From the NCBI GenBank assembly GCA_017507805.1, contig JAFWAC010000015.1:1-64000 (forward strand): a DNA stretch of 64,000 nt, read 5' to 3'. The notes under the pieces were generated by a model. It did no database searches and was not told where the DNA came from. It worked only from the letters and a program-made list of their open reading frames with translations. Numbering within the stretch: the first letter of the stretch is position 1; each line of letters opens with the position of its first letter. Made by a program: the position numbers and the translations under genes. This document shows positions 1 to 64,000 of this stretch, one piece after another. Source of the DNA: Clostridia bacterium (GTDB lineage: Bacteria > Bacillota > Clostridia > Oscillospirales > Acutalibacteraceae).

Positions 1-29
1 CCGATAGACGGTCAGCCTAATAATGGGTT

Positions 30-74
30 AAAGAAATAACCGCACTTTTGGCGAGGGGCGGTTATTTCTTTTTT
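30..74. terminator. Hairpin terminator at the end of the holin-like toxin gene
   Basis: A perfect 14-bp inverted repeat (arms 30-43 and 58-71) starts AAAGAAATAACCGC and is followed by T-rich sequence on either strand. The stop codon of the minus-strand toxin lies inside the right arm, which fits a compact toxin transcript ending here. The plus-strand side also ends in a T run, so it may stop transcription in both directions. Confidence 0.7.
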
Positions 75-148
75 GTTATGTCAATAACAAGTGCGATAAT
101 TGCTACAACAAGTGAACCGAAAAGGAACAAAGTCTCGTAAGTAACCAT
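62..148 (-). CDS. Small holin-like toxin (type I toxin family)
   Basis: This 28-residue protein begins MVTYETLFLFGSLVVAIIAL, continues with VIDI and ends with three lysines. A short polar head, one hydrophobic helix (about residues 7-24) and a basic tail match the putative holin-like toxin family of Firmicutes, whose members are membrane peptides often run as type I toxin-antitoxin pairs with an antisense RNA. The start is fixed by a strong GGAGGGG site 7-8 nt upstream. It has its own consensus promoter at 254-282 and a terminator overlapping its stop. It lies outside the lysS-linked element. The antitoxin RNA is not identified. Confidence 0.75.
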   Translation of the reverse strand: MVTYETLFLFGSLVVAIIALVIDITKKK

Positions 149-153
149 TGACA

Positions 154-190
154 CCCCTCCTTTCATTTAGGAGGGAAAAGTGCCCCTCCT
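154..190 (-). promoter_or_regulatory. Two-state Shine-Dalgarno switch in the toxin leader
   Basis: On the minus-strand transcript three complementary blocks occur in order: AGGAGGG (190-184), CCCTCCT (175-169) and the toxin's own AGGAGGG (161-155). The middle block can pair with the first, leaving the ribosome site free, or with the third, hiding it. Mutually exclusive pairing of this kind is a known way that type I toxin messages are held untranslated. The complementarity is seen directly; the regulatory role is inferred. Confidence 0.55.
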
Positions 191-253
191 TAGTAAAGAA
201 GGGCTAACCGCCTACCGTTATGGTAGCCTCTAAGGGTGCAAAGCACCGTTACT

Positions 254-282
254 ATAATACAACTTTCGGCACTATTTGTCAA
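254..282 (-). promoter_or_regulatory. Sigma-A promoter of the holin-like toxin
   Basis: On the minus strand, TTGACA (282-277) and TATTAT (259-254) are separated by exactly 17 nt. Transcription would start near 247, giving a leader of about 100 nt that also contains a CTACC/GGTAG hairpin before the Shine-Dalgarno switch. Confidence 0.75.
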
Positions 283-402
283 TCGTGCGTTAGGGCTTCA
301 AAGCCGCTGATGACGGTACTTTCCTTGATGTTTACTAACGCAAGTTTACGTATCTCTACATAACTTTTAGAAAAATAATTTTATAAATTTTAGATATAAT
401 GA

Positions 403-429
403 AAGCGCCGTGCGAACTGCACGGCGCTT
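403..429. terminator. GC-rich hairpin in the left flank
   Basis: An 11-bp perfect inverted repeat AAGCGCCGTGC with a 5-nt loop, followed on the plus strand by GATCTTT. It looks like a terminator with a weak T tract. No gene is seen between it and the att site at 533-592, so what it terminates is unclear. Confidence 0.4.
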
Positions 430-532
430 GATCTTTAGCCTATCATAGTGACTTTTCTCTGCAAACTTCTTTGTGAAAATTGGCGTAGTAGTTGGCGTAG
501 TGGCGTGGTTTTTAGGATTCCAAACCACCGCG

Positions 533-592
533 AACCCGCATAACTACTGGGTTTCTTTGAACTGTATTAGTCCAACGGTTTCATCGTAGGGA
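533..592. other. Left attachment site: displaced copy of the lysS 3' end
   Basis: Positions 565-592 match 18896-18923 at 25 of 28 bases. On the minus strand this encodes PTMKPLD and stop, exactly as in lysS, and the three differences are all synonymous third positions. The similarity continues past the stop codon into an AACCC-GCATAA block (533-543 against 18873-18884), probably the lysS terminator. Upstream of the last eight codons the similarity to lysS ends. This is the pattern left by a tyrosine integrase that targets the 3' end of a gene and restores its reading frame. Confidence 0.8.
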
Positions 593-726
593 GAGAAAAA
601 CGGTTTATCATAACACCACATATCCTCTCATATCCAACTCATAAAATATCCTGTAAAATAGCGGTTTTGAGACATTTACATTACTTCGCATATTGTATCT
701 CTAAATCGGCATATTTTCTCGGATAT
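593..726. other. AT-rich noncoding left end of the element
   Basis: No gene or convincing promoter is seen between the left att copy and the arm-type repeat. The stretch is low-complexity AT-rich DNA with TATCC repeats (617-640 region). It may hold accessory integrase or excisionase sites, which cannot be told from sequence alone. Confidence 0.4.
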
Positions 727-773
727 TTTGGGTAAATTCAGGGTAAAAAGGGTAATTTTAGGGTAATTTCAAT
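727..773 (+). repeat. Left arm-type direct repeat (GGGTAA motifs)
   Basis: This 47-bp stretch contains four GGGTAA copies and matches 18802-18848 at 39 of 47 positions in the same orientation. The two copies lie inside the left and right att sites, as expected for binding sites of the N-terminal domain of a Tn916-like integrase. Binding is inferred from position and similarity. Confidence 0.65.
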
Positions 774-856
774 TTTTAAATTAACCTCATTTATCCATCT
801 CTATTACGGTTAAGATTATAGCATAATTATATTTAAAAATCAAGTTTAAATTATAC

Positions 857-1062
857 TTACCAACCTACCCTGTTTCGCTATTTATAATAATAGTTTTTTT
901 ACATTAAAAATGATTGATTTTCAAAACCAACCATTTTTCATAATTCAAAAAACAGTTGAATTAACTTTATCCAAAATCATTCTAAAATATAACCGAATAA
1001 TATTTCGCCAACAAAATGTAAATTACTTTTTTATTGAACCATGATAATTGGTCGGTTGGTAA
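857..1062. repeat. Intergenic block A bounded by inverted TTACCAACC / GGTTGGTAA
   Basis: TTACCAACC at 857-865 and its reverse complement at 1054-1062 enclose about 200 bp of AT-rich DNA. The same layout recurs at 13410-13713 and 15974-16122. A further half-motif AACCAACC lies at 925-932. No open reading frame is seen inside. Confidence 0.55.
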
Positions 1063-1092
1063 ATGTTATCTTCAGTCAAAAAAGTTTTTCGA

Positions 1093-1140
1093 GTTATAAC
1101 CGCAAAACTTTTAAAAAATAGTAAGAGTTGCGGTTATAAC
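1093..1140. repeat. 13-bp perfect inverted repeat before the first element operon
   Basis: Arms GTTATAACCGCAA (1093-1105) and its complement (1128-1140) are separated by 22 bp. No T tract follows, so it does not look like a terminator. An operator, or a transfer or replication origin, are the likely alternatives. Confidence 0.5.
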
Positions 1141-1187
1141 CATAAAAAAGTCAGGTAAATAAAAAACAAAAAATTCGTAAAAAGCAC

Positions 1188-1216
1188 TTGGCTTTAGAGG
1201 TAAAATATGGTATAAT
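1188..1216 (+). promoter_or_regulatory. Promoter of the left element operon
   Basis: TTGGCT and a consensus TATAAT are spaced by 17 nt. The transcript would begin near 1223 and meet a hairpin terminator at 1269-1320 before reaching the first gene at 1464. Confidence 0.65.
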
Positions 1217-1222
1217 TAAGAC

Positions 1223-1320
1223 ACAAACTTAATAGTGCTTATCACATATAACATATTTAAATTTTAGGACTTACATATCATACTTTCTTGACGGTAGAGT
1301 ATCGATATGTAAGTTTTTTT
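1223..1320 (+). ncRNA. Candidate short RNA or attenuated leader
   Basis: Transcription from the promoter at 1188-1216 would run about 100 nt to a strong hairpin. Its arms ACTTACATATC (1269-1279) and GATATGTAAGT (1304-1314) have an extra ATACT/AGTAT inner stem, and seven T residues follow. No start codon with a ribosome site is seen inside. It is either a free small RNA or an attenuator for the genes from 1464 on. Confidence 0.5.
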
Positions 1321-1384
1321 CATCTCTTTATTTCTGTTTTCTGGCGACAGAAAAATCTCTCTGTGTGTGTTTGTTTTTAGGATG

Positions 1385-1456
1385 TCCTCCAATACAAAAA
1401 TCCTCCATCAAGACGGCAGTGGGCCAGACATTGCCGCACTACATAATCAAAGGAGG
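1385..1456 (+). promoter_or_regulatory. Structured leader with anti-Shine-Dalgarno blocks
   Basis: Two TCCTCC blocks (1385-1390 and 1401-1406) are complementary to the AAAGGAGG ribosome site of the next gene (1449-1456). Between them and that site lies an 8-bp hairpin, CGGCAGTG / CATTGCCG (1414-1421 and 1429-1436). The leader could mask the ribosome site. The pairing potential is seen; regulation is inferred. Confidence 0.45.
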
Positions 1457-1463
1457 TTAAAAA

Positions 1464-1658
1464 ATGTTAAAAATTTTAATTCAGAAGTTTATCGATGATA
1501 AACCGCAGTTTAATCGTTCCCCATATCAATTGAAAGAAGCGATTGAAATGGAATTGCCGAAAAATTTTGAGTGCATTGTTATACACAGGTTGTCTTCAAA
1601 TACCATCAATGTCTATGGTATTTCTAAAGAATATGAAACCGAGGTGATAGTTTTATGA
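1464..1658 (+). CDS. Hypothetical 64-residue protein
   Basis: Unrecognised small protein beginning MLKILIQKFIDDKPQF. It has mixed charge and no signal peptide or membrane segment. A near-perfect AAAGGAGG site 7 nt upstream supports the start. Its stop overlaps the next start in an ATGA, so the two are probably translated together. It opens the plus-strand run that includes the serine recombinase, and may be an accessory or regulatory protein of the element, but nothing in the sequence shows a function. Confidence 0.65.
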   Translation: MLKILIQKFIDDKPQFNRSPYQLKEAIEMELPKNFECIVIHRLSSNTINVYGISKEYETEVIVL

Positions 1659-1972
1659 CTTCTAAATCTTTTCTTGAGCAACTGTACTATGGGAATATTT
1701 CGCCAGTAGAAAGAAGCCTAAATCCAAAAAGTAAAACTTGCAAAATTATGAAGGCTGTGAGTGATGAGATTGAAAAGTTCAATTCAAAACTTTCAGAAGA
1801 TATGCAAAAAGAACTCGACAGACTTTTATCGCTAAAAACAACTGAATCTTGTCAGATGGAGTTAGATGGATTTATCTATGGTTGTCGTTTCATTTTTAGA
1901 CTGTTAATTGCCTGTATGGGCGATGAAAACAACGATTTTAAAATTGAAGAAATTCTAAATTTTGGAGGATAG
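1655..1972 (+). CDS. Hypothetical 105-residue protein
   Basis: Unrecognised, mostly alpha-helical, soluble protein with three cysteines in the C-terminal part (ESCQ, YGCRF, IACM). It overlaps the preceding gene by 4 nt and is followed 3 nt later by the serine recombinase, with a GGAGG between. This is a typical compact element operon. Short helical proteins of this kind occur beside recombinases in many Firmicute elements, but the family is not identified here. Confidence 0.65.
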   Translation: MTSKSFLEQLYYGNISPVERSLNPKSKTCKIMKAVSDEIEKFNSKLSEDMQKELDRLLSLKTTESCQMELDGFIYGCRFIFRLLIACMGDENNDFKIEEILNFGG

Positions 1973-1975
1973 TGT

Positions 1976-2560
1976 ATGAAGTACGGTTATATAAGAGTTT
2001 CTAGCAAAAGTCAAGAACAGAATACTTCATTACAGTCACAAAGGGAGGCAGTTAAAACTGCAGGTGCTGAAATTATTGTAGAAGAAATATATACAGGCGG
2101 TACAGTAAAAGACAGACCTGAATTTGTAAAACTCATTTCCTTGTTAAAGGAAGGAGATGAACTTATTGTTGTAAAACTTGACAGGTTTGCAAGAACCGTA
2201 TCCGAGGGTTCAATTCTTGCAAAGCAATTATACGATAGCGGTATCACCTTAAATATTTTAAATATGGGTAAAATCGAAAATAGCGGAATAGGTGCATTGT
2301 TGTTAAATGTAATGCTGTGTTTTGCACAGTATGAAAAAGATATGATAAATGAACGATGCAGAGAAGGTCGAATTATTGCAAGGCAAAATCCAAAATATCG
2401 TGACGGGCGACCAAAGAAATTTCATCGAGAACAAATTAACCTTGCTTTGTCATTGCTTGATGAAGGTAAGAGTTATAGGACTGTTTCAGAAATGACTGGC
2501 ATATCAAAATCAACGATGATTAGAGCAAAAAAGAAGATTACTTCTGACACCGAATTATGA
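1976..2560 (+). CDS. Serine recombinase of the resolvase/invertase family
   Basis: A protein of 194 residues, the usual size for a small resolvase or invertase. It begins MKYGYIRVSSKSQEQ, with the catalytic serine in the RVSS segment (residues 8-10) as in the family. The LDRFART segment near residue 70 and the E helix around residue 110 follow. The C-terminal part (about 145-190) forms a helix-turn-helix ending GISKSTMIRAKKK that would bind the recombination site. The start has a GGAGG 8 nt upstream. It may resolve replication multimers of the element or invert DNA. Integration into lysS is better assigned to the tyrosine integrase. No clear res site was found. Confidence 0.9.
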   Translation: MKYGYIRVSSKSQEQNTSLQSQREAVKTAGAEIIVEEIYTGGTVKDRPEFVKLISLLKEGDELIVVKLDRFARTVSEGSILAKQLYDSGITLNILNMGKIENSGIGALLLNVMLCFAQYEKDMINERCREGRIIARQNPKYRDGRPKKFHREQINLALSLLDEGKSYRTVSEMTGISKSTMIRAKKKITSDTEL

Positions 2561-2638
2561 CACCTCGCAAACCCAGTATTTACGGGCTTTTAAAATCGGT
2601 GTCAAAACTTAAAATATTTGAAATGGTTAGGATGCTAT

Positions 2639-3214
2639 ATGAAAAATGTAAAAATTATATTTAGTCTTGTTTTAATTATTGCATTATCATTTACTATCGT
2701 TTTTGCTTTTACAAACACCTACAAACAAAATAGGTCTGGTGGATATAGTTCGGTCTGTACCCTAACCGAGCAGGATAAAGAGTGGATAATAGAAAACTTT
2801 TCACAATATAACACTGTTGAAGATTTAATTGTCGGTATTAATGATTATATCTGCAAGAATTATAGATATGTAGACAAAAACTATATCCAGCACTTTGATT
2901 TTGCAGAAACGGTAAAAAGCAAAAGTGGTTTGTGTTTTGATTTTGCTTCTATGCAAAAATGTATAATAACCGTCATTTCCGAATATAACGGATGGGATAC
3001 TGTAAAAGTGTATGTAGCAGATGTGGAAACACGAACAGATGCACATAGTTACAATTTTATTTGTGTTGGTGATAAAAAATATTTCTCGGACCCGACCACT
3101 AACTTGACCCGTTATAAAAAAGGTAAGAAAGTTGTTTACTATGAGGATATTGGCGATTTAAGTTTCGAAGAATATGCGAATTCTTATAACGAGGAAATTT
3201 TTAATTATCATTGA
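2639..3214 (+). CDS. Transglutaminase-like protein with signal peptide or membrane anchor
   Basis: An in-frame ATG at 2618 exists, but 2639 has an AGGA 6 nt upstream and gives a clean signal sequence, so 2639 is preferred (191 residues). After the hydrophobic N-terminus (about residues 4-24) the body has a transglutaminase-like layout: cysteine in GLCFDFA, histidine in DAHSYNF and aspartate in YFSDPT. That is the Cys-His-Asp triad order of the superfamily. It probably acts outside the membrane as a protease-like or cross-linking enzyme. It is encoded 15 nt before a small membrane protein, suggesting a pair. Its role in the element is unknown. Confidence 0.75.
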   Translation: MKNVKIIFSLVLIIALSFTIVFAFTNTYKQNRSGGYSSVCTLTEQDKEWIIENFSQYNTVEDLIVGINDYICKNYRYVDKNYIQHFDFAETVKSKSGLCFDFASMQKCIITVISEYNGWDTVKVYVADVETRTDAHSYNFICVGDKKYFSDPTTNLTRYKKGKKVVYYEDIGDLSFEEYANSYNEEIFNYH

Positions 3215-3228
3215 AGGAAGGGGTATAA

Positions 3229-3570
3229 ATGAGTTACTTTTTTATTGTTGTAGCAATGACAAATTTGATATTGCAGGGGCAATCTCGCAACATAGTATTT
3301 TTTTATGTTTTTGTAGTTTGTATTGTAAATGGATTTCTGCTGTTGTTTATGGAAACAAAGACAGGAAAAATTGCCTCTTTGTCTTCGATACTATTGTATA
3401 TGATTTTGTCTGCGATATCGTTGTATTACCATTTCTTGTACGGTTGTGTGATAAATGATTATATTATAATTATGACAGAAGCAGTTATACTTTCAATGCT
3501 GACCGCAATTTCAATCTTACCCATCAAGAATTCCCGACAGAATAAATCTGTCGGGATTATTTTTTCTTGA
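3229..3570 (+). CDS. Small multi-pass membrane protein, function unknown
   Basis: A 113-residue, strongly hydrophobic protein with about four predicted membrane helices separated by short polar loops such as METKTGK. A GGAAGG upstream supports the start. The last 13 codons run through the hairpin terminator at 3532-3566, so the C-terminus is encoded by terminator sequence. It directly follows the exported transglutaminase-like protein and may be its membrane partner. A shifted frame (3174-3458) is also open but lacks a ribosome site. Confidence 0.6.
   Translation: MSYFFIVVAMTNLILQGQSRNIVFFYVFVVCIVNGFLLLFMETKTGKIASLSSILLYMILSAISLYYHFLYGCVINDYIIIMTEAVILSMLTAISILPIKNSRQNKSVGIIFS
3532..3566 (+). 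terminator. Rho-independent terminator
   Basis: A 9-bp perfect stem TCCCGACAG / CTGTCGGGA with a 7-nt loop, followed by TTATTTTTTC. It ends the left element operon and lies inside the end of the membrane protein gene. Confidence 0.85.
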
Positions 3571-3635
3571 AAAATAAATGAAAATCTAGAATCCTTTAGT
3601 ATCTTAATTTTTAATATACTGGAGGAATTTTTATT

Positions 3636-4019
3636 ATGACAAAAACACAAATTAAAAGAGGAAAAATATTTTTCGCAGATATCCCTAAAACGGTTGGGTC
3701 AACTTATTTCGGAAAAAGGCCTGTACTCATACTGTCGAATAATCTCAATAATAAATTTGCAAAAACGGTAACCGCAATCCCATGCACATCTCGCACTGGA
3801 ATTAGCCGAGGTGGAAAAAAGAAAGACTTGCCGACTCATGTATACATACCTCAAGAGCAAGAAGGCACAGGCTTCGCAAGGGACACTATCGTTATGTGCG
3901 AGAATATTTGCAATTATTCTGTAGATATTTTAGAAGAGTGTATTGGAAAAATCGATGAAAATTCAGAGTTGATGCGAGAGATTGAAAATGCAGTCCGAAT
4001 ACAAATTGGTATTGGATAA
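3636..4019 (+). CDS. MazF/PemK-family toxin, no adjacent antitoxin
   Basis: A 127-residue protein with the MazF/PemK fold signature: an N-terminal strand RGKIFFADI, a conserved RPVLILSNN (about residues 28-36), an AIPCTSR strand and a long variable loop. The family consists mainly of ribosome-independent mRNA endoribonucleases paired with an upstream MazE-like antitoxin. Here the upstream DNA is a terminator, and no small antitoxin gene lies on either side, so it is solitary. It has a GGAGG site 9 nt upstream and its own terminator. It may have been recruited as a regulator or depend on an unlinked antitoxin. Confidence 0.8.
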   Translation: MTKTQIKRGKIFFADIPKTVGSTYFGKRPVLILSNNLNNKFAKTVTAIPCTSRTGISRGGKKKDLPTHVYIPQEQEGTGFARDTIVMCENICNYSVDILEECIGKIDENSELMREIENAVRIQIGIG

Positions 4020-4020
4020 C

Positions 4021-4056
4021 AAAAAGCACGGTTGCCCTCCGTGCTTTTTGTTTTTT
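4021..4056. terminator. Bidirectional terminator between the MazF-like gene and hsdR
   Basis: An 11-bp perfect stem AAAAAGCACGG (arms 4021-4031 and 4039-4049) with T-rich sequence on both sides. It lies between the convergent ends of the MazF-like gene and hsdR and can serve both. Confidence 0.85.
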
Positions 4057-4065
4057 GTATTAAGA

Positions 4066-7000
4066 TTATGCTGCCAGAGCATTGGCATTGATAGATTTAA
4101 TAATCTTCATAATATCCATCCAGACTACCGTATCGGTAAAGACATCATCAAGAGTGCCTTTGTTGGTGAACGGTGCTTCCTGCATGACTGCAAAATTCTT
4201 CATCATACCGTTCTGCACGATGTAGTTGATGATTTGGTTTACGAAGTAAATCTGTCTATCATCGAGGTTTACATCGTTAAGATACTTTGAAAATGCTTCT
4301 TTCGCAGAATTTATATCAAGACCAACAATCTCTCGAACGAGTTCGCCAAGAGGCTTGTCCTTGTATTCCTGCTGATAATCTTCCTTTGTACCGAGTTCCG
4401 ACCACAGTATTTTTTCCAGTTCCGCAATATCTGCAGTAGTCAAAGGTTTATTGGTGTGCAGTTTGGCAATAACTTCATTGTCCATATGTTGACGGATATA
4501 GTGATTAACCTTTGCTCTGTAATTCGGTAAATCGCCACCATTGGGTTCGTATGGGTTCTGCACCATATTTATTATATCATCAGTAAAGTCGGTGGTATAG
4601 GGTTGCCATTCGATGACAGGAATATATTTAATAATATCTCTGATTTCCTTACGGATAAACTCAAAGTCGTTAATATCTGCCCGTTCAACATAATCGGTGT
4701 GTAAGATTTTATCAAGCAGTTCGCTCTTTTCTTTTACTGCGGGAATTGTAGAAACCGTTGCAACAGCACGAACCTTACCCATCAAATCTTTTATGCCTTT
4801 TTGATATATATTACCAGCAATATAACCCAGTTCAATAGCATACATAAGTGCATCAAATCGAACTGCATTGATTTCGTCTTCATAAGGCAATACCAATGGT
4901 GCGATTTCGTCCTGCAACTGTGAAATATCTAACGGGGTCAATGCTTCGTAATTCTTCTTATCAGAGTACAGGTCAACAAACTTCAAATGCTGTTTAACAG
5001 CAAAGTTATCACGGTTCAACTGATGCACCTTTTCTACAAGTTCATCAATAAGAGAGGTGCGGAAGGCAATCAGTTCCTCGGTTTGATATACCAAGTCCTG
5101 CAACTTATAAACCAAGTTCACTTTAAGGTTGAAAATTCTCTGTTGTACCGAAATGGTAGTAGGTACATTTTTACCGTTTTTATGTGTGCGGAAGAACTCA
5201 AAGTTTCCGCAGAAGTCAAATATGTAGAAGAGTTTTTTATCCTCTCCATCGAGCAGAGCAGGACATAAACGGGTGCCACGACCAATCATCTGCCAGAACT
5301 TCGCCTTGCTCATAACCTTCTTGAAGAAAACAAGGTTCACAACCTCTGGAACGTCGATACCAGTATCCATCATATCAACGGAAACAACGATTTGAGGCAT
5401 TTTTTGGGGGTCAGAGAATTCGTCAATAAGACTTTGAGAGTAATTGGTATAGTTATCAATTACACGGCAGAAATTGGGCGAGAAATTTGGATATTCCTTG
5501 CCGAAAATTTCGTAGATTTTCTCTGCATGGCGATGGTTCTTTGCAAAGATAATGGTTTTACCTATCTTGTTGCCGTAGTCGATGCGGATACCTTTTTCCA
5601 TCAGGATGCCGAGCACCTTGCGGATAGTATCCTCATTGAAAATCTTCTCGTTCAGAGCAGAACTATCTATTCGCTCTGGCATAGAACCGTCTTCGGTAGC
5701 AAATAGGTTTTCATATTCTTCTTTGTCTTCGTCAGACAGGTCATCATAAACAATGCCGTCTTCCATCAGTTTCAGAGTGGTCTCTACCGTCTCATAAGGA
5801 ACAAGATACTTGTCTTCAACCGCTTGGTCAAGTTCGTATCCGTAGGTGGGAACACCGCTTTCTAATTCGAAGATTTTATATGTATCCTTGTCAACTTCGT
5901 CTCTCGGTGTTGCCGTCAGACCAACAAGGTGGGCATCAAAATATGTAAAGATGTCTTTGTACTTGTTGTAGATACTGCGATGTGCCTCGTCGCAGATGAT
6001 AAGGTCGAAGTGACCAACGGTATAAAGTTTACCGCCTTTCTCGTCCTTTACATCGTCAATGCAGTGTATCATTGTCTGATATGTAGAGAATACACCACGA
6101 GCATTATAGTTTTCCTTGTCTTCACAAAGGTTTACTACCGACAGGTTCGGTAATAGGTTCACAAAGGCTCTCTTTGCCTGTGTAACGAGCGAATTACGGT
6201 CGGCAAGGAAAAGTACATTCTTAACCCATCCGTGTCTTAAAAGGACATCTACGATGGATATAACGGTTCTGGTCTTGCCAGAGCCAGTTGCCATTACGAG
6301 AAGAGCTTTACGGCGGTTTTCTTCATCAAAAGCACGGCATACTGCCTTGATTGCTTCTTTCTGGTAGTAACGGCCAGAAATATTGTCATCAACACGAACA
6401 TTTGTAAGGTGGGTTCTCATCGTGAGCTTATTAAACTCTTTCTCCAAGTCTCTCTTGGAATAGAAACCACTAACCTTGTGTTCGGGGTAATATCTATCGT
6501 TCCAAATACGGGTATCAAAACCGTTAGAAAGGAATATAATCGGTCTCCTGCCGAATTTCTGCTCTAACAAGTCGGCATACAATTTTGCCTGCTGTCTGCC
6601 GATGGCAACATCTTTACAGGTTCTCTTTGCTTCAATAACTGCAAGGGGTTTGCCATCATCACCGAACAAAACATAATCGGCATATCCCACTTCAGACTTA
6701 TTAGGCATACCAGCAAGTTCATATTCGTTGTACCAGTCTTTGCCTTCCACCCAACCTGCATCGATAAGCATAGTGTCGATATAAACCTTACGGGTCTTAA
6801 ATTCCGAAATATCAAGTGGTTTCGGAACATAATTGGGTTGTTGTTCTTCTCGTTTACTTGTGAGTTGTGCTTTGAGTGCTTTGTTTTCTTCGATAAGTTT
6901 TTCTATATCAACCGTAATTTCGGGAATAGGTGCAACAGGGGTAGGCTCTGCCTTTAATAACTCGGCATTAAAGGATATTTCTTCGTATTCATCGGCATAG

Positions 7001-7371
7001 CAATATGCCACAAAATCAAGGAAATAGAACAGGTTTTCAAGTGCCAATTCTGCCTGTTCGGGTTTAATATTTCGTGTCGAGTGTGCAGAAGTATTACCTA
7101 CAAGGCGAATAAAATCAATTCGGCGGAAAATATCGTTACCGACAATATCCTTAAATTCCACCGTATTGATAAGTGTAACGAAATTGTCCTGATACGGCAT
7201 AATAAGAGAACCGTCAACAGAATACATCCACTTGACAGCAAATTCCGCCGCTTTGCGAACATTAAAGACACAAGAAGCGGTATCTATACCGTACAATTTT
7301 TCGGCAGTTATTGCAATATCGGCAAAACTACTGAATTTTTCATCCTTTTTTAGAAAATCAAAGTTGGTCAT
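4066..7371 (-). CDS. hsdR: Type I restriction enzyme, R (endonuclease/translocase) subunit
   Basis: The 1101-residue protein is of full length for HsdR. It begins with a DUF4145-like domain (about 1-130) and a short coiled coil near 153-175. The restriction nuclease core follows, with D232 and the EAK motif at 247-249. The helicase motor has Walker A ATGSGKT (361-367) and DEAH (461-464), plus later motifs such as GLTATP and QMIGRGTR. It translocates and cuts DNA unmethylated at the HsdS target, working with HsdM and HsdS. It is the last gene of the operon and overlaps the preceding gene by 4 nt (ATGA). No disruption is seen. Confidence 0.97.
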   Translation of the reverse strand: MTNFDFLKKDEKFSSFADIAITAEKLYGIDTASCVFNVRKAAEFAVKWMYSVDGSLIMPYQDNFVTLINTVEFKDIVGNDIFRRIDFIRLVGNTSAHSTRNIKPEQAELALENLFYFLDFVAYCYADEYEEISFNAELLKAEPTPVAPIPEITVDIEKLIEENKALKAQLTSKREEQQPNYVPKPLDISEFKTRKVYIDTMLIDAGWVEGKDWYNEYELAGMPNKSEVGYADYVLFGDDGKPLAVIEAKRTCKDVAIGRQQAKLYADLLEQKFGRRPIIFLSNGFDTRIWNDRYYPEHKVSGFYSKRDLEKEFNKLTMRTHLTNVRVDDNISGRYYQKEAIKAVCRAFDEENRRKALLVMATGSGKTRTVISIVDVLLRHGWVKNVLFLADRNSLVTQAKRAFVNLLPNLSVVNLCEDKENYNARGVFSTYQTMIHCIDDVKDEKGGKLYTVGHFDLIICDEAHRSIYNKYKDIFTYFDAHLVGLTATPRDEVDKDTYKIFELESGVPTYGYELDQAVEDKYLVPYETVETTLKLMEDGIVYDDLSDEDKEEYENLFATEDGSMPERIDSSALNEKIFNEDTIRKVLGILMEKGIRIDYGNKIGKTIIFAKNHRHAEKIYEIFGKEYPNFSPNFCRVIDNYTNYSQSLIDEFSDPQKMPQIVVSVDMMDTGIDVPEVVNLVFFKKVMSKAKFWQMIGRGTRLCPALLDGEDKKLFYIFDFCGNFEFFRTHKNGKNVPTTISVQQRIFNLKVNLVYKLQDLVYQTEELIAFRTSLIDELVEKVHQLNRDNFAVKQHLKFVDLYSDKKNYEALTPLDISQLQDEIAPLVLPYEDEINAVRFDALMYAIELGYIAGNIYQKGIKDLMGKVRAVATVSTIPAVKEKSELLDKILHTDYVERADINDFEFIRKEIRDIIKYIPVIEWQPYTTDFTDDIINMVQNPYEPNGGDLPNYRAKVNHYIRQHMDNEVIAKLHTNKPLTTADIAELEKILWSELGTKEDYQQEYKDKPLGELVREIVGLDINSAKEAFSKYLNDVNLDDRQIYFVNQIINYIVQNGMMKNFAVMQEAPFTNKGTLDDVFTDTVVWMDIMKIIKSINANALAA

Positions 7372-8030
7372 GTTTCGTCACATTCCTTATTAATTGAATC
7401 GTATTGTTTCAAAATATCATCACAATAATCGCTCAAATCAAATTTATTTATCGTTAAGGATTCAACATTTAATCTATATAGTACGAATATACAATCATAA
7501 AATACTTCTTTGAATGTTAGGTTATATTTGTATTTTAGATTAGTAATATATTTCAAAATACTTTCAGCCGTAGAAAAATCAGCCATATCACCTGAGTATT
7601 TAAATGTCTGAACATACAAATATAAATTATCAGAGTAATTATATAATCCCGAATTCAATTTTTTCATTTTTTTATCAATGGCTTGGAAAATAATATTAAT
7701 GTTAAACGGCTCAAAATCTTTTTTATAAGCAGAAATAGTATTAGTATCTTTATCTATAATAACATCGTAAAAATGAGAACGAAAGTTAGACAAGCCTTTT
7801 GATGGTACTTCTGCAATTGCTTTTCCATCCAAAAATTTTTTATAATAAGAATTCAATTGCTCTTCTTTTTGGTCTGTTGCAAAAACGACCTCAATTCCAA
7901 GTTGAGAAGATGTTTTTATTAAATCTGGTTTGTCAGATAATTCAATATCAGAAAACTCTTCTGGCAGCACGGTTTTAAGTGTTATTTGAGCAAATAATTC
8001 TCTCCAATAATTGGGTCGTTGTTCGTTCAT
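7368..8030 (-). CDS. Unknown 220-residue protein embedded in the hsd operon
   Basis: Soluble protein of mixed alpha/beta composition with no membrane segment. Residues around 30-50 read SDKPDL followed about ten residues later by GIEVV. This acidic, beta-strand pattern recalls PD-(D/E)XK-like nuclease cores, though the usual lysine is absent, so nuclease activity is only a weak suggestion. The C-terminal half is rich in Tyr, Asn and Lys. It is translationally coupled to hsdR by an ATGA overlap and preceded by a GAGGTTAG ribosome site. Its position suggests a role tied to restriction, such as an accessory effector or regulator. Confidence 0.7.
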   Translation of the reverse strand: MNEQRPNYWRELFAQITLKTVLPEEFSDIELSDKPDLIKTSSQLGIEVVFATDQKEEQLNSYYKKFLDGKAIAEVPSKGLSNFRSHFYDVIIDKDTNTISAYKKDFEPFNINIIFQAIDKKMKKLNSGLYNYSDNLYLYVQTFKYSGDMADFSTAESILKYITNLKYKYNLTFKEVFYDCIFVLYRLNVESLTINKFDLSDYCDDILKQYDSINKECDET

Positions 8031-8047
8031 GTTCTAACCTCAACAAC

Positions 8048-8275
8048 TTACCAGTTCATTTCTTTTGCCATTTGTGCAAGACAAGCATAAAATGCCGTTT
8101 GTTGATGTTGACCGTCTAATTTTTTTACCGCTTCGCAGAGGTCATGCATTGCTTTTACAGCATTTATAACCTCTTTGTTTTGTTCATAATTGTATTTTTC
8201 TATTTCTGCTCTAATAGAATTATAGTACTGTTGATTAACATACTGTGGATTAAACATCTGATTATTGAAATTCAT
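8048..8275 (-). CDS. Small conserved-looking protein, 75 residues
   Basis: The open frame extends to 8317, but the ATG at 8275 has a GGAG 9-10 nt upstream and is preferred. The protein begins MNFNNQMFNPQYVNQQYYNS, rich in Asn, Gln and Tyr, and continues with an amphipathic helix containing VKAMHDLCEAVKKLDGQHQQ. I have seen this general pattern in hypothetical proteins of clostridial phages and elements, but no function is known to me. It lies between two unknown genes of the hsd operon. Confidence 0.6.
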   Translation of the reverse strand: MNFNNQMFNPQYVNQQYYNSIRAEIEKYNYEQNKEVINAVKAMHDLCEAVKKLDGQHQQTAFYACLAQMAKEMNW

Positions 8276-8324
8276 TATTCTATTCTCCTTTGCTAAAATA
8301 TCATTGCATATCGTCAAAGAACTA

Positions 8325-8921
8325 TTAAATTGTTTTTATTAAATATCCTATAATTAAGGTCACAATAGCAGTCAATAGATAACCAAGCCAATTTGCAAGT
8401 AGGTTTTGTAATATCGATTCCACCCATTGTTTGAGTTTGGAAAACTTTTCTTTATCATTAGAAATAATTATATTATTACTTCCGCCTTGGTTTATATTGT
8501 TGTTATTACCTTTGATATTACTAATAATATATTGATTCTCTATGTATGTAGTATCGTTTGCTATTGTGTCTTTGTTTAAAATTTGAATTAATTTTTCAAC
8601 ATACATTTTATTATTTGATGATACCCGCAATCCACTATTATCGACATAAACATAGATGTTATCATTTCTTAAAGTTATTTGAAATATTGACATACGATTT
8701 AATTTGAAATCCGAATAACCAAAGGCATGTTTTTTAAATTCTTCAAAAGAGTCACATGTGCAAGTGATTTTTCCAACATTAAATAAAAAATTGCTTTTAA
8801 TTTTTGCTTTTACTAAATTCGCTTCATTTAAAGATTTATAAATCCACTCGTATGTTTTTTTAGTGTTTTCAAAAGTATCAACAGAAAATTTATTTTTAAT
8901 TAGTATGCTAAAATCCGCCAT
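8325..8921 (-). CDS. Unknown protein with Asn-rich putative amyloid-like motif and C-terminal membrane helix
   Basis: A 198-residue protein in three parts. Residues 1-120 form an alpha/beta domain with no recognised family. Residues 138-154 read GNNNNINQGGSNNIIIS, an Asn/Gly-rich segment with aliphatic residues that resembles bacterial RHIM/amyloid-signalling motifs. Residues 175-195 are a single hydrophobic helix near the C-terminus. A GAGGTGA site precedes the start. It directly follows hsdS in the operon. A membrane effector joined to a prion-like signalling motif is one reading; a simple membrane-bound accessory protein is another. Confidence 0.65.
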   Translation of the reverse strand: MADFSILIKNKFSVDTFENTKKTYEWIYKSLNEANLVKAKIKSNFLFNVGKITCTCDSFEEFKKHAFGYSDFKLNRMSIFQITLRNDNIYVYVDNSGLRVSSNNKMYVEKLIQILNKDTIANDTTYIENQYIISNIKGNNNNINQGGSNNIIISNDKEKFSKLKQWVESILQNLLANWLGYLLTAIVTLIIGYLIKTI

Positions 8922-8930
8922 TGTTTCACC

Positions 8931-10115
8931 TCACCCAAAATATTGTTGCATAAGAGTTTTCTTTAATTCTTCCAATTCAGTAATGCTCTGTTGAACTGCC
9001 AATTTTGATTTGTCGGTCTGTTCGACGAAGGCTGCGAATTGGTCTTGTAACTCTATTGGCGGAATAAGAACCTCTATATCTTTGAGCAAGAAAATCTTAA
9101 ACTCAGCAAACGTCGAGCCCGAACCAAGTTTGGGATACTCTACAAGCGTTTTTTCTCTCATAAACTGCTCAAGATACTTACAGTTAAAGAGTTTCCGATT
9201 TGGTGATATACAAAGTACACGTCCATCTTTATAGTAAAACGGCTCATCAGTATCAACCATCCACACTTGTCCCTTGTTACAAATAGATGGCATAAGTAAA
9301 TCGCCCAATTTCGGTTTTGTTTCGTCACACGCTAACCTATCGTAGTGTTCTTTGGTAATGCGATATAGATTTTCGGGTTTAAGGCCATTTGCTAACTCAC
9401 CAATCTCAGTTCCTCGGTAGAAAGGAACACCTTCTTCAACAAACTCAGTTGTAAATACTCTATGGCTTGACCCAACCTCTGCAACCTCGCCTAATTTACG
9501 AGTTTCAAACTTGTAGTCACCTGTTTTGATATCTCCAAACAGTTCGATAAATCGGGATTTGACGAGTTCATCCAACTGTTCTAACTGAGCAATTCGTGTG
9601 CTTAATAAAGAATCAACAGAAGACAGTACTTCTACTACCGTGAGTTGTTCTTCTTCGGTAAAGAACGGAATTTCAAAGTCGTTGATGTTTTGCAAAGATA
9701 AGTTTAATTGTGCTACTCCTTGCTTTTGCTTCTCTGCTTGTTCAATTATGGCATCAGATTGCAAAGCATACAGTAAAAAGCGATAGTCAATAACTCCTTG
9801 GGGTATTCTGATAATAGCAAGTGCTTGATTCGTATTTGCAGGTAAACAGTCCTTGGTTACAATAGCAGTTCTTCCGATAGCACCTGCAATAGAAAACAAT
9901 ATATCGTTTTCTTGGAGTTGTGACCTTTTTAGTTTTGTGTTACACTCATCGCTAATATGAGCAAATTTATCTGGAATAAATGTTCCATCTTCTCGAATGC
10001 TTTCAATTTTTACGAAATTCACACCTGTACCTGTAAAAGTATAACCAACTGATGTAGGAGTTGTTCCTTTGGTGATTAAAGTGGCAATATCGCCAAGTCT
10101 CATTTTATTTCTCAT
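8931..10115 (-). CDS. hsdS: Type I restriction enzyme, S (specificity) subunit
   Basis: A 394-residue protein with the classic two-half layout: a target recognition domain starting with RLGDIATLITKG, a conserved helix around residues 160-195 (EEEQLTVVEVLSS, then ARIAQLEQLDELVKSRF), a second recognition domain (KLGEVAEVG) and a C-terminal helix (ELEELKKTLMQQYF). It sets the bipartite DNA sequence methylated and restricted by the complex. The start has GGGAGG 6 nt upstream. It lies 14 nt after hsdM. The target sequence cannot be deduced here. Confidence 0.96.
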   Translation of the reverse strand: MRNKMRLGDIATLITKGTTPTSVGYTFTGTGVNFVKIESIREDGTFIPDKFAHISDECNTKLKRSQLQENDILFSIAGAIGRTAIVTKDCLPANTNQALAIIRIPQGVIDYRFLLYALQSDAIIEQAEKQKQGVAQLNLSLQNINDFEIPFFTEEEQLTVVEVLSSVDSLLSTRIAQLEQLDELVKSRFIELFGDIKTGDYKFETRKLGEVAEVGSSHRVFTTEFVEEGVPFYRGTEIGELANGLKPENLYRITKEHYDRLACDETKPKLGDLLMPSICNKGQVWMVDTDEPFYYKDGRVLCISPNRKLFNCKYLEQFMREKTLVEYPKLGSGSTFAEFKIFLLKDIEVLIPPIELQDQFAAFVEQTDKSKLAVQQSITELEELKKTLMQQYFG

Positions 10116-10129
10116 AACACACCTCCCAG

Positions 10130-11602
10130 TTATACACCTAACAGGGAGTTGAGTTTTTCCAACTCATCAGAGAACTGCATATGCAGTTCGTGCAAAGAGG
10201 TCATGATTTCAGTTGTAGAACGATACTGGACTGCTTCATAAACTGTCTTCTTGTACTTATTGATAGACAGGTCATAATCGTTGTCGATGATTTCCTGTTT
10301 GGGAACAAAGAACGATTTATCCGTTCTTTCTCTATTGGTTTCACCATCAAGGTTGTGGAAACGGGAAATAATATCGGGAATATCATTGTCCGAAACAGCA
10401 GTTCTTTTATCATCAAGACTGTAACCGTCAGCCTGCATATCATAGAACCAGACATTATCTGTTCCGCCGTGTCCAGTCTTGGTAAAGATAAGAATACCAG
10501 TTGATACACCAGCATAGGGTTTGAATACACCACTGGGCATAGAGATAACTGCTTCAAGACGGTTGTTTTCAATTATTTCCTTACGAATTGCTTTATGTGC
10601 GGTAGAAGAACCAAACAGAACACCGTCAGGAACGATACAAGCACAGCGACCACCGATTTTAAGCATACGAAGGAATAGAGCAAGGAAAAGAAGTTCGGTC
10701 TTCTTAGTCTTGCAAACCTTTAATATATCGGTAGATACGGTGTCGCTATCGAGCGAACCCTTAAAGGGTGGGTTGGCAAGAATAATGGAATATCTGCCTG
10801 TATCGGTGTTCTGGTCCGAAAGACTGTCACGATAGTCAATATTAGGATTATCAACACCGTGTGTCATCATATTCATAGCACCAACACGAAGCATAGTTCT
10901 GTCCATATCGTAACCAAAGAACATATGGTTATTGTAGTGGTCTTTTCGCTCGTTGTTATAGAAAATCTCGTTATTATACTTTTCTTTTAAGTATTCACCT
11001 GCAGCAACAAGGAAGCCAGAAGTACCACAAGCAGGGTCGCAGATGGTATCATCGGGTTTAGGGTCGAGCATTTCAACCATCATACGAATGATATGACGGG
11101 GTGTACGGAACTGACCGTTTACACCAGCAGTAGAAAGTTTGGAAAGCAGACTTTCATAAACATCGCCTTTGGTATCGTTTTCAATATCCTTTGCCATATC
11201 AATATACAAAGTATCAAGTGCATCTACTATTTTAGAGAGTAACTGCGGGGTTGGTATCTTAAAAATAGCATCGGACATATATCTCGAATAAGTGCTTTCT
11301 TTATTGCCGTGCAAATTCTTAATAAATGGGAATATTTCACTCTGCATAAGTTCATACATTTTCTCGGCGGGCAGGTCACGAAATACCGACCATTTATATT
11401 GGTCGTGTCCCTCGAACATTGAAGTATAAGGCAATTCTAACATCATACTGCTCTTTGCCTTTTTAGCATCGGTTTCGTCCAAATCGTGAATGAACATTAA
11501 ATATGTCATTTGTTCTACAACATCAAGTGGGTTAGTGATACCGCCTGTCCAGAACATTTCCCATATCATATCAATTTTATTTTTAAGTTCGCCTGTAAGC
11601 AT
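10130..11602 (-). CDS. hsdM: Type I restriction-modification system, M (adenine methyltransferase) subunit
   Basis: A 490-residue N6-adenine methyltransferase. The N-terminal HsdM helical domain (about 1-140) is followed by FRTPRHIIRMM, the SAM-binding motif DPACGTSG (189-196) and the catalytic NPPF (277-280). With HsdS it methylates host DNA, and with HsdR it forms the restriction complex. A GGAGG site is present. It is the first gene of the hsd operon and lies 74 nt downstream of fic on the same strand, so read-through from fic is possible. Confidence 0.97.
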   Translation of the reverse strand: MLTGELKNKIDMIWEMFWTGGITNPLDVVEQMTYLMFIHDLDETDAKKAKSSMMLELPYTSMFEGHDQYKWSVFRDLPAEKMYELMQSEIFPFIKNLHGNKESTYSRYMSDAIFKIPTPQLLSKIVDALDTLYIDMAKDIENDTKGDVYESLLSKLSTAGVNGQFRTPRHIIRMMVEMLDPKPDDTICDPACGTSGFLVAAGEYLKEKYNNEIFYNNERKDHYNNHMFFGYDMDRTMLRVGAMNMMTHGVDNPNIDYRDSLSDQNTDTGRYSIILANPPFKGSLDSDTVSTDILKVCKTKKTELLFLALFLRMLKIGGRCACIVPDGVLFGSSTAHKAIRKEIIENNRLEAVISMPSGVFKPYAGVSTGILIFTKTGHGGTDNVWFYDMQADGYSLDDKRTAVSDNDIPDIISRFHNLDGETNRERTDKSFFVPKQEIIDNDYDLSINKYKKTVYEAVQYRSTTEIMTSLHELHMQFSDELEKLNSLLGV

Positions 11603-11676
11603 ATAATAACCTCCATCATATCATCGGTAATATAATTCTAATAAGAGAAGTGTCCGTTATGTGGGACTTTAGAATT

Positions 11677-12576
11677 TTAATTATCCAACACCGCCAGATA
11701 CTCGCCAAGTCGCTCGTTCACATATTCGGCGATTAAATCTATCATTTTGTTAGGATTGCCGTCTTTGTAATAGGCATCAAAAGCATCGTAATATCGTTTA
11801 CGGTCTGTAAATTTCACATTGATAGGCGGATAACCGCATCTGATAAGTTCAAGGTTCATAAGTAGGCGGCCAGTTCTGCCGTTGCCGTCAATAAAGGGAT
11901 GGATACCCTCAAACTCTAAATGGAAACGAGCAATTCGCTCAATATCGTGAATTACTCCCTTACGCTCATTATCGTTGTTAATGAGTTCTGCCATTTTAGG
12001 TTCAATAAGATACGGTTGCACTGGCTCGGTATAGGCACCCATTATTTTCACGGGGATTCTTCGATACACACCTTTATCGTCTGGACGGTTCATAAGAACA
12101 AGTGAGTGAATATTCTTAATCTCATTCTCTGACAAGGGGGTATCTTTCTTTGCAATATCCTGAACATAAAGGAAAGCATCACGGTGTCCAACCGCTTCTA
12201 AATGGTCTTTAAGAGGTTTTTTATCAATAGTCATACCTTCAAGTGCCAATGCGGTTTCTTTAAGGGTAAGAGTATTTCCCTCAATAGCATTGGAATTATA
12301 GGTGAACTCTATCATAAACTCTTCACGAAGTCGCTCAACCTCACCTGCGGTAAGCGGTCTTTGTGCTTCAAGTTTCTCTTTTTTATAGTCAACCTCAAAA
12401 ATTATATTATTCTTGCTACGACGGCCATCGAGGGGTTTTATGGCATTTTCGGGAACCATATATAAATTCCCTTTACGGATAACGCCTTCAACCTTTCCTT
12501 CAGCACATAAAATACGGGCTCTGCGAGCAGAAATACCCCATTTTTGCGCCGCTTCGGATACCTTTATATAGTTCAC
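11677..12576 (-). CDS. Fic domain protein with N-terminal DNA-binding domain and built-in inhibitory motif
   Basis: A 299-residue protein read from a GTG start with AGGAGG 7 nt upstream. Residues 1-50 resemble a helix-turn-helix (SEAAQKWGISARRARILC followed by a wing). Residues 95-100, SNAIEG, fit the (S/T)xxxE(G/N) inhibitory helix of class II Fic proteins. The catalytic loop HPFIDGNGRTGR is complete at 226-237. Fic enzymes mostly transfer AMP to target proteins, and the inhibitory glutamate keeps them off. Its promoter contains a long inverted repeat, suggesting self-regulation. Fic genes are known neighbours of type I restriction operons, where a guarding or toxin role has been suggested. 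Confidence 0.93.
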   Translation of the reverse strand: MNYIKVSEAAQKWGISARRARILCAEGKVEGVIRKGNLYMVPENAIKPLDGRRSKNNIIFEVDYKKEKLEAQRPLTAGEVERLREEFMIEFTYNSNAIEGNTLTLKETALALEGMTIDKKPLKDHLEAVGHRDAFLYVQDIAKKDTPLSENEIKNIHSLVLMNRPDDKGVYRRIPVKIMGAYTEPVQPYLIEPKMAELINNDNERKGVIHDIERIARFHLEFEGIHPFIDGNGRTGRLLMNLELIRCGYPPINVKFTDRKRYYDAFDAYYKDGNPNKMIDLIAEYVNERLGEYLAVLDN

Positions 12577-12615
12577 TCGGATACCTCCTAAACTAATTAC
12601 AATTTCACAAAATAC

Positions 12616-12682
12616 ATTATATCACAAATTAGGAATAATAACAACAATTATTTTTAAAACATAATAACATTATTCCTAATTT
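12616..12682 (-). promoter_or_regulatory. fic promoter with a 14-bp inverted-repeat operator
   Basis: On the minus strand TTGTTA (12644-12639) and TATAAT (12621-12616) have a 17-nt spacer. A perfect 14-bp inverted repeat AAATTAGGAATAAT has one arm inside this spacer (12626-12639) and the other upstream (12669-12682). Their centres are 43 bp apart, about four helical turns. The arrangement suits a looping or cooperative repressor, and the N-terminal helix-turn-helix of Fic is the obvious candidate. Confidence 0.65.
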
Positions 12683-12772
12683 AATTTTATCAAGGAATAA
12701 ATTATACTTGATTAATTGTTAAAAAATTATTATATTATAGTTGCCATCTTTCTTACTTCGTTAACATATAAA

Positions 12773-12821
12773 GAAACTCGCCAGTTGACTTCTTCGTTGT
12801 CTTCTGGCGAGTTTCATTTTT
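12773..12821. terminator. Bidirectional hairpin terminator
   Basis: A 12-bp perfect stem GAAACTCGCCAG (12773-12784 and 12804-12815) with a 19-nt loop and a plus-strand T run. On the minus strand it directly follows the 171-residue gene, whose transcript it probably ends. Confidence 0.7.
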
Positions 12822-13336
12822 TAATGATATTTAATGTTTTGAGAGCAACCAAATAAAAACATTGCATAAAGCACGGTCATATTATCTTTAAGTTTACCTT
12901 CTATACCGAGCAAAATTTTCTTTTGATGGGTAAGAGTGAGGCAGTCATCAACTGCCAAACTTTGAGCAATTCTAAATGTTTCCTTTGCCTTTACTGCATC
13001 CGAATTTAGCAACAAACCAACCAACACACCATCAATACTTAATACCGTATCACTTAAAATAGAAGTAATATTAATATAATTGTTTTCTTCATCATTCGAC
13101 ATTTCATTTACTATCCTGCAAAAACAACCTGCTGCGAAAGCAAGTTCAAGCATCTTTTTAGGTTTTTTGAACTCTTGCTTGGTGGCATTATAGGTTTTAA
13201 CTAAAAGTTCGGAACAGTAATCCATCGCTATCGATTTATAAAAATCATCGTGGATAGCGGGTTGGTCGGTTGTGTCAGTTAAAACTGAACCTACACACTC
13301 AACGATTTCATTAAATAATTCTTTATTATAATTCAT
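12821..13336 (-). CDS. Hypothetical 171-residue helical protein
   Basis: Unrecognised, almost wholly alpha-helical, with several cysteines and a hydrophobic segment around SIDGVLVGLLLNSDAV that is too polar at its edges for a confident membrane helix. An AAAGGAGG site lies 6 nt before the ATG. It is a single-gene unit with its own terminator, between fic and the block with tandem repeats. Nothing ties it to restriction. Confidence 0.6.
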   Translation of the reverse strand: MNYNKELFNEIVECVGSVLTDTTDQPAIHDDFYKSIAMDYCSELLVKTYNATKQEFKKPKKMLELAFAAGCFCRIVNEMSNDEENNYINITSILSDTVLSIDGVLVGLLLNSDAVKAKETFRIAQSLAVDDCLTLTHQKKILLGIEGKLKDNMTVLYAMFLFGCSQNIKYH

Positions 13337-13409
13337 TATAAAACCTCCTTTATTTGGATGTACATGTTAGCGCATTTCAAGGGTAATTACAAGGCCCAAA
13401 ATAATAAAT

Positions 13410-13713
13410 TTACCAACCTTTTTCACATAACCCTTAAAAATAGTCAGGGGTTTAAAACAATATCCAAAATTTTATACCGTCAATCGATTGTCGCTGGGTG
13501 GCGGTTGGTGGCATACGATTATCAGTTAATTAAGTGTATATAATGTAGTGTTTTGTATGGTATAATACCCATTTGATTTAAGTAAAGGGATAAGGAGGCA
13601 GACGATTTTAAAATCGATTGCTTTTAAATTGTATTTTTTTAATTGCCATATTTAGGTAATAAAAACAATACAATTTTCTTTTTTATATATTGTGTTATAG
13701 GGTTGGTTGGTAA
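13410..13713. repeat. Intergenic block B bounded by inverted TTACCAACC / GGTTGGTAA
   Basis: TTACCAACC (13410-13418) and GGTTGGTAA (13705-13713) enclose about 300 bp without a credible gene. Inside are an extended -10 promoter TGGTATAAT ending at 13566, an AAGGAGG near 13592, a perfect palindrome CGATTTTAAAATCG (13603-13616) and a terminator-like stem at 13626-13676. The tandem 12-bp repeats begin 2 nt beyond the right boundary. Confidence 0.55.
13568..13686 (+). ncRNA. Candidate small RNA inside block B
   Basis: The extended -10 element TGGTATAAT (13558-13566) would start a transcript near 13573. It ends at the stem AAATTGTATT / AATACAATTT (13626-13635 and 13667-13676), which is followed by a T-rich tail. 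The roughly 115-nt RNA has a ribosome-site-like AAGGAGG but no ATG after it. There is no recognised family and no good -35, so this is a hypothesis. Confidence 0.3.
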
Positions 13714-13714
13714 A

Positions 13715-13798
13715 GTAACAACCATATTTTTTACCATATTAACAACTATCTTAATAACTATATTAACGACTATTTTAACAACCATATTTATAACCATA
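13715..13798 (+). repeat. Seven tandem 12-bp repeats, consensus TTAACAACYATA
   Basis: Seven contiguous 12-bp units: GTAACAACCATA, TTTTTTACCATA, TTAACAACTATC, TTAATAACTATA, TTAACGACTATT, TTAACAACCATA and TTTATAACCATA. An eighth, degenerate unit leads into the terminator. The plus frame would encode repeated LTTI, but it has no ribosome site or plausible start. Such arrays (iterons) are typical binding sites for replication initiators or partition proteins, which fits a replicating element. Confidence 0.75.
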
Positions 13799-13799
13799 A

Positions 13800-13835
13800 A
13801 ATAACCGTGATAGCAACTGTACTATCACGGTTATT
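13800..13835. terminator. Hairpin terminator of the 110-residue gene
   Basis: A 14-bp perfect stem AATAACCGTGATAG (13800-13813 and 13822-13835) with an 8-nt loop, starting 2 nt after the minus-strand stop codon. A TTTTAT tail follows on the minus strand. Confidence 0.75.
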
Positions 13836-13837
13836 CT

Positions 13838-14170
13838 TTAAATGAGGTTTGCCGAAAGTAGCATAGAATAAATTTTTTCTAAAACATCGTTTCGATAGAC
13901 ATAGTACGATGATGGGGGTTCGGTCAGTTTCATCGGGATGTCTTTAAAATTAAATAACATCACTTTGTTTTTGAGAATAAGTTCGCAATACTTTTTACCA
14001 AAGTCCGCAAGTGGCATTTCGGTTTCATCATATATAAAAGCAAAGTCGTCGTATGCTTTTTTAACCACTTTTCTTATATCTTCATTTTTTAAGCAAAGTG
14101 CAAAAAGTTGTCTTTCAAAATCGGTTCGTTGAGAACTTGTCAAAATCTCTTTTTTTCGGAAACGGGACAT
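13838..14170 (-). CDS. Hypothetical 110-residue protein
   Basis: Unrecognised, charged, soluble protein beginning MSRFRKKEILTSSQRTDFER with a helical N-terminal half. An AGAGGTGAT site lies 6-7 nt before the ATG, and a strong terminator follows. It reads away from the replication initiator gene, with the duplicated leader (copy 1) between them. That position suits a replication or copy-number accessory gene, but this is inference from context only. Confidence 0.55.
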   Translation of the reverse strand: MSRFRKKEILTSSQRTDFERQLFALCLKNEDIRKVVKKAYDDFAFIYDETEMPLADFGKKYCELILKNKVMLFNFKDIPMKLTEPPSSYYVYRNDVLEKIYSMLLSANLI

Positions 14171-14262
14171 AAAATTATCACCTCTAAAAATTTGATTACA
14201 AATAAATTATTGATAATATTTTTTTGAATTTCAAGTAATTCTATAAAAATCTTGGAATTTTT

Positions 14263-14634
14263 TTGACAAAATAAAAAATTTTTTCTATTATTTTTAAAAT
14301 ACAAAACAACAGTTTTTCTTGCAAAAAAAGGCGTTTTTGAACTGTGAGAGTTTAAAACACCGATTTTTTGCAAAAATAACTTTCAAAAAACAAAAACCAG
14401 AGGCAATTGGTGCTATTGACAAATTATAATTTTTAAATTAATCTTAAAAATAATAAGACAAAATCTATTTATAAATTTACGAAAAGACAGTTTTAAGCAT
14501 ATAACTCAACAGAAAAATTATGGGTTTATATGATAAAGAATTCACCAAAACAGAAAAAAGATAACCGTTACTCATAGCAGTGTTTTAGTTGTATGAGTGA
14601 CGGTTATTTTCGTTTGAAGGGTGGTGAAAAATAA
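14263..14634 (+). promoter_or_regulatory. Leader of the replication gene (copy 1 of a duplicated leader)
   Basis: A promoter with TTGACA (14263-14268), a 17-nt spacer and TATTAT (14286-14291) opens the region. A 51-nt hairpin follows (14321-14371, stem GCAAAAAA/TTTTTTGC, loop containing TGTGAGAG), then a second TTGACA (14416-14421) and a terminator-like hairpin (14561-14614) just before the GGGTGGTG ribosome site. The same elements, in the same order, occur at 16274-16626. This layout suggests control of replication by transcription attenuation or an antisense RNA. Confidence 0.55.
14561..14614 (+). terminator. Attenuator-like terminator before the replication gene
   Basis: A 16-bp stem with one G-T pair (14561-14576 and 14592-14607), read ATAACCGTTACTCATA on the 5' side, followed by TTTTCGTTT. 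It ends only 28 nt before the start codon, where a terminator would act as an on/off control for the gene. Confidence 0.7.
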
Positions 14635-15783
14635 ATGACAAAATATGTTGAAACAGATTTGACGGTAGATACGGTCACACTGTGGTGGCCATATTATGAA
14701 AGAAATTTCGACAAAAAAGGTTGGAAATACAAAAAGCGAAAAAGAGAAGACAGACCTGATTCGTTCACGAAAAATATTGATAATATTCATCTAATTTACT
14801 TACCAAATTGGAATGAGTTCATGGTTTCATTTTCTGCATCAAAACTTGCGAACGGATGCAATGCTTTTCCATATACAAACAATCAATATGAACTTGTTAA
14901 AGAAAAAATAGAAGAGGTAATTCAATCCACATTCGGACACCCATTAAATATTGAGAACTCTTACATAAGCAGATTTGATGTCAATAAAAATATAGAATTC
15001 CCCAGCATTAAAGATGCCAAGGAATTCATTGGGTGGGCACAAAACCACCCCATTATCGGAAAGTACATAAAAACACCATACGGAGATAACGGCGATTACA
15101 GAAGATATAAAAGCGGTTTGGTCTTGAAAATTTATCTAAAAAACGAAGACCCCGCTTTGCCAGAAGAAATTAGGAAAATTTTACCTCCTACTGTTCGTAT
15201 TGAAGCGGAATGTAGAAAAGATGCTCGTAGAAAGATGTTGGGAACGGATGCAACTGGTGAAATACTTAAATATCCTGCAATTTGGCAACATTTTTATAAT
15301 GAAACTTTAGAAAAATTCAAATTAGGTGGCACTATATTGAACTTCAAAGACTATAAAAATGCGGTACAATCAATATTGCAGTTTGAATATCCAAGCAATC
15401 GTTACAGCACCATTACGAAAAAGGTGAATACATTAATCAAAACCTCTCTCGGTCAAAATATTAAAAACCATAAAGAGCAGGTTGAACTGATAAACAAGGT
15501 TTCAAACTATAACATCTTACCATATGCTTTTTCAAAAGCAGAACTAATACCCGATAATACTCTTTTGGCACATTCTGTAATGTCAGTAGAAGAACAGAAT
15601 TTTCAAGAGTATAACGATTTCGCTTTAGACGAGAATTTAAAGATATTTAGACAATGCCTCAACAAGAGAAAGAAGGAAGCAAAATGTACAAACATTTATC
15701 CAAAGCATACCATAGTTATTTATCCGTCAAACATTATTATTGGAAAATATTTTTGGGTAGTTCCGATAGACGACAGTTCATAG
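14635..15783 (+). CDS. Replication initiator-like protein (filamentous phage G2P / phage X type)
   Basis: A 382-residue protein. Segments such as FMVSFSASKLANGCNAF (about residues 62-78), ISRFDVNKN (about 105-113) and YRRYKSGLVLKIYLKNED follow the pattern of rolling-circle replication proteins of the inovirus G2P/Phage_X type also found in plasmids and mobilizable elements. Such proteins nick the element's origin, and some act in mobilization. The start has a GGGTGGTG site. The protein tail overlaps another open frame (15684-15989), so the exact end of the functional protein is a little uncertain. Catalytic tyrosines were not assigned. Confidence 0.65.
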   Translation: MTKYVETDLTVDTVTLWWPYYERNFDKKGWKYKKRKREDRPDSFTKNIDNIHLIYLPNWNEFMVSFSASKLANGCNAFPYTNNQYELVKEKIEEVIQSTFGHPLNIENSYISRFDVNKNIEFPSIKDAKEFIGWAQNHPIIGKYIKTPYGDNGDYRRYKSGLVLKIYLKNEDPALPEEIRKILPPTVRIEAECRKDARRKMLGTDATGEILKYPAIWQHFYNETLEKFKLGGTILNFKDYKNAVQSILQFEYPSNRYSTITKKVNTLIKTSLGQNIKNHKEQVELINKVSNYNILPYAFSKAELIPDNTLLAHSVMSVEEQNFQEYNDFALDENLKIFRQCLNKRKKEAKCTNIYPKHTIVIYPSNIIIGKYFWVVPIDDSS

Positions 15784-15973
15784 GTCTAATAACATATAAA
15801 ATTTATTTCATAACTTTACACTTAAAGAGTAGTGTAAAGTGTATGAAAAGTCAAGAAAACAAGACTACTTTGATAACTTTTTTAAGAGTAATCGTAAGGT
15901 GGTCTGCTTTGCTATGTTTAAATTTAGTTAAATTAACTCTCGTAATGGGGTTATTTGCCCCTTCGGGGCATAC
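15784..15973. other. Noncoding region after the replication gene
   Basis: An open plus frame (ATG at 15684 with a GAAGGAAG site, to 15989, 101 residues) starts inside the replication gene and crosses this stretch. It has no recognisable domain and is not called as a gene. A small hairpin CCCC TTC GGGG lies at about 15958-15968. Confidence 0.35.
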
Positions 15974-16122
15974 TTACCAACCAACCTAAATCACCATTCA
16001 ATCAAGTAAGTATTTTAAACATTAAAATCGCCTTGGGTTTATTACTGATTTTTAAAGGATTATGAATTGGAAAATGGTTAAAATTACTTTTTAAAACATT
16101 ATGCAAATGGGTAGGTTGGTAA
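15974..16122. repeat. Intergenic block C bounded by inverted TTACCAACC / GGTTGGTAA
   Basis: TTACCAACC (15974-15982, followed by a further AACC) and GGTTGGTAA (16114-16122) enclose about 130 bp of AT-rich sequence without a gene. A related GGTTGGTTAA lies at 16730-16739, near the start of the excisionase gene. Confidence 0.55.
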
Positions 16123-16273
16123 TGAATACGATTTGATTATATTAAAAAATATCTCTATTTGAAGATATTTCTATAGTCAAATTTAATAAATTACAATACT
16201 TACTTTTTGTATATAAAAGCGAAAATAAATTTTTTATAAAATTATTTTTTTAATAAAAAAAGTCTTTTTCCTT

Positions 16274-16626
16274 GCAAAAAAATGCGGTTTTGATTTATGA
16301 GAGAGTAAAATGCCGATTTTTTGTAAGAAAAAGCATCTAAAAACTGCAAATGAGGCAAAATGAGGGGTCTTGACAAATCGTATTTTTTGATTAAACTTAA
16401 TATTAGATGATGAAAAAACACTTAAAGACATTTCTTAAACACGATAAAGAATATAGAACTCAATGAAAATAGTATGAGTTATATATGATAAAGATTATAC
16501 TAAAAACAGAAAATAGATTAACAATTTGATATTACCGTCACTCGTATTGTTTTCAAATAATATGAGTGGCGATTTTTTATTTTTACGAAAGGTGGTGATT
16601 ATATGAAATTATTGTTATATGATTGA
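16274..16626 (+). promoter_or_regulatory. Second copy of the duplicated leader, upstream of the excision/integration genes
   Basis: A 51-nt hairpin (16274-16324) matches copy 1 at 41 of 51 positions and keeps the GCAAAAAA/TTTTTTG stem and the TGAGAG loop. A TTGACA follows at the same distance (16370-16375), then a terminator-like hairpin (16534-16585) and an AAGGTGGTG ribosome site. The ATG after it opens only a 7-residue peptide, MKLLLYD (16603-16626). Either a second replication gene was lost here, or the leader now controls the xis-int transcript about 170 nt further on. Confidence 0.55.
16534..16585 (+). terminator. Attenuator-like terminator, copy 2
   Basis: A stem of about 13 bp (ACCGTCACTCGTA against TATGAGTGGCGAT, with wobble pairs and one mismatch), followed by GATTTTTTATTTTT. 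It corresponds in position to the terminator at 14561-14614. Confidence 0.6.
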
Positions 16627-16797
16627 ATTTTTATTCAATAAAACTTTATGCAAAAACAAAAATAACGATTGGTTTTAAATATAAGAATGATAATGCATAT
16701 CAACTCTCTTTTAGATTTAAATTTTGGTGGGTTGGTTAAACAAGATAATGAAGTTACTTAAAAAACCTAATATTAAATTTTAAAAGGAGCAATATAT

Positions 16798-17007
16798 ATG
16801 GCAATTCCAAAAATTAAACCTGAATTTAAAATTATGCTTACCGTTGAAGAAACCTGTGGTGTTTTCGGCATCGGTGAACATACGATAAGGAAACTTATTC
16901 AAAGTAATCCTAATGCAGATTACCTGCTTCGTATTGGTACAAAAACTTTGATTAAAAGAAGTCTTTTTGAAAACTATCTTCTCAAAGAATCGGTATTACA
17001 TTATTGA
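16798..17007 (+). CDS. xis: Excisionase-like protein (Tn916 Xis type)
   Basis: A 69-residue protein with a winged-helix/MerR-like core. MLTVEETCGVFGIGEHTIRKLI is followed by a basic segment RIGTKTLIKRSLFENYL. That layout and size match Tn916-family excisionases, which bind near the att sites and steer the integrase toward excision. An AAAGGAGC site precedes the ATG. It is the first gene of the xis, zinc-protein, integrase run, as in most Tn916-like modules. Confidence 0.85.
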   Translation: MAIPKIKPEFKIMLTVEETCGVFGIGEHTIRKLIQSNPNADYLLRIGTKTLIKRSLFENYLLKESVLHY

Positions 17008-17029
17008 TTTAGAGAGGAATGTTAAGATT

Positions 17030-17437
17030 ATGAATGTAAATCTTGAAGGTATGAAATTTAACCATTTAACTGTGATTAAATATGCTGGGACAGATAAATT
17101 CCAAAAAAGATTATGGGAATGTAGGTGCGATTGCGGTGCTACAACATATGCTACCACAAGTGCTTTGAAAAACGATTATAAAAAGTCTTGCGGTTGCTTG
17201 AAACATACTTCAAATGCAAACGACTTAAAAGGTCAAAGATTTGGTATGTTGACTGTAATGAAACGAGCAGGAACAAACAAACATCGCAAAGCACTATGGC
17301 GATGCAAATGTGATTGCGGGAGAATCACCGCGGTTTCATCTGTTGACCTAGTAACTGGTAATACCAAGTCCTGCGGTTGTCTCGGCAAGAATTATGCCAA
17401 ACGAAATCTAATGGAAGGTGGTTATTGGAATGGATAG
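17030..17437 (+). CDS. Two-repeat cysteine-rich (zinc-binding) protein
   Basis: The frame is open from 16967, but that start lies inside xis. The ATG at 17030 follows an AGAGAGG and starts right at the first repeat (135 residues). Two similar units (residues 4-57 and 65-118) each have G-x-x-F-x-x-LTV, a W/CxCDCG cluster and a KSCGCL ending, giving four cysteines per unit that likely bind zinc. Similar CxCDCG...SCGCL modules occur in phage and mobile-element proteins, often beside AP2 or HNH domains, and probably bind DNA. Its 3' end overlaps the integrase start by 8 nt. Confidence 0.75.
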   Translation: MNVNLEGMKFNHLTVIKYAGTDKFQKRLWECRCDCGATTYATTSALKNDYKKSCGCLKHTSNANDLKGQRFGMLTVMKRAGTNKHRKALWRCKCDCGRITAVSSVDLVTGNTKSCGCLGKNYAKRNLMEGGYWNG

Positions 17438-18737
17438 AAGAGACTTAAAAAACAGACTGCTTCTAAAAGGAGAACAACAAAAGAAAACTGGTAAAAACAA
17501 AGGTCTATATGAATACCGATATAAAGACCAATATGGTGAACTACGAAGTGTTTATAGTTGGAGATTAACTGCATCAGACCCTCAACTGAAAGGAAAACAA
17601 AAATGCGAACCGCTTCGTGATATGGAAAGAAAAATCGAAGAAGACTTGCACGATGAGATTGATACTTACACTTCTAAAAAAGTTACTTTAAATGAGCGAT
17701 TTGATTTGTATATGAGCAACAAAAAAGCACTCGAAGAGACCACAAAAAACAACTATGTTTATATGTATAACCATTGTGTTAAAGACGAAATTGGCAAATT
17801 AAAGTTATGCGACATCAACTCAACAAGAATGAAAAAATTTTATATGGACCTTGTAAGCAAAAGAGGTTATCAACCTGCTACAGTAGATAATATCCATACC
17901 TTTCTAAACCCAGTTTTCGATGATGCTGTTGATGATAATATCATTAGAAATAACCCTTGCACAAAAGCGAGAAAAGAAGTTAAAAATTTACATGGTTGGT
18001 CCAATAAAAACAAGATAAAAGGTTTAACTTGTAGTGAACAACGAAATTTTGTTGATTTTATGCTATCGCAAAAGTGTTTTGCGAGATGGGTAAATGTTAT
18101 AACCGTGCTTCTCGGCTCTGGAATGAGAATCAGTGAATTGAGAGGTCTTTGTTGGGAAGATGTTTCGTTTGAAAAAAACCAAATCTATATCAATAAGCAA
18201 TTAGTCTATCGTCAATGGGAAGAACCAGACGGGACTAAACGATGCTATGACAAAATAAAGGATGTTAAAACAACAGCAGCGGAACGAGTTTTGGAAATGG
18301 AACCGAAAGTTCGAGAAGCACTTTTAGCAGAAAAAGAAAGACAGAAAAATCTCCCACATAGAGATAATTTAATTGATGGATATAGTAACTGGGTTTTTCT
18401 TAATCGTTACGGGCTTATTTTAAGTGCCAAAAGTGTAAATGATGCAATTGATAATATCATTAAAAAATATAATAGTGCTGAAAAAGCGAAATCAGAGAAA
18501 GAAAGTAGAGACCCAGTATATTTACCACATCAGACAAATCATATGCTACGACACTCGTATTGCACTCGAATGATTGAGAAATGTTGCGAACCCAATAGTG
18601 GAATTACAGTTAAGGTAGTCCAATATCTGATGGGACACGAAGATATAAAAACAACACTTGATATTTATACAGATGTTAGCGAAGAGTTTGCTAAAAAAAC
18701 AATGTCTAATCTTGCAGGTGAAATTTATCTTGGATGA
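17430..18737 (+). CDS. int: Tyrosine integrase, Tn916 family
   Basis: A start at 17430 is chosen because an AAGGTGG lies 8 nt upstream, giving 435 residues. The N-terminal arm-binding region (KNKGLYEYRYKDQYGELRSVYSW) matches Tn916-like integrases. It is followed by a SAM-like core-binding domain and the catalytic domain with arginine in GSGMRISELRGL, HMLRHSYCTR, LMGHED and the nucleophile in LDIYTDV. It inserts the element at the 3' end of lysS, whose stop codon lies 161 bp downstream. Arm-type sites are proposed at 727-773 and 18802-18848. Confidence 0.96.
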   Translation: MDRRDLKNRLLLKGEQQKKTGKNKGLYEYRYKDQYGELRSVYSWRLTASDPQLKGKQKCEPLRDMERKIEEDLHDEIDTYTSKKVTLNERFDLYMSNKKALEETTKNNYVYMYNHCVKDEIGKLKLCDINSTRMKKFYMDLVSKRGYQPATVDNIHTFLNPVFDDAVDDNIIRNNPCTKARKEVKNLHGWSNKNKIKGLTCSEQRNFVDFMLSQKCFARWVNVITVLLGSGMRISELRGLCWEDVSFEKNQIYINKQLVYRQWEEPDGTKRCYDKIKDVKTTAAERVLEMEPKVREALLAEKERQKNLPHRDNLIDGYSNWVFLNRYGLILSAKSVNDAIDNIIKKYNSAEKAKSEKESRDPVYLPHQTNHMLRHSYCTRMIEKCCEPNSGITVKVVQYLMGHEDIKTTLDIYTDVSEEFAKKTMSNLAGEIYLG

Positions 18738-18801
18738 ATTTAAAGCAAAAGAAAAGTAGGTATCAACTCGAAATTGATACCTACTTATTTTATATATTTT
18801 C

Positions 18802-18848
18802 TTTGGGTAAATCACGGGCAAAAAGGGTAAATTTGGGGTAAACTCAAT
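18802..18848 (+). repeat. Right arm-type direct repeat (GGGTAA motifs)
   Basis: This copy matches 727-773 at 39 of 47 positions, in the same orientation. It sits between the integrase stop codon and the right att core. Four GGGTAA-like motifs recur at about 12-nt spacing. Confidence 0.65.
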
Positions 18849-18871
18849 ATTTTCCACCATTTTAAGTCCCG

Positions 18872-18923
18872 CAACCCCGCATAAATAAAGGGTTTTATTA
18901 GTCTAACGGTTTCATTGTGGGGA
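18872..18923. other. Right attachment site at the lysS 3' end
   Basis: The core 18896-18923 spans the lysS stop codon and its last eight codons, shared with 565-592. The adjoining AACCCCGCATAA block (18873-18884) has a counterpart at 533-543. This is where element and chromosome join next to the integrase. Confidence 0.8.
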
Positions 18924-20394
18924 AAAGGATTACCTCTCTTATTGTATCTGAGTTGGTGAGGAGCATAACAGCTCTGTCTATACCGATACCCATACCGCCT
19001 GTTGGAGGCATACCGTACTCCATAGCAGTGAGGAAATCCTCGTCAAGCATCTCTGCCTCATCATCGCCGCGCTCACGAAGCTCTAACTGCTTCTCAAAGC
19101 GTTCGCGCTGAACAATGGGGTCATTAAGCTCGGAGTATGCGTTAGCAAGCTCACTGTGGCAAACGAAAAGCTCAAAGCGCTCTGTAAGTCTGGGGTCAGC
19201 AGGGGAAGCCTTTGTAAGTGGCGAAACCTCAACAGGATACATTGTTATAAATGTAGGCTGAATAAGCTTTTCCTCAACCCTTTGGTCAAAGCAGGCGTAA
19301 AGAGCATTGCCCCAAGTCTGGTCTGCGGTTTCAGCAAGCTCGACACCGATTGCCTTTGCCGCCGCTACTGCTTCGGCATCGTCAGTAATACTATCGAAAT
19401 CTATGCCCACATATTCTTTTACGGCATCAACCATAGTAAGTCTTCGCCAGCCGGGGGTAAGGTCGATTTTCTCGCCTTGCCACTCAACCTCATAAGTATC
19501 TAAAATTTCTTTTGCCGCACCTGAAATTATACCCTCGGCAATATCCATCATATCGTGGAAATCGGCGTATGCCTGATACAATTCAACCGTTGTAAACTCA
19601 GGATTGTGCTTAGGGTCCATACCTTCGTTACGGAAAATTCTGCCTATTTCATAAACTCTGTCCATACCGCCAACGATAAGGCGCTTTAAGGGAAGCTCGG
19701 TTGCTATTCTCATATACATAGGAATGTTGAGGGTATTGTGGTGAGTAATAAAAGGACGGGCGGCAGCACCGCCTACGATGGTATTAAGTACGGGGGTTTC
19801 AACCTCGATGTAGTTCATATCGTCAAGGTATTTGCGCATAAATTTGATAAAGCTTGAACGAATGATAAAATTGCGCTTAACATTATCATTCATAATAAGG
19901 TCAACATATCTCTGACGGAATCTTAAATCGTTGTTAGTAAGTCCGTGGAATTTTTCGGGCAGGGGAATAAGGGATTTTGAAAGCAGCTTGATTGAGGTTG
20001 CATGAACCGAAATCTCGCCTGTCTGGGTTTTAAAAACAAAGCCTTCAACACCGATTATATCGCCTATATCCCACTTTTTAAAGCCCGCATAAATTTCCTC
20101 ACCCACATCGTCTCTGCGAACATAAAGCTGGATTTTACCGCTATTGTCCTTAAGACCGACAAAGCTTGCTTTACCCATTATTCTGCGAGCTACAATACGG
20201 CCTGCAATTTTTACGGTAGTGCCTTCGAGCGAATCAAAATTGTCCTTGATTTTTTGTGAATCGCTTGTAAAGTCAAACTTAGTAACGGTGTAGGGGTCAT
20301 TACCTGCTTCTTTAAGAGCCGCAAGTTTTTCGCGTCTTAAACGCAAAATTTCGTTAAGCTCCGGTTCATTATTTGAAACAATATTTTCTGCCAT
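18898..20394 (-). CDS. lysS: Lysyl-tRNA synthetase, class II
   Basis: A 498-residue protein with an N-terminal OB-fold (VKIAGRIVARRIMGKASFVGL, about residues 60-80) and the class II motifs: motif 2 FRNEGMDPKHNPEFT and the C-terminal GGMGIGIDRAVML. It charges tRNA-Lys. The gene follows greA by 20 nt and is probably co-transcribed with it. The last eight codons lie within the att site, so the present 3' end may come from the element. The reading frame is intact, ending PTMKPLD. Confidence 0.98.
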   Translation of the reverse strand: MAENIVSNNEPELNEILRLRREKLAALKEAGNDPYTVTKFDFTSDSQKIKDNFDSLEGTTVKIAGRIVARRIMGKASFVGLKDNSGKIQLYVRRDDVGEEIYAGFKKWDIGDIIGVEGFVFKTQTGEISVHATSIKLLSKSLIPLPEKFHGLTNNDLRFRQRYVDLIMNDNVKRNFIIRSSFIKFMRKYLDDMNYIEVETPVLNTIVGGAAARPFITHHNTLNIPMYMRIATELPLKRLIVGGMDRVYEIGRIFRNEGMDPKHNPEFTTVELYQAYADFHDMMDIAEGIISGAAKEILDTYEVEWQGEKIDLTPGWRRLTMVDAVKEYVGIDFDSITDDAEAVAAAKAIGVELAETADQTWGNALYACFDQRVEEKLIQPTFITMYPVEVSPLTKASPADPRLTERFELFVCHSELANAYSELNDPIVQRERFEKQLELRERGDDEAEMLDEDFLTAMEYGMPPTGGMGIGIDRAVMLLTNSDTIREVILFPTMKPLD

Positions 20395-20414
20395 ATCTGT
20401 GCCATTCCTTTGAA

Positions 20415-20888
20415 TTATTTTGAAATTTCTAAAATTTTAAGCTTGAATTCTCCGCCGGGGGCTTCAACAATTACTTCATCACCGATTTTTTTGCCGAGCA
20501 AGGCTCTGCCAACGGGGGATTCGTCCGATATTTTTCCGTTACGGGGGTCAGCCTCGGTAGAGCCGACAACACGGTATTCGCTTTCGTCACCGTATTCAAC
20601 ATCAAGCACCTTGACCTTGACACCAATCATAACGCTTTTAGCTTTGCCTTTGATATCCTCAATAATTTCAACATTCTTGAGCATTGCTTCAATCTCAACG
20701 ATACGCGCTTCGATTTTAGCCTGTTCATTTTTAGCTTCGTCATATTCACTGTTTTCGGAAAGGTCGCCGTAGCCGCGTGCTACCTTGATTTTTTCCGCAA
20801 TTTCTGCGCGCCCCTTAGTTTTAAGGATTTCCAGCTCGTCCTGGAGCTTTTTTAGTCCGTCGTCGGTAATTTTGATAGTTTTCGCCAT
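20415..20888 (-). CDS. greA: Transcription elongation factor GreA
   Basis: A 157-residue protein of standard length. The N-terminal coiled coil (about 5-75) has the [17 protein letters not shown] tip motif with the acidic residues that enter the RNA polymerase channel. A C-terminal globular domain follows ([16 protein letters not shown]). It rescues backtracked polymerase by stimulating RNA cleavage. It is the first gene of the greA-lysS pair and has a consensus promoter. Confidence 0.98.
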
Positions 20889-20948
20889 GAAAAAAACCTA
20901 CTTTCTATATTTTTATTAGGGAACAACCTTATTAGTCTAATAAAAAAT

Positions 20949-20977
20949 ATTATATAATTTTTATTCCGTTATGTCAA
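20949..20977 (-). promoter_or_regulatory. greA-lysS promoter
   Basis: On the minus strand TTGACA (20977-20972) and TATAAT (20954-20949) have a 17-nt spacer. It is back to back with the promoter at 21005-21034. Confidence 0.8.
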
Positions 20978-21004
20978 GTTTTAAATAAACGAATGTTTTA
21001 TTTC

Positions 21005-21034
21005 TTGACAAATGGTCGTACGGTAGTATATTAT
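21005..21034 (+). promoter_or_regulatory. Promoter of the cohesin-domain gene
   Basis: TTGACA (21005-21010), an 18-nt spacer and TATTAT (21029-21034), 75 nt upstream of the chosen start codon at 21110. Confidence 0.7.
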
Positions 21035-21109
21035 ATGCTAAACAGCATAATTTTAATTTGGCTGTTTTTGTTAATTAAATCGGTTTTGTACCGAGAAAGA
21101 GGAAAGCTT

Positions 21110-21607
21110 ATGAATAAAAAGGTTGTAATTATCGTAGCTGCTGTTGTGTTGGCAGTTGCACTTGTTATCACCGGCACAGTTTTGATTTTGGAATCATCTT
21201 TCGGTGGCTCTGCAAGCGGAGATCCAACTATTACCGTTGGCACCGTTTCCGGATCTAAGGGAGATACAGTTAAGGTTCCTGTGGAGATCAGCTCAAATCC
21301 GGGAATAATGGCATTTTTGCTTGAGTTCAATTATGATAAAGAGGCTCTGGAATACACCGGCTATAAAGAGGGTGATTTCCTCACAGGTTATGATGTAAAC
21401 GCAACCGAAGGTACGGTTAAGTTCTTAAATCTTGAGGACAACGATGTTGCTAAAAACGGTGTTTTGATTTATCTTGAGTTCAAGATTTTGGATGGTGCCG
21501 CCGCCAAAAATGATATTAAGCTTGTTATCGGAGAAAACAGTATCTGCAATTATAATGAGGAAGTTATTGAGGTAACCGCAAAAGACGGTAGCGTTAAGGT
21601 TAAATAA
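21110..21607 (+). CDS. Membrane-anchored protein with a single cohesin-like domain
   Basis: The frame is open from 20993, but that start lies ahead of the promoter. The ATG at 21110 has AAAGAGGA upstream and begins a typical anchor, MNKKVVIIVAAVVLAVALVI (165 residues in all). After a short linker comes a cohesin fold (about 40-165): ITVGTVSGSKGDTVKVPVEI, GIMAFLLEFNYDKEALEYTG, and the later GVLIYLEFKIL. Cohesins bind dockerins in cellulosomes and related cell-surface complexes of Ruminococcaceae. Here there is only one domain and no dockerin, enzyme or scaffold neighbour. It may be a surface receptor or simply use the fold. Confidence 0.8.
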   Translation: MNKKVVIIVAAVVLAVALVITGTVLILESSFGGSASGDPTITVGTVSGSKGDTVKVPVEISSNPGIMAFLLEFNYDKEALEYTGYKEGDFLTGYDVNATEGTVKFLNLEDNDVAKNGVLIYLEFKILDGAAAKNDIKLVIGENSICNYNEEVIEVTAKDGSVKVK

Positions 21608-21624
21608 TTGTAGGGGAAATATCT

Positions 21625-22350
21625 ATGGATTATAAAGAAACAGAATGGTATGGCTTCAAGTGCCTTGAATTTAAGCTTTTAGACAGAAGAGCCCTTCTTG
21701 TTGTTCCGAACCAACCAAACGGAAGCGGCAAATGGCTTTTAAAGACCGAGTATTTCGGAGCTTTTCCGAATTTTGAAATCGAGATGCTTAAAAGGGGCTA
21801 TTATTTGGCATACATAGCAAATAAAACCCGTTGGTATCATCCGTCTGACAGTGATGCCAAGGCAGAGCTTTGCAAGTTTTTACAAAGGGAATTTTCTTTG
21901 AGCGAAAAGTGTGTCCCCGTTGGTATGAGCTGTGGCGGAATGCATGCGGTTTATTTTGCTGACCGTTATCCTGAACACATTGCTGCACTATATCTTGATG
22001 CGCCGGTGCTTAATTTGCTTAGCTGCCCTTGCAAGCTCGGTGTGGCTACAAACGGCTTTTATGAGGAATTTGTAGAGCATACGGGTGTTACCGTTTCGGA
22101 GCTTCTGAATTACCGCAATCACCCGATTGACAGGGCGGAGAGTATTGTTAAAAACAATATCCCTGTAATGCTTATATGCGGCGATAGTGACGATACTGTG
22201 CCTTATGTTGAAAACGGAAAAATTCTTTCTGAATATATGCGCGCAAACGGCGGTATTTTGACCGAGATTTTAAAACCGAACTGCAACCATCATCCCCACG
22301 GTTTAGAGGATGTAGCTCCACTTGTTGAATTTGTGGAAAAGTATTATTAA
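21625..22350 (+). CDS. Alpha/beta hydrolase family protein
   Basis: A 241-residue protein with the alpha/beta hydrolase plan: nucleophile elbow GMSCGG (serine near residue 95), acid in ICGDSDDTVPY (near 190) and histidine in NHHPHGLED (near 222). The substrate is not evident; a small ester or acylated sugar is likely for this type. It follows the cohesin-domain gene by 17 nt and is followed by a terminator, so the two form a short operon. Confidence 0.85.
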   Translation: MDYKETEWYGFKCLEFKLLDRRALLVVPNQPNGSGKWLLKTEYFGAFPNFEIEMLKRGYYLAYIANKTRWYHPSDSDAKAELCKFLQREFSLSEKCVPVGMSCGGMHAVYFADRYPEHIAALYLDAPVLNLLSCPCKLGVATNGFYEEFVEHTGVTVSELLNYRNHPIDRAESIVKNNIPVMLICGDSDDTVPYVENGKILSEYMRANGGILTEILKPNCNHHPHGLEDVAPLVEFVEKYY

Positions 22351-22366
22351 TAGTTGATTGAATGAT

Positions 22367-22402
22367 AACCGCGGCAGAAGCTTGGATTCTGCCGCGGTTT
22401 TG
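22367..22402 (+). terminator. Rho-independent terminator
   Basis: A 12-bp perfect stem AACCGCGGCAGA (22367-22378 and 22388-22399) followed by TTGTG. It ends the cohesin-hydrolase operon. Confidence 0.8.
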
Positions 22403-22461
22403 TGTATTACTGCGTATTGTCTTGATTTGTGGCTTGTTTGTTGAAATGAAAATAACATTTC

Positions 22462-22536
22462 GTAGGGAACGACCTGTGTGTCGTTCCTTTAAAATTCATC
22501 AATATCCAACAGAACGACACACAGGTCATTCCCTAC
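22462..22536. repeat. Long inverted repeat, likely a dispersed palindromic element
   Basis: Two 25-nt arms (22462-22486 and 22512-22536) are complementary at 24 of 25 positions, with a 25-nt loop. The left arm begins GTAGGGAACGACCTGTGTG. It lies in a gene-free gap between convergent genes. Repeats of this general look are scattered in related gut Firmicutes, which would have to be checked genome-wide. The rest of the gap (22540-22686) shows nothing recognisable. Confidence 0.65.
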
Positions 22537-22686
22537 AAATAACCCCAATAAACTATAATTTATATGTGTTTACGCCATCGGGGTATCGTGTTGTAATTTT
22601 GCAGAATAAAAGGGCGGAATGACCGCGGGGGCACCCCGCTAAACTGTAATTTACAAAAAGCATTGATGAATAATATTTTTAAAACA

Positions 22687-22728
22687 AAACGCGGTAGAAG
22701 TTTAAATTTGCCTCTATCGCGTTTAATT
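22687..22728. terminator. Hairpin terminator of the SGNH hydrolase unit
   Basis: A 12-bp stem with one wobble pair, AAACGCGGTAGA against TCTATCGCGTTT (22687-22698 and 22713-22724). It lies just downstream of the minus-strand SGNH hydrolase gene. Confidence 0.6.
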
Positions 22729-22743
22729 TATTCAATATCCGTT

Positions 22744-23397
22744 TTAAAGTGATCTGAGATAAGCTATAATTTTGCGTGCGAGCAGTTTTTGTCCTGCATC
22801 ATTGGGGTGCAAGCCGTCAGGCATATAAAGATTTCTGATAAAATCAAATTCCGGTTGCATCTGGCTTGTTCTGTAAAGGTCTAAAATGGGAATAGAATAG
22901 TATTCCAACACCTCGCAGAGAATGTTTGTGTAATCCTTTAGTGTTGCGAATTCCTTCGATTTGGTGCCATCTCCACGGAGATTGTCCTCATCGCATCTGT
23001 GCAGGGGAGTGAGGAAAACTATATCTGCTTGTGGGTACATCTCCAAAAGCTCGGTACAAAGTGTATGCACAGCACCGTAGAAGGTGAAGGGTGTGCGGTC
23101 GCTCATTTCACCGAGTGGTGCATTTCCGTGACCGTAATCATTTGTTCCTCCAAACACCACAATAACATCGGCATCCTTATCCATACTGAGTGCGCGGATG
23201 CAGTAATCCCAGCGGGCTTCCTCGGGCTCATCAATCTGCGCGGCAATTCTCGAGCCGCCTATGCCGTAATTGCGGCAAATTGCACCGGTTTCATTGGCGA
23301 TAAGGGTTGAAAAGCGGTTTTCCTCCGGAACGGTTGTGCCATGACCGTAGGTGATACTGTCACCTAAAAAATTGATTTTTTTGCTCTTTAATTCCAT
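22744..23397 (-). CDS. SGNH/GDSL-type hydrolase
   Basis: A 217-residue protein with the SGNH blocks in order: NFLGDSITYGHG (serine near residue 16), an arginine/glycine segment NYGIGGSR, FGGTNDYG (asparagine near 84), and PDGLHPND (Asp/His near 195). The family removes acyl groups from sugars, lipids or polymers. It follows L-fucose isomerase by 60 nt on the same strand and may act on acetylated carbohydrate in the same pathway. Confidence 0.9.
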   Translation of the reverse strand: MELKSKKINFLGDSITYGHGTTVPEENRFSTLIANETGAICRNYGIGGSRIAAQIDEPEEARWDYCIRALSMDKDADVIVVFGGTNDYGHGNAPLGEMSDRTPFTFYGAVHTLCTELLEMYPQADIVFLTPLHRCDEDNLRGDGTKSKEFATLKDYTNILCEVLEYYSIPILDLYRTSQMQPEFDFIRNLYMPDGLHPNDAGQKLLARKIIAYLRSL

Positions 23398-23457
23398 TTT
23401 TATTCACCTTGATTTATTGGGACAGGGGATGAAAATTCATCCCCTGTAATTTGTTTT

Positions 23458-25257
23458 TTACTTGTAAAGCGGGCCGTAGCTTGCGCAAGCTCTGTAATCC
23501 TGACCTTCCTTATCCATTCCGAAAGCATTCCATGCTGCAGGACGGAAAATCTTATCCTCGGGAACATTGTGCATACAAACAGGGATACGAAGGATAGAAC
23601 AAAGGGTGATAAGGTCGGCGCCGATATGACCGTAGGAGATAGCGCCGTGATTAGCACCCCAATTATTCATAACATCATAAGCACTCTTAAAGGGGCTGCC
23701 ATCCTTACCGTCACAACGGGGGGCAAACCATGTGCAGGGCCATGTGTAGTCGGTTCTTTTCCAAAGTGTGTCGGAAACATCCTCGGGCAGTTCAACCGTC
23801 CAACCCTCAGCAATCTGTAAAACAGGACCAAGACCTTTAACAAGGTTAAGTCTTATCATTGTGGCAGGCATTTCGGCTCTGGTTTCAAAACGGGAGGAGT
23901 ATCCGCCGCCTCTGAAATAGCCGATGTCGGCATAATTCCATGTAGAATTTTCAAGGATTGCCTTTTGGTCAGCTTCGGTAACATCATACCAAGGCTTTAT
24001 AACGGCATTTCCGTTCTCGTCCTTTGCAGCGCCGTTTGCATCAAGACAGCATGCGCCGGAGTTGATAAGGTGAATAATACCGTTTGCAGCCTTTGCCTTG
24101 CCCTCGATTTCGTAATCGGTTACTCGCTTAATGGAATCTCCGTTCCAGCAGGTGCGAACATCTGCAAATAACTGAGGAGTATTTGTGAGAAGCTTGCCGA
24201 ACAGCATACCGATACCGTTGAGAACATCGTTTTCGGTAGCAAGTATGTAGGGCTCACGCGCGCCGTTCCAATCGAAGGAGGTGTTTAGCATTGATTCGGG
24301 GAAATCACAGTTGGGATAGAAGTCTGTCCACTGTCTCTGTCCCTGGAAGCCGGCGGCAATAGCGTTATGACCGACCATTTCCTCCTCACAGCCCTTGGGA
24401 AGGTTGGGATTGCCGTTCATAAGGTCCTTGATGATAACCATCATCTTAACAACAAACTCCCAATCGGCATCCTTTTCCTCTCTTGTTTTTTGCAGGCTTT
24501 CGGGATTTTTATCAAAGCCCTCAATGCAGTTTTCCTTGGTCCATTTAAGCGCTTTTTGGAATTCTGCCTCGTCATAGATGCCCTCGCTCATTCGGCGGAT
24601 GATTTCTACCTCATCAACCGATTCAACGCGCATACCTAAGTATTCCTCGATAAACTCGGGGCTGATTATAGAACCGCCGATACCCATGCAGATAGAACCA
24701 ATTTGCAAATAGGATTTACCGCGCATGGTAGCAGCAGCAACAGCGGCGCGACCGAAACGCAAAAGCTTTTCCTTAACATCCTCGGGGATTTCGGTGTCAT
24801 CGCAATCCTTGACATCGTTTCCGTAAATACCGAATGCAGGCAAGCCTTTCTGTGCGTGTGTTGCCAAAACGGAAGCTAAGTAAACCGCACCGGGTCTCTC
24901 GGTGCCGTTAAAGCCCCAAACAGCCTTTATGGTGTTTTTATCCATATCCATTGTCTCGGCACCGTAGCACCAGCAGGGGGTAACCGTGAGTGTTATATCT
25001 ACGCCTGCTTTGCGGAATTTATCAGCACAGGCGGCGGCCTCGCCAACGCGGCCGATAGTAGTGTCGGCAATGATAACCTTTACGGGTTCACCGTTTGAAT
25101 ATTTAAGATTTTCTTCAAAAAGCTTCGCGGCGCTTTTTGCCATGTTCATAGTTTGGTCCTCAAGTGATTCTCTTACACCGAGAACACCGCGGCGACCGTC
25201 AATTGTGGGGCGAATACCTATTACGGGATAATCACCGATGAGTCTGTTCTTTGCCAT
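23458..25257 (-). CDS. fucI: L-fucose isomerase
   Basis: A 599-residue protein close in length and sequence pattern to FucI throughout. It starts [23 protein letters not shown], contains [22 protein letters not shown] (about 295-315) and ends with a segment including [18 protein letters not shown]. It converts L-fucose to L-fuculose and often D-arabinose to D-ribulose. No fuculokinase or aldolase gene is nearby, so the rest of the pathway must be elsewhere. A divergent AraC-type regulator at 25406 probably controls it. A short GCAGG/CCTGC hairpin precedes its ribosome site. Confidence 0.95.
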
Positions 25258-25322
25258 AAAATATTAACCTCCTTAAATTCGCAGGAAAACCTGCTTAAAA
25301 ATATAATTTATATTTTTATATA

Positions 25323-25351
25323 TTGAATTATAGTATGAAATTTGTTATAAT
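25323..25351 (+). promoter_or_regulatory. Promoter of the AraC-type regulator
   Basis: TTGAAT (25323-25328), a 17-nt spacer and TATAAT (25346-25351). A minus-strand TATAAT (25332-25327) overlaps it, so fucI and the regulator may be transcribed divergently from overlapping promoters, although the fucI -35 is poor. Confidence 0.55.
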
Positions 25352-25405
25352 GCTTGTGCAATTTACACTTAAAATTATGATAATATTCACTTTAGGGGCT
25401 AAAAA

Positions 25406-26299
25406 ATGAAATTTACTGATTTTATTGAGAAAAAACACCGCGGAACACCCGATTTTCCTATTCAATATTACTTTTTGGACAGCGAAAGCCCGCAATATGT
25501 TATGCATGCACATTGGCATAAGGAATTTGAGATTGTAAGGGTGCTTTCGGGCGAGTTTAATGTTTTTCTGGATAATGTTGAATATTCTCTCCATTCGGGT
25601 GATATTCTTTTTGTGGAGTGCGGATGCTTGCATAGGGGAGAGCCGAAAAACTGCGTTTACGAATGTATTGTTTTCGACCTCAATATGTTGCGTAAAACCC
25701 AGAATGATGTTGCTTCGGGCTATATTTCTCCAATAGTAAACGGAAATGCAGGGGTTAATTGTATGCTTGATAAAAGCGATAACTCGCTTTATGCGGCAGC
25801 AAATTCGCTTTTTTCAGCCTTGAAGCAGAAAAAGCCCTTTTTTGAATTGGATGTTTACAGTCTGTTATACCGCCTGTTTTCTCAGCTTTATTGCTGTGAG
25901 TACATAGTTTCTGCACCCAAAATGCCGAGAGGCAGTCAGGCCGAAAAAATAAGTCGACTGCTTGATTGGATAGGGGAAAATTTTTCGGAGCCGATATCCC
26001 TTAAAAAGCTGTCCGAAATTTCGGGTATGAACGAAAAATATCTCTGCCGTATTTTCAGGGAATACACCTCAAAAACTCCGATTAGCTATATTAACGACCT
26101 GCGGATTGAAAACTCCTGCCACGAAATGACGGTGATTGGTCTTTCGGTTACCGAAGCGGCATACAACAGCGGATTTAACGATTTGAGCTATTTTTCAAAG
26201 ACCTTTAAGCAGTATAAGGGTATGACACCAAAGGAATACCGCAGTAAATATTTGAAAAAATTTGGACAACAGGGTATTACGGTATTGACAAATGAATAA
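25406..26299 (+). CDS. AraC-family transcriptional regulator
   Basis: A 297-residue protein with an N-terminal cupin sensor (HAHWHKEFEIVRVLSGEF, about residues 34-52) and a C-terminal double helix-turn-helix (about 190-285) containing LKKLSEISGMNEKYLCRIFREY and FNDLSYFSKTFKQYKGMTPKEYR. It is divergent from fucI by 148 bp, which points to control of fucose/arabinose use, probably as an activator responding to sugar. The 3' end of the gene contains the -35 of the following operon. Confidence 0.92.
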   Translation: MKFTDFIEKKHRGTPDFPIQYYFLDSESPQYVMHAHWHKEFEIVRVLSGEFNVFLDNVEYSLHSGDILFVECGCLHRGEPKNCVYECIVFDLNMLRKTQNDVASGYISPIVNGNAGVNCMLDKSDNSLYAAANSLFSALKQKKPFFELDVYSLLYRLFSQLYCCEYIVSAPKMPRGSQAEKISRLLDWIGENFSEPISLKKLSEISGMNEKYLCRIFREYTSKTPISYINDLRIENSCHEMTVIGLSVTEAAYNSGFNDLSYFSKTFKQYKGMTPKEYRSKYLKKFGQQGITVLTNE

Positions 26300-26321
26300 A
26301 AAACAGGTATAATTGTATACA
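26285..26321 (+). promoter_or_regulatory. Promoter and putative GntR operator of the citrate-to-2-oxoglutarate operon
   Basis: TTGACA (26285-26290), a 17-nt spacer and TATAAT (26308-26313), immediately followed by the palindrome TGTATACA (26314-26321). The GT-N2-AC core fits operators of FadR-type GntR regulators, and such a regulator is the second gene of the operon. The -35 lies inside the 3' end of the preceding AraC gene. Confidence 0.7.
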
Positions 26322-26344
26322 GATATGCAAAAGGAAGTGATTTT

Positions 26345-27715
26345 ATGTTAGAGCTTTCAAATAAAACGAATTTATTAGAACAATCGATGTATAAATATTC
26401 CTTGCAGGATGTGGACGAGCCAAATCTTTACAGGGATTTGTATACATACGAGGATGTACCGCGTGTTGCCTTCAATCATCGCCGCGTGCCTATGGGTATG
26501 CCCAAGGATATATGGATCACCGATACCTCCTTAAGAGACGGTCAGCAATCGGTTGAGCCTTATACCGTTGAGCAGATAGTGGAGCTTTATAAGCTTATGT
26601 CAAAATTGGGCGGTCCTTACGGAATAATCCGTCAGACCGAGTTTTTTGTTTACAGCAAAAAGGACAGAGAGGCTATTGCACGCTGTCAGGAATTGGGTCT
26701 TAAGTTTCCCGAAATCACCACATGGATAAGAGCAAGCAAGGAGGACTTCAAGCTTGTTCGCGATTTGGGAATAAGAGAAACAGGTATTCTTGTTTCCTGC
26801 AGTGATTATCACATTTTCAAAAAGCTTAAAAAGACAAGAAAGCAGGCAATGGATACATATCTTGCCACCGTTGCAGAGGCTTTTGAAGCCGGTGTTATGC
26901 CGCGTTGCCATCTTGAGGATATTACCCGCGCTGATTTTTACGGCTTTGTAGTACCCTTTGTTAATGAATTAATGAAAATGTCCAAGGATGCAGGTATTCC
27001 TGTCAGAATAAGGGCTTGTGACACTATGGGATACGGTGTGCCTTACAGTGAGGTAGCATTGCCGAGAAGTGTTCCCGGTATTATTTACGGTCTCCAGCAT
27101 TATGCCGATGTGCCGAGTGAGATGCTTGAATGGCACGGTCATAACGATTTTTATAAGGCGGTTGCCAATGCGTCAACAGCTTGGCTTTACGGTGCCTCTG
27201 CCGTCAACTGTTCACTTCTGGGAATAGGCGAGAGGACGGGTAATGTTCCGCTTGAAGCAATGGTTATGGAATATGCCTCCCTCAGAGGCTCGCTTGACGG
27301 TATGGATACCTCGGCAATTACTGAGATTGCTGAATATTTCAAGAATGAAATGGGCTATGAAATTCCGCCGATGACACCCTTTGTGGGCAGGAACTTTAAT
27401 GTTACCCGCGCCGGAATTCATGCGGACGGTTTGTTAAAGGACGAGGAAATTTATAATATATTTGATACGGCTAAAATCCTTAACCGCCCGGCTTCGGTTT
27501 CGATAGGAAAAACCAGCGGACTTGCAGGTATTGCTTATTGGATAAATAATAACTATAACCTTAAGGGTGAAAAGGTGCTCGATAAAAAAGACCCCCTCAT
27601 CATAGCTTTAAAGGAATGGATAGACGCCGAGTATGAGGACGGCAGACAAACCGCCCTTTCAAACGGTGAGCTTGAAGCTAAAATTGAGGAGCTTGCGGGA
27701 GGTAGATTTAAATGA
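26345..27715 (+). CDS. Re-citrate synthase
   Basis: A 456-residue member of the HMGL/isopropylmalate synthase-like TIM-barrel family. It shows DTSLRDGQQSVEPYT (about residues 61-75), a metal-binding HGHNDFYKAVANA (about 263-275) and GERTGNVPLEAMV. In clostridia lacking the usual citrate synthase this family makes citrate from oxaloacetate and acetyl-CoA with Re-face stereochemistry. Here the next enzymes, aconitase and isocitrate dehydrogenase, lie downstream, so the operon gives 2-oxoglutarate for glutamate synthesis. Homocitrate or isopropylmalate synthase would be the alternatives, but the operon context argues against them. Confidence 0.88.
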   Translation: MLELSNKTNLLEQSMYKYSLQDVDEPNLYRDLYTYEDVPRVAFNHRRVPMGMPKDIWITDTSLRDGQQSVEPYTVEQIVELYKLMSKLGGPYGIIRQTEFFVYSKKDREAIARCQELGLKFPEITTWIRASKEDFKLVRDLGIRETGILVSCSDYHIFKKLKKTRKQAMDTYLATVAEAFEAGVMPRCHLEDITRADFYGFVVPFVNELMKMSKDAGIPVRIRACDTMGYGVPYSEVALPRSVPGIIYGLQHYADVPSEMLEWHGHNDFYKAVANASTAWLYGASAVNCSLLGIGERTGNVPLEAMVMEYASLRGSLDGMDTSAITEIAEYFKNEMGYEIPPMTPFVGRNFNVTRAGIHADGLLKDEEIYNIFDTAKILNRPASVSIGKTSGLAGIAYWINNNYNLKGEKVLDKKDPLIIALKEWIDAEYEDGRQTALSNGELEAKIEELAGGRFK

Positions 27716-28353
27716 TAGAGCATAAGACCGTATCTCTTGCCGACCAGGTTTTTGAGCATCTCGAAAATGCTATATTAAGCGGTAAATACAGCCGCGGTGA
27801 AATACTTACCGAAAGTAAGCTCAGCGCTGAGTTGGGTGTAAGCCGTACTCCTATAAGGGAGGCTTTAAGGAGACTTGAGCAGGAGCATATAATTGAAGAA
27901 TCCGGCAAAGGCTCTGTGGTTATAGGAATTACCGAAAAGGATTTGGAGGATATTTTCCTTATAAGGGAAAAGCTTGAATGTCTTGCGGCATCTCTTGCGG
28001 CGAATAACCGCACCGAGGAACAGCTTGCAGAGTTTAAGGAAATTCTGGAGCTTCAGGAATTTTATCTTGAGAAGCAGGATGCTGAGCGTATAAAGCACAT
28101 GGATAACCGTTTCCATAGAACTTTATATAGGTTAAGCGGCAGTATGAGCTTTTATGATACCTTGGTACCGCTTCATAAAAAAATACAAAAGTATCGCAGA
28201 GCATCTGTGGAAAGCAAAAGCCGCGCGGTAGATTCTGTGAGAGAGCATCGTGTTATTTATGAAGCAATAGCCGCTAAGGATGAAACAGCGGCGGCTGAGG
28301 CTGCAAAGCAGCATGTAGAAAACGCATATAGGCACATTATAGGAAAGGACTAA
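27712..28353 (+). CDS. GntR-family transcriptional regulator (FadR/FCD type)
   Basis: A 213-residue protein. The winged helix-turn-helix (about 8-75) contains ESKLSAELGVSRTPIREALRRLEQE. The rest is an all-helical FCD ligand domain with histidines that may bind metal (HMDNRFHRTLY, REHRVIYEAI). It overlaps the Re-citrate synthase gene by 4 nt, so it is made with the enzymes it probably regulates. The TGTATACA palindrome at 26314-26321 is the likely target, with an organic acid of the pathway as ligand. Confidence 0.92.
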   Translation: MIEHKTVSLADQVFEHLENAILSGKYSRGEILTESKLSAELGVSRTPIREALRRLEQEHIIEESGKGSVVIGITEKDLEDIFLIREKLECLAASLAANNRTEEQLAEFKEILELQEFYLEKQDAERIKHMDNRFHRTLYRLSGSMSFYDTLVPLHKKIQKYRRASVESKSRAVDSVREHRVIYEAIAAKDETAAAEAAKQHVENAYRHIIGKD

Positions 28354-28358
28354 TAAAA

Positions 28359-30287
28359 ATGGGTTTAACGATTGCACAAAAAATTATTAAGGCGCATATG
28401 CTCAGCGGTGATATGACCGTTGGCAGCGAGGTGGCATTGAAAATAGATCAGACCTTAACACAGGATGCCACGGGAACTATGGCATATCTTGAGTTTGAGA
28501 CAATGGGACTTGACCGTGTTAAGACCGAGCGCAGTGTGGCTTATATTGACCATAACACTCTGCAGTCGGGTTTTGAAAATGCCGATGACCACAGATATAT
28601 TCAGTCGGTTGCCAAAAAGCACGGGATTTATTTTTCACGCCCCGGTAACGGTATTTGCCATCAGGTTCACCTTGAGCGTTTTGGAAAGCCCGGCAAAACC
28701 TTGATAGGTTCGGATAGCCACACCCCGACAGGCGGCGGTATCGGTATGCTTGCTATGGGTGCAGGCGGTCTTGATGTTGCAGTTGCCATGGGCGGCGGCG
28801 CTTACTATATTACAATGCCTAAAATGTATAAGGTAAACCTTACGGGCAAGCTTAATCCGTTTGTTACCGCAAAGGATATAAGTCTCGAAATTTTGCGTAT
28901 TCTTTCTGTTAAGGGCGGTGTTGGCGCTATTATCGAGTGGGGCGGCGAGGGTATAAAAACGCTTTCCGTTCCCGAGCGTGCAACTATTACAAATATGGGT
29001 ACTGAATTGGGTGCCACCACATCGATTTTCCCTTCGGATGAAATTACAAAACAATTTTTGGAGGCAGAGGGCAGAGGAGAAGATTATGTTGAACTTCATA
29101 GCGATCCTGACGCGGAATATGATAAGGTTATTGAGATCAATCTTTCGGAATTGGAACCGTTAATTGCTTGCCCTCACAGCCCTGACAATATCGTTACTGT
29201 TGCATCTCTTAAGGGGACTAAGGTTGATCAGGTTTGCATCGGCTCCTGCACAAACTCGTCCCTTTTGGATATGCTTAAGGTTGCGGCGCTTTTAAAGGGT
29301 AAGGTTATCGACCCAATGGTTAGCCTTTCAATTTCTCCCGGCTCAAAGCAGGTGCTTAAAATGCTTGCTGACAGCGGCGCTTTAACCGATATTTTGGCAA
29401 GCGGCGCAAGACTTCTTGAATGTGCTTGCGGACCTTGTATCGGTATGGGCTTCTCACCAAATTCTGCCGGTGTGTCTTTGAGAACCTTCAACCGTAATTT
29501 CGAGGGCAGAAGCGGAACGGCGGACGGTCAGGTTTACCTTGTTTCTCCCGAGACGGCTGTTGCGGCTGCTTTGACAGGCGAGATTACCGATCCGAGACTT
29601 TTGGGCGATATGCCTGAGATAAAAATGCCTGATAGCTTTGTGATTGACGATACCGCTGTTATTGCTCCTGCTTCGCCCGAGGAAGCTGAAAGCCTTGAGG
29701 TAATGCGTGGTCCGAATATTAAACCTTTCCCACAGGAAATCCCTCAACAGGATACACTTTCTGCCGAATTGGTGCTTAAGGTAGGGGATAATATCACTAC
29801 CGACCATATTATGCCGGCGGGCGCTAAAATATTGCCTTACCGTTCAAATATACCCCATCTTTCACAGTTCTGCTTCGGTGTTTGTGATACCACATTCCCC
29901 GAAAGAGCAAAGACTTTGGGTAAGAGTATAATTGTGGGCGGCAGTAACTACGGTCAGGGCTCGTCCCGTGAGCATGCTGCACTTGTACCGATGTACTTGG
30001 GTGTGCGTGCGGTTATAACAAAGAGCTTTGCACGTATCCATGTAGCAAATCTTATAAACGCAGGTATAATGCCCTTGACATTTAAAAATCCGGAGGATTA
30101 TGATAAGCTTAACCAAGGCGATAAGCTGAGCCTCACAGATGTTTTCGAGGGTATGAACAAGGGAGAAATTATGCTCAAGGATGAAACAACAGGAGAAAGC
30201 TTCGTGCTTTGCTGTTCGTTCACTGAGCGTCAAAAAGCAATACTTAAAGCAGGCGGACTGCTATCTTATACAAAGGAAGGAAAGTAA
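28359..30287 (+). CDS. Aconitate hydratase
   Basis: A 642-residue aconitase of the shorter bacterial/mitochondrial-like type. Iron-sulfur cluster ligands appear in CIGSCTNSSLLD (about 289-300) and CACGPCIGMGFS (about 352-363). Substrate-binding segments include GSDSHTPTGGGIGML and, in the swivel domain, GGSNYGQGSSREHAAL. It interconverts citrate and isocitrate. It lies 5 nt after the GntR gene and 2 nt before isocitrate dehydrogenase. Confidence 0.95.
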   Translation: MGLTIAQKIIKAHMLSGDMTVGSEVALKIDQTLTQDATGTMAYLEFETMGLDRVKTERSVAYIDHNTLQSGFENADDHRYIQSVAKKHGIYFSRPGNGICHQVHLERFGKPGKTLIGSDSHTPTGGGIGMLAMGAGGLDVAVAMGGGAYYITMPKMYKVNLTGKLNPFVTAKDISLEILRILSVKGGVGAIIEWGGEGIKTLSVPERATITNMGTELGATTSIFPSDEITKQFLEAEGRGEDYVELHSDPDAEYDKVIEINLSELEPLIACPHSPDNIVTVASLKGTKVDQVCIGSCTNSSLLDMLKVAALLKGKVIDPMVSLSISPGSKQVLKMLADSGALTDILASGARLLECACGPCIGMGFSPNSAGVSLRTFNRNFEGRSGTADGQVYLVSPETAVAAALTGEITDPRLLGDMPEIKMPDSFVIDDTAVIAPASPEEAESLEVMRGPNIKPFPQEIPQQDTLSAELVLKVGDNITTDHIMPAGAKILPYRSNIPHLSQFCFGVCDTTFPERAKTLGKSIIVGGSNYGQGSSREHAALVPMYLGVRAVITKSFARIHVANLINAGIMPLTFKNPEDYDKLNQGDKLSLTDVFEGMNKGEIMLKDETTGESFVLCCSFTERQKAILKAGGLLSYTKEGK

Positions 30288-30289
30288 TT

Positions 30290-31438
30290 ATGGAACAGTA
30301 TGTAAACGCGGCGGTTGAGCAGTTTCGCTCTATTTTAGAGGAACAAATCGCAAGACAAAGAAAAATGGAGCAGGAAAAGAAATATACCGATTATTCCAAG
30401 CTCGATAAAATAGTTATCGGTGTTTGCGGCGGTGACGGTATCGGCCCGATTATTTCTGCCGAATCCGTAAGAGTGTTAGAATTTATATTAAAGAAGGAAA
30501 TTGACGCAGGTAAGGTTGAAATCCGCACAATCGAAGGTCTTACCATTGAAAACAGAATAGCACATAATAAGGCAATTCCCGATGATGTTCTCGCAGAGAT
30601 CAAGGCTTGCAATGTTATATTAAAGGCTCCCACAACCACCCTCAAGGGCGGTACGCTTGAAAGCGCAAATGTGGCTATGCGCCGCGAGCTTGATTTGTAC
30701 GCAAATGTTCGTCCCGTTGCAGTTCCCGAGGATGGCATCGATTGGACCTTTTTCCGTGAGAATACCGAGGGTGAGTATGTTTTAGGCTCACGCGGTGTTG
30801 AAATTCCCGATACCTTGGCCTTCGATTTCAAGGTAACTACTAATGAGGGTACAAAGCGTATTGCACGCGCCGCATTTGAGTATGCCAAGAATAACGGAAA
30901 AACAAATGTTGCAATCGTTACAAAGGCTAATATAATGAAAAAGACTGACGGAAAGTTCTCCGAGCTTTGCCACGAGGTTGCAAAGGATTATCCCGGTATT
31001 GAGGCAGAGGATTGGTATATCGATATTATGACCGCCAACCTTGTAAATCCCAGAGTTCGCTCCAAGTTCCAGGTGATTTTGTTGCCTAACCTTTACGGTG
31101 ATATTATCACTGACGAAGCCGCACAGCTTCAGGGCGGCGTTGGAACAGCAGGCAGCGCAAACCTTGGTGATGTTTATTCTATGTTTGAGGCTATTCACGG
31201 CTCTGCACCCCGTATGATGGAGGAAGGCAGAGGAATGTATGCTAACCCCACAAGTATGCTCAAGGCAAGCGAAATGATGCTTCGCCATATCGGCTTCACA
31301 GAGTATGCAGATAAGCTCGATAAGGCATTGCATATCTGCACAGAGGTAGAGCCTAAATATGTTATCACCGGCAGAAGTGACGGAGCAACCTGCTCACAGC
31401 TCGGCGACTACATTATGGAAACAATCGAAACACTGTAA
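30290..31438 (+). CDS. Isocitrate dehydrogenase (IMDH-like family, probably NAD-dependent)
   Basis: A 382-residue beta-decarboxylating dehydrogenase: GGDGIGPIISAESVRVLEF near residue 44, the substrate arginines around FRENTEGEYVLGSRG, the catalytic NLYGDIITDEAAQLQGG and the cofactor loop IHGSAPRMMEEG. A charged helical N-terminal extension of about 35 residues precedes the core. The operon partners make isocitrate the obvious substrate, giving 2-oxoglutarate. By sequence alone isopropylmalate could not be excluded. Confidence 0.9.
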   Translation: MEQYVNAAVEQFRSILEEQIARQRKMEQEKKYTDYSKLDKIVIGVCGGDGIGPIISAESVRVLEFILKKEIDAGKVEIRTIEGLTIENRIAHNKAIPDDVLAEIKACNVILKAPTTTLKGGTLESANVAMRRELDLYANVRPVAVPEDGIDWTFFRENTEGEYVLGSRGVEIPDTLAFDFKVTTNEGTKRIARAAFEYAKNNGKTNVAIVTKANIMKKTDGKFSELCHEVAKDYPGIEAEDWYIDIMTANLVNPRVRSKFQVILLPNLYGDIITDEAAQLQGGVGTAGSANLGDVYSMFEAIHGSAPRMMEEGRGMYANPTSMLKASEMMLRHIGFTEYADKLDKALHICTEVEPKYVITGRSDGATCSQLGDYIMETIETL

Positions 31439-31442
31439 TACT

Positions 31443-31473
31443 AAACCCCCACCGTGTCGGTGGGGGTTTTTGT
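31443..31473. terminator. Strong hairpin terminator between convergent operons
   Basis: A 12-bp perfect stem AAACCCCCACCG with a 3-nt loop, followed by TTTTTGT. It lies between the isocitrate dehydrogenase gene and the end of the his operon. Confidence 0.9.
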
Positions 31474-31515
31474 AGAAAAGTAATATTAATTTTAAATTAT
31501 AGTTTATTGGGTAAT

Positions 31516-32175
31516 TTACTTATCTGTTCCTGTCATTTTTTCCTGCTTTACCTTATGGTCGATAATATGACGGGAGGCAAGCTCTTTCTTTATATCGTCC
31601 ACTGAAATTCCCATCTCAACCATCATCACCATTATGTGATATGCAAGGTCTGCAATTTCGTAAACGGTTTCCTCTTTGTCGTCTGCCTTACCCGCAATAA
31701 TAACCTCGGTACATTCCTCGCCAACCTTTTTGAGAATTTTATCAATTCCTTTTTGGAAAAGGTAGGTTGTATATGAGCCTTCGGGCAAATCCTTTTTTCT
31801 GCCTTCAAGCAGGGAATAAAGAGCTTCCATAGAAAATGCAGAACGGTTTTCGCTTGTAAAAACCGGTTGTGTGAAGCAGGAGTCGGTACCCATGTGGCAG
31901 GCAGGCCCGTCCTTTTCGACCAATACCGTAAGGGCATCAAGGTCACAGTCGGCAGTAATAGATACTATATGCTGATAATTTCCGCTGGTTTCACCCTTTA
32001 ACCAAAGCTCCTGCCTTGAACGGCTGTAAAAGCAGGTAAGCTCCTTTTCAATGGAAATTTCAAGGCTTTCCCTGTTCATATAGGCTAATGTTAAAACCTT
32101 TTTAGTCTGTGCATCAACCACAACGGCAGGTATAAGACCGTTACTGTCAAATTTAAGCTCATCTATGTTAATCAT
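31516..32175 (-). CDS. hisIE: Bifunctional phosphoribosyl-AMP cyclohydrolase / phosphoribosyl-ATP pyrophosphatase
   Basis: A 219-residue HisI-HisE fusion. The cyclohydrolase half (1-115) has [16 protein letters not shown], the [11 protein letters not shown] segment and zinc-binding cysteines in DCDLD and [12 protein letters not shown]. The pyrophosphatase half (about 120-219) has [12 protein letters not shown] and the acidic [12 protein letters not shown]. It carries out the second and third steps of histidine synthesis. Last gene of the his operon. Confidence 0.97.
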
Positions 32176-32190
32176 TTACTTTCAACCTTT

Positions 32191-32949
32191 CTAAATTCTT
32201 ACAGTGATATTGTTTTTATTAAGTAATTCCTTTAAATCGGAAATTTTAACCTCGCCAAAGTGGAAAATCGAAGCGGCGAGACCGGCATCAATATCGGGGA
32301 TTTCCCTGAAAAGCTTAACAAAATCCTCTGCACAGCCCGCGCCTCCCGAAGCTATCACAGGCACATTCACAGCTTCGCATATCGGCTTTAACATTTCAAG
32401 GTCAAAGCCACCCTTAACACCATCGGTATCAATAGAATTAACTACCACCTCACCGGCGCCGTTTTGCACACATCGCTTTATCCAACCGATTGCTTCAATG
32501 CCGGTGTCCTCTCTGCCGCCCTTAGCAAATACGCGAAATTCACCGTTCACTCGCTTTATATCGGCGGAAATCACAACGCATTGGTTTCCGTATTTTTTAG
32601 CGGCTTCTGTAATAAGCTCGGGATTTTTAATTGCCCCTGAATTTACACTCACCTTGTCTGCACCGCATTTCAGCACGCGGTCAAAATCATCAACAGTGTT
32701 AATGCCGCCGCCTACCGTAAGGGGAATAAAGATATTGGAAGCCACCTCACGCAAAATATCGGTAAAAAGGCGTCTGCCGTCACTTGAAGCGGTAATGTCA
32801 TAAAAAACAAGCTCATCGGCGCCGCATTCGCTGTAATATTTTCCAAGCTCAACGGGGGAGGAGACATCGTTCAAGCCTTTAAAATTTACCCCTTTAACTA
32901 CTCTGCCATCCTTAACATCAAGGCAGGGGATTATTCTTTTTGTAATCAT
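32191..32949 (-). CDS. hisF: Imidazole glycerol phosphate synthase, cyclase subunit
   Basis: A 252-residue beta-alpha barrel starting ITKRIIPCLDVKDGRVVKGV, with catalytic aspartates in PCLDVKDG (near 11) and NSIDTDGVKGGFD (near 130). With HisH it converts the hisA product to IGP and AICAR using glutamine-derived ammonia. It overlaps hisA by 4 nt. Confidence 0.98.
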   Translation of the reverse strand: MITKRIIPCLDVKDGRVVKGVNFKGLNDVSSPVELGKYYSECGADELVFYDITASSDGRRLFTDILREVASNIFIPLTVGGGINTVDDFDRVLKCGADKVSVNSGAIKNPELITEAAKKYGNQCVVISADIKRVNGEFRVFAKGGREDTGIEAIGWIKRCVQNGAGEVVVNSIDTDGVKGGFDLEMLKPICEAVNVPVIASGGAGCAEDFVKLFREIPDIDAGLAASIFHFGEVKISDLKELLNKNNITVRI

Positions 32950-33659
32950 CGAGCCGCCTCCAATGCTTCTTTTAAATCAATTGCGCCTATGTAATAAGCC
33001 TTACCTATTATTGCACCATAAATATCAAGTGCGCGCAATACCGTAATATCGTCTATCGAGGACACGCCACCCGATGCTACAATATCAATGGAAAAGCTTT
33101 CGGATAATTCCTTGTATAGCATACGGTTTGTGCCCTGCATTGCGCCGTCCTTTGAAATATCGGTACAGATAAGGGTTTTAACCCCTATTTTTTGCATTTT
33201 TTCGCAAAAATCAAAGCAACTGTATTCGGAGGTTTCGGTCCAACCCTTTATTGCTACAAGACCGTCCTTAATATCAACACCTACCGCGATTTTCTCACCG
33301 TATGTATCAACAGCCAGCCTTAAAAAATCAGGGTCCTTAACCGCGGCAGTTCCCAAAATCACACGGTCAATACCGCTGTCAAGATATTTTTTCACCGTTT
33401 CAATCGACCGTATACCGCCGCCGATTTCGGTAAAAAGTCCGGTTTCGTTTGCAATTTGCTTAACTATGCCAATATTGGGGGTTGTGCCGTCTTTGGCACC
33501 CTCTAAATCAACTATATGAATAAATTTGGCACCCTTGCTTTCAAAATCAAGAGCTATTTCTATGGGATTTTCGCTGTAAACGGTCATTTGGTTATAGTCA
33601 CCCTTGAAAAGGCGCACCGCCTTACCGTCAAACAAATCTATTGCAGGGAAAATTTTCAT
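32946..33659 (-). CDS. hisA: Phosphoribosylformimino-5-aminoimidazole carboxamide ribotide isomerase
   Basis: A 237-residue barrel starting KIFPAIDLFDGKAVRLFKG, with catalytic aspartates in PAIDLFDG (near 8) and CTDISKDGAMQGTN (near 128). It is an internal-duplication relative of HisF. It lies 5 nt after hisH and overlaps hisF. Confidence 0.97.
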   Translation of the reverse strand: MKIFPAIDLFDGKAVRLFKGDYNQMTVYSENPIEIALDFESKGAKFIHIVDLEGAKDGTTPNIGIVKQIANETGLFTEIGGGIRSIETVKKYLDSGIDRVILGTAAVKDPDFLRLAVDTYGEKIAVGVDIKDGLVAIKGWTETSEYSCFDFCEKMQKIGVKTLICTDISKDGAMQGTNRMLYKELSESFSIDIVASGGVSSIDDITVLRALDIYGAIIGKAYYIGAIDLKEALEAAR

Positions 33660-33664
33660 TAAGA

Positions 33665-34276
33665 CTACTCCATTTCACAAAAAGCCTTTAAAATATTAAG
33701 TCCAACAGCACCGCTTTTTTCAGGGTGAAATTGGCAACCGTAAACATTATCCTTTTGCACAGCGGCGGTAATAGGTTTACCGTATTCAGAAACTGCAATC
33801 AGGGCATCGTTGCAGTTTTCGGCATAAAAGGAATGAACGAAATAAACACAGTCCTTTTCCTTTATGTATTTAAAAAGGGGAGAGGACTTTGTGAATTTCA
33901 GCGCATTCCAGCCAATGTGCGGTATTTTAAGATTTTGCGGTATAGCACCCTCCATAGGCACTACCTCGCCCTTAATAAGTCCAAGACCTGCATGCTCGCC
34001 GTATTCATAGCTTTTCTCAAAAAGCAACTGCATACCGAGGCAAATGCCCAATAGCGGTTTGCCTGAAAGAGCTTCGTTTTTAACTGTCTCATCAAGTCCT
34101 TTTTGGCGGAGCTTTTCTGCGGCATCGCCAAAGGCACCCACACCGGGCAAAATCAGCTTATCAGCTTTTCTGATAACTTCTATGTCACCTGTTACAATTG
34201 CCTGTTCACCGATAGCCTTGAAGGAGGAGGCAAGGGAAAACAGGTTTCCGACACCGTAATCAATTATCGCAAGCAT
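33665..34276 (-). CDS. hisH: Imidazole glycerol phosphate synthase, glutaminase subunit
   Basis: A 203-residue class I glutamine amidotransferase with the nucleophile in GICLGMQLLFE (Cys near 79) and the His-Glu pair in GCQFHPEKSG (near 180). It supplies ammonia to HisF through the shared tunnel. Its start overlaps the hisB stop by one base. Confidence 0.97.
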   Translation of the reverse strand: MLAIIDYGVGNLFSLASSFKAIGEQAIVTGDIEVIRKADKLILPGVGAFGDAAEKLRQKGLDETVKNEALSGKPLLGICLGMQLLFEKSYEYGEHAGLGLIKGEVVPMEGAIPQNLKIPHIGWNALKFTKSSPLFKYIKEKDCVYFVHSFYAENCNDALIAVSEYGKPITAAVQKDNVYGCQFHPEKSGAVGLNILKAFCEME

Positions 34277-34863
34277 TAAAGCACTCCTTTTGTGGACGGA
34301 ATTTCCTCGGAATTTTCCTTGTCAATAGCTACAGCCGCCCTTAAACTGCGTGCCACCGATTTGAAAGCACCCTCAATAATGTGGTGTGAATTTGTGCCTG
34401 CAAGCTGTTTTATGTGCAGAGTTATACCTGCATTGCGCACAAAGCCGAGAAAGAACTCCTCTGCAAGCTCAGTGTCGAAGTCTCCAACCTTAGCGGCAGG
34501 TATTTGAAGGTCGTAGCTTAACAAATCTCTGCCCGAAATATCCACAGCAGACATTATAAGTGCTTCGTCCATAGGAAGCAGCATACTGCCGTAACGGATG
34601 ATCCCGCGTTTGTCACCCAAGGCTTCCTTGAAAGCAACGCCCAAGGCAATACCGATATCCTCAACTGTGTGGTGGTAATCGACATGGGTATCACCCTTGC
34701 AGATAAGATTTAAATCAAATCTGCCGTGAGAAGCAAAGAGGGTGAGCATATGGTCAAGGAAACCACAACCTGAATTAATTTCACTTTTTCCGCTACCGTC
34801 AAGACAAAGCTTGAGGTTTATATCGGTTTCGGCGGTTTTGCGGATAATTTCTGCATTTCTCAT
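34276..34863 (-). CDS. hisB: Imidazoleglycerol-phosphate dehydratase
   Basis: A 195-residue protein with the duplicated metal-binding motifs of HisB: FLDHMLTLFASHGRF and DYHHTVEDIGIALG in the first half, NSHHIIEGAFKSVARSL in the second. It is the monofunctional dehydratase; no histidinol-phosphatase domain is attached. It lies one base from hisC and overlaps hisH. Confidence 0.98.
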   Translation of the reverse strand: MRNAEIIRKTAETDINLKLCLDGSGKSEINSGCGFLDHMLTLFASHGRFDLNLICKGDTHVDYHHTVEDIGIALGVAFKEALGDKRGIIRYGSMLLPMDEALIMSAVDISGRDLLSYDLQIPAAKVGDFDTELAEEFFLGFVRNAGITLHIKQLAGTNSHHIIEGAFKSVARSLRAAVAIDKENSEEIPSTKGVL

Positions 34864-34864
34864 T

Positions 34865-35923
34865 TTAAAGCTCTCCTAAAATTTCTTTTACCTTTTCTAT
34901 AAAAATTTCCATTTCCTTGCGACTGCCGATTGTAATGCGATTATATTCACAAATGCGCGGCTTATCAAAGTGGCGCACAAGGGCACCTTTTTCCTTTAAA
35001 GCCTCGTACAGTGCCATTCCGCTTATTTTGTTACTTTTAGCAAAAACAAAATTTGCTTTGGAATCAAGCACCCGAAAGCCCAAGGCTTCAAGCTCTTTGG
35101 TTACATATTCGCGAGTTTGTATAATTTTTTTGCAGTTTTCGGTATAGTAGTCATTGTCTGTCACTGCGGCAATACCGGCAACCTGTGTGAGACGATTAAT
35201 ATTATACGGATTTGTGGAATATTTGATTTTTTCAAGGTCGGCAATTATTTCCTTGCCTGCTATGGCAAAGCCTAACCTTGCGCCTGCCATACTTCGTGAT
35301 TTTGAAAAGGTTTGCACACAAAGTAAATTATCGTATTTTTCGGTAAGCGAAGCACAGCTTTCAGCACCGAAGTCCACATAAGCTTCATCAATTAAAACAA
35401 TACTGTCGGGATTGGATTTGATTATTTCCTCAATCACCTCAAGTGACAGTGCAATACCTGTCGGCGCATTTGGGTTTGCAATAACAATTAGCTTGTTTTT
35501 GCCCATAAATGCGGAGGTATTAACCGTGAAATCCTCATTAAGCGGTATAACTGTTGTGGGGATACCGTGAAGCTCGGCAAAAACACTGTAAAAGCCGTAG
35601 GTTATGTCAGGGAAAATAACGCCGTTACTGCCGTACGCCATAAAGGCAAAATTTAAAATATCATCCGACCCGTTGGAAACAAAAATATTTTCGGCTTCGG
35701 TATTATAAAGCTTTGCCAAAGCTGTCTTAAGCCGAGCAGATTCGGGGTCGGAATAGAGCCTTAAATTTTTAATTTCTGTCTCATTTACCGCCGAAATCAC
35801 ACCGCCGGACGGGGGATAAGGAGACTCATTTGTATTAAGCTTTATGTAGCTTTTGTCCTGCGGTTGCTCACCGGGGGTGTATGCATCTAATTTTTGGTAT
35901 TTTTCATTAAGAAAGCGGCTCAT
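34865..35923 (-). CDS. hisC: Histidinol-phosphate aminotransferase
   Basis: A 352-residue fold-type I PLP enzyme. The N-terminal segment IKLNTNESPYPPSGGV, the NPNAPTGIAL substrate segment, DEAYVDFG and the PLP lysine in QTFSKSRSMAGARLG (near residue 208) are all present. It shares one base with hisD. Confidence 0.97.
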   Translation of the reverse strand: MSRFLNEKYQKLDAYTPGEQPQDKSYIKLNTNESPYPPSGGVISAVNETEIKNLRLYSDPESARLKTALAKLYNTEAENIFVSNGSDDILNFAFMAYGSNGVIFPDITYGFYSVFAELHGIPTTVIPLNEDFTVNTSAFMGKNKLIVIANPNAPTGIALSLEVIEEIIKSNPDSIVLIDEAYVDFGAESCASLTEKYDNLLCVQTFSKSRSMAGARLGFAIAGKEIIADLEKIKYSTNPYNINRLTQVAGIAAVTDNDYYTENCKKIIQTREYVTKELEALGFRVLDSKANFVFAKSNKISGMALYEALKEKGALVRHFDKPRICEYNRITIGSRKEMEIFIEKVKEILGEL

Positions 35924-37203
35924 TATTTTTCACTCTCAATCCTTATGGTTGCACTCTTGGCATGTGCCGAAAGTCCTTCCTTTTCAGCAAAGAATGCAAC
36001 ATCGCTTGCAACCTTTGCCAAAGCCTCTTTTGTGTAATAGGTGTATTGTGATTTCTTAACAAAATCATCAACAGATAACGGACTTGAAAATCTTGCAGTG
36101 CCCGAGGTTGGCAAGGTGTGGTTGGGACCTGCAAAATAATCACCCAAGGCTTCGGGACAATATCTGCCCATAAATATACTGCCTGCATTTTTGATTTTAT
36201 CAAGATAATCAAAGGGATTGTCAACACAAAGCTCCAAATGCTCGGGAGCAATTTCGTTGGCAACATCAATAACATCGCTGATGTTTTCTGCAATTATTAT
36301 TTTTCCGTTATTGTCAATAGAGGTACGGGCAATTTCCTCACGCGGTAAAAGCTTTAACTGCGCTTCTATTTCCTCACTTACCCTTTGCGCTAATTCCTCA
36401 CTGTCGGTTACAAGCACTGCGCTTGCCATACGGTCGTGCTCTGCTTGCGAAAGCAGGTCAGCAGCAACAAAGGCAGGATTGCTTTTACCGTCCGCAATAA
36501 CAAGAATTTCGCTGGGACCGGCAATCATATCAATAGAAACTCTGCCGAAAACCTGACGCTTTGCTTCGGCAACAAAGGCATTTCCGGGACCTACAATTTT
36601 ATCAACCTTCGGCACAGTCTGTGTGCCGTAAGCCAATGCCGCAACCGCCTGAGCGCCGCCGATTTTGAAAATGCGGTCAACACCGGCAATCTTGGCGGCG
36701 GCTAAAATCGCAGGATTGATTTTTCCGTCTGCGGACGGGGGAGTAGTGATACAAATTTCTTTGCAGCCTGCAATCTTGGCAGGAATACTGTCCATCAAAA
36801 CGGTAGAGGGGTATGCCGCTGTACCGCCCGGTACATAAAGCCCTACCTTTTCAATCGGTGTAACCTTTTGTCCTGTGACAATGCCATCGCAATCATTTAT
36901 TATAAAGCTGTTGCGCACCTGGCATTTATGAAAATTACGGATATTTTCAGCCGCGGCTTCCAAGATTTCTATAAAACGGGGTTCAACACTTGCAAAAGCC
37001 TCCTCTATCTCCTCGGCAGAAACCTCCAAAGATGAAAGCTTTGCCTTGTCAAATTTTTCACAGTATTCAAATAATGCTGTATCACCGTTTTGCTTAACAT
37101 TTTCAATTATTTCACTAACGGTGTCAGCAACATCAAAGCTGGTTTTTCCGCGCGCAAAGATTTCCTCACTGCGAACCTCGCCGTATTTTAAAATTTTAAT
37201 CAT
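35923..37203 (-). CDS. hisD: Histidinol dehydrogenase
   Basis: A 426-residue protein with the signature of HisD, including VGLYVPGGTAAYPSTVLM, IAGPSEILVIADG, the zinc ligands in LLSQAEHD and the catalytic glutamate/histidine pair in APEHLEL and GPNHTLPT. It does the last two oxidations to histidine. It overlaps hisZG by 8 nt. Confidence 0.98.
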   Translation of the reverse strand: MIKILKYGEVRSEEIFARGKTSFDVADTVSEIIENVKQNGDTALFEYCEKFDKAKLSSLEVSAEEIEEAFASVEPRFIEILEAAAENIRNFHKCQVRNSFIINDCDGIVTGQKVTPIEKVGLYVPGGTAAYPSTVLMDSIPAKIAGCKEICITTPPSADGKINPAILAAAKIAGVDRIFKIGGAQAVAALAYGTQTVPKVDKIVGPGNAFVAEAKRQVFGRVSIDMIAGPSEILVIADGKSNPAFVAADLLSQAEHDRMASAVLVTDSEELAQRVSEEIEAQLKLLPREEIARTSIDNNGKIIIAENISDVIDVANEIAPEHLELCVDNPFDYLDKIKNAGSIFMGRYCPEALGDYFAGPNHTLPTSGTARFSSPLSVDDFVKKSQYTYYTKEALAKVASDVAFFAEKEGLSAHAKSATIRIESEK

Positions 37204-38767
37204 TTCCCTTTTTCACCTGTTTCGATAAACCTTTTTTGATTTCCTCAATGCGTTCTGTTTTAAAGCTGTAGCTTGATTTGTTTGAAATTAATCTTGCGCT
37301 TATCGGAACGATTGTCTCAAAGGGGGCAAGATTGTTTTCTATCAGGGTTTTACCTGTTTCAACAATATCCACAATAACATCGGAAAGCCCTAAAATCGGT
37401 GCTATTTCAATCGAGCCGTTAAGGTGGATTATATCAATGTCGCGGCATTTTTCGGAATAATATTTTCTTGCTATGTTGGAAAATTTTGTGGCAACGCGGA
37501 GTGTTTTTGAGGTGTCATCACAAAAATCTTTTTTGGCGGCAACTGCCATACGGCATTTCCCTATGTTAAGGTCTAAAAGCTCGTAAATATCCGGCTCATA
37601 TTCAAGCAAAATATCCTTGCCTGCAACACCGATATCGGCGGCACCTCTTTCAACATATATCGCTACATCTGAGGGCTTTACCCAGAAAAACCGCAATGCT
37701 TTTTCCTCGTTTTCAAAAATCAGCTTTCGGTTGGTCTCTTTAATTGACGGACATTCAAAGCCTGCCGCCTCAAACATGGCATAAACCTTTTCACCAAGCC
37801 TGCCCTTGGGCAAGGCGATATTTATTGTTTGCTTTTCGGTTGCGGTATTTTCTTTTTCCTCCAATCTTTCGAGGGTGTCAAGATAAACCGCAAATCCGAT
37901 GGCAGAAGCATTTCTGCCCATTTTTCGCATCAGCTTATCGTATTGACCGCCCGAAAGCACTTTTGAAGCTACACCGCTTATATAGCCCTTGAAAACTATA
38001 CCACTGTAATACCCGGCAGAGCTTATTACCGAAAAGTCAATATTAATATTTTCTTTAAAGCCGCAAGCGCAAAGCTTTTTGTATACACCTTCAAGCTCAT
38101 TCAGAGCTTCCTTTCCGCAAGAGGAAAGCGTAACACTGCCGATAGCTTTAAGCACCTCATCTGCACAGTTGAAGCTTTTGATAAGACATTCAAGCTGACA
38201 GTATTGCTTATCGGTGCAGGCAGTCTTTAAAATATCGGTATTTTTCTGTGTGATAGCTGTAAGCACAGCTTCTTTTTTGTCATCGGTTATGCCGCAATCG
38301 GCAAGCAGTGAATTAAGTAAGCCGATGTGCGATAATTCAAGAACAAAATCCTTTGATATAAGCGCCAGACTTTCAGCGGCTAACTGTGCTACCTCGCAAA
38401 CCTCGTCACCAGTAACTGCACCGATACATTCAAGACCTGTTTGCATAATTTCTTTGTATGTATGAGAGCTTTCGGATATGCGGTAGACATTTTCGTTATA
38501 GTAAAAGCGTTCAACCGAATTTTCGTTATCCTTGGAATTTTTGATTATCGAAAGTGTAACATCGGGCTTTAGCGCCAAAAGCTTGCCGTTTGTGTCATTG
38601 AATGTAATAACTCCGTCCGAAACCAAAAAGTCCTTGTTTTTTGAGTAAAGGTCATATTCCTCGAATTTACTCATTTTAAATGGGCGGTAGTTGTGTGAGC
38701 TGTAAAGCTCGCGCAAAGCAAAAACTGCCCTTTCATCATATTTTAAGATACTTTCGTCAAATGTCAT
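37196..38767 (-). CDS. hisZG: HisZ-HisG fusion: ATP phosphoribosyltransferase regulatory and catalytic subunits
   Basis: A 523-residue protein. Residues 1-300 are HisZ, a class II aminoacyl-tRNA synthetase paralogue: ALKPDVTLSIIKN, RFYYNENVYRISE, a motif-3-like SAIGFAVYLDTLERL. After a charged linker (about 300-313) residues 314-523 are the short-form HisG, beginning INIALPKGRLGEKV with GVAGKDILLEYEPD and the PRPP-binding segment GLSDVIVDIVETGKTL. HisZ and short HisG are normally separate proteins that form one octamer, so a fusion would fix them one to one. It starts the pathway and would be the target of histidine feedback. The frame is continuous, with no sign of error. Confidence 0.93.
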   Translation of the reverse strand: MTFDESILKYDERAVFALRELYSSHNYRPFKMSKFEEYDLYSKNKDFLVSDGVITFNDTNGKLLALKPDVTLSIIKNSKDNENSVERFYYNENVYRISESSHTYKEIMQTGLECIGAVTGDEVCEVAQLAAESLALISKDFVLELSHIGLLNSLLADCGITDDKKEAVLTAITQKNTDILKTACTDKQYCQLECLIKSFNCADEVLKAIGSVTLSSCGKEALNELEGVYKKLCACGFKENINIDFSVISSAGYYSGIVFKGYISGVASKVLSGGQYDKLMRKMGRNASAIGFAVYLDTLERLEEKENTATEKQTINIALPKGRLGEKVYAMFEAAGFECPSIKETNRKLIFENEEKALRFFWVKPSDVAIYVERGAADIGVAGKDILLEYEPDIYELLDLNIGKCRMAVAAKKDFCDDTSKTLRVATKFSNIARKYYSEKCRDIDIIHLNGSIEIAPILGLSDVIVDIVETGKTLIENNLAPFETIVPISARLISNKSSYSFKTERIEEIKKGLSKQVKKGND

Positions 38768-39057
38768 TACTTCTGCTCCTTAATCCGGTCAATGGCGATT
38801 TTATAGCCGCCGTCACCGTAGTTCAGGCATTTACTTACCCTGCAAATTGTGGCAGTGCTGGCGCCTGTATTTTTATTCACATCTATATAACTTTTGCCCT
38901 CGCTTAACTGACACGCAACCTCAAACCGCTGTGCCAAGGATTCTAATTCCTGAATGGTGCAAATGTCATCAAAAAATGCGGCACATTCCTCTGCAGTTTG
39001 CAGAGAGATAATAGCATTATAAAGCTTTTTGATTTCAGATATTTGTTTTTTAGGCAT
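38767..39057 (-). CDS. yerC: YerC/TrpR-related transcriptional regulator
   Basis: An ATG at 39075 is in frame, but 39057 has AGGAGT 7 nt upstream and is preferred (96 residues). The protein is helical with a TrpR-like reading head: QTAEECAAFFDDICTIQELESLAQRFEVA and VNKNTGASTATICRVSKCL. The family is related to the tryptophan repressor and is often found near amino acid genes in Firmicutes. Here it shares a base with hisZG and opens the his operon, under a promoter containing a matching palindrome. A histidine-responsive, self-controlling repressor is the likely role. Confidence 0.85.
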   Translation of the reverse strand: MPKKQISEIKKLYNAIISLQTAEECAAFFDDICTIQELESLAQRFEVACQLSEGKSYIDVNKNTGASTATICRVSKCLNYGDGGYKIAIDRIKEQK

Positions 39058-39089
39058 AAAGAATACTCCTATCATTTTGTCGCTTCATC

Positions 39090-39118
39090 ATTGTAGCACA
39101 TCACCGTGCTAAAGTCAA
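39090..39118 (-). promoter_or_regulatory. his operon promoter with an internal operator palindrome
   Basis: On the minus strand TTGACT (39118-39113) and TACAAT (39095-39090) are 17 nt apart. The spacer and its edge hold a perfect palindrome, TAGCAC-N6-GTGCTA (39094-39111). A repressor bound there would block polymerase, and YerC encoded just downstream is the candidate. Confidence 0.75.
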
Positions 39119-39146
39119 CCTTTATTTTATAAAAAATTTAAGCAGT

Positions 39147-39181
39147 AAAAAAGGGGAAAGCGGACAGGTGTGTCTGTCCGC
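39147..39181 (-). terminator. Terminator of prfC
   Basis: An 8-bp perfect stem GCGGACAG / CTGTCCGC (39160-39167 and 39174-39181) with a 6-nt loop, followed on the minus strand by TTTCCCCTTTTTT. Confidence 0.8.
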
Positions 39182-39191
39182 CGAAAATCAA

Positions 39192-40784
39192 TTAATCCTT
39201 GCTGAAATCTTCAAGAATAAGCCCTTCGTTGCGTTCTGTAGCCCAATTGATGTTCCATTCGCTTGTGAAAATGAGCAGATTATTACCTTTGAAGTCCTGA
39301 ACCCATTTAGTGTCCGAGGTAAGGTTAAGCTTTTTAATATCTATATCCTTATTTTTTACCCAACGGATATATTGGTAGGGCAGGTCATTACGTATTACAT
39401 CAACATTGTATTCGTTTTTGAGGCGGTATTCAAGCACCTCAAACTGAAGCACACCCACAACGCCCACAATAACCCTTTCCATACCGGTATTAGGCTCGTG
39501 GAATATCTGGATTGCACCCTCTTGCGCAATCTGCTCAACACCCTTTACAAATTGCTTTCGTTTCAAGCTGTCCTTCTGTTCAATGAGAGAAAAATGCTCA
39601 GGCGCAAAGGTTGGTATACCTTCAAACTGCACCTTCCTTTTCGGTGAGCATACGGTGTCACCGATGGAATAGATGCCGGGATCAAATACACCGATAATAT
39701 CTCCGGCATAAGCCTCATTAATTATTTGGCGTTCCTCTGCCATCATTTGCTGAGGCTGTGAAAGACGGACAGGCTTACCCGCCTGAACATGAAAATAATC
39801 GGCGCCGCGTTCAAATTTTCCTGAGCAAATACGGAAAAATGTAATTCTGTCACGATGGTTTTTATTCATATTTGCCTGAATTTTAAAGGCAAAAGCAGAA
39901 AAGTTTTCATCAAACGGACTTACCTGCTCGTCTCCCGATACTCTGGGCAACGGCGAGGTTGTCATTTTAAGGAAATTTTCAAGAAAGGGCTCTACACCGA
40001 AATTTGTAAGTGCTGAGCCAAAGAAAACGGGGGTAAGCTCTCCGCAACGCACCTTATCCAAATCAAACTCAAAGCTTGCGCCGTCAAGCAGTTCTATCTG
40101 GTCAACAAGCTCTGCACGCTGATATTCGCCGATAAGCTCGTCAAGCTTTGCAATATCGGTTATATCGCACTCAATTGGCTTAATTTTGTCTTGACCGCGA
40201 TGAAATTCGCTGAAGGTAAGTATTTCACGCTTGTCACGGTCAAAAACACCCTTAAAGCTCACACCGCAGCCAATCGGCCAATTCACGGGATATGTGCCTA
40301 TTCCAAACTCTTTTTCAAGCTCATCTAACAGCTCAAACGGATCGCGGGCTTCGCGGTCAAGCTTGTTGATAAATGTAAATATCGGGATATGGCGCATGGC
40401 GCATACCTTGAAAAGCTTTCGGGTTTGCGCCTCAATACCCTTTGCGGCATCTATTACCATAACAACGCTGTCCGCCGCCATAAGCGTACGGTAGGTGTCC
40501 TCAGAAAAGTCCTGGTGTCCCGGAGTGTCTAATATATTTATGCAATATCCCTCATATTCAAACTGCATTACAGAGGAGGTAATGGAAATTCCCCTTTGCT
40601 TTTCAAGCTCCATCCAGTCGCTTACGGCGTGCTTTGCAGTAGCTTTACCTTTAACCGAGCCGGCGGTTTGAATTGCTCCGCCGTATAGGAGGAATTTTTC
40701 TGTAAGAGTGGTTTTTCCGGCGTCAGGGTGCGAAATAATCGCAAAGGTGCGCCGTCTTTCAATCTCATGCTTTAAATTTGCCAC
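39192..40784 (-). CDS. prfC: Peptide chain release factor 3
   Basis: A 530-residue translational GTPase. P-loop SHPDAGKTT (near 18), switch and base-recognition motifs DTPGHQDF and NKLDREARDP, and an RF3-type extended middle domain. It recycles RF1/RF2 from the ribosome after termination. It is a single-gene unit divergent in context from the his promoter. Confidence 0.97.
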   Translation of the reverse strand: MANLKHEIERRRTFAIISHPDAGKTTLTEKFLLYGGAIQTAGSVKGKATAKHAVSDWMELEKQRGISITSSVMQFEYEGYCINILDTPGHQDFSEDTYRTLMAADSVVMVIDAAKGIEAQTRKLFKVCAMRHIPIFTFINKLDREARDPFELLDELEKEFGIGTYPVNWPIGCGVSFKGVFDRDKREILTFSEFHRGQDKIKPIECDITDIAKLDELIGEYQRAELVDQIELLDGASFEFDLDKVRCGELTPVFFGSALTNFGVEPFLENFLKMTTSPLPRVSGDEQVSPFDENFSAFAFKIQANMNKNHRDRITFFRICSGKFERGADYFHVQAGKPVRLSQPQQMMAEERQIINEAYAGDIIGVFDPGIYSIGDTVCSPKRKVQFEGIPTFAPEHFSLIEQKDSLKRKQFVKGVEQIAQEGAIQIFHEPNTGMERVIVGVVGVLQFEVLEYRLKNEYNVDVIRNDLPYQYIRWVKNKDIDIKKLNLTSDTKWVQDFKGNNLLIFTSEWNINWATERNEGLILEDFSKD

Positions 40785-40852
40785 AAGTAATACCCCTTTA
40801 TATCAGCATTAAACTAAATAATAATACCACAAACCCATCATATTATCAAGAT

Positions 40853-41431
40853 TTAAGTTTGTATATTATTGATTTTCGGATTTTCAACCTCAATTATGCG
40901 GAAATCCTCGGCTTTTTCGGCACAAATTGATAGAATAAAGCCGTCTTTTTCAAGGGTGCAGAGCCACCGACCTAAGTCAGTATCTGTTACATCAAAGCCT
41001 TCAAGCCCCTGTGCCAGCCCCATTCCGCTTTGTTTTATCACAGCTTCCTTTTTAGTCCAAATCTCGAAAAAACGGCGGTTGGTATCGGTGGGGCTGTCGA
41101 AAATATAAGCGTTTTCGGCTTGAGTGAAAAACCTATCGGCGATTTTTAAATTTGCAGGTTTTAAGATTTCAATGTCAAGCCCCAAGGGTGAACTGCTAAC
41201 CGCAACCGCTACAGCATTGCCGCTGTGCGAAATGCTGAAGTGAAAATTGTCAGCCCCCTTGATGAGGGGCTTTCCGTTGTTTAGCACAGCAAACTCGGCA
41301 GAAGCCTTGTCCTTGCCCGTAAAAGCGGAATATGCCTGACGCACAATTTCATACCCAAGCAAAGAACAAAGCTTTTTTTGTTCGGATTTTGAAGTGAGTA
41401 AGTCGGTTTTTAAAAAATAAATATCAATCAT
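40853..41431 (-). CDS. 4'-phosphopantetheinyl transferase (Sfp type)
   Basis: A 192-residue protein of the Sfp/HetI superfamily. The acidic metal site appears in SPLGLDIEIL (near 103) and the WTKKEAVIKQSGMGL helix (near 143), with HFSISHSGNAVAVAV as the substrate loop. It converts apo carrier proteins to holo form. No polyketide or peptide synthetase gene is in the window, so fatty-acid or other carrier proteins are possible targets. It has its own promoter. Confidence 0.92.
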   Translation of the reverse strand: MIDIYFLKTDLLTSKSEQKKLCSLLGYEIVRQAYSAFTGKDKASAEFAVLNNGKPLIKGADNFHFSISHSGNAVAVAVSSSPLGLDIEILKPANLKIADRFFTQAENAYIFDSPTDTNRRFFEIWTKKEAVIKQSGMGLAQGLEGFDVTDTDLGRWLCTLEKDGFILSICAEKAEDFRIIEVENPKINNIQT

Positions 41432-41462
41432 ATTTTGTTAATCCTTTTGTTAATTACATTAA

Positions 41463-41491
41463 ATTATACTGTAATTTATTCTTTTTTTCAA
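41463..41491 (-). promoter_or_regulatory. Promoter of the phosphopantetheinyl transferase gene
   Basis: On the minus strand TTGAAA (41491-41486), a 17-nt spacer and TATAAT (41468-41463), 32 nt before the start codon. Confidence 0.65.
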
Positions 41492-41540
41492 GTAAGAGGG
41501 CATTTTCAGGATAAAAAACCGCATTTTTTTAAAAAAACTA

Positions 41541-41570
41541 TTGACAAAGCATAGCCTTTAGTGGGATAAT
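41541..41570 (+). promoter_or_regulatory. Promoter of the rsmD-coaD operon
   Basis: TTGACA (41541-41546), an 18-nt spacer and GATAAT (41565-41570), 42 nt before the chosen rsmD start. Confidence 0.65.
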
Positions 41571-41611
41571 GTATTAGGTACTATGCCAAGTTATTTCTTT
41601 TGGTGATGCTA

Positions 41612-42157
41612 ATGCGAGTTATTACAGGTACGGCGCGCGGTAAACGCCTTTTTACACCCGAGGGCAGAGATGTTCGTCCCACACCCGAACGGGTTAAGGA
41701 GGGCATTTTCAGCGCTTTGCAATTTGATATTGAGGGCAGAAGGGTTCTTGATTTGTTTGCAGGCTCAGGTCAGCTTGGTGTTGAGGCATTGAGCAGGGGA
41801 GCCGCAAGTGCTGTTTTGGTGGATAACTCTGCGGTTTCTGTTAAGGCGGCTAAAAAGAATATTGATGCCTGCGGCTTTGAAGAAAGAGCAAGAATAGTGC
41901 AGTCGGATTACGCATCCTTTTGCGCTATGTGCCGCGAAAGCTTTGACATAGTATTTCTTGACCCTCCATATAATGCGGGTATTTTGATGCCGGCTCTTAA
42001 GGCAACACTTCCGCTTGTCAGCGATTACGGTACGGTTATCTGTGAGCATCCGCCCGAAGTGAAGCTTGAACAGAATGTAGGCGGTTTTGCCGTATGGCGT
42101 ACCTACCGTTACGGTAAAGTGCTTGTCACTGTTTACAGAAAAGAGGACCGCGTATGA
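41612..42157 (+). CDS. rsmD: 16S rRNA (guanine-966-N2)-methyltransferase
   Basis: Upstream in-frame starts exist, but 41612 gives the usual N-terminus MRVITGTARGKRL (181 residues). SAM-binding motif VLDLFAGSGQLGVEALSRGA (near 50) and the catalytic LDPPYNAG (near 120) are diagnostic. It overlaps coaD by 4 nt, a gene order common in Firmicutes. Confidence 0.96.
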   Translation: MRVITGTARGKRLFTPEGRDVRPTPERVKEGIFSALQFDIEGRRVLDLFAGSGQLGVEALSRGAASAVLVDNSAVSVKAAKKNIDACGFEERARIVQSDYASFCAMCRESFDIVFLDPPYNAGILMPALKATLPLVSDYGTVICEHPPEVKLEQNVGGFAVWRTYRYGKVLVTVYRKEDRV

Positions 42158-42642
42158 AAGAAAAGGTAATTGCAATTTGTCCCGGCAGCTTTGACCCTGT
42201 AACCTACGGTCATCTTGATATCATAACAAGAGCCGCTAATATGTTTTACAAGGTTATCGTGGTTGTGGCAAGCAATTCAACAAAAAACTGCTCCTTCACT
42301 CCCGATGAACGGGTTGAAATGATAAAAAAATGTATTCCTGAAATTGAAAATGTTTCGGTTGTGCATTACGGCGGTCTGCTTGCAGATTATGCCGCTGAAA
42401 CAGGAGCTACCGCAATTATAAAGGGGCTTAGGGCTATGTCTGATTTCGAATATGAATTTCAGATGGCTCTTACCAATAAAAAGTTAAATCCAAATGTTGA
42501 AACCCTGTTTCTCACAACAGCAACAGAGAATATGTATTTAAGCTCAAGCATGGTAAAGCAAATTGCCTCAATGGGCGGAGATATAAGCAGCTTTGTTCCT
42601 GAGGTGATAAGACAGGATATTATAAACAGAATTCAAAAATAA
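42154..42642 (+). CDS. coaD: Phosphopantetheine adenylyltransferase
   Basis: A 162-residue nucleotidyltransferase: CPGSFDPVTYGHLDII with the T/HxGH motif near residue 15, and the C-terminal TTATENMYLSSSMVKQIAS (near 125). It makes dephospho-CoA, the fourth step of CoA synthesis. It is coupled to rsmD. Confidence 0.98.
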   Translation: MKEKVIAICPGSFDPVTYGHLDIITRAANMFYKVIVVVASNSTKNCSFTPDERVEMIKKCIPEIENVSVVHYGGLLADYAAETGATAIIKGLRAMSDFEYEFQMALTNKKLNPNVETLFLTTATENMYLSSSMVKQIASMGGDISSFVPEVIRQDIINRIQK

Positions 42643-42674
42643 CTATGCCGGTATACCGGTTGGAGGATGGAAAA

Positions 42675-43133
42675 ATGACACTTGATGAATTACTTGAACA
42701 GTTTGACGAGGTGCTCGACAGCGGCATTAAAATCCCCGGCAAAAAAACCGTTGTTGATATTGAAAAGCTTAGGGCGGTTGTTGATGATATCCGTCTTAAT
42801 ATCCCTGCCGAAATTAAACAGGCTAAGGGTATTGTGGCAGACCGTGCAGATATTATTACAAACGCTAAGCGCGAAGCAGACGGCATTATAAGAAATGCTG
42901 AGGAGCGCGCAAAGGCAATGGTAGCTCAGGAAGAGGTTGTAAAGCTTGCACAGCAGAAAGCGGCTGAAATCATTGCAACTGCTCAGACCAAGAGCCGCGA
43001 GATGCGCAAGGCAGCACAGGATTTTGTTGATGATATTATGCGCCGCGCAGACGAGGGGCTCACCGCAAACCTTGGTGAGGTTCGCAAGACAAGAGCAGCT
43101 TTAAAGCAACAGATTCCTACCGTTAAGGAATAA
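42675..43133 (+). CDS. Coiled-coil protein (ATPase/DivIVA-like), function unknown
   Basis: The frame is open from 42645, but the ATG at 42675 has GGAGG 8 nt upstream (152 residues). After a short N-terminal helix (TLDELLEQFDEVLDSG) the rest is one long, charged, alanine-rich coiled coil with EEVVKLAQQKAAEIIATAQ, similar to ATP synthase b-subunit or DivIVA-like proteins. Genes of this kind commonly follow coaD in clostridia, perhaps with a role in envelope or division organisation. No catalytic motif is seen. Confidence 0.75.
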   Translation: MTLDELLEQFDEVLDSGIKIPGKKTVVDIEKLRAVVDDIRLNIPAEIKQAKGIVADRADIITNAKREADGIIRNAEERAKAMVAQEEVVKLAQQKAAEIIATAQTKSREMRKAAQDFVDDIMRRADEGLTANLGEVRKTRAALKQQIPTVKE

Positions 43134-43153
43134 TCGCTTAATTTAAAATATGA

Positions 43154-43195
43154 AAAAGCACCTTCGCTCTGTAAGGGCGAGGGGCTTTTGGTTTT
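43154..43195 (+). terminator. Rho-independent terminator
   Basis: A stem of about 14 bp with small bulges: AAAAGCACCTTCGC (43154-43167) against GCGAGGGGCTTTT (43177-43189), followed by GGTTTT. It ends the rsmD-coaD operon and leaves only about 25 nt before the ileS start. Confidence 0.65.
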
Positions 43196-43217
43196 CGTTG
43201 AAAGGGGAACCTATAAA

Positions 43218-46200
43218 GTGTATAACAGCATTTCACCCAATCTCAACTTTGTTGAGGAAGAAAAGAAAATAGAAAAATTCTGGGAAGAAAAAAAGATTTT
43301 TGAAAAAAGTATTGATTCCAAGGCAAAGGGCGAGCCTTATGTTTTTTATGACGGTCCGCCTACCGCTAACGGCAAACCTCATATAGGTCATGTTCTTACC
43401 CGCGTTATTAAGGATATGATTCCGCGTTACAGAACTATGAAGGGCTGTATGGTACCCCGCAAAGCAGGCTGGGATACCCATGGCTTGCCTGTTGAGCTTG
43501 AGGTTGAGAAGCTTCTTGGACTTGACGGTAAGGAGCAGATTGAGGAATACGGTCTGGAGCCTTTTATCGGTCACTGCAAGGAAAGTGTCTGGAAATATAA
43601 GGGTATGTGGGAGGATTTCTCCAAAACTGTCGGCTTTTGGGCTGATATGGATGACCCGTATGTAACCTATCATAATGATTTTATCGAGTCGGAATGGTGG
43701 GCTTTGAAGCAGATTTTTGATAAAGGCTTGCTTTATAAGGGCTTTAAAATCGTACCCTATTGTCCCCGTTGTGGTACACCGCTTTCCTCACATGAGGTTG
43801 CACAGGGCTATAAAAATGTCAAGGAGCGCAGTGCTGTTGTGCGTTTTAAGGTGGTGGGAGAGGACGCATTTTTCCTTGCTTGGACTACCACTCCTTGGAC
43901 ATTGCCTTCCAATGTTGCACTTTGCGTTAATCCTGACGAAACATACTGTAAGGTAAAAGCGGCAGACGGCAATGTTTATTATATGGCAAAAGCATTGCTT
44001 GACAAGGTTTTGGGCAAGCTTGCTTCAGAGGAAACGCCTGCCTATGAAATTATCGGGGAGCTTGTCGGCACCGATTTGGAGAATAGGGAATATGAGCCCC
44101 TTTTTGATTTTGTTAAGCCCGTATGTGAAAAACAACACAAAAAAGGTCACTTTATAACCTGTGACAGCTATGTTACTATGACAGACGGTACAGGTATCGT
44201 TCATATAGCACCTGCCTTCGGTGAGGACGATGCCAAGGTCGGCAGAAAGTATGACCTGCCTTTCGTTCAGTTTGTTGACAGTAAGGGTGAACTGACCGAG
44301 GAAACCCCTTATGCAGGTGTGTTTGTTAAAAACGCAGACCCGCTTGTGCTTAAGGACCTTGAGGAAAAGGGACTTTTGTTTGATGCACCTAAATTCGAAC
44401 ATGACTATCCGCACTGTTGGCGTTGTGATACACCTCTCATTTACTATGCGCGCGAATCGTGGTTTATAAAAATGACGGCGGTTAAGGATGACCTTATCCG
44501 CAATAATGATACCATTAATTGGATACCTGAAAGTATCGGTAAGGGCCGTTTCGGCGATTGGCTTAAGAATGTTCAGGATTGGGGTATTTCCCGTAACAGA
44601 TATTGGGGAACACCGCTTAATATCTGGCAGTGCGAGTGCGGACATATGCATTCTATCGGAAGTATCGATGAATTGAAAGCAATGTCCTCGGATTGCCCCG
44701 ATGAAATTGAGCTTCACCGCCCGTTTATCGATGCCGTTACACTTGACTGTCCGCATTGCGGCAAAAAAATGCAGCGTGTTCCTGAGGTAATTGACTGCTG
44801 GTTTGACTCCGGCTCAATGCCATTCGCACAGCATCACTATCCTTTTGAGAATAAAGAGCTTTTTGAGTCTCAATTCCCGGCAGACTTCATTTCTGAGGCT
44901 GTTGACCAGACCAGAGGTTGGTTCTATTCACTTTTGGCTATTTCTACCTTGATTTTCGATAAAGCTCCCTTTAAGAATGTTATAGTTCTGGGACATGTTC
45001 AGGATGAAAACGGTCAGAAAATGAGTAAATCCAAGGGTAATGCAGTTGACCCGTTTGATGCTTTGGAGAAATTCGGTGCAGATGCTATCCGTTGGTATTT
45101 CTACACCAATTCTGCTCCGTGGCTTCCTAACCGCTTCCATGACCGAGCTGTTACCGAGGGTCAGCGCAAGTTTATGGGTACCCTTTGGAATACCTATGCT
45201 TTCTATGTGCTGTATGCCAATATTGATAAGTTTGATCCTACGAAATATGATATTAACGATTATAAGCTCACGGTAATGGATAAGTGGCTTTTGTCCAGAC
45301 TTAATTCAACCGTTAAGGCAGTTGACGAAAACCTCGGCAACTATCGTATCCCCGAAGCCGCCCGCGCTTTGCAGGATTTTGTGGATGAAATGAGTAATTG
45401 GTATGTACGCCGCGGCCGCGAAAGATATTGGGTACAGGGTATGACGGACGATAAAATCGCCGCATATCTCACCCTTTATACAGCTCTTGTTACAATTGCT
45501 AAGGCGGCTGCACCTATGATACCCTTTATGACCGAGAATATTTATCAAAATTTGGTTTGCAATATTGATAAATCGGCGCCTGAGAGTATTCACCTCTGTG
45601 ATTTCCCTGTGGTAGACGAAGCTTTGATTGACACAAAGCTTGAGGAGCAAATGGATAAGGTGCTTGAGATTGTTGTACTCGGCCGTGCGGCAAGAAACGG
45701 TTCAGCAATTAAAAACCGTCAGCCCTTGTCTGTTATGTATGTTAAGCTTGACGGGGAGCTTGAGGATTTTTATACCGAAATTATCAGAGATGAGCTTAAT
45801 ATTAAAAATGTAAGCTTTACATCACAGGTTGGTGATTTCGTAACCTATAGCTTTAAGCCACAACTCAAAACCTTAGGTCCGAAATACGGTAAACAGTTAG
45901 GCGAAATCCGTACTGCGTTGGCTGAGCTTGACGGCTCTGCCGCAAAGCTGGAGCTTGATACAAACGGTGCTCTTGCGTTGAAGCTTTCCTCGGGTGAAAT
46001 TTCTCTCGGTGAAGAAGATCTGCTTATCGAAGCTCAGCAAAAGGAAGGCTTTTACACTGTAAGCGACAGGGGAATTACCGTTGCTATTGACACAGCTCTA
46101 ACCGATGAGCTTATCGAGGAGGGCTTTGTAAGAGAGCTTGTCAGCAAGCTTCAAACTATGCGTAAGGATGCCGATTTCAATGTTACCGACCACATTTCAG

Positions 46201-46370
46201 TAACATTGAAGGGTAGCGAAACGGTTACTGCGATTGCGCTTAAAAATGCGAAAGACATCTCTGAGGATACCCTTGCTGACAGTATTACCGTTGGTGAGCC
46301 CTTGGGCTTTGTAAAGGAATGGGATATTAACGGAGAGAATGTTACTATCGGCGTTAAAAGAGAGGGGTAA
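43218..46370 (+). CDS. ileS: Isoleucyl-tRNA synthetase
   Basis: A GTG start at 43218, with AAAGGGG 10 nt upstream, gives the usual N-terminus MYNSISPNLNFVEEEKKIEKFW (1050 residues). The frame is open further upstream only from a TTG without a ribosome site. HIGH motif GKPHIGHVL, KMSKS motif KMSKSKGNAVDP, an editing domain and a C-terminal RNA-binding region are present. It charges tRNA-Ile. Many Firmicute ileS genes carry a T-box leader, but the short upstream region here holds only a terminator. Confidence 0.97.
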   Translation: MYNSISPNLNFVEEEKKIEKFWEEKKIFEKSIDSKAKGEPYVFYDGPPTANGKPHIGHVLTRVIKDMIPRYRTMKGCMVPRKAGWDTHGLPVELEVEKLLGLDGKEQIEEYGLEPFIGHCKESVWKYKGMWEDFSKTVGFWADMDDPYVTYHNDFIESEWWALKQIFDKGLLYKGFKIVPYCPRCGTPLSSHEVAQGYKNVKERSAVVRFKVVGEDAFFLAWTTTPWTLPSNVALCVNPDETYCKVKAADGNVYYMAKALLDKVLGKLASEETPAYEIIGELVGTDLENREYEPLFDFVKPVCEKQHKKGHFITCDSYVTMTDGTGIVHIAPAFGEDDAKVGRKYDLPFVQFVDSKGELTEETPYAGVFVKNADPLVLKDLEEKGLLFDAPKFEHDYPHCWRCDTPLIYYARESWFIKMTAVKDDLIRNNDTINWIPESIGKGRFGDWLKNVQDWGISRNRYWGTPLNIWQCECGHMHSIGSIDELKAMSSDCPDEIELHRPFIDAVTLDCPHCGKKMQRVPEVIDCWFDSGSMPFAQHHYPFENKELFESQFPADFISEAVDQTRGWFYSLLAISTLIFDKAPFKNVIVLGHVQDENGQKMSKSKGNAVDPFDALEKFGADAIRWYFYTNSAPWLPNRFHDRAVTEGQRKFMGTLWNTYAFYVLYANIDKFDPTKYDINDYKLTVMDKWLLSRLNSTVKAVDENLGNYRIPEAARALQDFVDEMSNWYVRRGRERYWVQGMTDDKIAAYLTLYTALVTIAKAAAPMIPFMTENIYQNLVCNIDKSAPESIHLCDFPVVDEALIDTKLEEQMDKVLEIVVLGRAARNGSAIKNRQPLSVMYVKLDGELEDFYTEIIRDELNIKNVSFTSQVGDFVTYSFKPQLKTLGPKYGKQLGEIRTALAELDGSAAKLELDTNGALALKLSSGEISLGEEDLLIEAQQKEGFYTVSDRGITVAIDTALTDELIEEGFVRELVSKLQTMRKDADFNVTDHISVTLKGSETVTAIALKNAKDISEDTLADSITVGEPLGFVKEWDINGENVTIGVKREG

Positions 46371-46375
46371 TAGCT

Positions 46376-46726
46376 GTGAGTGATATACCTGAAAATGAAA
46401 TGACCTTTGAGGATATCAGCTCCTCCGCAAAGCCTGCTAAAAGGGCTAAAAAGGTCAAAAAGGAGTCTCCCGTTTCAGCCTATGCCAACATCGGCGCAAA
46501 GAATATCGATAAGGTAATAAAGGCAATTGCTTTTATTGTTGCCATAAGTATTTTATTGCTTTTTGTTGCTGTTGCTGCGGTACTGTTCCTTCTTGATGAC
46601 ATTTTTATGATCGTTTCGGTTGGATTGGTTATATTGGGAGTTATAGTTGCTCTTATCACACTTTTCCTAATATACGGTTTAGGACATATAATAACTCAAA
46701 ACAATGAAATTTTAAAACGGCTTTAG
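46376..46726 (+). CDS. Small two-helix membrane protein
   Basis: A 116-residue protein read from a GTG start after AGAGGGG. It has a charged, lysine-rich cytoplasmic head (SAKPAKRAKKVKKESP) and two adjacent membrane helices (about 48-72 and 77-103). It lies 5 nt after ileS and is followed by a terminator. Function is unknown to me; no catalytic residues are evident. Confidence 0.7.
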   Translation: MSDIPENEMTFEDISSSAKPAKRAKKVKKESPVSAYANIGAKNIDKVIKAIAFIVAISILLLFVAVAAVLFLLDDIFMIVSVGLVILGVIVALITLFLIYGLGHIITQNNEILKRL

Positions 46727-46731
46727 AGTTT

Positions 46732-46766
46732 AAAAACGCTTTCTCTTATGGAGGAAGCGTTTTTTA
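46732..46766 (+). terminator. Terminator of the ileS operon
   Basis: A 14-bp stem with one mismatch, AAAAACGCTTTCTC against GAGGAAGCGTTTTT, with a 5-nt loop and a T run. Confidence 0.85.
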
Positions 46767-46939
46767 TCGAAAAAACACTACTTTTTAAAAGTCTTAATAA
46801 TTATTTAAAGATTATAACATATTTACAAGGTTGTTTTTTTTGAAAAATATGGTATAATATCTTTATAATATACAAAGTATTCTTTTTGATTTTAATTTGA
46901 TATAAATACTTCCTTGATTATTTGAAAGGACTGCTGTTA

Positions 46940-49138
46940 ATGAAGCTTTTAACGGTTGCAAAAAAAACAGGTGCCGTTTTAAAGGAGAATGTACCGAGGT
47001 TTCTAAGAAATAATTTTGAGATAATCTCGACAAAGCGTTCCAAAATAATAGGTGCTGTGATTTTTATAATAACCCTGTTGATGGTCGTGATTTTTTCCGG
47101 TGCGTTTACCTCGCAGGCATTTTCCACAAGATGGGTTTTGCTTGCCTTTGCGCTTTCCTGCCCGATAATTTTAGGTCTTTGTGCAGGGTATAGCATAGTT
47201 ATAAAAAACGAGCTTGCAAACAAAATCCAGCATATTGTTGTCTTGTTTTTAATGCCCATAGTTACTATTACAATGACAGAGGCACTTAACAATATTTTTA
47301 TTTATAATATGACCTATTTGGGCTTTTTTGGGAATTATGTTATTGTGCTTATTTTTTATTTGATTTTCTTTGCCATAACAGGCAGACTCGGGCTTTCGTA
47401 CCTTATTGTAAATCCGGTGCTTTTCGGTCTTGCAACCGCACATAGCTATTTGATGGATTTCAGGGGCACACCCTTTTTGCCAATGGATTTTTTGAGCGTT
47501 TCCACAGCGGTCGGTGTTGCAAATACCTATAATTACACCCCTACCTATAAGGTGATTACCGCCTCGTTAATCTTTATTTTTATAATTATTATAGGCGTAA
47601 AAACCAAAACCCCGAAATTCACCTTGCTGACAAGGATAATTTCACGCACATTTGCAGGTTCATTTTGTGCGGTTATGCTTCTGCTTTTTTACGGCACAAG
47701 TATTTTTGCCGATATTGGCATAAAGCCCGATTTCTGGAATCAGACAAGAGGTTACAGGAACTATGGTTTTGTATACAATTTCTTTTGCAACACGAAGTAT
47801 CTGTATATGTCGGAGCCGGATAACTATAATCCCGGTGAAATTGATAACTATGTAAGCGGTGTTGTTTCGGGAAATGAGGAGGATAAAACACCGCCTCCCG
47901 ATAACAGCTATACCAAACCGAATATCATTTGCATTATGAATGAGTCCTTGGCAGATTTGCAGGTGCTCGGTCAGTTTACTACTAATGAGGACTATATGCC
48001 CTTTATGCGCGCACTTAGCGAAAACACCGTCAAGGGTAATCTTTATGTACCTGTAATCGGTGCGGGAACATCAAACACGGAATTTGAGTTTTTAACAGGT
48101 CATACAACTGCATTTTTGCCTTCGGGAAGTAATGCGTATATGCTTTATGTTAAAAATCCTATTGCTTCCTTGGTTTCAACAGTTGAAGCACAGGGGTATT
48201 CATCATACGCACTTCACCCTTATTATGCTTCGGGTTGGAGAAGAACTGAGGTTTACGAAAATTTCGGTTTAAATAAATTTACAAGCCTTGAGGATATTCT
48301 TGATATTTCTTTGATGGGGCTATATCAGCAAAACGGCAGCGATGCTGACTATTTGCAGAGCTTGATAGACCAATATTATCCAGGTACCAAAATGCTTATC
48401 CGCCAATATATAAGCGATAGCTATAATTATGATTTGCTCATAGAGGATTTTGAAAACCGAGATAAATCACAACCTTATTTTGCTTTTAATGTAACAATGC
48501 AAAATCACGGCGGATATACAACCAGCAGTGTTAATTTTAATGAATGTATTTATACAACATCAACCACAAAAGCATATAATAAAACAAACAAGTATCTCTC
48601 ACTTGTAAAGGCAAGCGATGATGCTTTTAAAGAGCTTATAGAGTATTTTAAAGGCGTGGATGAGCCTACTGTAATATGTATGTTCGGTGACCATCAGCCA
48701 TCGGTTGAGTCGGCATTTATTGCAGAGGTTATGGGCGTGAATGACCTTTCTAAGCTAACAGTTGAGCAGACTCAAAGCCGTCATTGCACACCCTTTATAA
48801 TCTGGGCAAATTATGACATTGAGGAGAAACAGATTGATAAGCTGAGTTCAAATTATTTATCCTCTCTCGTTCTTGAAACAGCAGGTATAAAGCTGACAAA
48901 ATATAATAAATATTTGCTTGAGCTTTCAAAAACACTTCCTGTAATTGATACGGTCGGTTATATAGACAGCCAAGGCAATTATTTTAAATGGAGCGATGCT
49001 TCTCCTTATACAGTGTTGCTTGACGATTATGAAAAGGTTCAGTATAACAATATTTTTGACCAACAAAATGTTAATTCTAATATTTTTTATATTGACGGAT
49101 TTTCACCGCGTACAACAACCGGTCAGACAGGGGAGTAG
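46940..49138 (+). CDS. LtaS-family membrane sulfatase/phosphoglycerol transferase
   Basis: The frame is open from a TTG at 46922; the ATG at 46940 with GAAAGGA upstream is preferred (732 residues). The N-terminal half has about five or six membrane helices (to about residue 250). The extracellular sulfatase-like domain begins at PNIICIMNESLADL (metal-binding glutamate), with the nucleophile region AGTSNTEFEFLTG and metal-binding FGDHQPSVE. Members polymerise or transfer glycerol phosphate for lipoteichoic acid or related envelope polymers. It is a single unit preceded by a TATAAT near 46854. Confidence 0.92.
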   Translation: MKLLTVAKKTGAVLKENVPRFLRNNFEIISTKRSKIIGAVIFIITLLMVVIFSGAFTSQAFSTRWVLLAFALSCPIILGLCAGYSIVIKNELANKIQHIVVLFLMPIVTITMTEALNNIFIYNMTYLGFFGNYVIVLIFYLIFFAITGRLGLSYLIVNPVLFGLATAHSYLMDFRGTPFLPMDFLSVSTAVGVANTYNYTPTYKVITASLIFIFIIIIGVKTKTPKFTLLTRIISRTFAGSFCAVMLLLFYGTSIFADIGIKPDFWNQTRGYRNYGFVYNFFCNTKYLYMSEPDNYNPGEIDNYVSGVVSGNEEDKTPPPDNSYTKPNIICIMNESLADLQVLGQFTTNEDYMPFMRALSENTVKGNLYVPVIGAGTSNTEFEFLTGHTTAFLPSGSNAYMLYVKNPIASLVSTVEAQGYSSYALHPYYASGWRRTEVYENFGLNKFTSLEDILDISLMGLYQQNGSDADYLQSLIDQYYPGTKMLIRQYISDSYNYDLLIEDFENRDKSQPYFAFNVTMQNHGGYTTSSVNFNECIYTTSTTKAYNKTNKYLSLVKASDDAFKELIEYFKGVDEPTVICMFGDHQPSVESAFIAEVMGVNDLSKLTVEQTQSRHCTPFIIWANYDIEEKQIDKLSSNYLSSLVLETAGIKLTKYNKYLLELSKTLPVIDTVGYIDSQGNYFKWSDASPYTVLLDDYEKVQYNNIFDQQNVNSNIFYIDGFSPRTTTGQTGE

Positions 49139-49143
49139 ACTAT

Positions 49144-49608
49144 ATGCGTAACACAACCCTTTGCCATATAGAAAAGAACGGATGCTATCTTATGCTTCAC
49201 CGCATTAAGAAAGAAAATGACCTCAATCACGATAAATGGGTAGGTATCGGCGGTAAATTTGAGGATAAGGAAAGCCCGGAGGAATGTAATTTAAGAGAAA
49301 CCCTTGAGGAAACAGGCTTAACACTTAATTCCTACCGCTATTGCGGAATAGTTACCTTTGTTTCGGATGTCTGGGAAACCGAATATATGCATATCTTTCA
49401 TTCGGATGATTTTTCCGGAGAAATCAAAGAGTGTGACGAGGGGAATTTGGAATGGGTTGAAAAGGAAAAGCTTTACAGCCTGCCTATTTGGGAGGGCGAT
49501 AAGATTTTCCTTCGCCTTATAGAGCAAAATGTTCCTTTCTTTTCGCTGAAGCTTGAATATCAGGGAGATACACTTGTAAATTCTGTATTGAATGGAGAAA
49601 AATTATGA
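49144..49608 (+). CDS. Nudix hydrolase, MutT-like
   Basis: A 154-residue protein with a full Nudix box, GKFEDKESPEECNLRETL followed by EETGL (about residues 38-60), matching Gx5Ex7REUxEExGU. The N-terminus LCHIEKNGCYLMLHR resembles 8-oxo-dGTP phosphohydrolases. A nucleotide clean-up role is likely but the substrate is not fixed by sequence. It overlaps the next gene by 4 nt. Confidence 0.93.
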   Translation: MRNTTLCHIEKNGCYLMLHRIKKENDLNHDKWVGIGGKFEDKESPEECNLRETLEETGLTLNSYRYCGIVTFVSDVWETEYMHIFHSDDFSGEIKECDEGNLEWVEKEKLYSLPIWEGDKIFLRLIEQNVPFFSLKLEYQGDTLVNSVLNGEKL

Positions 49609-50186
49609 ATATTTGTCTTTACGGCGCTTCAAGCGCATTAATTGAAAAAAGCCACATCTCAGAAACTGAGCTTTTGGGTGAAAAAATAGCCACAAGGGGA
49701 CACACCCTTGTTTTCGGCGGCGGTGCAAACGGTCTTATGGGTGCTGCCGCAAGAGGAGCACATAAAAAAAGCGGAAAAATCATTGGCATAGCACCGACCT
49801 TTTTTCAGGTTGACGGTGTGCTTTTTGAGCATTGCACAGAATTTATTTATACAGAGAATATGCGTCAGCGCAAAAAGCTTTTAGAGGATAAATCGGATGC
49901 ATTTATAGTAGCACCGGGCGGACTTGGCACCTTTGATGAGCTTTTTGAAATTTTGACACTCAAACAGTTAGGACAGCATCAGAAGCCGGTTGCAATTCTT
50001 AATCTTAACGGATATTATGATTGCCTTTATAAGATGCTTGAAAACGCCGCAGAGCATAAATTTATGACCGAGGAATGTCTTAAGCTTGCTCCCTTGTTTG
50101 ATAATACAGATGAAATTATAAAGTATTTGGAGGATTACCGCCCCGAGGATTATGATTTCAACCTAATGAAAAAGGTTGGTAAATAA
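49605..50186 (+). CDS. LOG-family nucleoside-5'-monophosphate phosphoribohydrolase
   Basis: A 193-residue Rossmann-like protein with the hallmark PGGLGTFDELFE (about 104-115) and an N-terminal YGASSALIEK with GGGANGLMGAAARGA. LOG proteins cleave cytokinin-type or ordinary nucleotide monophosphates to base and ribose phosphate. It is translationally coupled to the Nudix gene, suggesting a nucleotide-salvage or detoxifying pair. Confidence 0.93.
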   Translation: MNICLYGASSALIEKSHISETELLGEKIATRGHTLVFGGGANGLMGAAARGAHKKSGKIIGIAPTFFQVDGVLFEHCTEFIYTENMRQRKKLLEDKSDAFIVAPGGLGTFDELFEILTLKQLGQHQKPVAILNLNGYYDCLYKMLENAAEHKFMTEECLKLAPLFDNTDEIIKYLEDYRPEDYDFNLMKKVGK

Positions 50187-50189
50187 CCG

Positions 50190-50513
50190 ATGTTTGGGTT
50201 TAAGCGCTCTAAAACTAAAACAGACCCGGTATTGAGTCAGATGGATGGCAGGGAAATCAAGTATGTTACCCGCCGCATCCGTACTGCAGACGGGGATGTC
50301 AAGGAAACAATCCTCGGTAAACAGGGCAGAATAGCGGTTATTGATGACGAAATCCGAGTGATGTGCGGAGCAACCGATGTTTTCCGCTGTCCTGTTTCAG
50401 AGGCAACATATTATAATCTGCTAAGCGGTGACGGCATAACTGTATCAGGCATAAACAGTATTTGTAACGAGCATATGGATATAATAGTTTTTTATACCTA
50501 CCACAGAAAATAA
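50190..50513 (+). CDS. Hypothetical 107-residue protein
   Basis: Unrecognised soluble beta-rich protein starting MFGFKRSKTKTDPVLSQMDG, with RRIRTADGDVKETILGKQGRIAVIDDEIRVMCGA in the middle. It lies 3 nt after the LOG gene in the same operon and is followed by a terminator. No motif points to a function. Confidence 0.7.
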   Translation: MFGFKRSKTKTDPVLSQMDGREIKYVTRRIRTADGDVKETILGKQGRIAVIDDEIRVMCGATDVFRCPVSEATYYNLLSGDGITVSGINSICNEHMDIIVFYTYHRK

Positions 50514-50526
50514 AAGAAAAAAACTG

Positions 50527-50557
50527 ACCGGAATTGAGATGAGCTCAATTCCGGTTT
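50527..50557. terminator. Hairpin terminator between convergent genes
   Basis: A 12-bp perfect stem ACCGGAATTGAG (50527-50538 and 50544-50555) with a 5-nt loop, followed by TTTGT on the plus strand. Confidence 0.8.
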
Positions 50558-50584
50558 GTCAAACTAATAGGTATTAATAAAGCT

Positions 50585-51319
50585 TTATATATCGTATGCG
50601 CCGTCAATAATAAAGGTTTGACCGATAACCTGAACAGCCTCTTTGGAGAGGAGATACATTGCCAATTCACCAACCTCCTCCACAGTGCCGAAACGACCGG
50701 TGGGAATACGGCTGTGAGCAAGGGAATCGCCCTCGTGCCAATGATTCATTTCGGTAGCAATAGGTCCGGGACCAATGCTGTTAATCACAATGCCAAAGGG
50801 GGCAAATTGCTTACCCCAACCCTTGGTAAGACCGGCAACGCCAACCTTGGATACTCCGTATGGACCACAGCTCGGTTCAATACTTGCTACTGAGCCAATA
50901 TTCAATAGATTTCCTTTAATCCCATTCTCGTAAAAATATTTCACAGTGGTCTGCATCAAGAAAAAATTTGCCTTGAGATTAATGTTGATAACATTATCCC
51001 ATTCATCCTCAGTAAGCTCCAGCATACCCATACCCCATTCATGGTCCTCACGGGTGAGCACACCGGCATTGGAAACAACGGTATCCAAGCCACCAAGCGT
51101 TTTAATAACCTCCCCAAATTTTTCTTTAAGGATACTGATATCGGCAATATCCCACACCATCCATTTTGCACCTATTGTTTCGGCGGCTTTTTTAAGAGTG
51201 TCTTCATTTCGACCTGTAACGATTACCTCGCAGCCTTCAGTTACCAGACGGCGGGCGATTTCGTAACCGATACCGCGACTGCCACCGGTTACCAATACCT
51301 TTTTTCCACGAATTGTCAT
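50585..51319 (-). CDS. Short-chain dehydrogenase/reductase
   Basis: A 244-residue classical SDR: cofactor motif TGGSRGIGYEIA (near 11), NAG in VVSNAGVLT (near 89), and the YxxxK pair in YGVSKVGVAGLTKG (near 153). The substrate is probably a sugar, polyol or hydroxy acid. It lies 11 nt downstream of the glycyl radical enzyme gene and would act in the same pathway, for instance reducing or oxidising its substrate or product. Confidence 0.93.
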   Translation of the reverse strand: MTIRGKKVLVTGGSRGIGYEIARRLVTEGCEVIVTGRNEDTLKKAAETIGAKWMVWDIADISILKEKFGEVIKTLGGLDTVVSNAGVLTREDHEWGMGMLELTEDEWDNVININLKANFFLMQTTVKYFYENGIKGNLLNIGSVASIEPSCGPYGVSKVGVAGLTKGWGKQFAPFGIVINSIGPGPIATEMNHWHEGDSLAHSRIPTGRFGTVEEVGELAMYLLSKEAVQVIGQTFIIDGAYDI

Positions 51320-51330
51320 ATTTATTACTC

Positions 51331-53544
51331 CTATCTGTCAAAAAAATTTCTTTGTAAAAAGTCCTGCTGAACATGCTTGGGCAAGCTGATGAATTTAGCC
51401 GAATAACCGCAAACACGGACAATTAAATTCTTGTGCTTCTCCGGATTTTCCAGCGCATCAAGCAGTTCCTCCTTGGTAACACAGTTCACCTGTAATGCCT
51501 GAACGGATGACTTGGCTGCAGTGCGCAAAAATGCCTCGAAAATTTCAGGCTTCACATTTCCAAAGGGCAAATTGATATTAACAACACTGTCGGCGGCAAT
51601 ACCTGACGGGTCAATAGCTGCCACACTGTTGAGTACCGAGGTAGCTGAAGCAATGTGGTGCAAGGCTGAGGGTGTGAGACCGCGTTCAAAGAAATCACCG
51701 TTTCTTCGTCCGTCCGGAGTGGCACGGATTTTTGACGACCAGTGGTACATTTCCATAAACAGCATATATCCAACGGTTACACGACCGTCAAAAGCGGTTT
51801 TAATGCTTTCGGCGTGGCGGGCAATGCTGTCGGTAATATGGCGCGCCAAAGCAGAGCTTTCCTTCGATTCGTCACCGTAAAAAGCACAACCCAGCGCTTC
51901 CTTACGGATTATTTCATTATTCCAATTATTACGAACACAGGCAAGCAGCTCCCTTAAAGTATATTTTTTCTTTTTAAAGCAAAGCTCATCAATAACCAAG
52001 AGGGAATTTAGCACATTGGGGAGTCCCGTCATAATAATTTCATCCAAATAATAATGGGTACCGCCATCGGTAAGGTCTTTTCCGCTTTCAATACAATCTT
52101 GAAGTCCGCAAGAAAGCAGGGGATGTGGGTCGATTTTCTTTAGATGCATGCGAGCCTTTCGGGCAATATTACAGCGGGAATCCATTGCAGAATAAATATT
52201 AGCAAGGGTGATTTCAAGCACTTCACCAAAGCTTTTTGCACTGTCAAGGGGTTTAATATTAAGGATTTGTCCCTCATTGTGTAAACCGCCGTAAATAGAA
52301 AGCTCAAAAATACGAATAAGAAGCATATAGGCACAGTGCTCATTACTTGCACGCGGAATTACAGGTTCCCAACAACCTAAAAGGGAATAATCTCTGGCAT
52401 CCTTTAATGCAACCCCTGCACGCGTAAAGGCAGGAATTAAACCGTCATCGTTTACATATAGAACGGTTGTTTTCCCATTTAGCACATCCTTGTTTATAAG
52501 CTCCAGATATTCCTTGGGTGAGGCTGCAGAAAAACGGCATTTGATTTTGGGGTAGATAATGTTTTGCTCACTGTTTGCGGCTAAAAACATACGGGTTAAA
52601 TCATTGAATACAGCTTCGCCCTCGCTATCGCAACCGCCAAGGGTATAAACTGCACCCACCATGGAGTCGACTTGATTGCTACGGTCATGGTCAATACGCA
52701 AATCAAAGGTGAGCAAAAATTCCGAAATAAGTCGGAATACCTCCTCCTTGGTAGCGGTGCCATCGCGGATATCCGCCTTATAGAAAGGTAACAAAATGGT
52801 ATCCAAACGGCCAACGCTGCACAAAAGTCCTCCCTCTAATGAAGGTACCACCTGTTGAATAAAGAGGACGGTTTCCAAAGCTTCATAAAAGGTTTCGGGT
52901 TTTTCCCATGGGATGCGCTTTGCGGTTTCTGCAATGCGGCGAAAGCGCCTCTTTTTTTCTTCTGTTTCGGCAGTTTTCGCCTTTTCTGCCGCCAACAGCG
53001 AAAAGCGCTCCGCCACTCGCTTAACCGCTGTAATTCCCGATAATGCAGAATTATAAAAAGCTAACTTTTCCTGATTTGTTTCACATTTTACTTTTTCTTT
53101 GATTTCCTCATAAATACCTCTAAAGCCCTTTTCTATAACTGCTTTGTTTTCAAAGGCAAAATGGTACAGCTCATCTCCGAAATTACCGCAATAGGTGTAA
53201 ATCGGATATGAGGTGCAAAGCTCTTTTTCCTCGGTTAAATCCTTATTAAGCTCAATATACTTAGCTTCGTTATGATAATATGTCCACATTCCCGGTGTTT
53301 GAGGCACCTCATATGAGGCATTGCCGCAAACCTCATAATAAAAATCACAGGAATCAAACAGGGTGGGAACAACCCTTTCTGCAATAACACGGTATTGTTC
53401 ACCTTTCATCGCAAAGGCAGAAATGCTTTCAGGTATGTTATCGTTTAAATATGTATCACATTCTTTTTTGCATTGCTCGGCTAAAAAATCACACTTTTGG
53501 CTATAAAATTGGGACAATTCTAATCGCAGGTCGGCAAAATCCAT
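51331..53544 (-). CDS. Glycyl radical enzyme of unknown specificity
   Basis: A 737-residue protein of the pyruvate formate-lyase superfamily. Cys391 and Glu393 lie in LLGCWEP, matching the Cys-x-Glu-Pro active-site loop of the dehydratase/lyase branch (not the Cys-Cys of PFL). Gly713 lies in VRVCGYSAKF, the C-terminal radical site. Family members cleave C-C, C-O, C-N or C-S bonds anaerobically. The tryptophan between Cys and Glu is unlike the GCVEP I recall for glycerol dehydratase and CutC. No radical-SAM activating enzyme is in the window. It forms an operon with the SDR, opposite an AraC regulator. Confidence 0.9.
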   Translation of the reverse strand: MDFADLRLELSQFYSQKCDFLAEQCKKECDTYLNDNIPESISAFAMKGEQYRVIAERVVPTLFDSCDFYYEVCGNASYEVPQTPGMWTYYHNEAKYIELNKDLTEEKELCTSYPIYTYCGNFGDELYHFAFENKAVIEKGFRGIYEEIKEKVKCETNQEKLAFYNSALSGITAVKRVAERFSLLAAEKAKTAETEEKKRRFRRIAETAKRIPWEKPETFYEALETVLFIQQVVPSLEGGLLCSVGRLDTILLPFYKADIRDGTATKEEVFRLISEFLLTFDLRIDHDRSNQVDSMVGAVYTLGGCDSEGEAVFNDLTRMFLAANSEQNIIYPKIKCRFSAASPKEYLELINKDVLNGKTTVLYVNDDGLIPAFTRAGVALKDARDYSLLGCWEPVIPRASNEHCAYMLLIRIFELSIYGGLHNEGQILNIKPLDSAKSFGEVLEITLANIYSAMDSRCNIARKARMHLKKIDPHPLLSCGLQDCIESGKDLTDGGTHYYLDEIIMTGLPNVLNSLLVIDELCFKKKKYTLRELLACVRNNWNNEIIRKEALGCAFYGDESKESSALARHITDSIARHAESIKTAFDGRVTVGYMLFMEMYHWSSKIRATPDGRRNGDFFERGLTPSALHHIASATSVLNSVAAIDPSGIAADSVVNINLPFGNVKPEIFEAFLRTAAKSSVQALQVNCVTKEELLDALENPEKHKNLIVRVCGYSAKFISLPKHVQQDFLQRNFFDR

Positions 53545-53690
53545 TAAATCATCTCCATTCGTGTTTCTTTATTTTCAGTATAAGCAATAAAAACACAAAA
53601 GTAAATGCACAGAACAGAACAACTTGCACTAATGGATACAAATTATTTGCATTTTTGTTTTCAATATGATAAACTGAAAGGGGTGATACC

Positions 53691-54488
53691 ATGACCGAAC
53701 GCTTCTGCATTACAGAAATTCAGAACATTCTTTATGTGCCGTCAGGCTCCTTCAAAGAAAGCAATGTCACATTTTCAAACAATATTAAGTGCAATGAATT
53801 AATCTTTATGATTTCAGGTGAAACAGAAGTTGCACTTGGTGAGCATACTTGCAAGGTGAAATCAGGTAATTTGGAGTTTATCCCGAAAGGAATTTATTCT
53901 AAATATGAGGTAAAGCACGCCGACCGTTGCCATTGCTACGATATATTTTTTGTGACCGATAAACCCCTTTTTCAAAAACTCACAGTCTGCACCGCCACTG
54001 CCGATTCAAAATGCGCCGTTCTTTTTAAAAGGTTTTATCATTTTTGGATTCGCCGCGAAAAAGGGTATTATATTAAATGTATGTCGATTTTATATGAATT
54101 GCTAAACTATCTTTTAGATGACAACTATTTTCCAAAGCACAAGAATGAAAAAATTGAGCCGGCAGTAGCTTACATCAGCGAGCACTTCAGCGAGAAAATA
54201 GAGGGAGAGCATTTGGCCCGTTTGTGCGGTATTAGTTATGCTTATCTGAAAAAGCTGTTTTATCAAAAATACCGTTTATCCCCTCGGCAATACCTGGTCA
54301 ATCTGCGGATGAGTCGTGCAGGTGAAATGTTGTCGAGTGACTTTTTTTCGGTGAGCGAAATCAGTGAGCAGTGCGGTTTTTCGGATATCACCTTTTTCAG
54401 CAGACAGTTTAAAAATCACTACGGTGTATCTCCCAGAGAGTATAGAAAGCAATTACACGGTATTTCAGAGCAGTCCTCCAAAACTTAA
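53691..54488 (+). CDS. AraC-family transcriptional regulator
   Basis: A 265-residue protein: a cupin-like sensor (MISGETEVALGEHTCKVKSGNLEFIPKG, about 38-65) and the AraC double helix-turn-helix (about 165-258) with HLARLCGISYAYLKKLFYQKY and GFSDITFFSRQFKNHYGVSPREYR. It is divergent from the glycyl radical enzyme gene by 146 bp and so probably controls that operon. A GAAAGGGGTG site supports the start. Confidence 0.92.
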   Translation: MTERFCITEIQNILYVPSGSFKESNVTFSNNIKCNELIFMISGETEVALGEHTCKVKSGNLEFIPKGIYSKYEVKHADRCHCYDIFFVTDKPLFQKLTVCTATADSKCAVLFKRFYHFWIRREKGYYIKCMSILYELLNYLLDDNYFPKHKNEKIEPAVAYISEHFSEKIEGEHLARLCGISYAYLKKLFYQKYRLSPRQYLVNLRMSRAGEMLSSDFFSVSEISEQCGFSDITFFSRQFKNHYGVSPREYRKQLHGISEQSSKT

Positions 54489-54500
54489 TTTTTGAGACAA

Positions 54501-54546
54501 AAAAATCCGAGATTCACATTCTGATATGAATCTCGGATTTTTTGCA
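54501..54546. terminator. Hairpin terminator
   Basis: A 14-bp perfect stem AAATCCGAGATTCA (54503-54516 and 54527-54540) with a 10-nt loop and T runs on both strands. It follows the AraC gene and faces the end of the Nif3-like gene. Confidence 0.85.
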
Positions 54547-54573
54547 TTTTTGTATTTTAAAAACGCGTGTCGC

Positions 54574-55320
54574 TTATATATATTTTATCGGGCTGATGTG
54601 GTCTGCAATGAATTCTATATCGGGGAATTTTTCTGAAAGCAGAGCTTTAAGCGGCTCAACTATAACATCCTCTGTATTAAAGTGACCTGCGTCAAAAAGT
54701 GAAATACCGCGGTCTGCAGCCATAAGGAAATGATGATGCTTTATATCAGCAGTAACAAAGGCATCAAAGCCTCCCTTTATTGCTTCGTTTATAAAGTCAC
54801 CGCCGCTGCCCGAGCAAACAAGCACATTGCTTATTTTTCGGTTGCCGTCAACAAACTTGACACAACCGCCAAGCTTGGATTTTATGAATGCCGCGAAGCT
54901 TACAGCGGTGCGGACAGGAGTTTTACCGCATTTTAAAATATATCCGTCCTCGGCAATTATGGGTTTAATATCGGTGAATTCCAATGCATTGCAAAGACAG
55001 TCATTAACACCGTTTTCTCCCATATCCATATTGGTATGCATAGAAATCACGGCAATACCGTTTGACACAAGCTCGAAAACAATGCTGCCCTTTGTCACTT
55101 TTTTTAGTGGCTCAAAAATAATGGGATGATGGGTAATTATCAGATTACAGTTGTTTTCCTTGGCGGTTTCCACAGTTTTAAGCGTGCAATCAAGCGCTAT
55201 TAAAGCGGCAGTAACCTCACTTTCGGGGTTACCCACAAGTAAACCGGGATTATCAAAATCACAGGCGGTGTCGGTGGGGAATATACCGTTTAAAAAGCTA
55301 TATATTTCATTAACAGTCAT
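54574..55320 (-). CDS. Nif3-like dinuclear metal-centre protein (DUF34)
   Basis: A 248-residue protein with the Nif3 metal-binding histidines: ITHHPIIFEP (near 61), MHTNMD (near 95) and the C-terminal DAGHFNTEDVIVEPL (near 212). The family has been linked to GTP cyclohydrolase-like chemistry, but its physiological role is unsettled. It lies 4 nt downstream of glnS. Confidence 0.93.
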   Translation of the reverse strand: MTVNEIYSFLNGIFPTDTACDFDNPGLLVGNPESEVTAALIALDCTLKTVETAKENNCNLIITHHPIIFEPLKKVTKGSIVFELVSNGIAVISMHTNMDMGENGVNDCLCNALEFTDIKPIIAEDGYILKCGKTPVRTAVSFAAFIKSKLGGCVKFVDGNRKISNVLVCSGSGGDFINEAIKGGFDAFVTADIKHHHFLMAADRGISLFDAGHFNTEDVIVEPLKALLSEKFPDIEFIADHISPIKYI

Positions 55321-55324
55321 AAAT

Positions 55325-57013
55325 TTATCCCTTTTTCACAAAAGAATCCTTAAGCGCTACCGTACGGTTGAAAACGGGCTTTTCGGCAGAGGAATCCTTG
55401 TCAACGCAGAAATATCCCTGACGCATAAATTGGAAGGTATCTCCGTCTTTTACAGAAGCCAAGCTTTTATCTATTTTACAGTTGCTTAAAACGGTAAGCG
55501 ATTCGGGATTAAGGTTATCTGCAAAGGAGGAAACACCCTCCTCATCGCTGGGGTTAGGAACATTGAAAAGTCTTTCATAAAGTCTTATCTCTGCATCAAT
55601 GCTGTGGTTAGCACTTACCCAATGGAGTGTACCCTTAACCTTTCTGCCGTCAGGAGTTTCTCCTCCAAAGCTTTCTGGATCATAGGTGCAGTGAACAACC
55701 GTAATATTGCCGTTTTCATCGGTCTCGTGTGAAGCATATTTAATAAAGTAAGCTCCCTTGAGGCGAACCTCCTTTGCAGGACAGAGACGGAAATATTTGC
55801 CCGGAGGGTCTAACATAAAGTCATCCTGTTCGATATATATTTCCTTTGAGAAGGTAACTGCCTTTTTGCCAAGCTCGGGCTTGTTGGGATTAACCTCAAC
55901 CTCAATAATGTCTGTTTTATCCTCGGGATAATTATCGATTATCACCTTAAGCGGGCGCAACACAGCCATTGCTCTGTCCGCATTTTCGTTAAGATAATCT
56001 CTCACACAGGACTCAAGCAGGGCATAGTCAATAACGCTGTATGCCTTGGAAACACCGATTTTATCAACAAATGCACGCACAGCCTCGGCAGGATAGCCTC
56101 TGCGGCGCATACCACAGATTGTTGCCATTCTGGGGTCATCCCAGCCGGAAACAAGACCGTCATTTACAAGCTTTAAGCATTTGCGCTTGCTTGTGAGGGT
56201 GTAATTGACATTCATACGCGCAAATTCAATCTGTCTTGGAGGAGTGGGTATATCCAACATCTGCAAAAACCAATTGTAAAGCGGACGGTGGTTTTCAAAT
56301 TCCAATGAGCAAAGCGAGTGTGTAACGCCCTCCTTTGCATCACTCAAGGGATGCGCAAAATCGTACATCGGATACACACACCATTTGTCACCTGTGCGGT
56401 GATGGTGCGCCTTCATAATACGGTAAATAACAGGGTCGCGCATATTAAGGTTAGAGGAGGACATATCAATCTTAGCCCTCAATACCATAGCACCGTTATC
56501 AAATTCACCCTTTGTCATACGGGCAAAAAGGGATTTAGTTTCCTCAATAGGACGCTCGCGGTAGGGACTGTTTACGCCCGGTTCTGTTAATGTGCCGCGC
56601 ATTTCGCGGATTTCGTCAGCGGAGGACTCGTCAACATAAGCTAACCCCTTGTCGATAAGCTTTAAAGCACATTCGTAAATAAAGTCAAAATAATCGGATG
56701 CGTAATAAACATTGTCCCAATGGAAGCCTAACCACTTAATATCCTCCATTATGGCGTCAACATATTCCACATCCTCTTTGGTGGGATTAGTGTCATCAAG
56801 TCTCAAATTACAGCTTCCGCCGTATTTTTCGGCAGTTGCAAAGTCAATACAAATAGCCTTTGCGTGACCTATATGCAAATAACCGTTCGGCTCGGGTGGG
56901 AAACGGGTTTGCACCTTTGTGTAAACCCCTTCCTTTAAATCCTCATCAATAAAGTCGTGTATAAAATTAGAGGGAGCTGAAATTTCTTCGGTTTTAATAA
57001 TATTCTCATCCAT
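55325..57013 (-). CDS. glnS: Glutaminyl-tRNA synthetase
   Basis: An ATG at 57019 lies only 3 nt from AAGGA; the ATG two codons on (57013) has a normal 9-nt spacing and is preferred (562 residues). Class I features: RFPPEPNGYLHIGHAKAI (HIGH, near 45), LTSKRKCLKLV (KMSKS region, near 265) and the two beta barrels at the C-terminus. It makes Gln-tRNA-Gln directly, where many Firmicutes use the amidotransferase route. It follows gltX. Confidence 0.95.
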   Translation of the reverse strand: MDENIIKTEEISAPSNFIHDFIDEDLKEGVYTKVQTRFPPEPNGYLHIGHAKAICIDFATAEKYGGSCNLRLDDTNPTKEDVEYVDAIMEDIKWLGFHWDNVYYASDYFDFIYECALKLIDKGLAYVDESSADEIREMRGTLTEPGVNSPYRERPIEETKSLFARMTKGEFDNGAMVLRAKIDMSSSNLNMRDPVIYRIMKAHHHRTGDKWCVYPMYDFAHPLSDAKEGVTHSLCSLEFENHRPLYNWFLQMLDIPTPPRQIEFARMNVNYTLTSKRKCLKLVNDGLVSGWDDPRMATICGMRRRGYPAEAVRAFVDKIGVSKAYSVIDYALLESCVRDYLNENADRAMAVLRPLKVIIDNYPEDKTDIIEVEVNPNKPELGKKAVTFSKEIYIEQDDFMLDPPGKYFRLCPAKEVRLKGAYFIKYASHETDENGNITVVHCTYDPESFGGETPDGRKVKGTLHWVSANHSIDAEIRLYERLFNVPNPSDEEGVSSFADNLNPESLTVLSNCKIDKSLASVKDGDTFQFMRQGYFCVDKDSSAEKPVFNRTVALKDSFVKKG

Positions 57014-57025
57014 AAACATTAGTCC

Positions 57026-58681
57026 TTAAATAGATTTTATTGCCGCGTTTATACGGTTAATACATTCATCCTTGCCCAATACCTGCATAATACTGCAAAG
57101 ATCAGGTGTGTTGCGTCTGCCTGTGACAGCAATGCGCAATACGGTACTCAAATCGCCTGCGTGACCTTTGAATTCCTCAGGTGAAGCCTTGTATTGCTTG
57201 GTTTCAGCCGCAAATCCGATTTTTGGTGCGATTTCCTTGATGCGGTCAAACCATGCCTGGCGGTCATCATCAGGGGAGTATACATTTTTGTATTCCTCCA
57301 AGAAGCTTATGGCATCAGCCTTTTGGATGTTTTCGGGAAGCTCATAGCAAGGGATATACAGCTCATCAAACAGATATGCGAAATAATCCTTTGCTTCATT
57401 CCACCTTGCAATATCCTTGCGGGGCTTTGGTACATCGCGGTCAATTGCAAGCACCGCCTTGGTATAATCGGGATTTTTTATCAAGATGTCGTAAAACTCC
57501 TTGTCAAATTCCTTTGCCCAATCGGTAAGCTTTGCGTATACCTCGTCACTCTTAAGCTTGCTAACCATATTCTTGCTGACATCTGTCAGCTTGTTTTCAT
57601 CAAAAAGAGCGCCCGAAACACTCATTTTTTTCAGATTAAACTTAAATTCTTTATAAGAAGCATCGGGGTTAGCGCGGCGCCAATCCTCAAAGTCGGAGGC
57701 GGCAACCGTCATAAGATAGTTTATAACACACTCACTGTCATAGCCCTGCTCTGCAAAGAAATGCACAGCCGCTTCGGGGTCCTTGCGCTTTGAAATTTTG
57801 CGCTTTGCTCCGTTGTCAAGCTTCATAATGGGGGAGATGTGACCGTATTTAGGGGGTTTAAAGCCTAAAATCTTAAATAATTGAATGTGCTTCGGAACGG
57901 ATGAAATCCATTCATCACCACGTAAAACATGTGTGGTGTGCATCAGGTGGTCATCTATCGCGTGAGCAAAATGGTAGGTGGGTATACCGTCCGATTTAAG
58001 CAGAACAAAATCCTCGTCATTTTCGGGCATCTCTATCTTGCCCTTTACTGCATCCTCAAATACGATTTTGTTTTCCTCGCTACCCGGGGATTTAAGTCTT
58101 ATAACAAAGGGCTTGCCTTCATCAATAAAGGCTTTGGCTTCAGTGTAGCTTATATCGCGGTGCTTTGCCCATTTTCCGTAATACCCTGTGCGAAGCTTCT
58201 GCGCTTCCTGCTCGTTTCGCACCTGTTCTAATTCCTCAGCAGTGCAAAAGCAAGGGTAGGCAAGACCTTGGCGGATAAGCTCTTTAACATAGGTCTGGTA
58301 TATCTCAGCGCGGCGGCTTTGTTGATACGGACCGTATTTACCGCTTTCCTCTGTGCCTGAAACAAAGCCCTCGTCAATGGAAATTCCAAAACGGTTAAGT
58401 CCGTCTATAATATCCTCAATTCCGCCTTCGATTTCTCTTTTCTTATCTGTATCCTCAATTCTTGTGTAAAAAATACCGCCCGTTGAGGTTGCGGTAATTC
58501 TGTTTACAAGCGCCGCAAAAAGCGTGCCTAAGTGCAAATATCCCGTGGGGCTGGGTGCTATACGGGTAACTCTTGCGCCTTCGGGCAAATTGCGGGCAGG
58601 GTAAAGCTCCTCGTAAAATTGGGGAAGCTTATCTATATCCGGCAGTAAAAGGTCTGCCATTAAGCTATTGTTGTTATTCAT
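57026..58681 (-). CDS. gltX: Glutamyl-tRNA synthetase
   Basis: A 551-residue class I synthetase with an N-terminal extension of about 35 residues before TRIAPSPTGYLHLGTLFAAL. The KMSKS equivalent is KRKISKRKDPEA (near 290). A GAGGA site precedes the ATG. It charges tRNA-Glu, and with glnS immediately downstream both tRNA families are covered. It lies 14 nt downstream of nrdR. Confidence 0.95.
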   Translation of the reverse strand: MNNNNSLMADLLLPDIDKLPQFYEELYPARNLPEGARVTRIAPSPTGYLHLGTLFAALVNRITATSTGGIFYTRIEDTDKKREIEGGIEDIIDGLNRFGISIDEGFVSGTEESGKYGPYQQSRRAEIYQTYVKELIRQGLAYPCFCTAEELEQVRNEQEAQKLRTGYYGKWAKHRDISYTEAKAFIDEGKPFVIRLKSPGSEENKIVFEDAVKGKIEMPENDEDFVLLKSDGIPTYHFAHAIDDHLMHTTHVLRGDEWISSVPKHIQLFKILGFKPPKYGHISPIMKLDNGAKRKISKRKDPEAAVHFFAEQGYDSECVINYLMTVAASDFEDWRRANPDASYKEFKFNLKKMSVSGALFDENKLTDVSKNMVSKLKSDEVYAKLTDWAKEFDKEFYDILIKNPDYTKAVLAIDRDVPKPRKDIARWNEAKDYFAYLFDELYIPCYELPENIQKADAISFLEEYKNVYSPDDDRQAWFDRIKEIAPKIGFAAETKQYKASPEEFKGHAGDLSTVLRIAVTGRRNTPDLCSIMQVLGKDECINRINAAIKSI

Positions 58682-58695
58682 TATAATTCCTCAAA

Positions 58696-59151
58696 TCAAC
58701 TGTCAGACAAAAGCTTGTTAAGCTCTGACATAAATGTATTAATATCCTTAAATTGGCGGTAAACAGATGCAAAGCGCACATAAGCCACTTCATCGATTTT
58801 CTTTAGCTTTTCCATGACCAGCTCACCGATTTTTTCGGAGCTTACCTCGCGGTCGAGCGAGTTTTGAATTATGATCTCAATTTCATCAATCATATTATCC
58901 AGAGTATCAAACGAAACCGGACGCTTTTCACATGCGCGCAACAATCCCGTCATAAGCTTGTTACGGTCAAAGGTTTCGCGTGACTTATCCTTTTTAATAA
59001 CAATTATAGGCAGGCTTTCAATTATTTCGTATGTTGTAAAGCGCTTGGCACATTGCAGGCATTCGCGTCTGCGCCTGATTCGTTGACCTTCATCGGTCGG
59101 TCTTGAGTCGATAACCTTGCTTTCTTCAAATCCGCAAAAAGGACATTTCAT
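58696..59151 (-). CDS. nrdR: Transcriptional repressor NrdR
   Basis: A 151-residue protein with an N-terminal zinc ribbon ([20 protein letters not shown] and [12 protein letters not shown]) and an ATP-cone domain ([16 protein letters not shown]). It senses dATP/ATP and represses ribonucleotide reductase genes at NrdR boxes. Strong AAAGGAG site. It is the first gene of the nrdR-gltX-glnS-nif3 run. Confidence 0.98.
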
Positions 59152-59236
59152 AAGTTTTTTCTCCTTTAAAAATTTTGGATTATTTTATATATTATACAAT
59201 ATATAGTGGTAAAATACAAGCAAAAAAAGGACAAGT

Positions 59237-59719
59237 TCAGTTGTATTGTGCCATTATACTCAAAAAGTAATCCTCACATACCTCAAGCTCTTTGTCAATA
59301 TTTCGTCTTTTCTCGTGATTATCGGTTTGGGAGGAAAGTATTTTAAGAATATTTGCTTTTGCAACCTCTGTTCTGCCCAAAATGAGATTAACAAGCTCCC
59401 GAATTTCGGGACTGTCCGACCAAGCAGTAAGCTTGTTGCAGTGCTTGGCTGCAGAAACAACAATTTTTCCTATTACCGAGGAGGCATATTCCGTATCCTC
59501 AGAAACCCTGCAGGCATTATCAACACCTTTTTGTTCTAATGCCTTTGAAGGGGCGGATGGCTCTGTTAAAGCAGTTAATCTGCTGTTTTCTTCCTTTAAA
59601 GCCAAAAGCTCCTTTTGCAAAGCTTCATAGTCCTTTTTAAGCTCCTCAAAGGATGCAGTGACCGAATCAAGCCTTTTAAAAAGCTCATCATTAATTTTTA
59701 AAAGTTCTTTTTTTCGCAT
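59237..59719 (-). CDS. Hypothetical coiled-coil protein
   Basis: The frame is open to 59815, but that overlaps the VanZ gene. The ATG at 59719, after GGTGGT, starts a plausible protein MRKKELLKINDELFKRLDSV (160 residues). Residues about 10-50 form a heptad coiled coil (FEELKKDYEALQKELLALKEENSRL), and the C-terminal half is helical and charged. Function unknown; division-associated coiled-coil proteins look similar, but no specific link is seen. Confidence 0.65.
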   Translation of the reverse strand: MRKKELLKINDELFKRLDSVTASFEELKKDYEALQKELLALKEENSRLTALTEPSAPSKALEQKGVDNACRVSEDTEYASSVIGKIVVSAAKHCNKLTAWSDSPEIRELVNLILGRTEVAKANILKILSSQTDNHEKRRNIDKELEVCEDYFLSIMAQYN

Positions 59720-59733
59720 TGAGAGCACCACCG

Positions 59734-60228
59734 TTATGTATATTTTTTGGTAAATCTTATTTTGCTGAATTTTGTCACTAAAAAAAGCAGAGAAACGGCT
59801 AACATTGCACCGCAAAAATCAATCAGAACATCCCGTATTTCACAACTTCGTCCGGGTACAAATAATTGATGTACCTCGTCACTTATCGCATATAAAAGGC
59901 AAATACCGCCCGCTATTGCGCTTCGGTGCAGTAAATTTATTTTTGTATATGTAACAGTGGATAAAAAAGCAAATATCCCCAAAACCGCATAGAGCGAAAA
60001 ATGCGCCGTCTTTCTTGCGATAAACTGAAAAGGTGCAATAAGCTCCTGCTGTTCGGTTTGACTGAGATTATCAAAATCAGGATAAAAAAATTCCAAAACT
60101 GCCGCAATCAGGCTGCCGCTTGTTTGGGACGAAGCATCGGCAGTTTCGGCAGAGAGACTGAATATTAAACACATCCAAGTAAGTAAAAAAATAACAGTTA
60201 GTATCCTAAATATTTTCAAAAGCTTCAC
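59734..60228 (-). CDS. VanZ-family membrane protein
   Basis: A 164-residue protein from a GTG start with a weak ribosome site. Four membrane helices and the VanZ-like segments FIARKTAHFSLYAVLGIFAF and YAISDEVHQLFVPGRSCEIRD identify the family, named after the teicoplanin-resistance gene but widespread with unclear function. It starts 12 nt after the terminator of the M23 peptidase gene. Confidence 0.88.
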   Translation of the reverse strand: MKLLKIFRILTVIFLLTWMCLIFSLSAETADASSQTSGSLIAAVLEFFYPDFDNLSQTEQQELIAPFQFIARKTAHFSLYAVLGIFAFLSTVTYTKINLLHRSAIAGGICLLYAISDEVHQLFVPGRSCEIRDVLIDFCGAMLAVSLLFLVTKFSKIRFTKKYT

Positions 60229-60232
60229 CGGC

Positions 60233-60271
60233 CTAAAAAATCCGTCACCGTCAAAAGAAACGGTGACGGAT
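60233..60271 (-). terminator. Terminator of the ftsE-ftsX-M23 operon
   Basis: A 12-bp perfect stem ATCCGTCACCGT (60240-60251 and 60260-60271) with an 8-nt loop, followed on the minus strand by seven T residues. Confidence 0.85.
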
Positions 60272-60283
60272 TAATAATAATTA

Positions 60284-61513
60284 TTATCCTACTTTTTTGT
60301 AATAATTAAGGGGATTTTTCCAACCGTTGTTTACAGCAATACCAAAATGCAAATGGTATCCGGTTGACCAACCGGTAGAGCCAACATAACCTATTACCTG
60401 ACCCTTCTTAACCTTTTGTTTGGCGCTTACGGTAGTGCGTGCAAGGTGACCGTAAATGCTGGCGTAGTCCTTACCGTCCTTTGTGCCGTGTTGGATTTTT
60501 ACATAGTTGCCGAAATTTCCGTTACAGCCACAGCTCCAACCCTGCTTCGGTTCGTTGTGTGGGCAGGAATTTTTAGAAATTTCAACCGTTCCGTCAGCAA
60601 TAGCAACAACCTTAGCGCCGCTTATCTGACCGCGGTATGCACCGATAATGTCGATACCGTCATGGTCGCCGTTGTGAACCGAATCATAGCCTTGGAAATA
60701 AGCGGAAATTTTGTAATAACCGGGTGTAGGCCACAGGAAATCGCTTCCGTCATAAATGCCGCCCGAGGATCCGCTTGTTGAAGCCAAGGAGTTAAGTGTG
60801 TTCCGATAGTTTTTTATTTGGTTTTCAAGCTTATCATTTTGCTGTTTCAAAGTCAGCTTGTCGGCATCAATATCATTGATAACACCTTGAATGGCATCAC
60901 TGTCTGCCTGAAGCTCTTTCTTTTTCTCATTGATTACATTTTTAAGCTCAACCTGCTCCTCTAAAAGTCTGTTGTTTTCCTTTTGCTTTTCCTGGAGCTT
61001 TTCTATTGCCTTGGTGAGCTTCTCCATTAAAAGCTTGTCTCTGGCAGAAACCGAGGAGGTGAGCTGTGCTAATTGCAGAAAATCGGCAAAATCATCTGCC
61101 CCCAAAAGCACCTGAACATTACTGCCGGTATTGCTCATATATATTGCGCGCAAACGCTTTTTAAAGGTCAGCTTATCAGCCTCAATCTGCTTGTTGCTTT
61201 TTTCGATTTCTGCATTGTTAGCCGCAATCTCATTATTAATCTTTGAAATCTGACTGTTGCAAATATCAATTTGTTGCTGAACAACCGCAATTTTTTGCTG
61301 AATGGCATCCTTGAGCTTTTGCTGTGCGTTTATATCGTTTTGAAGCTTATTTATATCAGCTTCAAGGTCTTTAGATTGCTGTTCAAGCTTGTTTATTTCA
61401 TTTCGAATTTCCGAAGCACTGAGCGCCGCCGAAACATCCACAACAGAAAAAACACTGACAAATACAGTTAAAACCAATATAGCGGAAAGAATTTTTAATA
61501 ATTGTTTTCGCAT
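60284..61513 (-). CDS. Exported M23 peptidase with coiled coil (EnvC/PcsB-like cell-wall hydrolase)
   Basis: The ATG at 61513, with GGAGG 5 nt upstream, is preferred over 61525 (409 residues). A signal peptide (KQLLKILSAILVLTVFVSVF) is followed by a long coiled coil (about residues 25-240) of the EnvC/PcsB type and a C-terminal LytM/M23 domain (about 265-405) with HDGIDI and YHLHFGIAV zinc-binding motifs. It would cut peptidoglycan crosslinks at division. The genes upstream, ftsX and ftsE, encode the complex that controls such hydrolases through the coiled coil. Confidence 0.92.
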   Translation of the reverse strand: MRKQLLKILSAILVLTVFVSVFSVVDVSAALSASEIRNEINKLEQQSKDLEADINKLQNDINAQQKLKDAIQQKIAVVQQQIDICNSQISKINNEIAANNAEIEKSNKQIEADKLTFKKRLRAIYMSNTGSNVQVLLGADDFADFLQLAQLTSSVSARDKLLMEKLTKAIEKLQEKQKENNRLLEEQVELKNVINEKKKELQADSDAIQGVINDIDADKLTLKQQNDKLENQIKNYRNTLNSLASTSGSSGGIYDGSDFLWPTPGYYKISAYFQGYDSVHNGDHDGIDIIGAYRGQISGAKVVAIADGTVEISKNSCPHNEPKQGWSCGCNGNFGNYVKIQHGTKDGKDYASIYGHLARTTVSAKQKVKKGQVIGYVGSTGWSTGYHLHFGIAVNNGWKNPLNYYKKVG

Positions 61514-61528
61514 TTTTTCCTCCAAAAT

Positions 61529-62596
61529 TCAGATTGCCGCAAATTCGCTGCCTTCCCGGCGCAAATATTTACCTATCATAATAACACTGCCGAGAACTCC
61601 CGCAAACAAACCAATTACTGCGAACACCAAGAACAGCCAAAGGGCAACATCGCCGTACTTAACAATGTCAGTGGTGCTTAAGGTAGAAATAATTGTTTCG
61701 GTTGCAACCCTGTAACAGAAATAGAGCAAGCCTTCTGCAATTACCGCAGAAATTAATCCGATTAGCATACCCTCAACAACAAAGGGGATACGAACAAATG
61801 TATCTGTGGCGCCAACTGCCTTCATAATGCTGATTTCAAGCTTGCGGTTATACATTGTAACACGGATTGTATTTGAAACAATAACAAGGGCAATAACCAT
61901 TAAGATTGCAATTATCCAGACACCTGCAACTCCGATACCGTTTTTAATTGCAGTGATTTTTTCTGCCAAATCACTCTGTGATTGAATAATATCAATACCC
62001 TCTAAAGCGGAAATTTGTTCAAGTGTTTCGTCAAACAGTGCCATATCCTTCATTTTGATTTTTGCGGCACAGGACATGGGATTGCCGTATTCCTCATTAA
62101 GAAAATCAAAATATTCATCCTGACCTGCCAACATAGAGTCCTTAACGGTTTGCAGGCCCTCCTCGCTTGAAACAAAGATTACTTCGGCTACATTCGGAAG
62201 CTTGGCTATTTCATCGCAAAGAGCTTGCGCTTCCTCGTCACTGTGGATTATGTAGTCGGTTTCTTTGATGCCGTTTTTATCGGCTTCATCCTCGTCAGCG
62301 GAATTTTCCCCGTCCTCATTTTCCGATGAGGCGGTCTCAGACGATGAAGCTTGGTCTTCTGAGGTGTTATCATCGCTGTATAAAGCCCAATTATAATCCT
62401 TCATATAAGCCATAACAACATTTTGCTGTTCAAGATTACCGATTGCCACATTCACATTTTCTGTAATAAGAATGGCAAGACCGATAATTACCATGCAGGC
62501 AACAAGCACACCCACCGAGGCTAAGGTCATAAGGCGGTTTACCCATGTGTTTTTTATGCCCTCGCCCACAAGATATTTAACACTTCCTAATTTCAC
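61529..62596 (-). CDS. ftsX: Cell division protein FtsX
   Basis: A 355-residue ABC-type permease with four membrane helices (about 22-46 and three in the C-terminal half). The extracellular loop has an unusually acidic, Ser/Glu-rich stretch at about residues 74-109. With FtsE it transmits ATP-driven signals to a peptidoglycan hydrolase, here most likely the M23 peptidase encoded next. It overlaps ftsE by 4 nt. Confidence 0.95.
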   Translation of the reverse strand: MKLGSVKYLVGEGIKNTWVNRLMTLASVGVLVACMVIIGLAILITENVNVAIGNLEQQNVVMAYMKDYNWALYSDDNTSEDQASSSETASSENEDGENSADEDEADKNGIKETDYIIHSDEEAQALCDEIAKLPNVAEVIFVSSEEGLQTVKDSMLAGQDEYFDFLNEEYGNPMSCAAKIKMKDMALFDETLEQISALEGIDIIQSQSDLAEKITAIKNGIGVAGVWIIAILMVIALVIVSNTIRVTMYNRKLEISIMKAVGATDTFVRIPFVVEGMLIGLISAVIAEGLLYFCYRVATETIISTLSTTDIVKYGDVALWLFLVFAVIGLFAGVLGSVIMIGKYLRREGSEFAAI

Positions 62597-63318
62597 TGCA
62601 GGTCACCTCCGGCATTGTCGGCAACGATTTTTCCGCCGTCAAGCATAATTACACGGTGCTGAAAATCGCGGACAAGGTTATGGTCGTGCGTTACCATGAG
62701 AATAGTGGTGCCTTTTTTATTGATTTCGGTAAGCAGAGAAACAATTTCATAAGACATATTAGGGTCAACATTTCCTGTGGGCTCGTCCGCAATGATAAGG
62801 TCAGGGGAGTTGACAAGTGCTCTTGCTAAGCCGACACGCTGTTGCTCACCGCCCGAAAGCTGTGACGGCATTGAGCGCGCCTTGTGTCCGAGACCTACCT
62901 TGCTTAGCGCCTTGGAAACCTCGCGGCGGATATCTCTGCCCGAAGCCCCGACAACATACATCGCAAATGCAACATTATCAAAAACATTCATAGTAGGGAT
63001 AAGGCGAAAATCCTGAAAAACAATACCCATTGTTCTGCGAAGCAGGGGAACATCCTTGCGCTTCATATCGGTAAGATTAAAACCGTTCACCTTAATTTCG
63101 CCGGTGTTGGTTTTTTCCTCACGCATGATAAGCTTCATAAAGGTGCTTTTTCCTGCACCCGATGAGCCGACAATAAAAACAAACTCACCGTTATGGATTT
63201 TAATATTAACATCCTCAAGGGCGTGTGTCCCCCCGGGATAGGTTTTCGAAACACCGCGAAATTCAATTATAGGTCTTTGCGGCTGCAGAATTTCTGCGTT
63301 GGTTAAAAATTGCTCCAT
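62593..63318 (-). CDS. ftsE: Cell division ATP-binding protein FtsE
   Basis: A 241-residue ABC ATPase: Walker A GSSGAGKST (near 53), signature LSGGEQQR (near 158), Walker B LIIADEPTGNVDP (near 176) and switch histidine TILMVTHDHNL. It partners FtsX at the division site. It starts 14 nt after the regulator at the window edge. Confidence 0.97.
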   Translation of the reverse strand: MEQFLTNAEILQPQRPIIEFRGVSKTYPGGTHALEDVNIKIHNGEFVFIVGSSGAGKSTFMKLIMREEKTNTGEIKVNGFNLTDMKRKDVPLLRRTMGIVFQDFRLIPTMNVFDNVAFAMYVVGASGRDIRREVSKALSKVGLGHKARSMPSQLSGGEQQRVGLARALVNSPDLIIADEPTGNVDPNMSYEIVSLLTEINKKGTTILMVTHDHNLVRDFQHRVIMLDGGKIVADNAGGDLQ

Positions 63319-63332
63319 TTGCCTGTCCTTTA

Positions 63333-64000
63333 TTAATATTTAACGGGATTGCTTTTAAGATACTTATTAACCATAAGGGCAATCTTAAAGATGATTGCAT
63401 GGTCAAATTCGCGCAAATCAAGACCGGTTATTTTCTTGATTTTTTCAAGTCTGTAAACCAAGGTATTGCGGTGAACAAAGAGCTTTCTTGAGGTTTCGGA
63501 AACATTAAGATTATTCTCAAAGAAGCGCTGAATTGTAAAGAGTGTTTCCTGATCAAGATTTTCTATTGAGCCCAATTTGAAAACCTCCTTAAGGAAGGTT
63601 TCGCAAAGGGTGGTGGGAAGCTGATAAATCAGTCTTGCAATACCAAGATTGTCGTAAGAAATAATAGTTTTCTCTGTATCGAAAACCTTACCAACCTCTA
63701 AGGCTGTCTGAGCCTCCTTGAAGGAACGGGCAAGGTCCTTAAGATTGTCAACAGTGGTACCGATACCGATAACCGCGTGAACATAAAATTCACCCGAAAT
63801 AGTGTCAGCAATGGTGTTGGCAAGCTTTTCAATGGTTTTGTTGTCAATACCGGGCTTTGTTTCCTTAACGAGAGCAATATCGGTTTCATTGATATTGATT
63901 ACAAAATCCTTGGACTTGTCCGGGAAAAGGTTTTGAAGAATATCATAAACCGAAATATCGTGATGCTTTGTTGCGCGGATTAAAATAACGGTGCGCAAAA
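63333..64000 (-). CDS. PucR/CdaR-type helix-turn-helix regulator, 5' end outside the window
   Basis: The frame stays open to the window edge, and the in-frame TTG at 63998 is not a convincing start, so this is the C-terminal part of a longer protein. About 220 residues are seen: a GGDEF-like central region (GEFYVHAVIGIGTTVDNLKDLARSFKEAQTAL) and the C-terminal helix-turn-helix FFENNLNVSETSRKLFVHRNTLVYRLEKI, typical of PucR/CdaR regulators. In clostridia such genes often sit before ftsE. Its target is unknown. Confidence 0.85.
   Translation of the reverse strand, partial: LRTVILIRATKHHDISVYDILQNLFPDKSKDFVININETDIALVKETKPGIDNKTIEKLANTIADTISGEFYVHAVIGIGTTVDNLKDLARSFKEAQTALEVGKVFDTEKTIISYDNLGIARLIYQLPTTLCETFLKEVFKLGSIENLDQETLFTIQRFFENNLNVSETSRKLFVHRNTLVYRLEKIKKITGLDLREFDHAIIFKIALMVNKYLKSNPVKY

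Follow-up and report, generated by a model that had tools for sequence, protein, structure and literature searches.

Outward-facing paired words bracket three non-coding blocks of a Tn916-type integrative element and may be directional sites for an element-encoded protein

An integrated mobile DNA element of a gut bacterium carries three non-coding blocks, each bounded by an outward-facing inverted pair of the 9-mer TTACCAACC. The element lies in the stretch of 64,000 nucleotides that we analyzed (the window), and by sequence criteria it is a Tn916-type integrative element, with Tn916-type Int and Xis and direct repeats at the 3′ end of a gene. The initial annotation had offered three uses for the pairs, namely small mobile cassettes, sites for an element-encoded DNA-binding protein, and replication or packaging signals. 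The second fits best, because the word is element-specific and directional, has one free position, and is matched by a different outward pair in another element. We therefore regard the fuller site TTACCAACCNACC (read outward GGTNGGTTGGTAA), tentatively and at somewhat less than even confidence, as a candidate directional upstream site which a protein of the element would bind. The features are collected in Table 1.

Table 1. Features of the element discussed in the text (positions in the window).
Feature	Position	Strand	Remark
Left attachment-site region copy (lysS 3′ end)	528..592	none	aligns with 18869-18923
GGGTAA repeat cluster	727..777	+	possible integrase arm sites (predicted role); resembles 18802-18852 (82%)
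Leftward promoter-like sequence TTGATT-17-TATAAT	815..843	-	13 bp beyond L1
Block 1	857..1062	none	bounded by L1, R1
Site L1 TTACCAACCTACC	857..869	+	G-rich strand faces left
Site R1 TTACCAACCGACC	1050..1062	-	
Left operon promoter-like sequence TTGGCT-17-TATAAT	1188..1216	+	also in G054
Left operon leader hairpin and T-run	1267..1320	+	consensus fold over 6 elements
Putative 171-aa gene promoter TTGTAA-17-TAACAT	13364..13392	-	counterparts read in three relatives
Block 2	13410..13713	none	bounded by L2, R2
Site L2 TTACCAACC	13410..13418	+	17 bp upstream of -35 box of putative 171-aa promoter
Block-2 interior stretch common to relatives: GGAGGCAGACGATTTTAAAATCG and AT-rich hairpin	13591..13685	+	
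Site R2 TTACCAACCAACC	13701..13713	-	
Iteron-like repeats (AACAACCATATTT and variants)	13716..13800	+	similar words in relatives (by eye)
382-aa protein	14635..15783	+	possible replication initiator or relaxase (a guess based on its position and residue pattern); matches no family
Block 3	15974..16122	none	bounded by L3, R3
Site L3 TTACCAACCAACC	15974..15986	+	
Site R3 TTACCAACCTACC	16110..16122	-	
Weaker extra site TAACCAACCCACC	16726..16738	-	about 60 bp before xis start codon

The six copies first reported in the element (857+/1054-, 13410+/13705- and 15974+/16114-) and the block lengths of 206, 304 and 149 bp were recovered exactly. Well under one copy had been expected by chance in 18 kb; the expectation is 0.46 for the window, where eight copies occur. 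The copy at 63688 was the only other one noticed earlier, but a second unpaired copy lies at 50174, likewise outside the element. The interiors had been called dissimilar, which does not hold throughout: blocks 2 and 3 agree to 74% over their final 42 bp. By eye, block 1 terminates similarly to these two.

A genome-wide count, proposed earlier as a check, gave a divided answer: unpaired copies are ordinary in the genome, whereas pairs are confined to the element. In 2,340,196 bases (36 contigs) there are 29 copies of TTACCAACC against 15 of a backward-read control word, and none of the 23 outside the element has another copy within 1 kb. The fuller site matches five of the six block ends; its five copies in the genome are all these ends, and its control word has none. 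Among 69 other genomes of the genus, nine have one copy each of TTACCAACCNACC and 60 have none.

We counted outward pairs 100-400 bp apart in the main non-coding intervals of the element (3328 bases). When all words were allowed, 39 of 300 samples reached at least three pairs, owing to A/T-run words, and after this first test we introduced a filter for 9-mers with at least four G/C. Under the filter TTACCAACC forms three pairs, every other word forms at most one, and 0 of 2000 first-order Markov samples had more than one pair for any word. The pattern TT.CC..CC..CC occurs seven times in the element (0.16 expected) and once in the rest of the window (1.16 expected). ACC.ACC.ACC is found seven times in the element (0.1 expected) and seven times in 20 kb of the related element G015 (0.0 expected). 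The window element also has more copies of the control word CCA.CCA than expected (12 against 4.5), an excess due in part to overlap with the site, and ACC.ACC shows no excess in G056 (6, expected 4.8) or G030 (2, expected 2.6). Shorter ACC.ACC words lie at 926-932, 13503-13509 and 16726-16736, and coding DNA has them too, the 171-aa gene included. The site matrix loses specificity at its second-rank matches: 10767-10779, which is coding, scores like 16726, and the chromosomal matches at 50170 and 57973 score 14.9 and 14.2.

Promoter-like sequences adjoin L1 and L2. The score of the one beside L1 is equalled by 1.7% of control positions, and G054, another element of the genus, has identical hexamers and spacer length. 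The sequence beside L2 scores at chance (41% of control positions as good); it is readable with a 17-base spacer in all four elements compared, so that the outward promoter is recognized by score at L1 and by conservation only at L2. G-rich words were seen by eye 15 and 16 bp upstream of that promoter in G033 and G056. What the ends R1, R2, L3 and R3 face resembles a promoter no more than chance allows, as 18.5-86% of control positions are as good; for the extra site the figure is 41%. The mean for the six ends is 8.67 against 8.12 (sd 0.85). R1 lies 125 bp from the left operon promoter, whose leader hairpin has 19 consensus pairs over six elements, eight with a double change.

In G054 a changed yet outward word pair sits where block 1 does, between the left end and the leader promoter. 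Its 36.5 kb hold only two TT.CC..CC..CC words, and these face outward as a pair of 129 bp. At least two such words appeared in 19 of 200 samples, and an outward pair 80-400 bp apart in 2 of 2000 of this size, with a pattern chosen after the pair had been seen. A strong promoter-like sequence lies outward of each end: TTGATT-17-TATAAT is 20 bp away (its score is equalled by 5.1% of local positions) and TTGGCT-17-TATAAT is 26 bp away (2.5%). The two are divergent, with one site upstream of each. In both the window and G054 inverted copies flank a control region, as in paired operators. The letters of block 1 show no similarity between the two (65 of 300 samples were as good), so the likeness is confined to the plan, a result that lowered our support for the protein-site explanation. 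G026 is a close relative of G054, 96% identical in the pair region, and hence not independent. Its left word ends ACCT. In G015 the space from the 382-aa homolog to a xis-like ORF holds an outward ACC-repeat pair, whose right word, some 60 bp ahead of the ORF, resembles the window site at 16726-16738; the left word of block 2 there has the opposite orientation. The putative pairs in G033 and G056 are weak.

Inverted arms could also be closing stems, either of structured RNAs, one per block, or of hairpins in single-stranded DNA, a reading that we consider quite unlikely. The 9-bp arms do pair in predicted folds, and in blocks 1 and 3 three extra pairs follow past a mismatch; folded as DNA, block 2 has a z score of -2.8 and block 3 one of -2.2. 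However, block 1 folds at chance (z -1.1), none of the three blocks has a match at base 10 of the arm, and in G054 the arms have 4 uncompensated differences in 13 positions; these mismatches favor a protein site over a stem. The interior stretch of block 2 gave z -3.1 in the window, but its counterparts yielded no consensus structure over four elements, and Rfam had no match in the window at gathering scores.

If the words are protein sites, each block would be a control region bracketed by two of them, and L1 and L2 would each stand shortly upstream of an outward-facing promoter. With divergent promoters and one directional site apiece, the inverted arrangement would follow automatically. Two sites 140-300 bp apart could be bridged by a single oligomer, forming a DNA loop, and the left operon, the 171-aa/382-aa region and the xis-int region would be under the joint control of this protein, whether activator or repressor. 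A candidate for this regulator is the 171-aa protein; L2 adjoins the putative promoter of its own gene. In the available part of PMC6540685, PrgX on pCF10 and RcoLS20 on pLS20 have paired operators at divergent or looped promoters of conjugative plasmids. The predicted arrangement shares with these systems two operators per element-encoded regulator, promoters of a mobile element and a loop between. It differs from what that part describes in its three paired regions, its ACC-repeat word with a four-base period, and a regulator that is only a candidate.

The main rival is a role in replication or maintenance, which appears unlikely to us: block 2 would be the origin of the excised circle, the pairs would be bound by an initiator, which might be the 382-aa protein, or by an accessory factor, and blocks 1 and 3 would be secondary. 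Iteron-like repeats upstream of the 382-aa gene adjoin block 2, and similar words were seen by eye in relatives. Moreover, six of seven homologous 382-aa genes, among them that of the window, end in D[ST]S-stop and then have ATAACATA, which may act as a cis site, and initiators are encoded by various integrative and mobilizable elements, according to the available part of PMC5704250. On the other hand, the iteron word looks kept in relatives whose boundary words differ, and for this reason we set apart the idea that the sites are iterons of the 382-aa protein. Two loci (L026 and L027) have a 382-aa homolog without an excess of the word class, and no homolog was found in G054 and G026, which have the pair (5 of 149 genomes matched; G026 is 87% complete).

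Counting the element's own genome each time, homologs of the 382-aa protein occur in 5 of 149 relatives, 1 of 394 genomes in an order sample and 1 of 398 in a family sample; four loci were found in a collection of genome contigs, and none in the plasmids, phages or viral contigs searched. Rep_trans and MobT families of Pfam were absent from all five homologs scanned, and profile comparison gave a probability of 0.4% with a pair of PF02486 hits, of which one scores slightly above the cut-off and the other below it. Against solved structures there was one match, which is not credible (E 0.073). A remote relationship to Rep_trans/MobT initiators may exist.

The element resembles the integrative and mobilizable elements described in the available part of PMC5704250 in its tyrosine integrase, its target at the 3′ end of a housekeeping gene and its restriction-modification-like cargo, and differs in that the 382-aa protein matches no tested initiator or relaxase family. 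This cargo was recognized by reading the ORFs by eye. No conjugation machinery was apparent in the ORF list, a minority of whose entries were scanned. At the left end, the flank matches of four genomes (G044, G063, G014 and G041) stop at 592, while that of G030 (77% identical) extends to 601. We rejected the paired sites as integrase arm sites, a role for which the GGGTAA clusters at both ends are more likely; block 3 is at a distance of 2.7 kb from the right end.

Inverted repeats are known to bound invertible promoters, and a serine resolvase/invertase gene with homologs in G033, G054 and G015 lies at 1976-2560. That the pairs are recombination sites of this small enzyme, flanking invertible promoters, is nevertheless very unlikely. 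The arms have only 9-12 bp in common and no central dyad, and the 42 bp that block 2 shares with block 3 at the right end were not seen at the left ends. In addition, the recombinases of G015 and G033 are 63-72% identical to that of G054 and to each other, yet these elements lack the G054 word.

Least probable of all is that the blocks are mobile units bounded by short terminal inverted repeats, be it the small cassettes of the initial annotation or non-autonomous insertion elements, although inverted ends, variable interiors and three blocks in a single element speak for it. No target-site duplication was visible in flanks read by eye, the 29 genome copies include no further pair, and none of the 69 genus genomes has two full sites. 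The interior of block 2 is recognizably common to three relatives with differing boundary words: G015 matches 13591-13659 and G056 matches 13651-13685, with 0 of 300 samples as good in each case. Integron attC sites, with core words RYYYAAC/GTTRRRY, likewise combine imperfect inverted ends with a variable interior, but TTACCAACC fails these cores at the six ends read. No integron integrase was recognized among the proteins scanned. A literature search for TTACCAACC as letters returned nothing on such elements among the matches listed, and one title on class 1 integrons, PMC2791841.

DUF6809, the family of a 105-aa protein and tried as a marker of related elements, is present in 41 of 70 genus genomes; our search found no literature on it. 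No outward CC..CC..CC pair within 400 bp occurs in 50 stretches with this marker (30 loci and 20 more), among which L089 has an inward pair and L117 an outward pair 1.7 kb apart. A hairpin-type word is found in 8 of the 30 loci, and the leader promoter and hairpin words are absent in all 20 further stretches. The strict paired pattern (blocks of about 127-157 bp only) gave no viral contig. The loose one gave 38, of which 33 have a G+C of at least 0.46; against the proteins of the elements, the ORFs of these 38 produced a single match, a 98-residue stretch resembling a methyltransferase-type ORF of G015. We rejected these contigs as chance, judging on words, G+C and ORF comparison only. The leader pattern in three viral contigs was likewise rejected, as these had no related proteins save one 33-residue chance match.

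A wider conjecture goes beyond the protein-site explanation, and we hold it doubtful. An undescribed class of DNA-binding protein (perhaps the 171-aa family) would read a directional (NCCN)3 word with a four-base period, its specificity diverging between elements, and paired copies would bracket and bridge control regions, co-ordinating transcription, replication and excision through loops. Such a four-base-period word, whose letters change between elements while it stays paired, would be an unusual recognition code. The central proteins of these elements match no family library used. If this is right, the site would be a ready DNA probe for catching the regulator, and a simple word search would expose how integrative elements of gut Clostridia are wired for regulation.

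The six copies of the 9-mer in the element's non-coding DNA lie exactly where the initial annotation placed them and form three outward inverted pairs, the left and right ends (L1/R1, L2/R2, L3/R3) of blocks 1, 2 and 3. The block ends read, in order, TTACCAACCTACC, TTACCAACCGACC, TTACCAACCTTTT, TTACCAACCAACC, TTACCAACCAACC and TTACCAACCTACC, so that TTACCAACCNACC fits five of the six. This full site has five copies in the own genome, all of them block ends, and among 69 other genomes of the genus it was found once in nine and not in 60. The 9-mer itself has 29 copies in the own genome, against 15 for a backward control word. The pairing holds within the element and does not extend to the 23 copies outside it, each of which lacks another copy within 1 kb. 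Among 9-mers with at least four G/C in the 3328 non-coding bases, this word alone makes three outward pairs; Markov samples under the same filter had no pair in 1649 of 2000 and at most one in 351 of 2000. With the filter dropped, A/T-run words reach at least three in 39 of 300 samples.

Coordinates of the features in the window
Feature	Positions	Remark
Copy of lysS 3′ end	528-592	left flank
GGGTAA repeat cluster	727-777	left end
Block 1	857-1062	L1/R1
Leader RNA of left operon	1207-1320	promoter ATGGTATAAT, then hairpin with T-run
ACC.ACC outward pair	13016-13022, 13260-13270	within 171-aa gene
Block 2	13410-13713	L2/R2
GGAGG-N6-ATT	13594-13620	within block 2
Upstream region of 382-aa gene	14180-14640	
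382-aa protein	14635-15783	
End of 382-aa gene	15781-15796	D[ST]S-stop
Block 3	15974-16122	L3/R3
Upstream region of xis	16123-16620	
Site before xis	16726-16738	
xis	16798-17007	Tn916-type excisionase
156-aa ORF	16967-17437	between xis and int
int	17418-18737	Tn916-type integrase
GGGTAA repeat cluster	18802-18852	right end
lysS copy	18869-18923	right flank

Alignment places the element between lysS and a copy of its 3′ end. The left-flank match stops at base 592 in four other genomes of the genus; that of genome G030 is weaker and extends to 601. The GGGTAA clusters at the two ends (82% matching) are possible integrase arm sites. The element also encodes a DUF6809 protein, a serine recombinase, a MazF-like protein, a Fic-like protein scoring under curated cut-offs and, by our own reading of the ORFs, type I restriction-modification subunits. 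The 156-aa ORF has two WxCxCDCG...KSCGC repeats and resembles a PHROG of HNH endonucleases. Elsewhere in the own genome (G000:C22 near 98982-99509, stretch L130) another initiator-like protein, with a PF02486 match below its cut-off, adjoins an ORF reading like a microvirus replication protein.

In genome G054, TTACCACCCACCC and inverted TTTCCGCCCGTCC bound a 129-bp block that lies between the element's left end and its leader promoter. G054 has no other TT.CC..CC..CC word in 36.5 kb; chance gave at least two in 19 of 200 samples, and an outward pair at a spacing of 80-400 bp appeared in 2 of 2000. Genome G026, 96% identical there, shares the right word of G054; its own left word ends in ACCT. 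Otherwise, window and G054 show no likeness beyond chance in the block 1 region (65 of 300 samples as good). Beyond the left site a leftward TTGATT-17-TATAAT follows at 13 bp in the window and 20 bp in G054, and TTGGCT-17-TATAAT lies 26 bp past the right site of G054; respectively, they rank within the best 1.7%, 5.1% and 2.5% of control positions. In the window 125 bp separate R1 from TTGGCT-17-TATAAT, with two GTTATAACC-containing repeats in between. Two observations speak against a stem formed by the block ends: a mismatch at base 10 in each of the three blocks, and 4 of 13 positions at which the arms in G054 differ with no compensation.

Among 247 genomes the leader's promoter-hairpin pattern, a mark of related elements, occurs in five (own, G054, G026, G056, G033); G015 has part of the leader. 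The leader hairpin has 19 consensus pairs over six elements (window, L052, L053, L022, L051, L023), eight of them with at least one double change; Rfam at gathering scores gave no match in the window. In G054:C13 (L056, about 15000-17700) the left end, DUF6809, recombinase and a transglutaminase-like gene precede chromosomal-looking genes, apparently a truncated element.

The window, G015, G056 and G033 have in common the region that runs from the 171-aa gene to the repeats preceding the 382-aa gene. In local alignment, the window's block 2 interior scored above every one of 300 samples with G015 and with G056, and above 299 of the 300 with G033. Among other readings, the initial annotation had suggested that the blocks could be mobile cassettes; this is disfavoured by the shared block 2 interior, the lack of visible target duplications and the absence of further pairs. 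A putative 171-aa promoter with a 17-base spacer is readable in all four elements, among which the boundary words differ. L2 sits 17 bp upstream of its -35 box. Inspection by eye shows G-rich words 15 bp upstream in G033 (GGTGGGTCA) and 16 bp upstream in G056 (GGACAGGGGGAAA), and the G015 word has the opposite orientation and a greater distance. In the window the interior hairpin is stable (z -3.1); the four elements give no consensus structure. By eye, block 2 of the window, G015 and G033 contains GGAGG-N6-ATT, from which a short peptide with an ATT start codon could be translated.

How far does the word class extend? The element has seven copies of TT.CC..CC..CC where 0.16 are expected; the rest of the window has one, against 1.16. 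ACC.ACC.ACC was counted seven times in the element (0.1 expected), seven in a 20-kb stretch that includes G015's element (0.0), twice in G033 (0.1) and once in the remaining 45 kb (0.1); the G056, G030, G054, L026 and L027 stretches had none. Only such longer forms are telling, since plain ACC.ACC also exceeds expectation in the chromosome (29 vs 11.1) and the control CCA.CCA does so in the element (12 vs 4.5, overlap with the site being part of the cause). An outward ACC.ACC pair also lies within the 171-aa gene and its G015 and G033 homologs; since these words code for a TDQ motif and a Val-Gly stretch, the pair may reflect conservation of the protein.

Block 3 falls in the interval that separates the 382-aa gene from xis. 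The regions upstream of these two genes are alike (score 170; best of 300 samples 50), with promoter-like sequence and a hairpin. In the same interval G015 (L023) has an outward pair, ACCCACCTACC at 11467-11477 and ACCTACCGACCGACC at 11679-11693, the latter about 60 bp before an xis-like ORF named by position only; the window site before xis is its counterpart in placement. The 382-aa protein matched nothing in Pfam or NCBIfam, and its PHROG matches are marginal. Its homologs among 149 relatives are in the own genome, G030, G033, G056 and G015; a contig search gave four loci, L026, L027, G030 and G033, the last two from samples labelled roe deer rectum and water buffalo reticulum. Six of seven homologs (window, L024, L025, L027, L022, L023; not L026) end in D[ST]S-stop with ATAACATA within about 20 bases, possibly a cis site.

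In searches of an open literature library, none of the titles listed dealt with this word in elements of this kind. For the plasmids pCF10 and pLS20, PMC6540685 describes a regulator with two operators and a DNA loop, the operators of pLS20 being on divergent promoters; unlike these, the element's word has a four-base period, is used at three regions and changes between elements. PMC5704250 reviews the initiators of integrative and mobilizable elements. We consider a replication or maintenance role for the sites rather unlikely. We tentatively favour a putative directional protein site upstream of divergent promoters, a reading which we hold as quite possible, if somewhat short of probable. 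R1, R2, L3 and R3 are not yet explained by it; their outward promoter scores are unremarkable, being equalled or exceeded by 18.5-86% of control positions. A directional protein site upstream of each divergent promoter would account for block 1 of G054, for the left side of block 1 in the window and, by conservation, for that of block 2.
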